From Branchiostoma floridae (Eukaryota; Chordata; Leptocardii; Amphioxiformes; Branchiostomatidae), in the NCBI RefSeq assembly GCF_000003815.2, contig NW_023365936.1, positions 124,001-188,000 of the forward strand: a stretch of 64,000 nucleotides of DNA, written 5' to 3'. Positions 1-64,000 of this stretch are shown one piece after another. The notes below the pieces were generated by a model, which saw only the letters and a program-made list of their open reading frames with translations, was not told where the DNA came from and ran no database searches. Position numbers and translations under genes: made by a program. Each line of letters opens with the position of its first letter. The first letter of the stretch is position 1.

Positions 1-61
1 ATAAGAAAAACCGGTTTTGCACCGGTACGCTGTACCGATACCCAGCCCTAGTTGAGTCCAT

Positions 62-180
62 TTGTGTGTACGTGTGTGTGTGTGTGTGGGGAGGGGGGGG
101 GGGGGGGGTGTGCATGCGTATATGTGTGTGTGTGCGTGTGTGAGAGAAAGAGAGAGCTTTTTGTGTGTGTGCGCGCATGT
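62..180. repeat. GT microsatellite with a poly-G core
   Basis: A low-complexity tract made of GTGTGT runs, an uninterrupted G run near 91-108, and a short GAGAGA stretch near 143-154. The long open frames on both strands here (His/Thr-rich on one, Cys/Val-rich on the other) come from the repeat and are not genes. Confidence 0.95.
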
Positions 181-1017
181 GTTGTACATGAGAACGATTG
201 CATAGCAATACTTAAAATACGACAAATTGCCAAACAAATCTATATTTATGAGCACAATTCCGTCCGATGATCATGCCATAGGAAAGTTGTATTCTTTTAT
301 AATCGAAAGAAGCAAATAGTTCAAGATTCAAGATGATTTCATTCAGATTTTTTTTTTATATAAATCAATCCCATATAATTTAAGCCAATATTGACGGTTC
401 AAAAGCCCCAATTAGTGTTATATATTACAGAGGTAATAAAGATTCATAGATTCAAACTTCTCTCTAAACTCGTTGGTTTGAAAGAGCTGACTGACATTTT
501 CAAAACGTTACTGCATGCAGTTATCTTTGAATGCTGTAGACATGAAACTGATTATATCATCTCACAAAGAGAGAAATATATTAGCATTTCCAGACAGCCA
601 TGTCTGAAATGCACATTTCCCTAAGGAGCAGTTGTGTCTGTGCTTCCAAACAGTTGGGCACTTCTGAAAACTGCATTGCTTGCGTCTTCGAGCCATTTTA
701 GTGACATCGATAGGAGGAACGTTATACGTACTGCATTGTCCTTGTTATATCACTTAGTGGTCTGGTGCCCAGATCGATAGTAAAGCAAAGGTAGGGATAA
801 GGTTTCCAATTAGATGTTGGGCTACCTGTGAAAGATCGTAATTTGTTTAGTAACAAGGAAACGTTTCTGCCAGTCCCGTTCCTCAGATAAGCAGATGAAC
901 TATCAGAATTTATCTTATTCGAAATGATAGAAATGTTTAAATGGGGCACCAAGCAGAGAATTATGCATTCATTCCAGTGTCCTTGCATTAGGGACTGGGA
1001 TATTTTGCCGTACCTGT

Positions 1018-1147
1018 TGTATTCTGTGCATGGGTCAAAAGCGACCCCTAACTATCAGCTGTAGTACTGCAAGACACCAACGCGCATATTGCTGCAGTAC
1101 TGCAACTGATTAATAGGGGTCGCTCGTGATCCATGCAAATGATACAC
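1018..1147. mobile_element. Short inverted-repeat element (MITE-like)
   Basis: Two imperfect arms face each other. The left arm contains AAAGCGACCCCTAACTATCAG and the right arm, read in reverse complement, contains GAGCGACCCCTATTAATCAG. Outside them lie GTGCATGGGTC and its partner GATCCATGCAAATG. The size (about 130 bp) and lack of coding capacity fit a non-autonomous DNA element. No clear target-site duplication was found. Confidence 0.6.
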
Positions 1148-1397
1148 TGTTAGATTGAATTGTTTCCCATACATTTCAACGAGTTGCGCCTCACCAAATT
1201 GTTTGTCTTCGAGGTTTTATTGCACAAAATATGAAGAAAAGCTTATGCCAGTGAAGAAAAGGAACTCGAAGGTATGGGTGATTTTTTTTTGTGTTGAAAG
1301 AGACGCCAGGAATCGGAATGTTCATAACACCTGATCATACCTGTCTATCGACAGCGGCTGATTGAATTACCCGCGTGAGCTGTGATCTTTTTCAAAA

Positions 1398-1609
1398 TAC
1401 TGTAAATGCATTTAAGTTCGCGGAGATTTAATTTCGCGGTAGCGGGAAAAGGGACTTTTCGCGGTGGATTTAAGTTCGCGGTAACACCATAGACTGCAGT
1501 CTAATATCATAATAGAAAAATGTTCGGTGTGGTTTTAAGTTCGCGGTGAAGTGGTCACCGCGAAATCCGCGAACATTAATCCACCGCAAACATTTCTTCA
1601 TTTACAGTA
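1398..1609. mobile_element. TTCGCGG-family MITE, copy 1
   Basis: A 212-bp element that begins TACTGTAAATGCATTTAAG and ends CATTTACAGTA, so the ends are inverted repeats. Inside, blocks of the type AAGTTCGCGGTG appear in both orientations and give several nested palindromes. Related copies lie near 5567-5716, 48100-48263 and 60118-60329. The flanking TA could be the target duplication. Confidence 0.8.
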
Positions 1610-4140
1610 CAGCGTAAGAAACAGGGAAACACACTAAGTTTCACTCGATCTTTTAAAACATAATGTACCACATTAGTCACATAACATATTTCGCATGATA
1701 AACAATAATTCATTCTTCCTCTATCTACCATTGTTGCCTAGTCTGAAGTCGTGGGGCAGATTGTTATACGTAATCTATTTTAATTCTAATCTTTATTCAC
1801 TTTAGGTAGGTAAGATTGAACATGTTTAACGCACCAAGTAAAAATGATTTCCAAGAAATATACAAGGCAACATGTCCTCCAAAGGACTGGTAATGTGTGC
1901 AACGACATGTATACTGCTACATGACTGCTAAGGTATGTTTATGTTCTGACGTGTGACTTCTAAATGAAGTAGAAGTAAGCAGATTTTACTCTTGGTTATA
2001 TTAAACGAGCTTAAACAACATATTCTAACATTCCAACAGCAATAGCTGATTAAGTGCACTTGCGAAAAAGTACACAAATACACGATAACCTACATAAATG
2101 TGTCGTACAAGAAATGTATATAACGTTATTTGATAAACGGTAGTGTGTATAAGAATAACACCAAATTCGCGTGGATGATTTATGATAATGAGCGTGTGCG
2201 ATTTAATCAGAATCAGTTACCTGTATCTGTCATATAACATAATATTGACAGTTATATTTAGCCGTCCCTCTTTCTACAATTCACTCGCTACATTCAAAAA
2301 ATGTGAAAAGAATACACAACGTAGTATTAATGCTCTCCTATCATATCAACATCTTCCTACACGTGCACATTTTTTTGCCAAGAGGGGGTGAATCTCCTTG
2401 TTTGGGCAAAACTATTCTGAAGTATTTATTTTCAGTTCTTACTTCATCAGGGGGAAGATTGTATTGTTTCAGAACAAACTAAATTCGACAGACTTGCTTT
2501 TTCAGCCCAAACGACTCCCCTGATGCTCAACGTTATATTACACCCACAAGTAATCCACACACCTTATCAATTTGGACAAAAATATTGTGTCTATGGGTTA
2601 ACAAGCAGACAAAAACACCGTTGCATTTCTTCAATGTCTTCTTGTTTCACAAATAATAATGAAATTTGGACGTGGTAGTCCTTCTGAGCGTGACAATTTA
2701 CAGGACATGAACACTCGACAATTCACATTTGTAATTTGTAAAGAAAACGTGACATTTATCACCTATCTATGTATAATATCCTTTGGTTAGTTTGTGAACT
2801 GTCTTAGATATTGTCTTTCTTGGGCTGAAATGGCAGTTTTATCGAAAACAAGGTCAAAGAATTCACAAAAATTGAAACCCCTTTGCGAGCCTTTCTCGAT
2901 TTCCCCATTCCCGAAAACACGGAAATTTGGCAATTTGGCGGTCGTCTAAGCCACTTTTCAGGGGGCGGCCGCGAGCGGTACTGCAGCTTGGGCTCTCATA
3001 GGGTATATAATCTCGACTTGTAAATTACTAAAATAAACAATACAGTAGGCTTATACCTAGCAAAAACATTCCGACTGAAGTCCGGGCATATTAATATAGA
3101 TTCAGAATAACCTTGAAGACACTAGATGCCATAAAAATGACCGATTTTAGGCACGGCGCGAGGAGCCCCTGTAACACCATGTCCGTCTATCGAAGCGCCC
3201 CCTACATTCATGTATACATCATATCTCGTACGTTATATGTAGATTAATACTACTTACGGGCATCATCCTTGAGCTGTTATCAACTTTGAGCTGTTAGTCA
3301 ACTATTGATCTGCTTATTTGAGGTAAAGGACTATCAGATATGCCCTGCCGTCAGACAGAACTCATTACGATTTTTCACTCCTAACGTCTGCTTGAAGATT
3401 AGGTAGCTTGTCTTGTTTTATTTCGGAAGGCTACGTCTATCGTCCATACAATCTAGTAGTGACCAGGGCGGGTAACCACGTGTTCAAAAATGACAAGACA
3501 AAACAGGAAGTTCAGATACTATATTGTCTACATTTCGTCACTGAAGATGGCACCCGAATGGTGTAGAACATGGTCATCGGAATACAGCATTGTTTGCATC
3601 TTATTCAGGACCTATAGCTGTAGTATCTTGTTCTCAAACACGCTAATGCAACAGAAAAAAACGCAAGTTTTGGCCTTATTCATTATCAAAGTCCAAAGAG
3701 TTCAGTGATCGTCGTAGATGAAAAGAATAGCTACTACTTGTACTAGTACAAAGAAAAATTACTTAACATTCAACCTCGGAGACTTTGTACAGACGTTTAC
3801 ATATGTAATACAACTGGACTAATGCCTTTCAAGTCGCAACGGATGTTAACTTGTTGTCGTTATCTATCATCAATGTTGCACAAGCACATGTGAGATACCA
3901 CTTCAAAGAACTGTTACGTTGGCCCATGATCTTGATTTGACACAGATATAAAGTTCGAAGTCCTCGTGTAAAAAGATAACACAGAAAACTCCCCCCTCCC
4001 TCATTCACCCAGCAACGAAGTCTGAAGAGCAATACTGCGGTCGTCACAACGTCGCAGCTGGGTGTTCCAAGTCACGTCGTGGCCCCGAGTGTAAACAGAA
4101 CGCTCACTCAAAAATGCCTGTGTAAACCCAGCAGGAATCT

Positions 4141-4456
4141 AAGCCACAGACGCTGCCACACGTGGTGCCTGCAGCTGCTCCAGGTGTCTGATGTACCCAG
4201 GTGTGAGCAGGTCCCCGCTAAGCCACAGACGCTGCCACACGTGGTGCCTGCAGCTGCTCCAGGTGTCTGATGTACCCAGGTGTGAGCAGGTCCCCGCTAA
4301 GCCACAGACGCTGCCACACGTGGTGCCTGGAGCTGCTCCAGGTGTGTGCTGTACCCAGGTGTGAGCAGGTCCCCGCTAAGCCACAGACGCTGCCACACGT
4401 GGTGCCTGGAGCTGCTCCAGGTGTCTGATGTACCCAGGTGTGAGCAGGTCCCCTCC
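4141..4456. repeat. 79-bp minisatellite, 4 copies, containing a terminal coding exon
   Basis: Four head-to-tail units start at about 4141, 4220, 4299 and 4378 with an exact spacing of 79 bp. Units are nearly identical, differing at a few sites such as CTGCAG versus CTGGAG and TCTGAT versus TGTGCT. The rightmost unit is the final coding exon of the minus-strand cyclotransferase-like gene; the other three are extra copies of that exon running into its 3' UTR. Because 79 is not a multiple of 3, each unit shifts the frame by one. Confidence 0.9.
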
Positions 4457-7400
4457 CTGGAGACACTGTCCTACACTGTAGCTGCAATCGGTTGTAACGG
4501 TCTCCTCTGGAACATGGAAATGAGCGTGAAATGAGTGAACCATATCATGCTAAATGTATGTAAAATGTAAAGAAGAGAAAGAGCACCTGAAACGTTGATG
4601 TACTCTTCAAGTATTTTCAAGAGATTTTCTGGCCGGCAGACATGTACATAAAGAAATCGGGACGAAATAGAAGGCCCGACAAAAACGCCGGAAAAACGGT
4701 CGGACCCGAACCTCTACTTGGAGAGTAACTTTGAAGGTATTGTATCTAAATCTCGAAGAAAATGATAGCGATGGAAAAACATCAGTCCCATACCTGTCCA
4801 TTCGTCCTGAGCGATGTACATGACAGCAGGAACACAGAACTGCGCGACTCCCAGAGCGGTCGGGTCGGCACAGTTAGACACCCACACGGGTAGCATAGCC
4901 TTGGCGTAATGCTAGGGACAACAAATAGAATCATGTTTAAGAGTTCAGTAGGCTCTCCGTGTTTAGGGCATTTTTTTCGTAGCAACATTACAATGAAATA
5001 TCAACGAAAAAACATATGAAACACCATGATAAACACACTTTAATGTACATAAATACAGACATGCATACATCAACAGACTTTAACATGCATACATACATAC
5101 GTTAACATAACATTGCATGATTATGTACAAGCAAGGAGGTTAAAAAAGAACCATGGTACAAGTAACTCATCTTCAACTCTACGACACTACTCTAGTTTAT
5201 TTGACTGCACGAAAACAACCACAGAGAGTCTATAGATGGCATAACCCCTGGACCTTCTTTTCTTGGAATACGCAAGTTTGAAAACACAAAGGGTCATAGT
5301 GGTCTCATTGTTCTAACGGTTTTTACACCTATTGTGACATACCTGTGGATACCCCATGTGACTGTCCAGCACGCTGAGTTGTTCCTGTGTCATGACGTAC
5401 ACACAGCCCTCCACAGACCGCAAAGGGTTGAACTCGATGTTGGGGAAGCTGCCGGCAGCTCGGTCAAAACCTAGTACACAGGTTAAAACGACAATTGAAA
5501 TCGAATTCAAATAATTGGCATCATTAGCAATTTATCATGCAAAAGACTGGATTGTAGGAACGTGTACTATAAATGTATTTAAGTTCGCGGGAATTTAATT
5601 TCACGGTAACGGGAAAAAGGACTGTTCGCAGTGGTTTTACGTTTGCGGTGAATTAGCAACGCAAAACCCGCGAAACATATAACCACCGTTATGTCATTGG
5701 TAAAAACATTCATTTGATGTATATTGTATATTGGACAATCGTTACACAAAGTATTGGGCAGGAATGTGTTATTATAGATTGGTATTACTACCTTTCTTGT
5801 TGAACAGGATGTCGAACCCATACAGGAGACCCCACCGCCTTTCCTCAATCTCGCTTCCGAGGTACGTGGCCATTCTGTAAAGTGATACATCAATGTATTA
5901 GCAAATAATACCACATCTACGTTTTCATTATATAAAACGAGGAAATGCCTTGAACAAATAGGCACCATGAACTTCTTTGTTTCTCTCAATATAAATCTAT
6001 TTTCATTTCAAAATTCTGAAAGGTGCTTAGAGTACTAAACAGTGCAGTATATCATTAGTTCTCTAGGCGGCGCTATTTCAGGAACGGCTAAACAAACTCA
6101 CCTGTCGGGGTTCATGTCAGCTCCATAGGCGAAGTAGAACAGCTGACCAGGCGGGGGGAGCGCGTTGATCTGGAAACACAGCGGAGGGAACGTCGCCGCC
6201 GGGACTACACGTGGTGGTTGGCTCACTGGTACAGGCCTGAGATAGACAGTACATGTACGTATGAGCCATGTACTTATATTGAGTGATCGAAGACCTTTGC
6301 TGTACGTTCATGGTGTTACAAGATAAGTACAGGCCAAGATAATAAGTAAAATAAGTGTCAGTATGTACAAGTTAAACTTCTTAGTCAATATTAAACTTAA
6401 AAGTCAAATCTCAGATTCAAATAGTGATGCTTTTAAGATTCCTTACTTTTCCTTTACCGCTGTGGTTGTCTTTCTCCGAGGTTTGGGTTGAGTCTCTTCC
6501 ACGTTCTTCAGTGTTTCCTGCCCCCTACAAAAAACAAAAGGGAAGATTTTCACTTTTAAAAAGTCAAAGTCAACCCACCACAGAAGAAAGTAAATCATCA
6601 ACCGCATGAAACTTTGAGGAGACACAAATTGACATGCATATATTTACCATGCATTGGCCAACAGTTTTCGGACTTCTCTGCAGATCTGAAAAAAGAAAAG
6701 AGAATCAATTATGTACATTTATACATTGTATAATTGTTTAGAGAAGATAGTGATAAAATACTAGTATATAGTTTTGTTGCCATAGTATCATTTTGTTTCA
6801 AACTTACCATTTCCACATCTTGAGGTCGGACGTTGGACGTTTTTGGTCTCTTCTTTTGTTTGACGGTGTACTCCACCTTGACGTCCACCTGTCCGACGTC
6901 ACTTCCGGCCTCACTTCCCATCGTGCCTTGCTCCGACGAAACGTCACTTCCTTGTCCACTGTCACTCCCCTCAACTTTAGTGTCTTTGAACTCTGTTAGG
7001 TCTGGCATCGCCATCTTGGTTCTGTCGAAACCTTCATCTTCAAAATCTGAATCTGCCGAGAAGTATTCTTCGTCCGACTCTTCTTCGCTACTGATATTGC
7101 ACTTTTCTTTTGTTCCATCATTGTCATCCTTGTGTCTTTGTATCTCTTCACCACTGTCTCTATAACACTTGAGAGATGTTAGTGTTTGTAAAGATTTCAT
7201 GATGTCTTCGTCTAATCTACTCCACTTGTCCTTCATGATTTCTAGTTCAGGATTTGGCTTGTCATCCACAAATCTTACTCTCCTCTTCTTACGTTTGGTG
7301 TCTTCTTTTGGCTCTTCAATAGGGCTATCTTGGATAACCGGTTGTCCATCGTTGTTGTGACATTTCTCACAAATACAATACCCGGTGGTCTCACCAAAGT

Positions 7401-10400
7401 CTACCATGTTGTACGTGAAGGTTCCACAGATTCCGCATTTCAGTTGGCGTATTCTCTTCAGCTCCCATGCGCTTTTTGGGTTCCTCGGGCTCCGCTTGCT
7501 GGCTTTGGACGACACGGGCCCGTGAAACTTTTTCCCGCGTGGCTGTTTCCTAGTCTTCGTCTGTTTGGCACCGTTATTAGCAGCATTGTTAGGCTTTGTG
7601 GTAGTACTTTCTTTACGTGCTACAGAGTTTGGACCCGTGCGATTAACTCGAGGACCTCCAGATTTTTTCCTACCGCTAGTACTGCCTCCATCACCTTCTT
7701 CGTCATCGTCTTTTCTTCTGTCTTTCATTTCACTGTTCTCTTTGCATCGCTCTTTCTTTGATGGCTTTTTCCTATTTTCTTTTCCACTGTCAGGTTTTTC
7801 CTCGGCTTCTTCCGTTTTTGTCTCGCCGTTTTGTTGAACACCGTTGACGGTTGGAAAGTCGAAGTCTGCGGCCTCGTCTGTTGGACTACACGGTGGAGGA
7901 GGCGTGGTGGGAGGATGTCCGCCGGGTCCGATATCATCTTCATCATCTTCTTCATCTGGTACATCATCCTCTTCGTCATCTGAATCCTGGAAGCCGTCCC
8001 TGGATGAAGAAACAATAATTTCGTCATTGGTTTGGCGTACAAGCTAAAGTCACAGATACAATTTGATATGGCTTAGAAGCTATAGTCATACATAAGATTT
8101 AGACATCTCATTTATTGTTGAAACTTATTTCGCTTTACGTTTATTTCATTACTGTATTCTATACCCTGTTATAATTTTAATCATTATTGTATTCGCATGT
8201 ATACTTGCAATTAACCTTCGGGCATGAATTCGCACTCAGCACTCAAAGTAGACTTTCAAAGTAGTTGGGAACGTATGAAACCATAGTAGGCGAACAGATG
8301 ATCAAAACATGCAATGCAACAACTGATCACGTAGAAAAAACTGATTATATACATGTATAATGAAAGATAAGAACCACAAAAATGACTTACAATTGCTTGA
8401 CAGCTTCTTCGTCGTCATCCTTGTCATCATCATCTTCGTCTTCTTCTGAATCAGTGACCTCCGAGGCTTCAGACGTCAGGTGGATGGACTCAGGTATCAG
8501 CTGTCTGGCGCGCAGCTGCTCCAGGAGTTCCGCCTTTCTAGACTTCAGCTTGCTCTTGGTCTCTTCTTGTTCATATCGCTCTGGTGGTTCAGAAAGTAAC
8601 AGAAGATAAATGTACACTTGTACATATATAACCCGACAATGAAGGATGTCTTTCAGAGAAACTTGCGTGTGTTCGAAGTTTCTGTATTTAAAGAGGGTCC
8701 CTTTATAGTAGACATCATCTATTCTGAATGTTCAATGCTAGTCTCGATTAGTGAGATGCAATACAATGGTTTTATGGTATTATCTGTTCCAAAAGACAAG
8801 ACCTGATTTGTGTTTTATCATGACGTGTGAAAACAACCTTAGCTCACCTGCTAGTACACCCCTACATTGTCCAATGGTTGGTCCGCGTAATTGCGTAACA
8901 GGATACAATGGCTTTAATCTGGAAAAGAGGTTGATCGTGTTAGTTTGTGTACTAATGTACTATGTACTCTGTATTGTTCCGTGTGCATGCATTTGATTTT
9001 TCTTGTCTAATAGCATCGCTAGAAAGTTGCACACGGTTGAATTCGTATTGAAGAGTGCATGTACTAGGATTAGATATACATGTATGCTTACATTGACAAA
9101 CAACGTTACAAGTATAAGTTCATCGAGTCCTCTAAAATGGCATGTTTTTAATATACTAACGTTAATGTACATTTCATGGTGCAGAAGTTTTCCTTTAGGG
9201 GGAGGGCATTTCGGCTTTTATACTTCTTTACTACTCTGAACAAACAGGTTTTCTTACTTTGCTTTCAGCAGCCGCCCTCCACTGTGGACAGGTTCGGGTG
9301 ACGGCTCACGGAGCAGGGCCTTCTTCACACGATGGACGCCCCGAGCTGTTACCTCCTTCAGTTCCTCGCTAGGCGACAGGGGGCGCTCCTGCATGGACGG
9401 TGCACAAGAAGAAGTCTTGCGACCAAACATAGCAAGTTTAAATACGCCATAAAAATGTACCTGGGTAATAACAGGATGGAAAGCAGAGATATGTATAACA
9501 AAATAAGGGCACATAGATTAGAGCACATACATGCACTACGTATGCAACTGTGTTTGGATGCGTAGTGTATTGGACGCTTCGTTTCAAGAGTGATCATAAA
9601 CTAGATGTACGGTTGTACCTGTAGACTCTCTATGTCCGGTAGAGGTCCTTGTTTGAAGGGTGCTTTAATGTTGTGCGGAGGTTTCCTGGGGTTGGAGTTT
9701 GGTGACCGGTAGACTACCTGCTGTCCGGACATCACACTGGTACACCTGGTGGACGTTCTGGACACACCTGACGCCCTGCAGGTGTAAACAAACGTGTCAT
9801 GAACCTAACGTCAGACTGTTGTTCTTAACTTGAACAGAAGTAGCAAGTTGCGTAAAATCATGTGTACAGATATTGTGGAAAGTCTCGTCAGTATACGCAA
9901 TGTTCCTAACGTAATTCATTTTTGCCACTCTGATGTCTATAACGTGTTAAGTTTCATTAGCATTGCAGCACTAATCAACGATCCCCAAAATTGTTCTTGT
10001 AAAAAAAGACCATTGTGTCGTCTCTGTTGCACATTTATATTACTTACATGCGGTCAGGTTTAGAAGGACTCTGTCTCTTGGACCCAGCAGGAGTTTTCGC
10101 CCTCGGTACACTGTCTTTTCTCATGGGGGATCGGCTTCTCTGGCCCCAACCATTCGCCATCCGGGGGGTGGAGGGAGGCGGCGGAGGGACGCCAAAATTT
10201 GCCTCCAGTGCCTCCCCCAACGAGGATGGTATGCGCTGGCCATAGGAGTGGAGCGCGTTCCTCAGTTTCCGAGTTTTTCTCTTCGCTGCTTCTTCCTCAG
10301 CTTTTATAGAAGGGGGAACAAATGCAGTCATTGAAACGGTGCAATAACAATAATATTGATAACATTCGATAGTTGTACTGTTTAACGAAGAAATTGCGAA

Positions 10401-13400
10401 ACGTGTACTCTTACAAGTGTACGTTGTTACTGTGTATATACAAATGTTCTAATTGTATGTTTACTCAAACGATTAGCAAGTCTTGTTGCTTGAAAAATTG
10501 CACACTCCTACAATAGACATTGTACCGTGTACGTTGTAACTTGTATATATACAAATGCCGTAAATTAATGTTTACTTAAACGGTTAGCAACTCTTAAGAT
10601 TGTGGTGTCAGCTTGAAAAATTACACAGTCCTACAATGCAAACAAAAGAGAGTGCCTGATGACGTTTTATGGTACGCTATAGAACCATTATGCTATTGAG
10701 ATCAAAGCTTCAGACTACAAACAAACCTGCTATTTGCATTGTTACTACAATACAGTAGACGCACATTTTCATAAGTGAGGTGTCATATGGTAAATTCAAA
10801 GGAAAATACATGTATTAGAGTTTAAAACCTTACCTCTGGCTAGCACTGTCCCAGGTGATATGTTGTCTATACTTAAGAACGGCGTGCCCTGAAACAGGTA
10901 GAGTGCACATTTATCAAACCTACTAAGTACGTGTTCAAACATACGTTTAATGATTATAGATTACCCTGCTTGGGGTTGATCCAAGGCAGTACATGGTACA
11001 CATGGCGTTACCCTTCAGAAATCTTGGCATATGGTAGGCAAATTGTGTATTTAGAATGATATAGGGATAGCAACGTAAAACTTGAATGTTTTCTTTTTTT
11101 ATTCGTTTTTTTTTTTTCATACAAAGTTCAAGGAATGGCATCAAATGTTTTATGAATTTTTCTCTAGACGTTTTGGTACTGTGGCATCTGTTTTCGTGAG
11201 CCGCGTTTAACAAAGGAGGTTCAATGCAAAAATACTTCCTTATTCTAATCCTCTATTGCTAAGGTCTACATACAGCAAATATGTGTACAGATTTTTAAAG
11301 AATTAACCAGATACAAATTACTATAGATAAGATCCAATACCCTACAACCCACTGCCACTACACAAATTGAGTGTTAAAGTGTGAGGAGCTACTTCTTGTC
11401 AATATGTAAATAGCTGTGTGATTAGACTGTTACAGGGGTGACCAATATGGTAGGCTTATCATCTAGCTATCCAGTGCGTATTAAGTCTGGTTGCTAAGGC
11501 ATTAACAATACACCTGAAGCCAGGAACATAGGCCGACGTAATCTTCGTGTACACACGTACAGCGACAAAGGTGACTTTAGCGTGCCATAGTGTTACCTAG
11601 GAGAACGGACCAGCCGAACAAAAGAGAGCACGAATTAAAATCTGTCGCGGGCTTTGTGATTAAATCTTTAAATACACTGTAATTTGAGTTCACAAGATGC
11701 TTTTAGAACCCAACCCAACCTTAGAGTGCACGCGACAAAATTCCACACTACACAGCCTTGCATTGCTTTGGCTCTAGCTCTGTGACTCTGGCTTTGTGAC
11801 ATGTCTCTGGCTTTGTGACTAAATCTCTAAACAAGCCCTGATTTGAGTTCACAAGATTCTTTTAGAACCCCTTCCCGACCAACCCTAGAGTACACGCGAC
11901 AAAATTTCACACTACACAGTCTTGCATTGCTGGAGTTGTAAGCAGACGCCATACGATATGTCTCTTTACGTCAACTGCACCTGTTTCATTTCAGAGTTTT
12001 CACTGAACCAAAAAGGCAGCAGAACAAAAAATTCCGACGTGGCGACTGCCCTTGTGTAATGATACGTCTCACTAGGGGGTTCAAAACCGTGAAAGAATAT
12101 ACATCTTCAAGTTAACGCTTTCAAAATGTTTGTGTTCAGAAATTTGTACATTTTTTGCGTTTTGTAGAATACCTTCTCTATTTCCTCTGCTAAAATGTGT
12201 GTACAATCATGTTCCAAATAATAAATAGGAATGGGCGGTTGAAATCGGAATGCTGCGTTTCTAAAAACGTATGAGATTGCCAAAAGTGTAGGGCTTGGCT
12301 AATTTGTCAACTGTGGGTAATGGACCAGTACTTTGAATTGTAAGGACGCGTTGTTCAATACCAGTGAATGTGACCGTATTTTGTTGGTTGCCAACAATCT
12401 CAGTCAGGCAACAAAACAGTAAACTTGATGCTCGTCCATTCTCAATACGAATTTACATGGATGCAATATACAATTAGATGAAGGAATGCAGGTTTTTGAC
12501 AGGTGTGTTGTCCTTGAAATGGGCTTCGATGTTACGGACGCCACAATGAAGATGTTTTCTTTTCCGTGTTTTGTAAATAAACTACTGAATATCTCCATTA
12601 ACGAGCGCCTGCTTTGGTATATACAGAGATGCTATTCTTCAGACAGCGGAGCTTCTATTTCGAATCTATACTGGTCAAACAGATCACGGCTCCATTAAAC
12701 AATCACAACTGCATTTAGATACTGGTTATCAGGGTAGATTTAGGCCAGAAAAACAAAGATTGGGTACTCATTTGAAAAAAAAATCAGGCCATCTATGATA
12801 TGTTACGACGTGGTAGCAGAATAGACACCGGGACAAAAAAGACACAACCCTATTTCAGAAGTTTGTCCGCAAAAAAACTATATGTTTCCGGCCCCTTTCT
12901 AGAAAAAGGGTAGGTCTTCAAAATCCACTGAAATACCTTTACGACCAAATACTATTTCTCCCAGATCACTTCAGTGTCACTAACGGAGCTAGCTAGCTAT
13001 TTCAAACGTCTGACCGTTTCCAAAATCATATCTAGTTGCTTTAGTGACTGCTTTTGGTATATCTTATTACCGGGATGTCTAATCTTCACCGACGTACCTT
13101 TAACAAAAACACTGAGGCCCTCTGTGACATTTTGTCTTTACTGAATTTTGTTTAAAGCCTCGTGTGACATGAAGTCCACAAACTACTGACTAAGGGCAAT
13201 CTCTTTGTGAACTATTTGTCCTAACCTCTCTCGTGTTTATGGCTACTAACTAATTCTGACCTAGTCACGGCTTAGCCTAAACTGTTTGCTGGTTAAACAA
13301 AGCAGCGAAGTGTTACAAAAACATGTCAGCCCTGTGAGTACGTGTGTAAAGTACAAACCCACGGAAGCACACAAAACTTCCACGGAGAACAAAGTACCGC

Positions 13401-14628
13401 AAACATGTATAAATGTCGTCTCAACGCATCTAGTCAAGAGCTAAAATCGACGTTGTGTTTATGTTTTATATAAAGGTACCTCAAACTCTTTTCTTGGTCG
13501 TGCTCTGGTTTTCACAGCTTTCTCGATGTCTCTGGGGGTGATGTTACCGTCAGAAGTCAACATGGCGGCGGAAGAACTGACCAAAACGCCCCGTGGGACG
13601 CCTGGTGGTCGCTTCGTTCTGGACGAGGCGAGGTGGATGTCCAGTTCCGACTCACTCCCGAAAGAGTGGACCCTCTCCAAGCCGACAGGCGCTATGTTGT
13701 GCTCTACCTGTTAAACATTCAACAACCATAGTGTAACACTTGTTACTCACGACACACACTTAGCGCTACTACAACAGAGGAAACTAGAACAGTAATGTTT
13801 GTTTCCCCAGACAATTAACACAAAGAGGTTACTCGCTAAGTAATTGTGATAAAAGAGTCTTTATTCAAATTTGATGACTAGACTAGAATAATGGTGGCGG
13901 ACAGACAATGTGTAACAAGTTAATAATCGAAAGATGTATTCAAACCAAACGCAAGACAAACTCCAAGGCGATACAATTAGCAATATAGAAGGGGACTTTA
14001 AGAAAGTTGTAAGGAATTGCCACAAGAATTGTCTGTAAAACACACGAATCTTACGCTTTAGATAGTACAAAATAAAAAATAAAATTTCATTCGTTTTCAA
14101 CTCTGCGGGGTCAAGAACTCTCGACAGGTGGTTGAGAATCTAACCGTGACTAGTTCTCAAATTCGAGCTGTGGTGGCCATGTTAGGTGTAACTACATGTT
14201 TTCACATCGTATGTGTGCCTGTTGATACATTCCAGCGACTTATTGTACATCTATCCCCTCAGGCTAGCTAAACACAAGCCATGCATCCTTGGAGAAGCAA
14301 CGTATGCAAGGCACGATTTTCCATATGTAATCGGCCATGTATGAATACCTGTTCGGTGTACTAAAAACCCGGTAGCAAACGTCAAATTTCTGTGCTACAG
14401 TACATAACTACTGTATTGTGTTTTAAAAAAATACTCTAAACCAATGTGTCGGTGCCACGAAGATAGTATGTAGTACATTTATAACTTATGAATGGGCTTG
14501 CGTCTTGAGATAAAAGTTCTTCAAGATTTTTGACCTACCTGTTTTACCTCCACCTTGCCGTAGGTAACAGGTGAGGGTTCCTTCCACCGCACTTTGGTCG
14601 GCGTCATCGAATTTTCCATAGCAGCCAT
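4376..14628 (-). CDS. Large disordered protein with C-terminal gamma-glutamylcyclotransferase-like (AIG2/BtrG-fold) domain
   Basis: A 16-exon model gives 1007 residues. Coding exons, 5' to 3': 14628-14539, 13707-13480, 10888-10834, 10300-10048, 9775-9619, 9388-9258, 8918-8848, 8580-8391, 7999-6808, 6685-6648, 6524-6447, 6236-6102, 5874-5792, 5470-5343, 4911-4794, 4452-4376. All introns are GT-AG and phases agree at every junction; the total of 3024 nt is a multiple of 3. The ATG sits in a good context (GCCATGG). Residues 1-800 are low-complexity, with an acidic tract near 375-415, a cysteine cluster (C580, C583, C600, C602, C605) that could bind zinc, and RVRF at 632-635, which fits the PP1-docking pattern. 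Residues 860-1000 match the cyclotransferase fold: FAYGADM at 863-869 replaces the usual YGSN loop, and M939 in LDSHMG sits where the family has its catalytic glutamate. Catalysis is therefore doubtful. I do not recognise a named vertebrate counterpart. Confidence 0.85.
5567..5716. mobile_element. TTCGCGG-family MITE, copy 2 (diverged)
   Basis: Lies in the intron between exons 5470-5343 and 5874-5792 of the cyclotransferase-like gene. It starts ATAAATGTATTTAAGTTCGCGG and continues with the AATTTAATTTC block seen in copy 1, but the right half is decayed. Confidence 0.7.
8848..8918 (-). other. 71-nt coding exon of the cyclotransferase-like gene
   Basis: This small exon has no useful open frame of its own and is found only by splicing logic. 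The upstream exon ends with two spare bases and the downstream exon needs one base to start. Joining them directly gives a stop codon. The segment between TTTTCCAG and GTGAGC is 71 nt long and exactly repairs the phase, adding 24 residues that begin KLKPLYPVTQ. Confidence 0.85.
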
Positions 14629-14689
14629 GGCAAAAATCACCACCCTAAGGGGCCAAATCAAGCAGTTTTTAACAAGGTTTTAATCCGGT

Positions 14690-17600
14690 TAACTGCCAAA
14701 TTTTCCAATCAGTCTATCACTTGTGGGCGCCATACTACAACTGGTGTGTCGACACCTAACTCCACGGGACGATATCGGAGTGGGCCGGTTTTTGTTATTC
14801 ATGATTCAATGGGGAACCGGTTAAAAACAGGAATGATCTCTTAGATCATGTTACAATCCGTTTCAGTTAACACTCTTGGCTTTAGAATCTTTCTTCTTAA
14901 GCATACCGTAGAACCTTTCTTCTATACGAATATATTCTCTGATAAAGTAATCACTTTTGGTGGGATTGTTGGCTTGGTATGTTGTGTTTTCGGTGAGAAA
15001 CTGAGTTTTTCGGGTGAGTTAGTTCCTCCCGCTAAGGTGATTATACAGGTGGTTCCACAGTGGCGACCCGGACCTGTTTCACTAAGCAACCCGTGACCTT
15101 TGGTAAACAAACTTGTTGTGCAATGGCTGACGCAGTAGTACTCTCAACTTTCATTACACTTAATGTCACTTTTCTGAGGGGACGAAAGGCAAAGCTGATA
15201 AACGTTTATATCAATATTTCTTAAGTTGTATAAACGTCTGAAGAATTTCCCTTACCATATTTTCTCAGTTTTAATATTAATCTAAAAGGTGAAATTACTT
15301 CTCACTTAAGTAATGCTGTTGTAAGAATTCTTAGACAATAATTGAGAGAACCTAAGATGAAAGTAATCTGGTCAAAATTTCTTTTCCTATAATCAAAAAA
15401 CATTCTTCAAATCATAGGATTTTTGTTTATTTCTAGTGCTGATGTAGCATTAAAAAAAAAAAACAGAAATTAGAAAAAAATTATTATGAAAGGTATAATA
15501 CACATGAATCAAACTTACATGTAATAGAATTTGAAAAGATATATAACTTTCAAAATCAGAAGTCATTTCAAACTATGCAAACTATTGTACAGTCAGATAT
15601 AACCCCATTCCACCTGATATCACATTATTCCATTTTTGTTGCCTTGAAGGTAAATGTTGCCAAAACTTTTATCTAGGGATTTGGTTAAGCGTACATTCCA
15701 GGTGTCATATAACGTTACACTTTAAAAGTTCAAAGAATGGTTCTTAATTAAAAAAGACTCACACATTCATCATTCTACTGGATACTTTATTTCAATTGAA
15801 TGCAATCTCTATAAGAAGAAAACACAATGGAAATTTTGGTAGCAAGTGCAACATCAACAAAACTAAGAATGTATGACATTATTACATGTATAACAAAACT
15901 TGCACGAGTGCAGATAATGACAGCAAACCGTGTGCATGCTATTACAACTCAACTTATTAACCGGTTAACCTTACTGTTTTCTGGTGTATCTAACAGGTTG
16001 GACTGATCAGATAATGCTAATTTACCTTTATCCACAGAGTAACCTATATCTGTTGTTTTTAAAATAGGCCCGGATATTTAGAGATATCAAGTCATAGGAC
16101 AGTGGTTTCAGTTATTTTTGTTGGCTCGATATACTAAAATACCCTGTTTCTAAAAACAATGGATGTAGGCTACCCTGCATATAAAGGTGAACTAGCAAGT
16201 TACATTCTACTTTTTAGCAGTTGCAATGTAAGTTGTTTAAAGTGCTTATTCAAACACTTGTCCTTTGTTTCTACACAATTACACACTTTCTACAACTGAA
16301 TGCATAAAAATACAGTTACGAATGCACACAAATTCCATAATTGCTGCAAACACACTAAGTAAGTTTGGCTACAAACTAGAACTGCATCCGAATATTCAAC
16401 AAAAACGTTTCCATTACTTAGTATTATCAGCAAAGTTAAAGAATGTACAACTGTACATGAAAGAAACCACTGTTCACATCAAACTGGTGTACATTCAAAG
16501 CTTGTGATGACACCACAATGGGTCTCTAAACCATACTATGCATGAATCAGTACATACTTGCAAAACTGTTACATATCTTGGGCTACACCACCTGCATGTG
16601 CCCTATGATTCAACTGTTACAGCATAATGCAACATGACATCAGATAACACAACATTGTAAATGACAAAGTGAGTACCTGTCTTGATGTAAGGTAGTACTC
16701 ATGTTAGTATCCAAGTAGTTGTGGGTAGTACAGTAATTGTGTTAGATACATGTTCTTTATCATAGATAATAGTAATTAAATTATATCTAATTCAGTAACT
16801 TCAAGGAAAGTCAAAAACAGTGTCTTACTGTCTAGATAGATATACATGGGGATTTGGGTAATATCATGTAGTACTACATAACCCATGTCTTTCATGTGTA
16901 CTTCTATAGCTACTTTTTGGGGTTATTTTAGAATGACTTGTATTCCCTAAAAATTAAATCTAAACCTTGAGCCCATTGATTTTTTTCCTATTCTGCATCA
17001 TATTAGTTAATATGATAATACATGTACATTTGTACCTTCAGTCATGATATCAACCTTCATATATTGTAAAATTTGCTGTCATTTATTTCAACAGGCAGAA
17101 ATTATCTTCAGCCAATTGGGCATTAAAAAACAGATTATCTTAAGTATTCAGTACAAGTGAGAATAGTTACCAACAAAAAATGTGGGCAAAACAATAACAA
17201 TTAGGGTCCTCAGAAAAATACAATGAAGGGGAACCAAGTGGCAATCTGTGCTTCAATGATGATTTGATGATTGTATATACTTACCTGGTACAATTGTTCA
17301 GACAAGCATGTGTAGCTGTTAAGCTTGATAAAACTGGGCTTTGTACTCAGTTTTCGTATTTGGAGGACGAATCTTGTAGATATTTCCCCACTAGACTAAA
17401 GACTACACCAAGTGAGCTAGAGGGTGTAAGAGAATCTGCAAAATTTTACACTCTTACATGGTCTTGTGGGAAACATTTGCTTGTACAATCAGTTTTGACA
17501 CTTGTACTAACTTGTAGGATGAATCCATGTCAATGCTTCCCCACAAGATTAAATACTAGATCATGTGAGCTTGGGTACATTAGCCTAGGGAATCTCCAAA

Positions 17601-18270
17601 GGAAAGTTAACTTGTACAGAAATAGTAATCTTGAAGCTGATCTATTAAGGGCAAAGACAGCATCCAAGAGCTAAACAGAGTCAAACAGATCCTGGGGGGA
17701 GTTGGACACTGTTTAGTCCTTGGATACAGTCTTTGCCACCAATAGATCTGCTTGGAGATTACAAAAGTAGATGTGTGGCATCCAGTGATATGAGAAGAGC
17801 CCTTTGAGGCACTTTGCTCTCCATTTGCAATGTGATGTTGCTCTTCTGATCCCTTATTCCTCTGTGCTAGCAAATATAGTAGCAACAACAAAGGCTGTCT
17901 GCTGCACTACTGAAGTCAAAACATAGGGCCCTCACATATAGGTGACAGAAATGTCACACCAACGGGCATCTGATCAGAAGACATCAACATTCAATCCTCA
18001 TAGTCATTGTCCTTCATCTTGTAAAGTATCTTTGCTTCTGCAAAGTAGTTGTTATGCATATCATATTCATTCAGAAAAGATTGAAAATACTTTTTCATCC
18101 ACTGATGTGATATTGGGCTCAAATGTTTAGGTACATTATTCTGTGAAAAAATGACCAAACCCTGCAGGTTCAAGCTTCCAACACCTCTTTCCACATGAAG
18201 AGTTTGGGTAGTTAGCTTGTTTAAGGCATTACTTCTAAATGAACAAAGGGGATGGGCATCAGATGAAGTG
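14690..18270. other. Intergenic gap between the cyclotransferase-like gene and TRAF2-like gene
   Basis: About 3.6 kb, AT-rich, with no supported exon. The first 200 bp to the left would contain the promoter of the minus-strand gene that starts at 14628. A small inverted repeat lies at 17638-17751, and a degenerate repeat with two related blocks containing CTTGTAG and TTCCCCAC lies at about 17365-17600. An AATAAA on the minus strand near 18276-18281 could end the TRAF2-like transcript, which would give a 3' UTR of about 1.4 kb. Confidence 0.5.
17638..17751. mobile_element. Small inverted-repeat element
   Basis: The left arm GATCTATTAAGGGCAAAGAC is mirrored on the right by the reverse complement of GTCTTTGCCACCAATAGATC. 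The arms are about 38 bp long with several mismatches and are separated by about 35 bp. No coding capacity. Confidence 0.55.
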
Positions 18271-19710
18271 GATGATATATGACATTTATTGTAGAATATC
18301 GCCAGTTAAGGGTATTGTGCCAATGAGGTAAAATGCATAGCTTGCCACTCTTTCGTGGGGAATACCTCCTCTTATCCATTGTGAAAAATCCAAATAGAAA
18401 TTAGACAATTCCAATGGACATGTACAGTATGATGTTATTGTGACATCAGAAATCTAGTTCAATGTAGGACTTGTCGTTAGTGGTATTTCTTTCCTACAGG
18501 TGCACTGATGTTGTTAGACATACGATCACCATGATGCTTTCTTGATGGAATTACGGTAAGAAGCAGTTAAGGGTGATGGTGAGATTTGGCTATGCTGATC
18601 TATCTGCAGGACTTGAAAAAAGAGAAGAATTTTTGATGGTATGTCTCTACTACAGCAACTACAGAAGCTAGCATTGAGGCATCTGTCAAAACCACATTTA
18701 TAACTTTGATCATAAATTCAACAGTACCTTCAATGTCTCAGTCAACAGTCAAATTTGGTGGATTTCTCTACTTTGATGATGATCACTACAAAGAGAGGAG
18801 GAAAGTTAGAGTTTCAAACCCTACCAGAGGGGTCAGAATATTTCCGATACCGCGACGCGGACGCATCTCACATGGTACCGTTTGGGCCAGATTTAGACCA
18901 AGGCCATTTTTATGTTCTTACACGTCTCTTTGTAGACTAAAAATACACCAATAAAGTAGAAATACACCAATGCAAAGCAACACATTTCGTCAAACTCAAT
19001 TGCAAACTCAATTAATCTTGTATGTCCATAAGAAAGTCCGTAAAGTAACTGTATAACACGCAACATAGCTCATTGTTCTATCCATGCCATACTGTCACTT
19101 TACGGACACTAACGTCATCTTATGAACATGCAGGGTAATTCATACAGTTGTTTAATTGAGTAAACATTGCCGCTTAATGTAACATGTTGCCTTACACTGC
19201 TATATTCTGATAAAGGTGTTATGCACGATTTATGTTCTGATGGTGTTAAACTGTACTTTGGGTATGGAGGTACATGTATTCCCAAGTGGGTAAGGATACT
19301 TGCTTTGTACCAATTTGATAAATTTGCATAGCCGCTTTTAGTGGGCAGGATAGTTTCATACATTGCACGATTAGGAAGTAAACATTTTCTCACAAGTTTA
19401 ACCCATGGTCTCTTCAATTTATATCTAGATGCCTGTTGGTGTGAGATTACTGCCACCTGTGAGTTGTCACATCCGAGGGGAATGGCCAGAGAGTGAGGGA
19501 TACATGGGTGTGACCATGAAAATTGCACAAATTTGCAAGTTCTGATCTGCTCGATGAAGATGTTGACTTCCGCATTACAGGATATCTTCAAAAGTGCATG
19601 TATGATATACATGTACACTTGTGATGATTCCTGAGTGCTGAGCCACTTGGCAAAACTGGCAATACCTCTCTGTCTGGCCATTCCCCTTGGATGTGACAAG
19701 GTGGCAGCCC

Positions 19711-22700
19711 TTAGTTTAAATCCGACGTGTCCACGATGATTTTTAAGAAAATCGCATCGTCGCGGACGTAGGCATGGCGTGTACTCTCCAACTGGCTGAG
19801 GGGCATAAACAGTGGACAGCCACTTGCAATATTCATGTCACTGGTTGGGCGCTTGAAAGATGAACTGGTTGGATCAGGGCGGAACGCATCGATCACGTGC
19901 TCACGGTTGTTCTGGTCCAGGAGCATGAAGGTCACCTTCTGACGGAATGGCCAGCGCAGTAACCCATCAAAGTGCCCCCTCATCAGGACGAAGAACAGGC
20001 TGATGTGGCTGCCCTTCCCCATCCCATCACCGTTCAGGTAGATGCGTGCACACATCTTATAACCTGTACGGCTGGTGTAGAAGCAGGGGGAGTAGATGGA
20101 TGTTGTCTTACCAGTGATGGCGTCATGTCGCTTTCTTGTGAAGTCTTGGATCTTCCAGAGGAGAGTGGCATCGTAGGATGTCATCTCCAGGGATGTGATT
20201 CGGAGATCCTGCTCAGCAAGGGCCACGTCTTTGAGGGCGATGATTCTCTCCTGGGACTTCATCTTTCGCTCAATGGACTCTATGATTTCTCTGTCCTGGC
20301 GCCGCTGCCTCTCATATGCTTCAATGGTAGCAGAACACTTCTCAATCTCACGATTGAGAACTGCGACTATACCCTCAAAAGTAGCGACCCTAGTTTCCAT
20401 TGCTACATACTTATGCCTCATTTCTTCCTGCTTACTAGCCATCTGCTGAATGCGATTTTCAAGCAACTTGGTTACCTCTGATGAGGCAGAGCCTGAGGCT
20501 CCCCCAACCTGTGATGCTGTGTTTTCCAAAGCAACAATCCTGTCAAACAGTGTCTTCATGTCTGCATCCATCTTGCTGACTGCCTGCTGCATGTGTTGAG
20601 CCTGTGGGTTCTGTTTCAGGAGGTTTACCTTTTCCATGAGAGTCAGATGATTGTCTAGCAGGTGGTTCAGGTGATCAACATGGTTCTTGGCGATGTGGTC
20701 ATTCAGTTTCTCACGTTCCAGCTGTGATGATAAACAAGCTTAGATAGCAACCATACAAAGAACTGAAATGAAAGTTACAGAAATTGAAACATAACAAACT
20801 ATAAGATTAAGAGTTCTTGTTATCTGTAAATGTTAGGGAGATATTCATCTATAGGTACATGCAAGTTTAAGATGATTGATTCCTTTCAGTGACTTAATTT
20901 CTTAATTTTCCAACATACCTTTGCCTGACATCCGACTTTAGCAAATCTGCAGGCTACTTTCAGCCTTTTACAATCTCCGGTGTCTTCATCCTGATGTTGC
21001 TGCAACTGTAGAGAGGATATTTCATTGCAATGATATGGACATATCTCAACTTAACTGTTAACAATAATCAACATACTTTCAAGATCAAGAGAAGCAAGCA
21101 GATTATATTTGCCGAGAACCTGAATTCCACTTGGTTAAAAAAGCTTCTGAATCAGTATGTTAAAAAGTACCACACCCCCACCCCCCACAACAGCCTGGAG
21201 GTCATGGGATTAGGTAGGTATAAAACTTGATTGATAAACCCCACTTACCTGGGCCCTTGGTATCTTCTTCTTCCCACAGAAGTCACAGTTCACGGGGACT
21301 TGAGGGCATATGAAAAGATGATCCTGCATAAAAGAGGTATTTCCTTGAAGTTAAACCTGTACATGGAACATGCATCTACTTGTATTGTGATTCCTGAAAT
21401 ACATGTACATAATTTTCAAATATAAAGAGGACTACATGTTAGATAGAACATGAACAAATCACAGTTTTACAATGATTTGTATGGTGACTTCTCCACCATG
21501 AATTCATGTCCCCACACTTCAAATACAATTGCATTTGTTTCCATTGCATTACTACTACTACTGTACTTAAGAATTGATTAAACCATGGCCATTAAACACA
21601 ATGGAAAACATCAAAGTTCTTACCATGAAATAAAGTCTTCACAATTAAGTGAACTTAAGTCCTACAAAGATAAGTGATATGACCTTCAAATGTTACCTTT
21701 TCATCCTTCAGCAGTATTTCCTGTGCACAGTACTTGCACTTGACTTGTCTGACAGCACACTCCTTCTCCAGATGTGCAGCAAGATCCATTCTCATCACCT
21801 GTTTGCCACATCCTTGCTTTGGACATGGGATTAGGACAAACTCACATGTCTCTTGGTGTTCCTGGACAGTGGGGAAGACATACACATTGTCTTCTTAAAG
21901 AGAAGATTTCTCTAGCACTCTAACAAAAAGTTTGGAAACCTAGATTTTATCAATCTTATCTCCTCTATTAATTTTAGTATTATTCAGTTTATTTTAAACT
22001 TGATTTATTACCCTTTTCATTCATACGAAATTTGTCATGATCCTACATTTAAGGGTCAAATACAAGAGCTGACTATGCAAGTGTGTCATAAAAACAAAAT
22101 GCGGACATTCCTCTCCCAAACAAAAACACAGTGTCTGAATTTGGCAAGAGAATTATGTCCCATTCCTTGGGCAATCAAATCAACATCAGTCATTGTAGTT
22201 TGTACTAGGGGTGGGAACAGGTAAATTGTGCCGGTGTGACAGCCGGGGGGCGAGATCACTAGCGTTCTCGCCCCCCTTTAGCATTTTCGCCCCCCCCCCC
22301 CCCCAAGAGCAGCTGGTTACTACATATTACAGGTGCGCTACCTGGTACTATACTGCACCTGGGGAGTAACGTATATGGTGTGTTACCTGGTACCTTATGG
22401 CACCTTATTACCGTACCGTAAGATGCCTGTCATACCTCGAAAGTCGATACTATATTGTTCGGTGCAAACATGACATTGAAATGAAAAAGACAATTTTTGC
22501 AGCTGAGGTGGCATAAAAACAGTGCTACTGCGAACGTATAAATCAACACCGTCTATGGTACGGAATACGTCAGCTATATGTTTTCAATTTGTCACAGTGT
22601 TTTCTTTCTTGTGCTGGAAACATTTCCAAAGCACTAACAAAAACACACGTGAATGATAGTTTCTCATTATAAACACTATCTACGCGCAAGTTGATATAGC

Positions 22701-25700
22701 TGTTGCTAAATGCTACACAAACACTGGTAAAGTACCAGTCTTAAGAAACACGGGTAAATGCATCAGTTCCTAAATACTAGAAAAAACAGTCATGTTGGAG
22801 GTGAAGATATCCCTTGGCCAGGTGCATATACCAAAATGTGCGTTATTCTAATTAATACCTAATATTTGCATAATTAATAAAGACATTACATAGTTCTTTT
22901 GTGGTCACTTCATGGTAGAGACTTCATATTGGAGATATATAGGTTGCTTGAGGACAGGTGAATACAATGAAATACATCTTATGTCAAGACTCAGGTAATA
23001 TGCAATAATGGGAATACAAGGGACCCAACCTCCTTGTCTGAAACAAGTTCAACTATCTTATTACCATGTAATTACGTTACTATTGATACTATGAATGGAG
23101 CTATGTATCAAACTCGTGTACTTATATCATTCTGAAACTGCATTTTGTGATTTATACCAATCAACTTCTAAAATGTCATGTAAACCCGTTTTGGGGGGGG
23201 GGGCGAAATCGCTAAAGGGGGGCGAGGTAGGGGGGCGAGATCACTAGCCGGGGAGGGCGAGATCGCTAGCGATTTCGCCCCGGGGGGGGGGCGAGATCGC
23301 GGGGGGGCGAGATCGCTGTCACACCGGTACAAAAGCTTTTTTTCTTGGACCAGTCCCCAAAAAATAAGACCTGAAAATAAATCAGTGGGCCGAATTTTGG
23401 ACCGGTTAGAAAATGAACATATTACACAGACTCAGTATAATCAGCAGGCATTCACGCATTTTGGTGCTTTGGCAGTTAAAGAAAATAACAAGAGTGAAGT
23501 AGAGTTCATAGTAATTTCTACCAAGCTTCTTCAGTCAAACGTACCAAGGAAGTTAGCCTTGTTTGCATGAAGACCTAGGATTTTAAAAAGCCAGTGGGAG
23601 TCGGAGACTTCACCAGACAGATTGTAGCGAAATAGACCATTGTTTTTAGTATCACCAATTCAAATGTTTCACAATCAAGTCCAGGTTCAGGTATGTGGGA
23701 CTGACCTGAACCTGATCCTCTGGACCTGAACCAGACCTGGATTTTTTGTACCGGTGTGACAGCGTTTTCGCCCCCCTTTAGCGTTTTCGCCCCCCCCCCC
23801 CAAGAGCAGCTGGTTACTACATATTACAGGTGCGCTACCTGGTACTATACTGCACCTGGGGAGTAACGTATATGGTGTGTTACCTGGTACCTATATGACA
23901 CCTTATTACCGTACCGTAAGATGTCATACCTCGAAAGTCGATAATATATTGTTCGGTGCAAACATGACATTGAAATGAAAAAGACAATTTTTTCAGCTGA
24001 GGTGCCATAAAAACAGTGCTACTGCGAACGTAAAAATCAACACCGTCTATGGTACGGAATACGTCAGCTATATGTTTTCAATTTGTCACAGTGTTTTCTT
24101 TCTTGTGCTGGAAACATTTCCAAAGCACTAACAAAAACACACGTACGTGAATAATAGTTTCTCATTATAAACACTATCTACGCGCAAGTTGATATAGCTG
24201 TTGCTAAATGCTACACAAACACTGGTAATGTACCTGTCTTAAGAAACACGGGTAAATGCATCGGTTCCTAAATACTAGAAAAACAGTCATGTTGGAGGTG
24301 AAGATATCCCTTGGCCAGGTGCATATACCAAAATGTGCGTTTTTCTAATTAATACCTAATATTTGCATAATTAATAAAGACATTACATAGTTCTTTTGTG
24401 GTCACTTCATGGTAGAGACTTCATATTGGAGATATATATGTTGCTTGAGGACAGGTGAATACAATGAAATACACCTTATGTCAAGACTCAGGTATATGCA
24501 ATGACGTTAATATTGATACTATGAATGGAGTTATGTATCAAACTCGTGTACTTATATCATTCTGAAACTACATTTTGTGATTTATACCAATCAACTTCTA
24601 AAATGTCATGTAAACCCGTTTTTTTTTGGGGGGGGGGGCGAAATCGCTAAAGGGGGGCGAGGTAGGGGGGCGAGATCACTAGCCGGGGAGGGCGAGATCG
24701 CTAGTGATTTCGCCCCGGGGGGGCGAGATCGCTAGTGATTTCGCCCCCGGGGGGGCGAGATCACGGGGGGGCGAGATCGCTGTCACACCGGTACCCACCC
24801 ATATATACATGGTACCCATTGCACAAAAGAGTGATCATAAGAAATGAGTTATCATTTTAAATGAAATAAACAAGCTTGCCAATGGCATAACTCATAATAT
24901 GAAGTCCTGGCAGTTCTTTTGACACCTATAAGTAAACCTAGGGTTCAACCCATAAATGTACGAAAATAACAAACAGAAAAAAAATTGCGATGGCAATAAA
25001 CAAACTTTCCAATGATGCATAACAAAATGGAATTGATACTGTAACATTATGATATTTCAAACTTAAGTTTCCAAACTGTTTGTTTTAAGTTTATATTTAA
25101 ATACCAGAATGTTACTCCCTTTCCAGTGTCATACATATACATATCTTACCAAAAAAATCCATTATGAACTTCATAGCTTGATGGATATTTCAAACTTTAA
25201 ATCAGAAGCCAAGATCAATGGAACTTTGTCCCTCATACAACTAGAAAGGTCATGAATAAATTTAAAAGAGCACAAATGGTTAACAAGCGAGCTAAATGTG
25301 GTAGTTTCTAATGCGGCCATTCCATTATGAAGGGATAAAAAAGAGAAGTGATTAGGCTTGTAAGCATTATCCTGAAAGCAATTGTTAGCAAATATTCAGC
25401 AAAGGCAAATGATAGAGAAAGCTGCTCACACAAGGAAATGTTCACAACCTGGATGTCTCTATTCATGCATTATGGACTAATACTGATAGTAAAAACAAGT
25501 CATGTTCAAGTGCAAACTAAATGACATGCAACACATGCAGAAGTACCGATCAATGCACTGAACAAAAAAAAGTCATAGAAAATCTGAAGTTTAAGTTCCA
25601 TAAAGGTCCATTTCTGAACCTCTCATTCAGTTGCCTTCATGTCAGTTATAGTACAACTTTGGCAGTGATATAGTGTTGAAGGCCATGACTGTTTTGTTTT

Positions 25701-28700
25701 AATGCATCCTGAAGCAAACAATAGACACTCAATATGTCCTGACATCACACACGTAAACAAGAATACAGACCAATTGGGGCAACAAAGGAAGGTAAAAACG
25801 GTTGGTCACAGACAAATTATTTTCATACAAAAAGGCATGACAGAAGAACAGGATACGATCAATGAGAAGTAATGCCAAAGTTGATTTTTAGCATGTGCAC
25901 TGACATGATAAGAAGTACATACTTGTACAGCCCTGAATATCAAGCAACATTGTAGAGAAAGGAATTTTTGGGTGTTCTAAACTACGAATTGGTGTTACGA
26001 ATTCATGAAAGTTTTAAGATGCCATAATGCTATTGAATACAAGTTGCACTTTATTAGCAAAATGTGGATGTAAATATATTTGGTTGATTGTGTTGCTTAT
26101 AGACCAAATAACTCAAGGGTTCAATCGTTAATCATTTGTGTTTGAATTCACTTTATGTTTATTTGGATGGTGGCTTCGACTAAGTTAGAGTTTCCAATAA
26201 AATCTTTGATACACTAATTGGCTGTTTTCTGGATGTAACCTTCTTTGTTTTTTTTGGATTGTTTTCATGTTGGATAGTTAGGTTGAATAGGATTAGAAAA
26301 TAATAATCCAGATTTTTGTGTTGTGGGAAAGATGTGGTCCCAGAGCAGCTTTCTTTGAAACCGTGGCCATGTTGATTTGATTATATGAATGAAATCCTCT
26401 GGGAACCCCAGAACTGATGTGAGCTTTTTATAATATGTTTAGGAAGTTTGAACAAATGACCAGCCTCACTGCACTCACATAGTATCATACTATATGGAAT
26501 ACCTAATAATACATTCTTCAGTTTTGTTCTTTCACGTTATCTTCGTTGAATCTGAATTGACTTTTGGCATTCTACAACTGTCATATAAGTATCCATTTTA
26601 ATATATTTTGGTCGCAATTTACCGTATTTACGGTATATTTGCTCATTTTGCAGCTGCCTTGTTCAATTTTCAGTATGTTTTTAATTTTTTTGAAAAATTG
26701 ATGCACTTGCAGATGTCATCCACATAATCAAGTTGACATGGCCTAGCTGCAGATTACAAGCTTGTATATACAATAGAGAACATCATGCTGCTTGAGGGTA
26801 TCTTTCCTATGCTTTTCCGTGTACTTCTTTTATTCTGTGGCTAAAAATTCTTACATTTAAGAACAACCCAGATTACATGAAATGGTGAAAGGACACAGCA
26901 AGATTATATCATGCTTCAGGACACAGGAGACCAGAAAATATTTGGAAGAGAGCAAGCAAAAGTCTTTTGTTTGTCTTTGAATATGGTATGGAAGCTACCT
27001 TTGATTGCCATTCTATATGCTGGTGTTTCAACAATAAAAAAAAAGGACTTTCCCTTTCCCCTATAGAGGAGGGATGATGGAAACATCATGTGCATAGTGG
27101 GGGCTTGTTACTGCTGTCACAGCAGTGTTGAATACCCACTCAAAACTAGGACTGCATCGTCCTCAGAAATAAGTACATATCACCATGACTGTACCAGAAC
27201 AAGTGACGGCACCCCGCAGGTCTCCTACACAACCAGGACCAAGGTAGACATTATGACGCGCTCCGAACATTCTCGAGACATCGACTGCTTCATAGGACCT
27301 CAAAGGCCTGTACCTGATGGATAAAAGTACTGGCCATGGAAAGACAACATTGGCAGTTGTTATGTTGTTATTGGCAGCAGCAACAACTTGGTAGGTAATT
27401 ATGCTCTACCAGGTGTTTTGCCTCAACATACCAAAACATATCAATCCCAAAACTGTATAATGTACACAACATCTGTGGAGTCCCTTTACCGCTCAGCCTG
27501 CCTGGTTGCCATCAGCAATGGCGTTGCAGCATTGTTCAGCTTGATGAGTCTCTGCTCTCTCTGGCAACAGGGTTGGCTGGACACAGCAACTTCCCACTGG
27601 AATGTTGAGCCTTGGGAGAATCACCTCAAGGATGTCTTTGTTGCTTGCCTTGAAGTATCAAGCACGTTGCTGGTTTTCAAATAGGAGAACTTCGGGGATG
27701 AAAGGTTGTGCATGGCATATCCTGCTTGCCAAGCTTGGCCCCTTACAGCTCCTTGCACCTCTTGCCTTGTACTACATGTGGATCCTTGAATAGCAGACCT
27801 TTGGGGATGTTGCCTATTCCAGTCATGGCCCATCTACCTTCCATGGCAAGTTGGCAGGGGCAAACATCTGTGCTATTGCCTTCTTCAAGCTCATCTTGAA
27901 GCATCAAGCCTCTTGTTTTCTTCATGTTCCCTGAATGACAGAGCTTTGGAGATATGAAAGGTTGCGCATGTTCCAGACATACCACCTCAATCTGCTTGGC
28001 AAAGAAAAACCTCTGTGTTGAGGTTGATGTGATGTATCTATCTGATTCTCACCATCCCACAGAGACCATTCAACAGCAAACAGGATGTCTTACGCCTTTC
28101 TAACTGTGTGTAGTCAACATTGATAGAAGAGCTTCTTATCTGTCTTGTAGCTGATGGATATGCCATCCCAGCTGTTATGTTGAAGATATCACCAAGCATG
28201 ACTATGAAGGTTATGCTGATGAGTGTTGGCAACAGGACAAAATCTTGCTTCACTCCATTGGTCCATGGGAAGGCTGCTGATGTTTCTCCACCATCAACCC
28301 TAGGCCTCAAGCCAACTGTCATTGTCATGCCATCATGAAATGAAACCAATGGTTTTATGAATAAAAACCATGACCAATCATCCCATATTCTGTTGAAACT
28401 GAAGAGTGCACAACAAGCTGTACAGCTTCCCTGGCAGTCAGCTTCACTTTTGTTATGTCAAGCAGGGCACTGCAACTCTGTAGGATTGTCTCTCATACCA
28501 GAACCAGAACTGGCCATCAAGCCATGACTCTCCCCATGAAGTTTGAGCTAGGTGGTTCTGCATCCCTTGGCCTGGTGAAACAATAACTAATCCAATAATG
28601 TGGAATTACCCGAATTCAAAAATTCCAAATAGGGCAGTGTACCTGAACATGTACCAGTAGAACAACATCAGTCCAAAATACCACGGAACATACATGTACG

Positions 28701-31700
28701 TGTACATGTACATGTACCTGAACAAACTTTTATTATACTCATTGTAGAACACAACTTTTACCAGCAATACACGATGTTGTTACTAAAACATGTTAACTGT
28801 TTATTCATCTTTCTGTCATCATTGAAGACCACAAGTTACACGTACATTGCCAAGTTGTTCAGGTACAGGTACGGGTACACTTCTTAACCAGAACCTGTAA
28901 TAGTGTAAAACCTCTGTGCAGAAGTCCATAACTGATGAAAGATATACACTGATATACAGTCGTAAAAACATTAAAAGGTGATGCAGCACCATTGGTCTAT
29001 AGGGAAAGCCTTGGGGCCTCATGACATGTGCAATGTTAGAAATGTCAAGACAGACTATGGTACCACTGTGAATAAAGAAGCACTGATCCAGTCAAATATT
29101 CAACAGAAGAATGTATACTCTAACCATTACTATGCAAATATCTACATGAACTTACTGTATAGTAATTTATTTATAAGAATATATAGTGGTAAACTATTTA
29201 TGGGTATGTGTAAAAGATCAAAGATGATTATCTTAAAAACAGCAATGTCCACTAATTGTTAGGGGAGGCAAATAAACACATACTTTTGTTGAAGTGTTTT
29301 CTTTTTAAAGATTTTTTGATGAAGTTTGAGGTTCCTGAAATAAAACGTTTCTTCAGCTGACTCAGATATGGACGGCAACATTTATGAATGTTACATTTAA
29401 TTCAGTGGTTACATTAGTGTCCTACCATTATGTGTGCTGTAGCATTATACTACCAACTAAATGACTTAAGATTTCAAAATCAAATCAAAAGTAGCAGATC
29501 TACAAAAATGTATATATTTTACAGGAAGTAACATATGAACATAGACAGACTGTACAAACATACAGATTGGGAAAGTTATGAAAGTTAACTTTGAGTAGAT
29601 AATGGGTATATACATCATACAAAGGCAGAACTCAAACACATGGTTACATGCAAAATTGTATGTTCTAATGGCAAAAGTATCACATTTAATGTTTTTTGAT
29701 ATTTCACCTCCAAAAATTGAATTTCAAGGTTGTGATCATAATAAATTCACCTCCAAAATTGAATTTTTTAGACACGTCACCTCTAAAATTGAAGCTTTCT
29801 AGAGATCACACCTCCAAAATTGAAGCTTTGTAGACATTTCACCTCCAAAATTGAAGCATTCTAGACATTTCATCCCTAAAACTGAAGACTTCTAGACATT
29901 TCACCTCCAAAATTGAAGTTTCCTCTAGAGACACTTAACATAAAAAATTGAGGATATCTAGTAGACATTTCACAGACATTTCAACTCCAAAATCTTCTGG
30001 ACTTTAAACCATCAAAATTGAAAGTTTCTAGACATTTTACCTCCAAAACTGAAGGTTTAAAGATGGCTCGCATCAGAAATTGTAGGTTTCACCTTTTCAC
30101 CTCCAACTTTGAAGGTTTTTAGACATTTCACCAACCAAATCGAAGTTTTCTAGACCATTTCACATCAGATTCTGAAATTGAAGCTTTCTAGACATTCAAA
30201 ATTGAATTTTTCTAGACATTTCACATCCAAAAACTGAACTTCAAGGTTTCTAGACTTTTCACCTAAATGTCATATTGAAGGCTATTGCCTTTAAAATGGA
30301 TGGTTTCCAACTTTTTCATCTTAAATCTTAGATGGTGTAGATAGGTAATTCTACTGGTTGTTGCATGTAGATATCTTGAGACCTGTCACTACTTATTAGG
30401 ATAAAATTCCAAGCCTATTTCTTTTAAGAACAAACATTAAAATATTTTTCAAACCTGTTAGAAGAACATACCTTTTCAGCCCCATCCAGATTTTAAATGG
30501 TTTCAAATCTTTCATGTTTTACTTACATCATATTGCTCCGCCTTCCCTTTCCACTCACACAGACCTGCGTTCAGACACTTAACTGGCAGGTCTCCAATGT
30601 CTCGCTTGATAGCTCTATCCGGAAATGCCTTGATTCAAAATAAAACACAAATGTTATGACTTTGGATAGAGAAAAGTGACATATAAACACTGACTTAAGG
30701 CAGTACATGTAGGCTAATGGGTAACAATTTAATAATTTGGTACCAAAATTATGGCTTGATTTTCTGTATAGTGACTGACGTGTGTGATAAGTATACTGCT
30801 TGACATATACTAATAGTATTAAGAAAATACACTGAAATAGGAAATAGCCCCCAAAATATACATTTTCAGCCCTTTTCCTTCACCTACATGTACCACCTGT
30901 CCACCTTTGATGTGATTATCAGAATAATGTCTGCAATGATTGCAGTATCATGGATCTGATATCATTATTTGACGTACCTTCAAATTGCAGTTCGAAATTC
31001 TGCAATAGTTTATGTGTTCCTCAATAGCAGTGTGCCTGATGGTCTTGACTGCTTTGCTGCGCTCCTCTGACATGAGATGCCACCATATTGCTTTGCATTG
31101 TATTTGTTTATGTTTTCATTAAAATATTTTGTCTTCTCAACTCTTGCCGGAGAGAAGACTGCAATGTCAGACTTTGCTAAACTATTTTCAAGAGTTTCCT
31201 GTTGCTATACTGTACACTTTGCATATGCTTTCTTAAAGCTGTTCCAAGACATGACATGGATTTTCTTCTTTCTGTGGTCACCAAGGCAACAATTCATCTT
31301 TAAATTCAAAATTGCTGACTGAAAAAGAGACATTTATGATGGCAAAGTATTGACATGCACATAATGCAATGCACACATCACAGTCAAATAGATGAGTTAT
31401 ACCAATAATAACATTAGTATATTTCTAAATACACTGTGTTACAATCTGTTCTTCAGAGACATTCACAAGTGTTGGTGTACACAAAAATGTAATGGTGGTA
31501 TAACCTGGTACAATGTATATAATAGTAGTCTTCTTATTTTTCAAAAGTTGGTACACATGCAATTGCGAATCCTTTGAATTCCCTCTATTTTGCAACATTT
31601 GAGATTTATACCTGCTCTCTCTTTAGCATTGAATCTTCTGACTGCACATCCTGTGGGCATTGTTTGCACATCTGTATATCTGGAAGGCTGTAAATAGAAA

Positions 31701-32441
31701 ATATAGACCTGAGTAACAAACAATCAATGGAAAATAGTTAATATAACATTTCACTAAAGAAAGCAAACTGATTGGTCCAGATTCTATCAGGTACCTGATA
31801 TATATAGATACAAGTAATAATATCAATAGAAACAATAATTAATGGAATGTACGAATGACTGAATCTGAGGAATTTGATTAAAACAATCGTTAAGAAATCA
31901 AATTTTTATGAACTTAGTTTGTATGACCTAAATAGTGGCAGATATACTCAATGCGGCTCAGACAAAATTTGAAGAAGCTCCAGACACATGACAGATATTC
32001 CTCTGTGAACTGCTCTCCAATCTGAACTAACACTAGGAAAATGATCTCAGTTGTTCCATTAACTTTTATACAATGTGTATTAAGGGCATGACCATTTTTA
32101 ATTTAAGGTAATGACATGCATATGACATAAATGTAAATATTTGATGTCTTGTATATATGTCATTGTATTTGTGAAGTCCAGTGCCCCTAGGGCAAGTGAC
32201 TAATAATCTAGATTCAGATAAAGTCTCAAGTCTCCTCTTCAAACAGGTGCGCCTCATCATCACACTTTTTTTTTATCGTGCTGTGAATAATTACGTACTC
32301 GAAGATTTCATCCAGACATGATTTGCAATAGCGATGACCACAGTATGTCTGGAAGGGTTCCCGGAGAACAAGGCGGCATGCTGAGCACAGGTACTTGTCT
32401 TCTACCCTGACTTCAAAGATTTCCCGTGAGTATCCTGGCAT
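19711..32441 (-). CDS. TRAF2: TRAF2-like signalling adaptor / RING-type protein
   Basis: Eight exons: 32441-32299, 31687-31612, 31064-30978, 30628-30527, 21861-21697, 21323-21249, 21005-20919, 20721-19711, giving 581 residues (human TRAF2 has 501). Residues 19-58 form a RING with C19, C22, C34, H36, C39, C42, C55, C58. TRAF-type zinc fingers span about 103-245 and include [11 protein letters not shown], as in TRAF2. A coiled coil occupies about 274-425. The TRAF-C (MATH) domain runs from 428 to the end, and pieces such as [17 protein letters not shown] are close to vertebrate TRAF2. The receptor-peptide pocket looks intact: R and Y in RIYLNGD and the serine run in TSSSF are present. The start is the ATG of MPGYS, just before the RING; a non-coding first exon is likely because an acceptor (CATTGCAG) lies 14 nt upstream. 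The family links TNF receptors to NF-kB and JNK signalling in the cytoplasm. Confidence 0.93.
22228..23330. mobile_element. TIR element with G-rich ends, copy A
   Basis: Ends are GTGCCGGTGTGACAGC and its mirror GCTGTCACACCGGTAC. The body is 1.1 kb and non-coding. The right end carries a cluster of GGGGGGCGAGATCGC-type units in both orientations with several G runs. Copy B begins 418 bp further on in the same orientation. It lies in the long intron of the TRAF2-like gene. Confidence 0.85.
23748..24794. mobile_element. TIR element with G-rich ends, copy B
   Basis: Perfect 16-bp terminal inverted repeats GTACCGGTGTGACAGC and GCTGTCACACCGGTAC. The body is nearly identical to copy A over about 1 kb but lacks a segment of about 90 bp that copy A has near 22998-23090, and its right end has an extra GCGAGATCGCTAGTGATTTC unit. 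The sequence suits a Tc1/mariner-like or other TA-targeting non-autonomous element, but the class is uncertain. Confidence 0.88.
26365..26743. mobile_element. Inverted-repeat element, GGCCATGTTGATT family
   Basis: The left end reads GGCCATGTTGATTTGATTAT and the right end mirrors it as GGCCATGTCAACTTGATTAT in reverse complement. About 380 bp, AT-rich, non-coding. A related element is at 50166-50514. It lies in the TRAF2-like intron. Confidence 0.65.
27480..28350 (-). pseudogene. Decayed LINE reverse-transcriptase fragment
   Basis: On the minus strand near 28349-28180 the frame contains [15 protein letters not shown] and [16 protein letters not shown], which resembles the conserved reverse-transcriptase stretch of non-LTR retrotransposons. 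Downstream the same strand, with shifts and stops, resembles the C-terminal part of such proteins (for example RIHM and RGARSCKG near 27800). It is clearly inactive and lies in the TRAF2-like intron, in the sense orientation. Assignment to a LINE clade is not possible by eye. Confidence 0.55.
29690..30260. repeat. Degenerate 31-bp minisatellite
   Basis: About 18 diverged copies of a 31-bp unit related to TAGACATTTCACCTCCAAAA followed by TTGAAG and a short T-rich spacer. Three neighbouring units near 29820-29915 keep the 31-bp period exactly. It lies in the TRAF2-like intron just downstream, in the direction of transcription, of exon 30628-30527. Confidence 0.85.
30978..31064 (-). other. Possible optional exon of the TRAF2-like gene
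   Basis: This 87-nt segment encodes 29 residues including [19 protein letters not shown], placed between the RING and the first TRAF zinc finger. It is phase 0 at both ends, so the transcript reads in frame with or without it (581 or 552 residues). The in-frame acceptor is the second AG of CAGAG; the more usual-looking CAG two bases earlier would break the frame. Vertebrate TRAF2 has no obvious match to these residues, so it may be an insertion or an alternative exon. Confidence 0.55.
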
Positions 32442-32616
32442 CTTGTATTCAACACCTGCAATGGAAATAAAAACATTAGTTATGCACTTCCTGACCCACT
32501 ATACCAAACATCAAAAAGCAACTGTTATCTACAACTCGGTTTAGTTCTTAGTTGGCAAAAGAATTTACTGAGACCTTATACAAGTAATACTATATTAAAC
32601 AAGAGTTCGGAGACCT

Positions 32617-33303
32617 CATACCTCCATGAAATATTCTGATTATGCAAATGACTTTCTTATGCTTGCTTATGTACACCTTTCACTAATTTACACAGGTCAC
32701 AGTGTTGACAGCCCAATCATTTACTACACATACTAAGAAGAATTAGGATACTTCCATTTAGGATAATTAATTATGCAAATTAGTCACTTATTTGCATAAT
32801 TAGTATCTGCTCAACTTCGGCCTGCCACGAACTACATATGTAACATATATTTGAGTCCTATATTGGAAAACACTGTAAATATAGATTTTCCTCATTAAAT
32901 ATGCAAATTAAGTTCAAATTTGCATAATTTGTACTTCATAATGTACATCTCTGCCACAGGTACCTGCATACCAAATATGGAAATCCATTATTCCTATGTT
33001 CCATTATTCTCCTTGAAAGATTTTGACAAAAATGCTCCTGCAGTTACAGAGCAAGCCGCTAGGGGGCTCAAACATACACCACTTCTTCCTTACATCAAAA
33101 GCTATCTGCCATGAAGAAATTAAGACCATAGCATATCCGGTTAAAAAGATATAAAAAATGGAAGTTCTGCTGCAGTACCAAGGTCACACACCAGGAGGCC
33201 CAAAATTGACCTTGACCTTCGTCTTCCCCACCCCTACCCATATACAAAATATCACCGTAGTCCATCAAGAGGTTCCCAAGTTATGATGTCCACAAATATC
33301 CGG

Positions 33304-33344
<41 letters not shown>

Positions 33345-33384
33345 GACACACTCAAAACTATACCTCCATTTTTTCATGGAGGTA
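32617..33384. mobile_element. Element bounded by TACCTCCATGAAA inverted ends
   Basis: The left end has ATACCTCCATGAAA and the right end TTTTCATGGAGGTA, about 770 bp apart. The right end also forms its own hairpin (TACCTCCATT with TTTCATGGAGGTA). A (CA)n run lies at about 33305-33341. Non-coding. Confidence 0.6.
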
Positions 33385-33861
33385 ACAACTTAAAAAGTGA
33401 AATATTGCAGAACTCTGCTTAGCTAGGGATGGAGAAGAAACTAGAAAAGCCGACATTTGCTTGAGAGCAAATACAGCATATTTCAGCCACTCCCTCCCCA
33501 TGCAACAACAAAATCACCCATTTGAAAAATCACTTTTACTAATGAAGGTTCAACTCAAAAATGAATCTGACAAAATCCTACTGTGCAAGAATGGACTCCA
33601 GTACACCCCATTTGAATTTGCACAATAGACCAGTCCAGAAATACTTTTGAACAAGAAACCGAATCCAAAATTGAAGTTCGCAAAAAAGGTCCCCCTTGCA
33701 TGAAAAGGTGTAATAGACCAGTCTAAAACACTTTGACATGATCACCAAAGTTCAAAAATGGATTTAAAAAAATGCCCCCATCTGTGCAAGAATGGACTCT
33801 CCCAGCACACCCCATGTAAAATTGCAAAATAGACTAGTTGAAAATACACTCACTGAAAGAC

Positions 33862-36195
33862 TTAAGGTATTTTGGTTGGCTAAATACCACTGCAGTGAAA
33901 CTATGTTTTTCATGTACATAATGATGGTTACAAACTCACGGTTGCGCAAACTGATATCTACTAACGATCTGTAGTTACAGTGGAATTCGCTTATTTGGAT
34001 AGCTCATTTGTCAGCGCATTTTATCCAATAGTCCGAAGTATCCAACAGTCCGAAGTTGGGCCACTTAGGACCGAAGGGACACTACACACACGATACGGAA
34101 CTTCATTTACAAAAGACCCACAAAACTTTTTACTCAGACATTTGTTCATCTAGAACAGTAGTCTAAGGTCTCATTCCTGTATTACTCCGAGTGTAGAGTC
34201 TAAAGGAATCCGGGCGAAAAAATTATATGGCCCGCAAAGCGTTGTTTTAGGTGGACCATAAATTCCCATTAATAAACCATAACTGATATGAAAAGGAATT
34301 TAGATGAAAGCTTGTGTATTATTGGCATGATCATGCACGAAAGTTTCGTGACCCGATCGATCCTCGGACGTTTACGTTTATTTGTACTGAAAGCTCCGGT
34401 CAGGCCCCGGGTATTGAAGACGACCTCTAGCGAATAGCGGCTAGGTGCATTTTGAAATGTGATAGAAATTGTTGCGTCGGCTAGATTTGGGTGAAAATTT
34501 TTTTATTGTCTAACAAACGTGTGTGCTTACAATAGAAAGCAAAACATCTCCAAATAGACTGTGTTTTAATTGGATTTGCGGACATAGAAGCTGTGTGTTA
34601 AAGCATTGAATTCAATGGGGCGATCTAATTGTGTAATGAAACCCTAAGCAGTAGTTAACCTACAGTACTGCTTTGAATGAATGGAACGTCAACTGTTTGA
34701 ATCTATAACATCATTTAATAGCCAGCAAAATATCGAAGAGATTCCAGTTACAAGCTTTACATAATTATATGTTCCGATATTATACAATTTACGTGCGGTG
34801 ATAAATCTAATAAAGATTTTTAAGTCGGTGGCTAAATGAACATGTAGAAAAATACGCTTGACTTGCACTGCCGAGGGCATAACTAAATGAACCACAACAA
34901 AGACAAACACAACTTCGCTTGTATTGGCCGGAAAAAATCATGTTGATTTCGTAATTTTGAGCAAAATGACGGTACGTATTGGAGAGATAAACTCTTCACC
35001 TTCTTATTTACATCTTGTGTCCACAAACTACGCTGAAATTTCAAACTCGACGCCGTCTTTCGCGGTGGAAGACGGAAAAAATCAATGTCAAAACATTTAA
35101 GATGGCGTCGCAGCGTGGGTTGAGATATCCCACCATTCAATGCGGCTGATTGCGACATCACAGTTCATTGACCCTGTTGCATTACGTGCGCTGCAAAAAT
35201 CTATGTAGCGCAGCCGAAATCAGCTCAATAATGAGACAGTGGCTATGTAAAACACATTTTTTTGTAGGGTAAACCAAATTTAGACATTGTTTGAAGGCGA
35301 AATATGAACTCAAAAGCGTGTTGACGTCCACCCATCATGCCTTGCAACCTACCAAAATGGCGCCTGACCAAATGTTCGCGCGCTTCCACAGCGGTATCGG
35401 CAAGATTTTTGGTGGAATCTACCTTTCTTTCGGTCCTTTTCATGATTCTATAGCGCCCTCATCTGGCTCAAGGTAGGTACTGCAGGATTAGGGACTGCTG
35501 TGTCCAAATCAGGGCTGTCTCCAGCTTAATTTTTTTCCGTCCCAATGAATTGCTGATTTTCCTGGTTAAGTATGTCATTTTAAGTATATGCCTTCATACA
35601 TACAGTTGTTGGTTAATTTTCACCTCATTTTGTAAGTTATAGCGTATATTTTCCCATTTTTATTCGATAAACGTTGACATAATCCTATCCAAAAACCCGA
35701 AGTTTGAGATGGCGGGTTATCCAATTCTGCGATGTCTTAAACAATAGAATGAATGGCAAATGGTTTGGGATTTCGCAATTCTATACAATTACCCGAATTA
35801 TCCAAATAGGCGTAATATGAATAATTGGAATCAACTGTATTAAGAATTAATTTTTTCTAATTACATGTAGATGAAAACAAACATTTTCTAATTACTACAG
35901 TTCATTAGTAGATATCAATTTGCGCAACCGTGAGTTTGTAGCTTTCATCATTATGCAACGAAAAACGAAGTTTCATTACAGTGGTATGTACCAAAGTGCT
36001 GTATTTTGTCATATAAATAAATAATATTAGGGGCAATAAAAATGATGACGTCATCAATTTGGCCCCCAAAAATCAGATTTAGAATTCTTTCATGGCCATC
36101 TATCAACAGTCATTACGGCTTCATTCTTTCTTAATTTATCAATAAGAAAACAGTGGAAGGTCAAAATGCCAATTTAGCCAACCGAGATACCTTAA
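33862..36195. mobile_element. Foldback structure with arms about 115 bp or more
   Basis: The left arm starts TTAAGGTATTTTGGTTGGCT and contains CAAACTCACGGTTGCGCAAA and GATATCTACTAA before 33977. The right arm, read in reverse complement from 36195, starts TTAAGGTATCTCGGTTGGCT and contains the same two blocks in the same order near 35970-35910, with an extra segment of about 180 bp. A pogo-like element sits between the arms. Confidence 0.7.
33978..35837. mobile_element. Pogo/Tigger-like element nested in the foldback
   Basis: The left end CAGTGGAATTCGCTTATTTG and the right end, in reverse complement CAGTTGATTCCAATTATTC, are imperfect inverted repeats bounded by TA on both sides (33976-33977 and 35838-35839). 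The left end resembles the known pogo end CAGTATAATTCGCTT. Inside are further matches such as TTATCCAATAGTCCGAAG and AACCCGAAG. No transposase frame is visible in the 1.86 kb. Confidence 0.6.
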
Positions 36196-36499
36196 CAAAA
36201 TCCCCAGTCCAAAGATGAATTTTTCTTAAAATGAACCCCTCCGCGTAACAATGGACTCTTCCAGATAACACCAGGCTTGCTGATTGGCTTCCAAATCCTC
36301 CTCACGATATTCATTCAGGCTAAGTGATTGGTTACCTTTTTAATTACTAGTAAGTTATATTGGCATACAGTTCTGCAAGTGAGAAAGCCTAAAAATGGGG
36401 TCGACGACCTTGAGGTCATTGACCCTGTAGCCATCGGAAAATGACCCAAAAAATCCCCCCCAAAAATTGTTTTGAAGTGGTTCATGCCAAAAATAATAC

Positions 36500-37130
36500 A
36501 TGGGTCATTTGGATGAATATCTAGTGCACCCCTGTACCAAAATGTAGGTCATTTGGCTGCAAAACCAGCGTACAGGAGCGAAAAGTGTCCTTTTTTGTAA
36601 AAAAAAATGGCCCAAAAATCGCATAATTACGCATTTTGTTGTACTGTATGCCAAAAGTGTTATTGAATCCATGTGCGCATATGTGAAGTGCACTTCTATG
36701 CCAGAATTTGAGCTCAATTGGTCGTAAAACCAGGGTACTGGAGCCAAAAATGTACTTTTTTGGTCAAAAAATGGCCAAAAAAAATCACAAAAGTAAGCAT
36801 TTCGTTGTGCTGTATGCCAAAACTGTTATTGACCCCATGTGGGCATATGACCATGGCACCTCTGTACCAAATTTCAGGTTATTCTGATGTAATACCAGGG
36901 TACAAGGGCCAAAATATACAGTTTTGGTCTAAAAATTGCCCAAAAAACGCAATAAAATCATTTTAAAGGCAAATATGAAAAAAAAAATTTAAAAAGCCTA
37001 AGGGAATTGGCCCACTCTACCCTTGTCCAAATTTCAAGTGATTAGGTAAAAGAATGACGGAGATAACGTGTTTTGAAGATTTGACAGGAGAAGAAGAAGA
37101 AAGAAAGAAGAAACATTACGAATACAATAT
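36500..37130. repeat. Degenerate tandem repeat with about 170-bp units
   Basis: Three diverged units each contain TGTACCAAAAT-like, AAAACCAG and TACTGTATGCCAAAA blocks followed by TTATTGA and CCATGTG. The stretch ends in a GAAGAAGAAGAAAGAAAG simple repeat at about 37089-37110. The open frames here derive from the repeat. Confidence 0.7.
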
Positions 37131-37295
37131 ATTTCATCGTACCTGTGGTATGGCTGAAATATAAATACCTGGTGTGCACATGTACATACTGATATGACTG
37201 TTGAAACTAGGGTTCAGCAGGTAAAAGGACTGTGTGCAGATAATGTCAAATATGAATGTTAAACTTTAAAGTCACCAATAACTGTTATATAGTTG

Positions 37296-37620
37296 CAGAA
37301 TAGCAAATATACAAAAGTAACGAGCTCCTTTCTCAGCACTGTGACACCTGGTGAGTGCTGAAGTGGTCGTCTGCACTTGAAGTCCAGCGCAGTGCAGGGC
37401 CGAGACAACTACTATTCCGCACCGGAGATACCTGTTCTACCTGTAACTATAATATTGTTTGCCAAAAAGATAGGAAACCTGTTGTAATAGTTGTCTACCT
37501 GTAATGTAATGACCTAATGTTTGTGGGCGCCCAGTGCTGAGGCCGATTTGACTGTTGATTCAGCACTGGAACACCAGTGCGGAACACGCTATTTTTGCAT
37601 ATTTGCTGCAGAATACACCT
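37296..37620. mobile_element. Imperfect inverted-repeat element
   Basis: The left block GCAGAATAGCAAATATACAA and later CAGCACTGTGACACCTGG mirror, with mismatches, the right block whose reverse complement reads TCTGCAGCAAATATGCAAAA and then GCACTGGTGTTCCAGTGC. About 325 bp, non-coding. Confidence 0.5.
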
Positions 37621-38302
37621 GCTTGGTTGTTAAAACTCAATAAAAGCTCTGTGTGTGTTGTGCTGGATGGTACTAGTGTACCATGGGGGGGGGGGGGGGG
37701 GCCTAGCTCTAAATGTTATGAAGTAGATTTCTAGCGAGGTCAACGCCCATGAAGCCGGTTCTTTCAAATGCAGAGTAACCAATTAACGCCAGACCGGTGG
37801 CACGCGAGGGCCAGGGAGGAATGTTTCACACCTTTTGTCCGTCGATTACTAGCTGTTGAATACCGTCAATACATTACAAAGGACATCTTTGTGGGGCTTC
37901 CTTTAGTTTGCAGCATGTATTTTTATGAGCTGGTCCCTTTGAATGCTGGTTATATAGAGTAGAAGGACGGACTGAATAATCAGCAAACAACACGACTTGA
38001 GTGCATAACGCATATATTTGACAACTTACTACAGCCGTTGTACACCGGGTCATCAGAGACGTCTCTTTACCTTGTTACAAGGTACAAGTTGTAAGTTGTA
38101 GAACTACGTACTGTTTTTATTTTTGTGAATGCAAGGAAATAACACTGAAACATAGGGTGACACGTACTAAAAGTCACAACTTTTTGGGTTGACAACATTT
38201 TGGGGAGTGACAAGAAGCGAAACATTTCAGTTACAAAAGTACGACCGTATAGTGATAAAAAGTAAAATATTCAACAAAAGAAAACTTTTTAAAAATTGCA
38301 CC

Positions 38303-38370
38303 ACGTCAGGTTCGAACTCTGGTCCAAAAGTTACAAATCCAATCACTGGTCAACTACGCCACGAAGCCTT
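38303..38370 (-). repeat. tRNA-like relic with A and B boxes
   Basis: The minus strand carries TGGCGTAGTTG (A-box-like, 38361-38351) and GTTCGAACC (B-box-like, 38317-38309) with about 33 bp between them, the spacing of a tRNA. The stems do not fold well by eye, so this is more likely the head of an old tRNA-derived SINE or a tRNA pseudogene than a working tRNA. Confidence 0.4.
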
Positions 38371-41354
38371 GAGGTTCAAGTTCACGAAAAATAGAACTAA
38401 AGTGACAAAGCGCGTAATAAAAGAGACGGAAATAAACTGTAAGGCCGTCATTTCAAAAAGTTTAATGGCACGAAAACTCGCTACAGTCCCGACACCTTTA
38501 GATCACCAAAGTAAACTTTTTAAACTGATATATAAAGTTGTTTGTGAGCAAGTAAAGCTCCCGCACGGTGCAAAATGACGAACAATAATGCCTGCTTGAT
38601 TTGAGTTCACGGCATTTGCATGATAAGCAAGGGTGCGAAAAGCTCGCAGTTATCGCCCAATGTCAGTGACCTGCCAGCAGCTATTTGATTGGTCCTCGCT
38701 AGAAACTACTGAATGTCAAATAGTCTACACGGGGGGGGTCAAAGTTCATGCAGAGTCACAGTGACAAGGTGAATGCCTGACGAGTAACAGTCCAACTGTT
38801 CCTCTCTTAGAGACTTACCTGCCCCACCAATACAATTCAAACTGGAGATTGCTCAGTCTTAATTTGCCCGTGTACTTGCCACCAGAGCATGTGTTTGGTT
38901 GAAACGTTATTTTATACACACTGCCCAGAACAAGATGGCGGACGGTGCAAAATTATATGTTCCAAAGTCCATTACGTTAACATGCTTGCTTAAACTTTCA
39001 CATATTTTAGAAAAGGAATTAATAGATGAAACTTTAAGTGAGCTTGTATTGTTGCAGTTGTGCTTGTTTGACTTTTCCCGTCCTATAATTTTTAGCGTTC
39101 TCCTACGCGACCTTAAATCCCCTGGCAGAGCATGATATTTTTTAGATGCGCTCTGACGTTATCGTGATTCTGGAGCTATTCAGCTATTACTCAGTAACGT
39201 TACAAACATTGACTTCAAAACACACTTACCAGTACTCAAAACCTAAATTCTTCGGCTCTAATGCATAGTTTAACACTTCGACACGTCGCTGCGTCTGGCC
39301 CGGCCTTGTGACCAAGCTAAAGTATCCATCCGCGATGTAAACACGATGTTCGGATAAAAAAAACAAAAAATCATGCAGTACATTTGATTTCCGCATAGTG
39401 GCGCCAATAGCCCATTTTGCTTTATTTGCAGCTCCTTTTGTCTCTGAAATGCTTCAATCATGTTCATCTCTTTTGACGAAATTTAGGATGGCGGATATCT
39501 GTGACCTGGCGCAATTATATTAACGTTACTAAACTTTACTTGAACTTTTATCTATATTATAGGGTTCAAGGAAGGTGCCTTAATTGTCCTTCTTAAGTAT
39601 TTTTTTTTGCGATTACGTGCTGTCTTCTGATTGGCTACCATAACAAGGTTGTCAAATGATCTGGAAAAACTATCACAACACAGCTATAGTAGTAGCCGAT
39701 CAGAAAACAATTCGGACATTGAAAGTGCCGACAGTTAAAACCACCTGTTCTCTTTTTTTTTTTTTTTTTAGTTCTGCTTTTTTTATCCTCTGAGCCCTTT
39801 CTATCCTCTGAGCCTTTCGCCATGTGGCCGAACTTTTAAACTTTATACGCGTCCAGTATACAATTTCTTTTTAAATTCTAACATTTTGAAAAATATATTT
39901 ACAATCAAAATGACTAACAATGCACTCAAAACGTCTGTAGACGTTTTGTCATTTCTGTAAGGTGAAACCAAGCGGCAGCAGGAAGTGGTCGGACTGCATG
40001 TCATGTCGTGCTAGTGCAAGTCTTGTCCCCCACCCTTTACCCATGGGCCATGGAGGCTATATGTTTTAGAAGTCCTTGATGGTGAGATAGAAGAGTAGTC
40101 ATAGTACGATTCATACTTTTCCTTATCACCCAAACACGAACTTTGGCATGTGACTAACGGCATACAGATTACAGACATCCGGCCACGGTACACATGTCGC
40201 TCAACTTTCACTATAGAAAATTAAAAGAAAAAATATTTAAAAATCAAAAGTTAAACGTATCGTTAATATGGTTATGTCTACAATATCTTTGAGTTGCTCT
40301 CTATCAACTAACAAAACTTGCTATAGTCACAAAATAGGGTTTTACATTATATTGGGAAAAGAAATATGCTATTTTCACAATGAACTAAGCAGCCCAGAAC
40401 CCGGAAGTACCACCAACAATGCATCAGCGACAAAACCAGACCTTCGAACACGGTACACTTCTGTTGTTGAAATACGTACACTCACCTTATTTGCATCTGT
40501 GAATGGCTGATGGCATATGGAATTCAAAATTGTACAATTTAAGCGGGAATGTAGTCCTTTGGCGCCTTAGTTTTTTTGGCGGGCCAGTGTCACGTGTCGG
40601 TGAAATGCGCATGCGTGACATCTGAGATAAACAAAGTTATTTGCTTGTTACGTCTAATGTGGTTTTGTACATTGGTGCTCTTGCAAAAACTGTAGAAGGT
40701 ATGAGTAAGAACCCTAGTTAGACTATGAAACAAATTTTAGGTGAACTGGACATTTCTTTCATAAGCAAGATCTGAGAGGACTATCTGAAGGTTTCATGCA
40801 AAATTTAAGTCATTCTCGTTTCGTGCAATGCGGTTAGCATGGGTACCGCCCTTAGTCTGAAACTAACACAGATGGCTGATCATGGCTCACTGAGCCAAAA
40901 AACGACAACATCGGATCGCAATTATTGACTGCCCTCAGAACTCTTTTAGTTAGCGTCACTGAAAGTGATAGATTTTTTTTTATTAATTCGTTCCCCATTT
41001 TTCAAACGCTGTTGTCAAAGTCCCCTAAAAGATGCAGTTTCTATGATGGAGAACTGATGACTACGATTAATGTGATAAAATATTTTGGAAAATGAAAACA
41101 ATTTAGCGCTTAGCTGTGCGTGTCCTACTTTCCCAGGATGCTTATCAATATATTTCAGTCAACGCCCGTATACCACTATCCAAACTCACCGATAATTGCA
41201 AAAATATGCTCTTATGGTCTTGATACAACGCATGTACGACTGTACCTTTGTCCTGGTTGTTGGTCAATGTGATGGTCTGCGGCACTGCTCTTAACTTTGA
41301 ATTGATTTATCTGTGAAACAACATTCTCAAACATTAATGGAAAAGTTGTTATAT

Positions 41355-41375
41355 CCACATTTCTCACACTACGCC

Positions 41376-41430
<55 letters not shown>

Positions 41431-41560
41431 TACGCCATATACATATATATATATATATATGTATATGGCGTAGTGAGTAATGTGAGGTTATAGAGAGACC
41501 TATATATGCTATCAGATACTTCACCATCCTATATATATATATATATATAGGATGGTGAAG
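41355..41560. repeat. AT microsatellite inside a palindromic element
   Basis: The left part CTACGCCATATACATATATA and the right part ATGTATATGGCGTAGTGAG are inverted around long TA runs. A second TA run lies at 41532-41549, flanked by CTTCACCATCCTATA and its mirror TATAGGATGGTGAAG, so there are two back-to-back hairpins. Confidence 0.8.
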
Positions 41561-42026
41561 TAATTTGCCTGGAATCGACTTGACTGCTTTGTCCTGCCAG
41601 GAAAAGAGAATGATACAAGTATTCACTTTTTTCACATTCCAAGATATAATCATTTTTTGGAAAATACATATCAAAACATTTGCTTGTGGAAGCATGCAAA
41701 CTAGTGACTGATTTCTAAAATGCCGATGTATTACAATGTGTACCGTGACGAAAACTGTCGGGCGCTAACTCATTTGAAATTTGCAAAAATGACATTTAGT
41801 TCTGTGCGGATTAAATCCACTTGGGTCGACTGGGTAAGGATAAAAGATCAAGAGCTGCTAGTATGTAAACGGTTTCGGTCCCTCAAAAATCCTAAATATA
41901 GTCGGAATCCTCTGTTGTAATGCTACTCCCTTAGTTATTTCTGGGGCCTGCATTGGGCGTCCCTTCAACGCTTACATATTACGCTAAATTCAGTAAGTGT
42001 CTCTCTAGTACGCCCCACGGTAAATT

Positions 42027-42081
42027 CATCCTCCTGCGCAGGGACATCCAACGGCGTTGGATGTCCCGGCGTAGGAGGATG
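42027..42081. mobile_element. 55-bp hAT-like mini-MITE with 8-bp target duplication
   Basis: An almost pure palindrome starting CATCCTCCTGCGCAGGGAC and ending GGCGTAGGAGGATG. It is flanked on both sides by GGTAAATT (42019-42026 and 42082-42089), an 8-bp duplication as made by hAT transposases. A longer relative is at 56147-56414. Confidence 0.85.
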
Positions 42082-44059
42082 GGTAAATTCTGAAACTTCG
42101 AATTTGGAAGGCCACAATTGAGCCCGATAAACATCACAACTTGCTTATAAATGAAGCCGATAGTGTCATTTGATTTTCGTGTTTATAGGAAAACAATAAT
42201 GTGAGGTTATAGAGAGACCTACATATGCTATCAGATACGCTGAAATTCGCCATACTGTGACACATCTAAATGGAGGAATCGTGGTACCACGTCATATCTA
42301 TCCCAACGTAACCTAACGTACAGTCTTGACAGCGTAACCTAACTCTATTGTAAGTCTCTTTGGAGATAAATGCTGGAGTCCCGCCATACACATGCAGGCG
42401 TAGTTGTAACCACACCTAAACTTACCTGTTCCTATTGCAATCATAATGGGCACCCCTGGACTTCATTCAAGTACATTCGTCGCTGAAATACGTCGTACTT
42501 TGTTAACTGCGATATATCTTTCACTTACGCTTTACTTAAATGGACCGATTACGCTCTACACTAAATCAAAGCGGCTGATTAAGCTCCGAGGAAAGGACAT
42601 GCAGACTGAATGAAGACTGAATTCGAAAAGCGCGCGCGACGTATCGATTTACACCCCGACCTTTGAACTTTGCACACGGATCAGCCAATAGAAGGCCGCC
42701 CGTCACGGAAAGTCCCTGACCGTTGAGCTGCCGACGGAAAACCCCAGTGACGAGCGACGGAAAAAGTCCCAGTAACGCCAACAAAAAGTCCAAAACGTTT
42801 GGAAATCCCCTGGACCTATAAAGCAAAATTACTAATGGGGAATCCCCACTAACTACAGCTACTTAAGACGCAATTTTTTTTAAACGCCCCGTTATGTTTA
42901 CATGCAGTGTCTGGATCTGATTTTTCTTCAATGCCTAAGGCTGATACAAAATGGAATCAGCTTTATCAAATTAATAATTAGAGTAATTTCTTTGTCGCAT
43001 ACAGCGCATGCATATCACCTACAATTAAAAAGAAGCGTTATTAAGTATGGGGTTAATGGCAGTCAAAGCTACATACAGCCTTAATAAAAGCAAGAGAACT
43101 ATTGACCTATACTGAGGCCTATATTACATATATCATATACAAGTGATCATGATGTCTAATTTTGATCGATCTGTGGATAGTGCAAACTGGGTATGGACAT
43201 GCCAGCACGTCTGTTGCAAAGGTGGAGCGATAACACACGATCACGAGATATTTGTCCTGTCTGATGAAAAAAGTTCAAATTCATCCTGCTGCGTACCTCT
43301 ATATTGAAGAATATGATATCTGTGATTATCTTGCAATGATATTAACCTCGGAATATATTTGAGTGTTGTAGGCTGCAAAGCAATTGTTATCTTATCATCA
43401 ATTTTGAATGTATTAGCATGCAAGATTGACTAGTATTGGATCCTGGTGCTCACAAGTCAACAGCTGTCGGGTGACCTAGCTGACATTGAAAGGGTGCGGG
43501 GAATGGGCGATCCGCGCCATATTATATGACGGTTACAGGCATTGGTTAATTGTACCGGTGTTTCTTAGGACTGACATCTGCCAAAAAAATAAAATACGAC
43601 ATTATATACCTACACATACACATGCACATACACATGCACATACATTACACATACACATACACCGTATACTAGTTGCGCTCGCTACCGCTATTTTCAACCC
43701 GGAAGTAACACACAGCGTCCGATTGATAAGCGGCTACCTTGTGCCTTGACAATTTTACTATTGGAAAAGTAATTTGCTTACCAGAAGCTCATATGAACAT
43801 TGTGGCAGAATGCCGTCCCTCCCGAAGTCTCGTCAAATTGTGGGAATACTTTCTCGGGGCCTGCTGGTACTTGCCCCGACGTGGAAATCCCCGCCGCCGT
43901 TGAAAAACAAACTGCGATGATATATGATGACGTGGCAATTCACGGTCAGTGTTTCATTCAATGTGGTTGAAAGGTGATCTTTGCTAATAAAATCAATATC
44001 TTGATTATCAGTTTGATTATGATATGGACTAAATGTTACTTATGTGCGTGCATATTAAA

Positions 44060-44196
44060 AATATATATTTTATATATATATATATAACATATATATGCTA
44101 TATAATATAATGTTTTGAAATATATGATATAATATATAATCATATGTATATATTTTACACATATAGTCATCTTTAATATGTAAATACATCATGTAG

Positions 44197-44265
<69 letters not shown>
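44060..44265. repeat. AT and GT microsatellite
   Basis: TATATA runs at about 44060-44165 and 44197-44225, followed by (GT)n to about 44272. No coding content. Confidence 0.95.
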
Positions 44266-44268
<3 letters not shown>

Positions 44269-45094
44269 TGTGCATGTCAGCAACACATTAATGTATGATT
44301 CTAAACAATACCTTTGTATGACTGTCTGATACAGCTGCAGCGTACCTCGCTGTCACCCTCTTCATCTTCACTGAGGTCCATTCGAATTCTATACACAAAA
44401 TGCTCACCAGACAGTCAAATACGATCGATCATGAATTCTGTAATCATAACACCGGGGTCCTGCAGTTCTGGGTAAGAACAATAAAATCACAAGAACAATA
44501 TAGATTACAATTCATCGCTCGACAATAAACGAGTAAGACTTAACGTTACCTTAGCCTTAGGGTTATTTCCACAGCTACGACGGTTGCAGCCAACTGGCAA
44601 CTGTGCAAAAATCAAACAAGAATAACTCTTGAGAGATCGCAACATCACATACCGAAGGTGACTCATAGCTTGGAGACGTGGGGAAAATATGTTCGCCAAG
44701 TCCAAGATGGGCCAAATCGTTTGTCATGCCCACACGTGCTCAACCGAGGCGTTTCCACAAGACGCCATTAGGCAAGTTACACACAAACTTGAAAGCTTCA
44801 TCACGATACCTACGTTTCATATCTATGCGCTACTTTTCTGCAGAACGATCATTAGAACCAAATGTGATACATACATGACTTATATTTCTTTAAAACTCAC
44901 ATAAAATCAATTCAACTTGAGAAGTTGAAACCTTACGGATTTTTGGAGGAGTGAAAATGTAGTGGGACTACTTGCTGTCCGCCATGATGGAATCCTTCCG
45001 AGCTTAACAACTGGCACTGGACGCTATAGGAACACATGTTCAAGACATGTGGCGTGATGTGATTGGCCAAGATTTCAAGGTATATAGATACGAT

Positions 45095-46350
45095 GCAACA
45101 ACAAAGTACTGGCCATATCAATGTGAAACCAAAGGAATTTTAAAAAAACCAACCGACCAAGACGTAAACTTCATCCGTCAGCAAAAAGTTGGGACACAGA
45201 TGTTTCGAAAATCTTTGACTCGTAGTTCCTGTTTAAATGTGACTAAAGGTGACTTGGTCACTCTGAAAACACCTTCGTGAAGTCACAAGTACCTTATGAT
45301 GCAGTGGAATTCACCTGATCGTACAATCCCATTTCGTTGCTGGCTATTTATATCATACAGGGACACTCCAGTTACCCACATGACCTAGTCTTTGTCCAAA
45401 ATGAGTCATCACGTTCGCGTCGGTAGAAAGTCTTGGGCAACGGGACAGAACTACGTCGGGTAGAACTACGACGGGAGAACCTGATGAAGTCCACCTCAAA
45501 TGAAAAGGATAAAGGTTTGTTTTAATTTTTTTTTTTTCAAATCTGCCAATTGACTACCAATGACGTTGACGTACAATCAGTATAAAATCTCGTCTTTCAC
45601 GAGCATTGTGTGCCATAATATGCAACAACGATGATCGAAATATCTCAGTCATGGCTTTTATTTTTCTTCCTTACATATTGAAGCTTTCACATAGAAGGCC
45701 TAATGTAAATTGAATTTGACCTTTGGCGATATAACAACAAAGTACTGACCATAACACTGTGAAACAGATAAAATATTTTTAAAAAATACTCACCGGCCAA
45801 GACCGGGCTATCAACCGTCAGCAAAAAGTTGGGAACACAGATGTTTCAAAAACTGTTGACTCATAGTTCCTGTTTTTAGGTGACTTGGCCACTCGGAAAA
45901 TACCTTCGTAGAGCTACAAGTACATTGTGATGCAGCGGAATTCACCTGGCCATGTCGTACAATACCATTTCGTTGATGCCTATTTATATCATACAGTACA
46001 GGGACTCTCCAGTTTTCCGACATGGGCCTTTGTCCAAAATGAGTCATCTCGTTCGCCTTCCACAAAAGTCCTGGGATAGAAGTAGAACTTCGTCCGACAT
46101 GTATCGACGGGAGAACCAAGTGAAGTCTACCTCATGGCCAAACGGAAATGATAAAGGTTTGTTTTCATTTCTTTCTAAATCTTACAATGGACTATGAATG
46201 ACGTCGACATGAACTCGATGAAAAATCTTATCTTTCAAGAGCATTGCATGCCATGTGTTTCAACAACGATGATAGAGGTATTTCAGTCCTGAATTTTATT
46301 TTCCTTACATATGGAGGTTTTTACGTGAAAGTTAAAATGTAATTTTGATT
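45095..46350. repeat. Old direct duplication of about 637 bp
   Basis: Two diverged copies in the same orientation. Paired landmarks are ACAACAAAGTACTG, TCAGCAAAAAGTTGGGA, TAGTTCCTGTTT, GCGGAATTCACCTG-like, ATTTATATCATACAG, TTTGTCCAAAATGAGTCATC and AAAGGTTTGTTTT, each repeated about 635 bp later. No shared open frame is kept, so it is probably non-coding. Confidence 0.75.
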
Positions 46351-47136
46351 TGACCTTTGACTGACAAGGCTACTTCTCGCGAGAAAGTCCGAGACGTAGA
46401 TATCCCACTGGCCTTTGCGCGAAAATCCCCCTATACCTAACTTTCAGCTGACGCTATCTTCTCAGAAACAATCCAACCAAAGATGCCAATAATCTAACAA
46501 AGTAAATAAATCGATATGATTATGCAATAATCATACTGCCTGTTCCACAATCATCGACATGGTGAAGGACACCTGTCAGATTGAATTCGAAGTCTGGGCT
46601 ACTGGCATGCTAGCGTTACAGTCTGAACACGAAGGTGTTAGATTTCTAACAAGGCATTTACGGTTGTATGGAGGTTGGTTCTGTATAAGACCGACGCTAT
46701 AATGAAGATACTTCTGATAAATAGACGACCCTGCACCCCCCCCCCCCATAAAATAAAAGCCTGGCCATGTCTGCGAGCGAGGGAGGAAGGTCATTCTCAT
46801 CCATGCACTCTCTACAAAATTTAGCTGATATCCAACGTACTGTAGCGGCGAAACTCCCTGCATGTGTCTTCGAATTCGCTATAAAATGTGGATTCCACAT
46901 CACATTTTCCATATGACGTGCTACTGGAGCAGTGGTCGACTTTAGCCTTCAAATAGAACAGATCACTATATCAATAAAAGACCGTGAGAGACAAACAATG
47001 ACATAGGTCTCAGGCTGACCCCAATGCAAGTCATGGGTTAAGCAAACTTAATGGCTAAACGTCACTAGCCCACACACTCGCTGATGCTCTTACATTCAAT
47101 CACGCAGAAGTCACATGAAAACTGTCATGTGATCAT

Positions 47137-47270
47137 GTGTGTGTGTGTGTGTGTGGATGTGTGCGTGGATGTGTGCGTGTGTGTGTGTGCGTGTGTGTGT
47201 GCGTGTGTGTGTGCGTGTGTATGTATGTGTGTGTGCGTGTGTGCGTGTGTGTGCGTGTGTGTGTGTGCGG
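47137..47270. repeat. GT microsatellite
   Basis: (GT)n interspersed with GC and GGAT variants. The Cys/Val-rich frame reported by translation here is an artefact of the repeat. Confidence 0.95.
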
Positions 47271-47949
47271 CGTTTTGTGGAATATTAAAGGTTGATTTCA
47301 TGTTTCATCAATCATGATATAATGAGCCAGTGGTCCTGAGAAAACAGTCGAATATACATGTATCAGGTAACATGTATATATATCAGGTTATATATCAGGT
47401 GCATATAAACTCCAACTTCACAGTGTGGTTGCTATCTGTATATCTAAATGGCTGCACCTTGAAAATCACAAGACTTGCAGATTAACAATATGACACCCAA
47501 TATGGTAAGCACTCATGTACTCTTAGATTATTTTCCCTTCCTTTTAGTCTTTTTCTTTTTCTTCTCGGATCAAGAAAGAACATCTGATTCAGAAATGTTG
47601 TATCTTTTTCTTTATTTCAAGCAAATTTCTGGACAGTTAAAAGAACGAATTCCACGTGTACATCATGCTAAACGTAGCATTCATTCGTACTTTAAAAGCT
47701 TTCTCAGAGTGCGAAATACTTTGAAGTGATTCATTTTTTTCCAAAAGCAACAGCAAAAGAGCAAATAACCAGAATTGCAGTCCAAAGAAGTTTGTTGATT
47801 GTCTATACCTGTGTTTTCGTACTTTTCAGTACAGTAATTAACAGTACCAATGCTTCATCACTACGGAATCCACAACTCTACTGTTATTCTACATTTCTGT
47901 CCACACGAATGTTACTTCGTTTCACGGTTTGTTCAAATTCTAAATCTGA

Positions 47950-49563
47950 TCACGGTTGATTGATACGCTGGTTGGTCACGGTTGCCTGATAGTCCATGGT
48001 GTCGTCCCTGTCTGTAGTCTGTACTGGATATGCCACATGCCTTTCTGTGAAACCAAAATGAAAGCACAGTGAAGCGTAATCATGACAACTTGATCTGAAT
48101 ATTCTGTAAATGCAGAAACGTTCGCGGTGGTTTAATGTTCGAGGTTTTCGCGGTGGCCGCTTCACCGCAAACTTAAAGCCACCGCGAACATTTTCATGGC
48201 AGTAAGAGTTCAGGGTGCTACCGCGAACTTAAAACCACCGCGAACTTAAATGCATTTACAATAATGCTTTGTAATGCTTGATATCTTTTAAGTGTGCGAC
48301 AGAGATGCACTCAATACAAATAAAATGTGACTTGAAGTAACAAAAAAAAACACCAAACATGATATCAAATGATTGTCGTGGTCATTACATTATATTTACC
48401 TTGATACCCCCTCCACGCATAGACAAGCACAGCCAGGATTGACACGAAGGCGATCACAGAGGACACAGAGATGCCAGCAATCACGGCTACACTTAGTCCC
48501 TGTTTGGCTGAGAGTGAAAGAGCACATTTACACTTCTTAGTAACTGTTACGGGCGTATCTGAGACTATAAATAACATTTTACGTGATGTGTACATTCGAT
48601 AGTGATAGATATTGATATCCAATTTTGTCTGAGCAATTTAACGTGTTTTGGGGATATGCAACTTGCTAAAAACGGTGAGCAAGATACAGTAATATGTAGA
48701 GGGTGTTTGTGTACTTATTCTCACTGATACACAGGAAGGACATGGTACACACTAGGTGATAGTAGCATTTGATAAAATGCCATAAACAGTCATACCTCAA
48801 ACGAGTTTATAGATGATGATAGACGGTCCCTACCTAAACACTTGCTACAGATGCTGGTATCAGGTGCACTGTCACACACATCACACTCTAGACAGTCACT
48901 ATTGATGGGCTCCCATTCATAACCAGGAGGGCAGTTGTAGACAGGGCCAGGCGTCGGTTGTTCATTCGTCATGGCATCTACGAAAGTCCAATACATAATG
49001 AAAGAACATAATAAACACCATTTTGAGATAAGTTGTCTTCTTTCTCTTACTTTTTTTCAGGCGGTGGGGGTGGGGGTTACAGTCTGACCCAACATCCTTC
49101 CAAGTTCAGACTCAGAGCGTAGCAAGACGTCTGTACTGGCTGCTAAGGCCAATGTCAAATACATCTTGTCTAGGTACCATACTCGGTAGTTGTCACTTTC
49201 TGTCACTGATCGCTTGTTTGATGGTACCCAGGGTAACTTATCCCTAGCACTATAGACCACTGATTTTGTGCCTATTGCAATATCACGTTATAAAATCATG
49301 TGTAAAGTTCGCTAGCTTGTAGAAGGGCAAATACTAAGTATATGAAAACAGCTGTAAAATTATTTGATACTATATATGGATAGTCAATTACCTCGGCAAG
49401 ATTCACAGATGGGAGTGGCGGGAAAATCTTTGCACACGTCACAAGGTACGCAGTCACTGACGACTGTGTCCCAAACATGATCTACGGGGCAGGTGGTTGT
49501 TGCTATGGCGACAGTCGCCATGAAGACATATAGTGCAGCGGTGGATGGTACAACACCTCTCAT
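47950..49563 (-). CDS. TNF-receptor-like protein with two Fn14-type cysteine-rich domains (paralogue 1)
   Basis: Four coding exons, all introns phase 1: 49563-49392, 48977-48834, 48507-48400, 48044-47950, giving 172 residues. The start is the ATG of MRGVV; the in-frame codon further upstream is TTG, and an acceptor (CTATTTAG) at 49606 implies a non-coding first exon. Residues 1-22 look like a signal peptide. Two cysteine-rich domains (C25-C56 and C73-C104) each have the spacing C-x5-W-x6-C-x2-C-x2-C-x8-C-x2-C, as in Fn14/TNFRSF12A. A membrane segment spans about 110-136. The 36-residue tail contains PVQTTD (148-153), which fits the TRAF-binding patterns PxQxT and PxQxxD. A type I membrane receptor that signals through TRAF proteins is inferred. 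Human Fn14 has a single such domain and 129 residues. Confidence 0.88.
48100..48263. mobile_element. TTCGCGG-family MITE, copy 3
   Basis: Lies in the last intron of receptor paralogue 1, between the membrane and tail exons. It starts TATTCTGTAAATGCAGAAAC and ends CTTAAATGCATTTACAATA, with the AACCACCGCGAACTTAAA block near its right end. Orientation is opposite to copy 1. Confidence 0.8.
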
Positions 49564-50165
49564 GTTGTCCTTGTCGGCTCCTACTGCAGTCTCTATTTCC
49601 AAATTCTAAATAGAAATGAGAATAACTCAACCTAAGCTGATAACATACACATGTTAACAACGGAAAGTATGTTGCATGGTAGAATTACGGATTGTATATC
49701 TCATATTTCTAAGGCGGTCTTCTTTTCAAAACCGTCATTGAATAACTGTTCATTTTTTTGGCTGACGATGTGTCCTATAAACTTTATAATACATGACTGC
49801 ATATTGCATCAGCCACACTATAGCCACAGCAGCATACAAAGGTCATAATCAGGTATAGGGGAATCCCCGTGCCCAGCTGACTGCTGTCACGTAGTCAGTA
49901 AAACTTTTCAAACCTATCCGCCCGTGTATATTAAATCATTTCTGACACGGTATGCAAGGTTGAAAATTAAAAGTCATATATATCTACGCTAATCTAAGGA
50001 TTACTGTGCCATTCTTACGAGGAAAACTGTCGAGATTATATGAGTCTATATGCACCCAACAGGTACTTATGCCTTCACAATGGTTTGCCACGACCGTCCT
50101 CGATCAGTCAGCCAGTAAAAAGGGCGAACTTTGAACACACCTAGCCCGCATGCGCCTTGATTAAA

Positions 50166-50514
50166 GGCCATGTTGATTTGATTGGATGACATCTGTGTGC
50201 GCATCGATTTTCGGCCGTTTCCAAAAATAAATATAAAGGTTTTCAACCATACTGTGAAGCAACTATATGCCGTGGATTGAAAAACAAATATCGGGAAACG
50301 GATACTAAATATTCCAAGGTGAAAGAACCCAAAATGAAGATTTGATTGTTCGGTGTATACTATATTCTGTGTGTACAGTGACATGTTCAACCCTTCTAAC
50401 CACTTAGATTTCATAATGAAGGCAACTTTTTTTGTCAAACTTATTTTATTCGCACGCTCGCATTAGTTTTTGGGCCCCAGAAGATGCCATCCATATAATC
50501 AAATCAACATGGCC
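50166..50514. mobile_element. Inverted-repeat element, GGCCATGTTGATT family
   Basis: The left end GGCCATGTTGATTTGATTGG is mirrored on the right by CCATATAATCAAATCAACAT followed by GGCC. About 350 bp. Same family as the element at 26365-26743. Confidence 0.7.
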
Positions 50515-50740
50515 TTAGTGCACGTAACAAAGGTGTGGTGGGTAAAACTTTGAAAGTATTGTAAACACCTCTAGCGATCGCGCGAGTTACGTGCAACTGG
50601 CAGCCAAGGAAGGGAAAGGGAAACGGATACTGATATGCTGGTAACGTTGTACGATTAATGTTCTTGTCTCTGATTGATAAATGTTTGCTTCGAAGCGGCT
50701 TGGCTTTCTTTATTATTACCTCTGAATGAATAAATATAGC

Positions 50741-50832
50741 CTGGGTACCATCTGATTACTACCGGGCTCCTTACAATTCGCTGCCTTATTTTTCAGGGAA
50801 AAGCCCCGGTAGTAATCGGATGATACCCAGAT
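50741..50832. mobile_element. Short hairpin element
   Basis: CTGGGTACCATCTGATTACT and CCGGGCT on the left pair with AGCCCCGGTAGTAATCGG and ATGATACCCAG on the right, with three or so mismatches. About 90 bp in total, with a loop of about 30 bp. Confidence 0.6.
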
Positions 50833-51884
50833 TAGAATAAATGCACATGAGTCAAATCAGTTTATTGTTACTTTATTTTCCGTTGCTTTTAAACAGTTTA
50901 TGCACTGCAATATTTCAATATGAGCAAGACAAACAGAGAAAAGAAGTATTAGATATTGCAAGTATTGCGGAGGGCCTAGCAATTTCAAACAGGCACAAAA
51001 AGCTGGGAAAAATTACATTTGTAATTCTGTCTAAAGACGAACGCAGATTAGCTTGGTTTGGTAGTTTGAAATAAAGGTGAAAAGGCTACCAGGCGAAAGA
51101 CACTTCAAAGTCGTTTATATTTACTCAGTGAACTTTAACGTGGAACGTTTAAAAAAAGCAATTCACAGATATTAGCTGACACACCCTTAACTTGAGCTAG
51201 AAACTTCATACAACGGAGATATGATGGGAGTAGTAGCTATACTATACACTGTCCTTGGCCAACAAAAAATGGAACATTGTTAAAACGTATATACGGCTCA
51301 AATTCCATTCAGACTCATAACAGTTAATCCAAGAATACTAAACGGTAACAAAGTTTTACTTTTTCTAAAACTCTAACTCTGCCGAGTATGCCTAGTTTGT
51401 GTAAGACTTGTGCAACATATACAGTAACCCTATAAGAATATATGTCTATAGACTATCTACTAGGCATCCATGTAATGACTTTCACAAGATACATGTTCCA
51501 CTTTAATATATCACTAAGAGAGAAACAGACATAGAGATGGAGTGGAGAGAGATATTTCATTCCTTGAGGTTAGCTCGAGGTAATAAACATCTCTTAAGGT
51601 GGTATACGTATAACTTGGGGCACTGGTGCGGCACTGTGGGTTCCGTTCACTTCGGCAATGTTTTGTTATTTTCGCCGATTTTTTTTTATAATTTAGACAT
51701 TATTGCGTAATACGTAAAGGTATGACTTAAGAGACAACAAAATACACAAAACGTAAGAAAACTCGTTCTTCATATCTGAAATTCGTTGAGTCATCTACGA
51801 ACCCCGCAGTGAAGCACCGGTGCCCCAGGTGCAATGAGATACCACCTTTGTGCATACCGCATACACCACATCCTTACTAGTGTA

Positions 51885-54017
51885 CTACACAACAGTAACT
51901 CGTTCGAGTATTTGGCCGCCAGCATGACCAGGTGATATTTCACGGCCGGCCGTTTCTTGTATCGGCATCTTCAGTTTCTCGTCACCTGTGGCAATTAAAC
52001 GGAAATATCATATAGTCATCAATGTAAACCGCGTTGATTGGCTTTTCCAAACGGTTTTAAATCATTGCGCTCAGCATTGGCATCGTCTGTTGCCTCTTTA
52101 CTTTGGATAGAATAGCAAGGCCCACTTTGTTTCATAACATGTCATATAATATGTATTCCACAAATTACAAACATCAACACTTTGGTGTTCATCATCCATG
52201 AATATTCATTCGTCACCTTACATTTATATATATTGGTCACATCTTAAGAATGGCTGGCACACTTTGATTGGTCTATAGACTCTACATTAACCAATTTTTA
52301 GGTTGAGACAAAGTATCGTGAGATTTTCCTTACATTAAATGGAACGATAATGCTTAAGAATACAAGTCCTGCTACTTATACATACCTCTAATTACCTTCG
52401 TCAAGAAGGTTGTGATTTGGTAGCGTCTGTATCAGTGTAGCGGTGTAACGTTAAGGGTGTTGTGTGTGGTGGTGTACCTGTGTCTGTGGTTTAACAGCAT
52501 ATCCAGAAGCTATGAATGGATTAATATGGAATTTCATTTGTAGTTTAGTCTATCAAAAAAATGGTTAGAACTTAGAACCTTGGCGGCTTCTCTTGGTACT
52601 GAGGGGAAACTATGCACTAACTCATTGGTAAAAGGTGGTGAATGAATGTTACCGACGCATATAAACTTTCAAGCTCATTTCTACATATGTGCAATATGTA
52701 GAAATGAGCTTGAAAGTTTATTTGCGTCGGTAACATTCATTCTGGATCGAACTTGAACGGTGATGTCAAAACTTGGACTGTCTTTGTAAAAGAATGAGAA
52801 ATCTACAAATTTGGTAATTCATGTGCTGGTATGGTCGAACTCTTGTTTGCTACATACAATGACAAATGCCTACCTTTTCCTGCATGCTTTCTGTACCAGA
52901 CGGCAGCAAGGACGAAACAACCAATAGCCAGGGCCGACGCCCCCAAGCCGACAGCCAATCCCAAGTGACGATACGGATTGCTTTTCTCTGAAACTAGGTT
53001 AAAAGCAAAGTTTTGTCCAATCTCACTTATCTGAATCAGACTTATCTTATCATTCTAGATGGAAACAAAGAAGTATAATTTACTTGTAGTATTGTGCGAT
53101 GTGATAGTATCATCAGTAAGTATTCTATCAAATTTTGAGACTAAATTCACATGGAACACAGTATTAAAGTGATTTGTAAAATTTATATAGAGTACTTAAC
53201 GTTACACAATAAATCGGAAAATGTATTTTACAATGGGATGAAACCAATCTTGACATTACCAGTGTGACAGTAGGGGCAAATAGATGTGTTCGGTGCGTCG
53301 TCACAAACACTGCACTCTTGGCAGTCCTCGAGGATATGGTTCCATCCCATCCCAGCCGGACACAAGTGGATGTTTTCACTAGTGTGTGGTTTCCCCGCGG
53401 TCGTGCCTATTGATGCGACATATCGTATTGTAAACTAGAGTTGAACACAGAATGCCTGCTTTTGAGACCTTATAAATCGCTGGTGTTATGATGTTCCTGT
53501 CCTACTGTAGATATAACTGGATTAAAGAATTCATGATCATGATTTTGGGCCCCCTGATGACCTTCCTTGGTACTGCAGCAGGACTTCCGGTTTTTGTATC
53601 TTTTGTTCTATACAAGCTTTGGTTTTTCTTTTTTGGCGACTGATAGCTCATGATGTCAGGAAGACGTGTAGCGATCCTCTGGCAATTTGTTTTGGAACTG
53701 CAGAAGCATTTTAGGTAAAATCTTTTGAAGAGAATAAATGAACAAAGGACCGACGGATTTCCATGATATCAATATGAGTACAGAAATAGATAAATTGTCT
53801 CCGTTGCAAACGTTAACTCACCAGATTGGGAGAGGTCAGAGCAGATCGACGTATCGGGCGCCGTGTCGCACAGGGTGTACGGCAGACAGTCCTCCAGTTG
53901 TGGGTCCCATCCGAAGCCGCTAGGGCAGATGGGAAGGGCAGGTGTAGTCGAGGTGGCAGCCATCTTGATGACAGCCTCACACATAACAACCAGCAAGATT
54001 GGGTTCAAGGTCGTCAT
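51885..54017 (-). CDS. TNF-receptor-like protein with one altered and one intact Fn14-type domain (paralogue 2)
   Basis: Four coding exons, all introns phase 1: 54017-53822, 53406-53260, 52987-52874, 51985-51885, giving 185 residues. The start ATG begins a signal-peptide-like stretch. The first cysteine-rich domain (31-62) keeps C31, C44, C50 and C59, but the third and sixth cysteines are Y47 and L62. The second domain (81-112) is complete: C81, C94, C97, C100, C109, C112. The membrane segment spans about 123-146. The tail contains MPIQETAGRE (159-168); PIQE fits the major TRAF2-binding pattern (P/S/A/T)x(Q/E)E and resembles the PIEET motif of Fn14. Exon layout and phases are identical to paralogue 1, which lies about 2.3 kb downstream on the same strand, so the two arose by tandem duplication. 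Ligand is unknown. Confidence 0.88.
52640..52742. repeat. Near-perfect 49-bp-arm hairpin in a receptor intron
   Basis: Left arm 52640-52688 and right arm 52694-52742 pair at 48 of 49 positions, with a 5-nt loop (GTGCA). Landmarks are GAATGAATGTTACCGACGCA on the left and TGCGTCGGTAACATTCATTC on the right. It lies in the intron between the membrane and tail exons of receptor paralogue 2, so it would be transcribed as a long double-stranded hairpin. Confidence 0.9.
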
Positions 54018-54109
54018 GATTTTTTCCCCTTAACTTCTTCACTGTATGCTGGTTGATGTAAAGGAAATAGAAATGGCTTTAAGTAAAAGCGGGGTTGTGA
54101 GAAATTTGA

Positions 54110-54129
54110 AGTGCATATATATATATATA

Positions 54130-54190
<61 letters not shown>

Positions 54191-54322
54191 TTTACGCAAA
54201 CCTAGTTTGAAACCGTTACGGCAGTAGCTAAAGTTTTAATTTATCTTATATATTTATTTGTATCGTAACAAATCGCATTTCGCAAAGATACCATATGTGG
54301 TATCATAGGTGCTAACAAAACA

Positions 54323-54373
<51 letters not shown>

Positions 54374-54506
54374 TTTACGCAAACCTAGTTTGAAACCGTT
54401 ACGGCAGTAGCTAAAGTTTTAATTTATCTTATATATTTATTTGTATCGTAACAAATCGCATTTCGCAAAGATACCATATGTGGTATCATAGGTGCTAACA
54501 AAACAC
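54110..54506. repeat. 181-bp tandem duplication with AT microsatellites
   Basis: Two copies (54189-54325 and 54370-54506) of a 137-bp block starting CATTTACGCAAACCTAGTTT are identical by eye, each preceded by a long (AT)n run. The period is 181 bp. Each copy contains the palindrome GATACCATATGTGGTATC. It lies 0.1-0.5 kb upstream of the receptor paralogue 2 start codon. Confidence 0.9.
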
Positions 54507-54509
54507 CCA

Positions 54510-57400
54510 TGGCTTCATTTGGGTTAAGAATCCCTGTTTCTTTATTAGTCGAAAAGCAGGCGTTTCAGGGTATTACCATATTACCACAGGGTAATACCAT
54601 ATTACCACATTCACCGACAGGCACTTTGGCATACTTTTGCGCCTGGGCTAGATGGAAACTACCAGTTCAGCAATTGTGTAGTATTGCAATTCCAGGCTGA
54701 GACGCAAGGAGGGCAAAGGGGATTTCCCTTCGTCACCTTAGGCACGTGACCGGTACCTGTAGTTATCGGCATTTATACTTGTCAGCCGAGTTGCAATCAC
54801 TATCAAAACCGCAAGGGGACTAGGGGGATTCCCCTTCGTTATCGACCTTGATTTGGCATTTCACCAGACAATGATGTAATGGGCATGAGAAAGCAAGAGG
54901 GCTGGCAGCTACTAGTAAGTCAGTATGAAGACACAAGCGGGTTTTTTTACATGTCATGACATCTCAGAACGTCATGGTATCAAAAGAAGTGTACTCCGTG
55001 GCCACTGTTAATCTTCCATCAGGGCTATTTAACGGTAATCATGTGAAGAAGGCGGCTAGATTACGTGGTTTCTGTCGTGCTTGCTGGACATCTTGAATGT
55101 ACAGTGCGACTCTCGACAACTGTCACAAGAAAATTGATGCGACAATAGACTGAACTGTACACAGTTTGTGACAACGAGAGTATTATACACCACCTCACAG
55201 TTATGTCAGATAAGCATTGGGTGTCGGGATTAGTACTTACTGTTCGGCAATGCCTGCCCTTGTCGATGGTCTCTCTTCCTTCGTCTACCAGCGAAGGTAA
55301 TGGTCAAAACCCCGTGAAAACGCCTCCACGTGTAGGGCATTTAAACTTGCAGGTATTAGCACGTGAAAACCATGTACCAGGGTGTGCGGCATACCCACGC
55401 CTCTGATTGGCCAACGTCTGCGTGCCCTTCCTACGATGTAACTTGTCAGTGCATGTGTCGTTGTCTCTGACAGTTACTGTGTGTTCTATCTGCTTCATAG
55501 AAATTATCCTACGTTTTGGAACTTCAAGGTTACAGCATCACGTGCTGTTAGTTTGTGATTAAGTCTTTAATTGGAGGGTATAACGGATACAGCTAATTGT
55601 ACACTGTTAACTACCCGCGCACTGTGTACTGTGTTCTTGCGAATATCAAAGACGTAACGTTTGGAGTCACAAGACCCGCTAACACGCCTGGGCCACAGGG
55701 GCACCGCCCGCTCCATTCACGAATAGCGCTCTGAAGGCATGCTAGTATCATGCGCCGGGCACCCTTGAATGTGATTGGCTGACTGCCCGCCGGAAATGGG
55801 TCGATGGCAGGTTGCCAACTCACCTGCGTTGTTCATCTTACCTGGAGCGGAGTACTTCCTGACTGAATCGCCTCCTAGCGGCCGGCACGACAGTTACCAC
55901 GGGCCGGTGAGAATAACACAGCATAGATCATGGCAAGTCTGATGCTGTTAGGAGGGCAAGGAATGGCTCTAAACCACGTTTTAAGACACACAATGGATGT
56001 AGTATACATGAGTGGTCATTTTATTGTGCAGTGCCAATAGATTTTGCTACAATAAAGGCTCCGAAAATGAAGCGAGGAATTTGCGCCTTGCTATTCTGTC
56101 GCCCAAATCATTAATATAACCAAATCTGCACATTTCTAAGACGGTACATCCTCCTACGCAGGGACATCCAACAGCCAAACTGCCTGTCTGGATGTGCCCT
56201 GCTCTTTCAACCGTCACCACCCTGCTTATAAATATTAATGAGGTTCCCTTAAACATGCGAGACAGCTTTTGAAAACGGAAAGCCTATTTTTTGATAGCTG
56301 GGGGTTTTTTTTGGGGGGGGGGGGGGGTCCACAGGAACTAAGGGTGACGGTTGAAAGAGCAGGGCACATCCAGACAGGCAGTTTGGCTGTTGGATGTCCC
56401 TGCGTAGGAGGATGAGACGGTAGTGCGTACTGCGATACTATTACAGATATATATTATACCAGTTTGTCAATCATAACTATGTGGTAACGCAGAAAAGAAT
56501 TCATTTATACTGTAACACTAGATTAGATTAGTTGTTAGTTATTTGTATTTGTCTATAGTTGTTCAGATTGCCATACATTGTAACTGTTAACGTTACAACT
56601 GTCGCGCAATAAAGTTCTATTCTTTATTTATTTATTGATCTCCAGACCATGTGGGTAGCCCCTTCAACTTATTGAATTCGAAGATCAGCATGAAATGAAG
56701 ACGAGTCAAGGCTATGTTTTTTTATGTGTTCTGTGTCTGTGAACATCATTGTCAAGAAAGAAATTGACGTTAAATAATCATATACAACAATAATATAATG
56801 TTATATGTAAATCATGCAAATCCAGAAAATAATTGTTGACGAAGCAGGTATGGGGTTGTGGAACTCAAGATGACATGCGACATACCATATCGTTGAAATT
56901 AACATAGCCCCTTGTTTTTTATTCATTGTGCCCAGACCTTTACTTCATTTGTCGATCCACCGTCGCATGCCATTACTGTATAGGCATGTTTTGACCTTTT
57001 GGAACTGAAGTGTGTTGCCTGGGGCAAAACAAATTTGATCTGTGGACACAACCCCCCTCCCCCATGTATATCTTACCGTCTATAGTGTTATTACATGGTT
57101 AATGTGTATGGACTCTTTGGTAGCCTTACCTACAATCTGAAGGGACTTAAGACTACACAGCATATCGCACATAACTCATTAGACAACCTGTATCACCAGT
57201 CTTGTGGTGGACAAAGCAAGTTGTAACTAGACAACACGCCGCCATCTTTAGGGAACATACATTATCCATAGGGGGAGGGTTGGCGCTTATATGGGGAGGT
57301 CCATGTATGGCACTTTTGGAATGAAGGGAGGGTCGTTTGATATACTTTCGTCCTTGGTAAGGGTCATGTAGATATTATGAATGATATTTTCTCCTCACCA
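54510..57400. other. Intergenic gap between the receptor genes and LCLAT1-like gene
   Basis: About 2.9 kb without a supported exon. It contains the hAT-like MITE at 56147-56414 with a long G run near 56307-56327, a short repeated block (GGTAATACCATATTACCACA-like, 54570-54610) and otherwise apparently unique sequence. Confidence 0.55.
56147..56414. mobile_element. hAT-like MITE with perfect 72-bp inverted repeats
   Basis: Arms 56147-56218 and 56343-56414 are perfect reverse complements over 72 bp, starting CATCCTCCTACGCAGGGACA. The element is flanked by an 8-bp direct duplication, AGACGGTA (56139-56146 and 56415-56422). The body between the arms is 124 bp with a poly-G tract. The perfect arms suggest a recent insertion. 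Confidence 0.93.
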
Positions 57401-57479
57401 CCCCCTCCTTTATTAGATAACGTACTGTCCCCTCTCGTCACGGGACACACCTGTAGACAACACAAGTAACACCGACGAC

Positions 57480-58903
57480 AAGCACAAAATTGACAGTGGC
57501 GACAACATTCTACCTGTACGGCACAGGTGTTTCTAAAGATCCCGTCACGTCAGGTACGTTCTTGTGATTGTTATTATGTCAGACCGAGCTACGTTCAACT
57601 TCGGTCGTTGTCTGTTTGATACTCCGAGGAAACCCGGAAGTCTGTTACAACTTCGTGGTAACGATTCCAGGGCCATTCTATTGATACTGAATGGAACATC
57701 TGTTTTTAACAGACAGTCACCATAAAGAGCAATCATCGTTTGTGCCCAGCCTTTTCTAAGGTATGTTGTGTATGAAGCAATAATCAGAAATTCACCGATC
57801 AGGCCTAAAATCGGGAACTTGGGCAAAGTCCTGGACCAAAGGTCTGTAGTTGTGTCACCGGTGTGATCATGTTGTCACAACGTTATTCAAGTAAATTACA
57901 TTAACTACGGCATGTTTTGTTATACACAGGGTTTTACCTGAACGCTTTACTTCTAAAACCATAATCCTATCGTTATTTGGAGATGTAAAACTGAGAAAAA
58001 AACAGGATCTTCTGTGATATAAACAGTCTCGTCTGTTGTGTGTGTTGACAAAACAGGGAGGAGCATAGTTTATGGGTTACCCTTAGGTCATTGACCCTAA
58101 CTGGACATTGTGTTGCACATTGTATCTGACTTACGCTTGGCTGGAAAACAGTTAAAATTTAGAGTATTCAAGCATAACGTCCTTCAGGCAGAATACACAC
58201 TATCTATCTAATAACTGTAACGTTACAGTACTTACACATTACTTTACCATTGTTCCCTTCTTTTTAGTTCGAATTCTAAGCAGATACTATTCTATACAAT
58301 GTTACGCGGAAGCAGAACACTCTTTTACGCTGTTCTATAGAATATCAAATAGAACCATTTTCCGGTTGAACACTCTGTTGTCGTTCTACCTCACATTCTT
58401 TCACGATTCTTATGTCTTTTGTGATCCGCCCTACATTTCTGAAAACTTGCTTTGTTGTATCGCTTTTTTAAGCGGCAGATATTGGTCTTTTGTCCCGTGA
58501 ATAGTTTCATCAGGTTTCAATGGTAGGTAATGTATGTATGTCTTTCAGGCTAGGAGAAAGGTAGGCTGGGAGTTCTCAAACGACAGCCATCCCGGGTTTT
58601 GACTCTATGTTTTCGGTACTGTAAGTTTGTTTGGGTGTGTGTATTTCCGCTGTTATGTTGTTTGAATGGCATCTAGTGAGTGGGAAGATCTTTACAAAGG
58701 TGGCAGGAAGTACAGGTGAAAGGTGGTAGAATTAGGCTTTGATAAAACATGACATGGCCATGGAAGGGGTTAGTAACTTACGGTTAGGTAATGTTTTGGG
58801 GTATTTCTGTTTGCGTTTTCCCGGTTAACGTTATGTATTTCCGTATGCCATATTTCCCTGGGCATAGTGTTGTTATGTAACTGTTCATGTGTTGTGACAA
58901 CAG
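57480..58903 (+). other. Upstream region of the LCLAT1-like gene, with a possible non-coding first exon
   Basis: The start codon exon of LCLAT1 is preceded by an acceptor (TGACAACAG, ending at 58903), so a 5' UTR exon is expected. A donor-like CGTCAG/GTACGTT at 57553/57554, next to a CRE-like CGTCACGTCA, is one candidate for its end. The rest of the stretch holds no supported coding sequence. Confidence 0.35.
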
Positions 58904-58915
58904 CTCGACAGTAAG

Positions 58916-61847
58916 ATGACATGGAAGAGGAGTACGCTAGGAGGCGTGTTGTTCGTGGCCCTGGCGTGCCTGTCCTATCTGCTCGGTACCATGTACGTGG
59001 TGACTCCGTGGTTCCCCCTCATGCTGGTACGGCCTGCCTGGTACAGATGGGTGGTGGACCATCTTGTCGCGTGGTACTGGATCTTCTTAGTGGTGAGTAC
59101 TAGTAGTGTCAACGATAGTTAAGCCTAACCTCAAATTTTGCTGAAAATGTCCTTTTTTTTTGTTTTTGTTTTTTTCATTTATGCCTCAATTAGTCACATT
59201 GTATCGTGTGGCATTGTGATAATTGATGTAAATATTTTTTTCATTTATTTCACAGGCACTACTAGGTGGGTTTATCTTCCTTTCTACGGCTTGGTCAACA
59301 GGTAGTTTGTTAAGAATAACGGGGAACGATTGCTAAGGTATGGTTGAAAACTAGTGTTAGTACCAACTTGGATTCATAATCTAAAAGGTAACATGGTAAG
59401 TGCCCTTGCTATGGCCATGAACAAAACAATACCTTGAGGAGAGACCACGTTTTTTCTGTAAGCGTAGAAACGTAAGACTGATATGCTTGGCCATAAATTA
59501 CTCCTAGTGAGTAGACTTTCAAATGGCATCCGCCATTTTTCATCAGCTCAGAATAGGGTCGTCACGTGACCTTGAAGTCAAAAGCTTTTCTTAAATACAA
59601 TACTAAACCATCTAACCTACTACATAATGTCAGAGTAACAAAATGAAAAAAAAAACACAGAAATAACGTTGCCAAGATAACACACTCCTGTCATATTTAC
59701 CGTATGTACAGAGATGGTGTACGGTATAAAGGTGCGAATCACGGGAGATAGCATCAAGCCGGGGGAGAGAACCCTCCTGATCATGAACCACCGGACACGG
59801 CTGGACTGGATGTTCCTCTGGATGTACCTCATCCGCAGGGGACAGCTGTCTAAGGAGAAGATCATCCTCAAGAACGAGCTGAGGAAGATTCCAGGGGCAG
59901 GTTAGCGGGCGTTTAAAATTTGGTATTCTTTCACTGGTGTTGGTAGCGTGCAAAGATCACCTGCACTAAATTATGCATGCACCCGGCTGCCTGAAAAGTA
60001 GATTTTATGTTACGGACACTGTTAAGAAAGCATTTAATTTTTCTTAACATTTCAGAAATGGTAACCAATAGTGAAAAGATAGTACTATAGCCTTTTTAAG
60101 GCCGCAGGGCAGTGGGTTACTGTAGATGCAGAAATGTTCGCGGTGGATTAATGTTCGCGGTTTTCTCGGTGACCACTTTACCGCGATATCAAAACCACCG
60201 CGAACATTTTTCTATTGTGCTATTAGACTGCAGTCTATGGTGTAACCGCGAACTTAAATCCACCGCGAAAAGTCCATTTTCTCACTACCGCGAAATTAAA
60301 TCCACGCGAACTTAAATGCATTTACAGTATTATCGACTGTGTCTAGGGCACGTATTGGGAGGCGGAGCCCAACCATATCCTTCCACCGCCTCTTACCTTC
60401 CCAGCCGAAGCCAGGTACCCATTATAGTATATGAGTAGAATGAGGAAAGTCGTGTCAAGTGCCTTGGCGTTAGGTGCAGGTAGACACACACAATACCTAT
60501 ACAATCTTAGTACATGTTAGTGCATGGCTACTGGTGTTTTGACTGCCAGTGTTGTCGTTACTCCAATGTAACGTATGAAGTCTTGAAACAAGCTTATTTC
60601 ATGGACATGCACTGTGTTGTTGTGGTCAGGTTGGGGTTTGGAAACCGCTTGCTTCCTCTTCATCACAAGGAGATGGGAGGAGGACGAGAAGATCATGAAG
60701 AAGATCCTAGACTATCTGTCGTCTATCGGACATAGGACACAACTGTTGCTGTTTCCCGAAGGTACGGACTTTACCGAACGCACGAGACAGCGAAGTGATG
60801 CGTACGCAGAGAAGAATAACCTTCCTAAGTACGACTACGTCCTGCATCCCAGAACCAAGGGATTCGTGTACATCGCAGAGAAGCTCATCAAAGGTAATGT
60901 GTACTTTGTAATTTAAGCTACTGTGCCTATGTGCGGAGCGGGCCTTGCTTGGTTTTTGGCGACGCCTCGGGGGTGGATGCATTTTACAGTATAAGTGTAT
61001 GCTCTGTCATTTTGGAATGTTTTGTCAATATTCAAATCAATTCATGTATTTTGAATATTTGTGGCTGCAAATTAACTAATTGATTAATCCATTTGTATTT
61101 GAATCAGATAGCCCCGAAAAGATATTACAAACGAATGACTTTGCAGCGCTTCTGAATCGGAATTGATAGCAATACAACTTAAGAATACATTTCAACGGTC
61201 TAATTTTGAGTAATGTTAATTTTAGCCAAGTTTTATATCCTATTTTACTTCCAGTACAATTATCTGATCACTTCATAGCAGATTATTTGACAGGGAAGTG
61301 ATCTTAGCTAATATAGGAAAGCTAAAATAACCAGGCAATCTAATGTGTGGTGCGTTTGGTTGCAGAGCACAATCTTGACGCCATTCATGACATCACTGTC
61401 GGCTATCCTAATGGAAAGGCTCAGACAGAGGCCGACTTGCTCGCTGGACGCTTCCCAGAGGAAGTTCACTTCCACGTACGGCGTCATCCCCTCAATACCC
61501 TCCCCAACACATCCGGGAAACTCGAGCAATGGTGCACCACCCTCTGGGCACAGAAGGAATTGCAGCTCAAGGAATTCTACCAGAGGAAAAAGTTTCCTGA
61601 CACAAACGTACTTGAAGGAGGAACACCTGGCGATCCACTACAAGAACTGAAAATGAAAGTAGTCCTTTGGCTTTCAATACCTTTCTTCTTAACGGTTATC
61701 CTTGTAGTACCGTATCTGATGGTCACCTCAACATACTTCTTCATCTCAGCTGTCCTTATTTGTGCCTTCTACATCGCGCAGCGCGCGGTGTATGGTGGGG
61801 CAGAGCATTTTCAGATAGACCTTTACAACACTTTCCACAGAAAATGA
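58916..61847 (+). CDS. LCLAT1: Lysocardiolipin acyltransferase / AGPAT-family enzyme
   Basis: Five coding exons: 58916-59092, 59256-59265, 59712-59900, 60630-60893, 61366-61847, giving 373 residues, close to human LCLAT1. Residues 8-30 form an N-terminal membrane segment. Motif I, NHRTRLD, is at 88-94 (the H-x4-D acyltransferase catalytic motif) and motif III, FPEGTD, at 167-172. The pieces YEYVLHPRT-like (here YDYVLHPRT) and DAIHDITVGYP match the LCLAT1/AGPAT5 branch. Two more hydrophobic segments lie near the C-terminus (about 318-355). The family transfers acyl groups from acyl-CoA to lysophospholipids such as lysocardiolipin in ER and mitochondria-associated membranes. All introns are GT-AG and phases agree. 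It is tail to tail with the KCNMB-like gene. Confidence 0.95.
59256..59265 (+). other. 10-nt microexon of the LCLAT1-like gene
   Basis: The ten bases GCACTACTAG lie between a strong acceptor (CATTTATTTCACAG) and a donor (GTGGGT). They encode ALL plus the first base of a glutamate codon. Without them exon 1 (phase 0) cannot join exon 3 (which needs one base). With them the protein reads VALLEMVYGIKV, which lines up with the corresponding segment of vertebrate LCLAT1. Confidence 0.9.
60118..60329. mobile_element. TTCGCGG-family MITE, copy 4
   Basis: Starts TACTGTAGATGCAGAAATGT and ends TTAAATGCATTTACAGTA. It lies in the intron between exons 59712-59900 and 60630-60893 of the LCLAT1-like gene, inverted relative to copy 1. 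It is 212 bp, the same length as copy 1. Confidence 0.85.
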
Positions 61848-62293
61848 CAACAAGGCAGGGACTTATAAGTCGGAAAACACAGTTTTATTGAATTTTGAGT
61901 ATCAAGTTTACAACTTATGACAACTTTCTGACACATGTTTGCAAGTTACACGTAAATCAAGATGTTTATGAGTGTTACTGTTTCCATGAGTGTCACTACT
62001 AGTCCAGTAAATACAAAATGGTGGAAGGGTATAGTTGTAACTAAGTAGTTCTAGTTATCATAGTAAACTTACCGCAAATTACCTCACAAGTGCACGATGG
62101 TGTGCAAAGTAGAAATATGTTTCAATGTTGTTAAACTGTTTTGTTACAGAAAGTGCCATTTAGTGACAAAATGTGCCAATCCATCACCCATTTACACTGT
62201 GTGTCACTTTACTACGCAGACTAAGTTGTACACTTCTCATATTTGAAATCATTTGGATTGAAAGTTTGAAACGCAACTTCTCTAATAAATTAG

Positions 62294-63329
62294 TCACATT
62301 CCTTCAATACTCAATTCGAACTCATTTTCATGGCTCTCACTTGAACGTGTTGGTGTATTTGACTTTGAGTTTCTACAACAAAACAACCAAGTACAGAAGA
62401 CTATGATACATAATGAAATCACCGATGCCCAGAAGAAACTGTGAAAGATCAGCTGATGTGAGACTGTTCTCCGCGCCAGCACTTGCTGTTTCGTGACAGA
62501 TAAAGAATCAGGAATCATATCAGAATTATAAAAAAAACAAAGGCTTGAATCGCGGTCAAACAAAAATAGATTTTTTCATAGTCAATTACGTTACATATAT
62601 AGCAATCAGATAATATGCAAGACTGTATATGATCTCAATAAACATAAAATGGATAGTGCATTCTACGTAACACAGAGAACCGACATGTGGGGCCGCGAAG
62701 CACAGTGGCAGTGTATTCGGCCCGTGACCGAGAGGTCGCCGGTTCGAATCCGCCTGCCGTGTTGCCGGTCTTGTGCCCTTGGGAAAGGCACTTTACACGA
62801 CTTTCCTGACTTTACTCAAGTGAAAAATGAGTCGTCCCTTGGATAGGACGTTAAATGGAGGTCCCGTGTATGGGGAGAGCCACACCCCGTGCACGTTAAA
62901 GAACCCCCACACGTGCGATGGTGCGGTGTGCGTTGGTGCAAATCCTTCTGTCGGGAATTGGTGATTCACTTCAAATCCTGGCGAATCTCTGTCTCGTGTC
63001 AGCCTCATGGTGATCTACATCATTCACCCGGAAGGGTGTGTCACCCCGTAAGGGGCGGTATCACCCGTCGTGTGCGAACATGTGCGAACATGTACAGGGT
63101 TAGCCCTTGATAATAGCCTACGGCTAGTTGGGCAGCCCTGGCTGTTTGTAAACAGCTGAACAAATAAATGAAAATAAATAAACCGACATACCGATGTATT
63201 CGTAGGGTTGTAAAAGCATCCGTAGGTTGTATTCGTCTTGCCATAGGTCTTGTTGAAAGCCGTGAGCTTTCCCAAGTCTGTCCAGTAGCCGTCTTCCCCA
63301 TTGTAGCGGCAACAGTCCACGGAACACCG
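62294..63329 (-). CDS. KCNMB4-like: BK-channel auxiliary beta-subunit-like protein (3' part of gene)
   Basis: Two coding exons are visible: 63329-63192 (46 codons) and 62485-62294 (63 codons plus stop), both phase 0. The first encodes part of an extracellular loop with cysteines in CSVDCC and YGCFYNP and three N-glycosylation sequons (NKT, NTT, NTS). The second begins QVLARRTVSHQLIFHSFFW and continues into a membrane segment of about 22 residues and a Ser/Glu-rich tail ending SIEGM. The order loop, FYNP, V-L-x-R-T, H-S-x-F-W, membrane matches the second half of KCNMB proteins, which have two membrane segments and modulate Slo1/BK channels. The first membrane segment and start codon are not seen and should lie beyond 63.33 kb or off the window. 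The family is diverse, so the subtype is uncertain. Confidence 0.75.
62687..63180 (+). mobile_element. tRNA-derived SINE with 9-bp target duplication
   Basis: The tRNA-like head starts GTGGGGCCGCGAAG and has an A-box-like TGGCAGTGTATTCGG and a B box GGTTCGAATCC (62751-62761). A body of about 350 bp includes CCCTTGGGAAAGGCACTTTA, and the tail is AAATAAATGAAAATAAATAA. The direct repeat AACCGACAT flanks it (62678-62686 and 63181-63189). It sits in the KCNMB-like intron, antisense to that gene. Confidence 0.9.
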
Positions 63330-64000
63330 CTAAACAAGAACAAATTTGAATGTATTTCTGCGCAGAGCGAATAGCATCGCCACGTTTTCCACGCCATACA
63401 ATGTGGCAAGCATCAAAACAGTACATCATATAATAGAAACTGTAAAATAATGTATATAGATTCATAATACTTAAGCCAACATCAAACCAAAAATGTCCCC
63501 AATATTTTTCGCGATACACGTGACATATACATGCAGACGTCACTTGGATAAGGTCAAATACTACGGTACTACCACAGTATTTCAGTACCGCGGTTTTTCA
63601 CCTTCACCAAAACTTACCACCGAAGATGACGTACCAGCACTGTTATACTTATAGGCTCAGAAGTAGGGATCACTAATACCATCTTCATTCTTCACCCTAT
63701 GCTTGTTTTGGTGCAAAATCTAGCACAGTTCCGGGAGATAGAAAATGGCAGACAGTACTGGAAATCGGTCTATTACTTACATATGCACATATGCAAAACG
63801 TTGATGAAGGTGTCTTGAAATAAAATAAACATTTGTATAAGTGTTAAAATAAACATTTGTATATCTCATATAAAGCATTTATATTCATGAATACACATAT
63901 CATATCGCCTCAAGCTTGAACAGGCCACAAGGCACAGAAGAGGAGGGAGGGAGGGAGGGAGGGAGGGAAGGAGGGAAGGAGGGAAGGAGGGAGTGGGTGA
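63330..64000. other. Right edge of the window
   Basis: Presumably intron of the KCNMB-like gene on the minus strand. I see no convincing exon for its first membrane segment. A duplicated ATAAACATTTGTATA block lies at 63826-63862, and a (GGGA)n microsatellite at about 63938-63995. Confidence 0.5.

Follow-up and report, generated by a model that had tools for sequence, protein, structure and literature searches.

Two tandem receptor genes, each encoding two Fn14-type modules, lie beside the end of an array of TRAF2-like adaptor genes in Branchiostoma floridae, and judging from the sequence we give a probability of about 0.65 to the reading that their products signal by docking their cytoplasmic tails to an adaptor of the TRAF1/2 class. 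The window analysed here is a stretch of 64,000 nucleotides on contig C378 (195,875 bases). We know of no case in which TNF receptors and TRAF adaptors are recognised as genomic neighbours, and our search of the open-licence literature found no description of an Fn14-like/TRAF2-array locus.

Three linked genes on the minus strand

A preliminary description of this DNA had proposed a TRAF2-like gene linked on one strand to two Fn14-type receptors. All three genes were found on the minus strand at 19711-54017, a span reaching from the TRAF stop to the start codon of the second receptor (R2). Pfam models and motifs agreed with both gene identities, the first receptor (R1) scoring below the Fn14 cut-off. 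The motifs lay where they had been placed, all on the minus strand: TSSSF at 19855-19869 and RIYLNGD at 20026-20046, both within TRAF coding exon 7, PVQTTD at 48010-48027 and PIQE at 51954-51965. An extra PIQE on the plus strand at 5817 is a chance occurrence.

The TRAF gene (19711-32441, minus strand) is predicted to be complete, with a RING and seven coding exons encoding 552 aa of the TRAF1/2 class. R1 (47950-49563, minus strand; 172 aa) and R2 (51885-54017, minus strand; 185 aa) have four predicted exons each. Splice sites are predictions picked by eye, and all were GT-AG; each of the three models gave an open frame with its exons in order and in frame, and all receptor introns were in phase 1. 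The three genes look real. R1 had been recognised as a gene before, but its start is corrected here to 49563. The predicted features are as follows.

32299..32441, minus strand, TRAF coding exon 1: start codon (predicted) and N-terminal half of the RING (Pfam RING models)
31612..31687, minus strand, TRAF coding exon 2: C-terminal half of the RING
30527..30628, minus strand, TRAF coding exon 3: first zinc finger region
21697..21861, minus strand, TRAF coding exon 4: TRAF-type zinc fingers (Pfam)
21249..21323, minus strand, TRAF coding exon 5: zinc finger with CGKKKIPR
20919..21005, minus strand, TRAF coding exon 6: zinc finger
19711..20721, minus strand, TRAF coding exon 7: coiled coil, including the cIAP-binding stretch, followed by TRAF-C (MATH) (Pfam)
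49392..49563, minus strand, R1 exon 1: signal peptide and first Fn14-type module
48834..48977, minus strand, R1 exon 2: second Fn14-type module
48400..48507, minus strand, R1 exon 3: transmembrane segment
47950..48044, minus strand, R1 exon 4: cytoplasmic tail with PVQTTD, and stop
53822..54017, minus strand, R2 exon 1: signal peptide (predicted), then the first Fn14-type module, in which only four of the six cysteines are kept and two are replaced
53260..53406, minus strand, R2 exon 2: second Fn14-type module, complete
52874..52987, minus strand, R2 exon 3: transmembrane segment
51885..51985, minus strand, R2 exon 4: cytoplasmic tail with PIQET, and stop

The TRAF gene is TRAF2-like and belongs to an array

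The predicted TRAF protein passed the Pfam MATH, zf-TRAF, RING and cIAP-binding models, with scores over the cut-offs of PF21363 (29.9 bits against 26.9), PF02176, PF21355 and PF22486. The cIAP (BIRC3) binding coiled coil was matched at 8.6e-18 (PF16673); this model also matched human TRAF2 and not human TRAF3 at E up to 0.01. Among solved structures the TRAF-C domain was nearest to TRAF2 (273.3 bits), followed by TRAF1 (259.5), TRAF3 (248.5) and TRAF5 (215.9), and its identity was also highest to TRAF2 (69% with the human sequence). The TRAF-N stretch found TRAF2 and TRAF1, not TRAF3 or TRAF5. In the peptide pocket, 17 of 18 residues were identical to human TRAF2, the single difference being F at L432, as in human TRAF1.

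An unrooted full-length tree of five rows, with human sequences, separated TRAF1, TRAF2 and the window protein from TRAF3 and TRAF5 (100/100). On this tree and the cIAP model we dropped a TRAF3/5 identity, although a TRAF-C-only tree of seven rows, in which the TRAF4 and TRAF6 branches were long, points the opposite way and places the window protein with TRAF3/5 (80/84). The Pfam model TRAF2_zf, for the second zinc finger of TRAF2, matched human TRAF2 and gave no match in the window TRAF at E up to 1; the gene is therefore filed as TRAF2-like and not as TRAF2 proper.

The earlier picture of one TRAF2 and two receptors held for genes, motifs and linkage, but the TRAF gene proved to be one of many. 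C378 carries seven TRAF2-like genes in tandem, each with a RING exon that can be recognised, as well as two TRAF-C fragments, and R1 and R2 lie beside the end of this array. In the array copy at 21.7-30.6 kb, stops fall past the exon end. The peptide pocket is almost unchanged across the array, and the TRAF-C domains of the window gene and an array sister gave a dN/dS of 0.03. Because the pockets are near-identical, proximity singles out no copy as the partner of the receptors. The genome contains 36 TRAF-C matches. A TRAF at C9:21.376 Mb, weighed as a possible second copy of the window TRAF, shares 86% DNA identity with it over 788 aligned bases and was therefore taken as a separate paralogue.

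C378 might wrongly join the array to the receptors, or might be a redundant haplotype. The contig is short, it has tandem repeats and two runs of N (at 36 and 72 kb), and near-identical repeats lie in a TRAF intron and beside R2. Against this, there is no N anywhere in the window, the exons of each gene are ordered and in frame, and R2 and the flanking acyltransferase exon have no close second copy in the genome, in a search that covered R1 only through R2 and three-module queries. A spare haplotype is thus unlikely and a second haplotype copy was dropped; we consider an assembly artefact of either kind very improbable.

R1 and R2 are Fn14-like receptors with two modules

Their predicted products are Fn14-like and not TNFRSF12A proper. 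The receptor type given in the preliminary description was retained, but each receptor has two modules and not one, R1 exon 1 and R2 exon 2 having been missed. The cysteine spacing C12C2C2C8C2C is present in three of the four modules, and strict Fn14 spacing occurred three times in the window against none in 200 mononucleotide shuffles. R2 matched Pfam stn_TNFRSF12A at 2.5e-12 (47.7 bits; cut-off 24.9), while R1 matched at 4.4e-4 (21.1 bits), below the cut-off, and was missing from the results of a genome-wide search with the Fn14 family. Solved Fn14 chains matched weakly (E 0.11 for R1, 0.0052 for R2); beyond Fn14, the only Pfam matches were sub-threshold ones to Syndecan (R1) and CBM_14 (R2). 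A recent duplication giving rise to R1 and R2 was dropped, as there was no blastn similarity between them. A candidate Fn14-like exon at 46.6-46.9 kb was also dropped, since no pattern matched there.

Each receptor has a single transmembrane helix; its tail, some 35-39 residues long, contains a candidate TRAF-docking peptide. The tails carry PVQTTD (R1) and PIQET (R2) where human Fn14 has PIEET. By the alignment ends, the R1 match to the Fn14 profile finishes with PVQ at positions 113-115, the site of PIE in PIEET, and PIQET of R2 would lie at most one residue from the PIEET position. The narrow motif P[IV][QE][ET]T appeared in 0.095% (R1) and 0.025% (R2) of 20,000 tail shuffles, and broad consensus motifs in 3.1% (R1, PxQxxD) and 10.0% (R2, major motif). 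PIEET recruits TRAF2 and TRAF5 (PMC7072601). Among Fn14-type relatives elsewhere in the genome, the tail exons of those on C8 and C1 showed no TRAF motif; one on C5, unlinked to any TRAF, has a candidate tail with PQEET behind a putative splice site. This distribution weakens the tie between motif and linkage.

Linkage of receptors and adaptors

Between the TRAF gene and R1, no further gene with a Pfam family over cut-off was found among 17 open frames in or edging the interval; the frames tested numbered 20 from 34.7-57.9 kb, leaving out at least six of at least 80 aa in the TRAF-R1 stretch. On C1 (15.68-15.72 Mb), a further Fn14-like gene with weak support, at 15.683 Mb, is separated by about 19 kb from three TRAF2-like genes, which makes coincidence less likely. 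Random placement of the loci found gave 0.0064 expected pairs within 20 kb and 0.0096 within 35 kb, and for a second pair, given C378, 0.0036 and 0.0060, respectively; these are estimates in which locus counts are lower bounds, gene clustering is ignored and the pair was chosen post hoc. The counts omitted Fn14 matches on C13 (E 1.1), C3:5.235 Mb (stop) and C2 (five stops), and included C17:12.98 Mb uninspected. The neighbourhood of Fn14-like and TRAF2-like genes may exceed chance.

If the linkage itself matters, as the preliminary description suggested, through shared regulation or co-inherited matched pairs, then two such neighbourhoods in one genome, the low expected pair numbers and the interval lacking Pfam families among the frames tested would all fit. 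However, besides the limits on the estimate, the C1 receptor (E 0.21) was absent from the Fn14 family search results, has no Pfam Fn14 match and, in contrast to R1 and R2, is oriented away from its TRAFs. The Fn14-type places on C5, C8 and C17 are far from any TRAF match, the near-constant pocket leaves no matched pairing visible, and PQEET occurs in the unlinked C5 relative. We regard a selected cluster as unlikely. We are similarly doubtful that an old Fn14-like/TRAF2-class neighbourhood was kept and re-used (C378, C1) and amplified on both sides, as a chordate cluster later broken in the human lineage.

At the other extreme, the neighbourhood could be accidental, with the receptors using other TRAFs or adaptors or serving as ligand traps. 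TRAF genes are many (24 reported for amphioxus, PMC7179693), which means that finding a TNF receptor close to a TRAF is no great rarity: the expected number of such neighbours reached 0.07 under generous assumed counts. The second neighbourhood on C1 and the position of the tail motifs at the Fn14 docking site argue against chance, which we hold to be improbable.

Proposed signalling and its meaning

In the tail-docking reading that we prefer, R1 and R2, if expressed and spliced as predicted, would be clustered by a TNF-family ligand; 24 such ligand genes are reported in B. floridae (PMC7674686). The tail peptide P-[IV]-Q-[ET]-T would then dock into the pocket in the TRAF-C domain of a trimeric adaptor of the TRAF1/2 class, whose coiled coil would hold cIAP, with the RING and zinc fingers completing the complex; NF-kB/JNK signalling would follow, as it does from human Fn14. 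Such docking is plausible in trans and should work with several array members; local duplication next to an old TRAF2 neighbourhood, and not a need for closeness, is the probable source of the linkage. The R1 score under the Pfam cut-off and its absence from the family search results, the weak matches to solved Fn14 chains, the two cysteines missing from the first R2 module and the TRAF-C tree count against this reading. In the parts of the window examined for it, no TNF ligand gene was noticed either.

A receptor-adaptor neighbourhood kept through duplication, if true, would bear on the co-evolution of signalling pairs. Even if the linkage is meaningless, the locus supplies receptors and adaptors for peptide-binding tests in a basal chordate. 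Moreover, with two-module receptors in the window and three-module ones on C5, the human one-module layout is not the only one, which opens the origin of Fn14 and TACI modules to testing.

Comparison with known systems

The window TRAF shares with vertebrate TRAF2 (and TRAF1) the RING, the zinc fingers, the cIAP-binding coiled coil, and the TRAF-C and pocket identities given above. It differs in being one member of a tandem array, in its TRAF-C tree position outside TRAF2 and in the unmatched TRAF2_zf. Yuan and colleagues reportedly described the expanded TRAF family of amphioxus in 2009. The array is in keeping with many TRAF genes in one lancelet (24, PMC7179693), and the window gene has seven coding exons where the same paper lists 11 exons for human TRAF2.

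R1 and R2 resemble vertebrate Fn14 (TNFRSF12A) in cysteine spacing (three of four modules) and in layout: a signal peptide is predicted, there is a single transmembrane helix, and the short tail has P-x-(E/Q)-x-T where PIEET sits. In addition, R2 passes the Pfam model. They differ in having two modules where Fn14 has one, in sharing only 8-10 of 32 module positions with human Fn14, and in the sub-threshold score of R1. TACI and BCMA offer a second comparison: R1 and R2 have more than one short cysteine module, as does TACI, and the TACI-CRD2 model is passed by a relative on C5 (25.3 bits; cut-off 22.9). With E allowed up to 1, neither R1 nor R2 matched TACI.

Two Fn14-like receptors beside a TRAF2-like gene

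The preliminary description had reported a TRAF2-like gene linked to two Fn14-type receptors with TRAF-binding motifs in their tails. Our analysis confirmed this observation and extended the gene models as follows (window coordinates).

32441–19711, minus strand, TRAF2-like adaptor gene (window TRAF), 7 coding exons, predicted protein of 552 residues
49563–47950, minus strand, Fn14-like receptor R1, 172 aa
54017–51885, minus strand, Fn14-like receptor R2, 185 aa

The splice sites of the window TRAF were GT-AG and were picked by eye. R1 and R2 shared one plan, comprising a signal peptide with the first module, a second module, a transmembrane exon and a tail exon, with all introns in phase 1; each thus had two modules, not the single one first described. 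The strict Fn14 spacing occurred three times in the window and in none of 200 mononucleotide shuffles; the fourth module, the first of R2, had lost two cysteines. R2 passed the Fn14 Pfam model and R1 did not, and both matched solved Fn14 chains weakly (E 0.11 for R1, 0.0052 for R2). The R1/R2 duplication is probably old, as blastn found no DNA similarity between the two genes. Immediately upstream of R2, a 183-base perfect duplication with TA runs (54142–54507) was either a recent event or an assembly artefact.

The tails carried PVQTTD (R1) and PIQET (R2). In the Pfam alignment, the R1 match stopped at profile position 115, its last residues being PVQ; PIE of human Fn14 occupied positions 113–115. 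Judged from the alignment ends, PIQET of R2 lay at most one residue from the human PIE place. PIEET recruits TRAF2 and TRAF5, according to a review (PMC7072601). The narrow motif P[IV][QE][ET]T appeared in 0.095% (R1) and 0.025% (R2) of 20,000 shuffled tails, and the broad consensus carried by each tail was commoner (3.1% and 10.0%, respectively). A receptor-adaptor partnership through predicted TRAF-C docking is likely in kind, with a probability of about two in three.

A TRAF array with a shared pocket

Searching the genome with the TRAF-C domain yielded 36 matches with E no higher than 0.001. C378, the contig containing the window, held 7 RING exons and 9 TRAF-C places, interpreted here as seven genes plus two fragments. 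The closest sister of the window TRAF, at C378:60–64.5 kb, shared 99% identity with it in TRAF-C; across 450 bases, dS was 0.71 and dN 0.023, and the ratio of 0.03 indicated strong constraint on this domain. Pocket residues 1–5 were unchanged in 8 of 8 covering rows and the other 13 in 7 of 8 (window row included; the latter count omits two rows that overrun their exon end at residue 432). The lone deviation was one D to N in the array copy at 30.4 kb. Because the pocket was nearly invariant across the array, docking specificity cannot tell the linked TRAF from its sisters, and the predicted partnership is not specific to the neighbouring gene.

Two sisters had an altered RING, with a cysteine changed to serine at C378:115417–115554 (plus strand) and the CGH motif lost at C378:83429–83551 (minus strand); they are possibly adaptors without ligase activity. 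In B. belcheri, one report lists a TRAF2 as up-regulated after poly(I:C) (PMC5752451).

Possible linkage elsewhere in the genome

Three queries were used to look for Fn14-type genes: R2, a three-module protein and the Pfam Fn14 family.

Fn14-type loci and a TRAF-C group outside C378
C5:19977588–19978202 and 19980776–19981621, two receptors, each with three Fn14-type modules on one exon
C8:0.57–0.61 Mb, weak Fn14-type locus, the one inspected module scoring 13.7 bits against the Fn14 model
C17:12.98 Mb, candidate Fn14-type locus from the searches
C1:15.683 Mb, Fn14-type, weak search match
C1:15.7023–15.7203 Mb, plus strand, three TRAF-C matches, 72% identity

Matches of the Pfam family search were confined to C5, a single R2 exon and a doubtful place on C3; R1, C8 and C1 were not among them. 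Both C5 proteins passed the Fn14 model, at 41.8 and 38.7 bits. In addition, one passed CBM_14 (24.2 bits, cut-off 22.1) and the other TACI-CRD2 (25.3 bits, cut-off 22.9), the latter a hint that Fn14 and TACI modules may have a common origin. None of the 36 TRAF-C matches lay near the C5, C8 or C17 loci.

The C1 candidate (E 0.21; C1:15682053–15683437, minus strand) lay about 19 kb from the nearest of the three TRAF-C matches. It had one Fn14-like module, with spacing off by one residue and no tryptophan, flanked on both sides by phase-1 splice sites; a plausible signal-peptide exon lay upstream, and the transmembrane exon was also phase-1. The module had 8–11 positions in common with those of R1 and R2, and matched human Fn14 at 10; no tail was found, and Pfam gave no Fn14 match. 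Random placement of 11 TRAF-C and 5 Fn14-type loci predicted 0.0064 pairs within 20 kb, or 0.0036 for another pair given C378, figures that take lower-bound locus counts and a pair picked after seeing it, in a genome where real genes cluster. This neighbourhood would be a concrete, weakly supported in-genome replicate for the cluster idea. The C378 and C1 neighbourhoods may come from one duplicated segment. A maintained receptor-adaptor cluster is possible, though at a low probability.

Soundness of the contig

The window, 64,000 bases at C378:124001–188000, contained no N, and the only N runs on C378 (195,875 bases), at 36,157 and 72,126, lay outside it. In searches of the genome (513,431,437 bases, 431 contigs), neither R2 nor an acyltransferase exon had a close second copy, so it is unlikely that C378 represents a second haplotype of sequence already placed elsewhere; R1 was covered via the related queries (R2 and the three-module protein). 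A false join in C378 has a low probability.

The acyltransferase exons (58900–61850, plus strand; PF01553, PF16076) belong to a gene probably of LCLAT1/AGPAT type; the one exon searched was unique to C378, with a 69% identical paralogue at C1:13.42 Mb. A direct repeat some 1.5 kb long (22293–24723, pieces 93–100% identical) lay in the long intron that separates coding exons 3 and 4 of the window TRAF. Elsewhere in the window were four copies of a 79-base unit (4139–4453, 97% matches) and a highly charged open frame of 444 residues with a CxxC...CxxC stretch (6712–8043, minus strand), for which no Pfam family was found at E up to 0.1.

Adaptor class and comparison with the human proteins

Pfam identified RING, zf-TRAF, the cIAP-binding coiled coil and MATH in the window TRAF. 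Among solved structures, its TRAF-C best matched TRAF2 (273.3 bits), followed by TRAF1 (259.5), TRAF3 (248.5), TRAF5 (215.9), a 'TNF receptor-associated factor' chain (118.6), TRAF4 (111.7) and TRAF6 (75.4). Identity in TRAF-C was 69% to TRAF2, 65% to TRAF1, 63% to TRAF3 and 58% to TRAF5 (human sequences), and the TRAF-N stretch matched TRAF2 and TRAF1 only. A full-length tree of 5 rows separated TRAF1, TRAF2 and the window protein from TRAF3/5 (support 100/100). A TRAF-C tree of 7 rows, in which the TRAF4 and TRAF6 branches were very long, counted against this grouping: there the window protein fell in with TRAF3/5 (80/84). Weighing Pfam, structure matches, trees, pocket and the missing TRAF2_zf together, we call the predicted protein TRAF2-like, of the TRAF1/2 class.

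The R1/R2 modules were identical to human Fn14 at 8–10 of 32 positions. The window TRAF lacked the Pfam TRAF2_zf match given by human TRAF2. Of its 18 pocket residues, 17 were those of human TRAF2, the exception being L432 to F, as in TRAF1.
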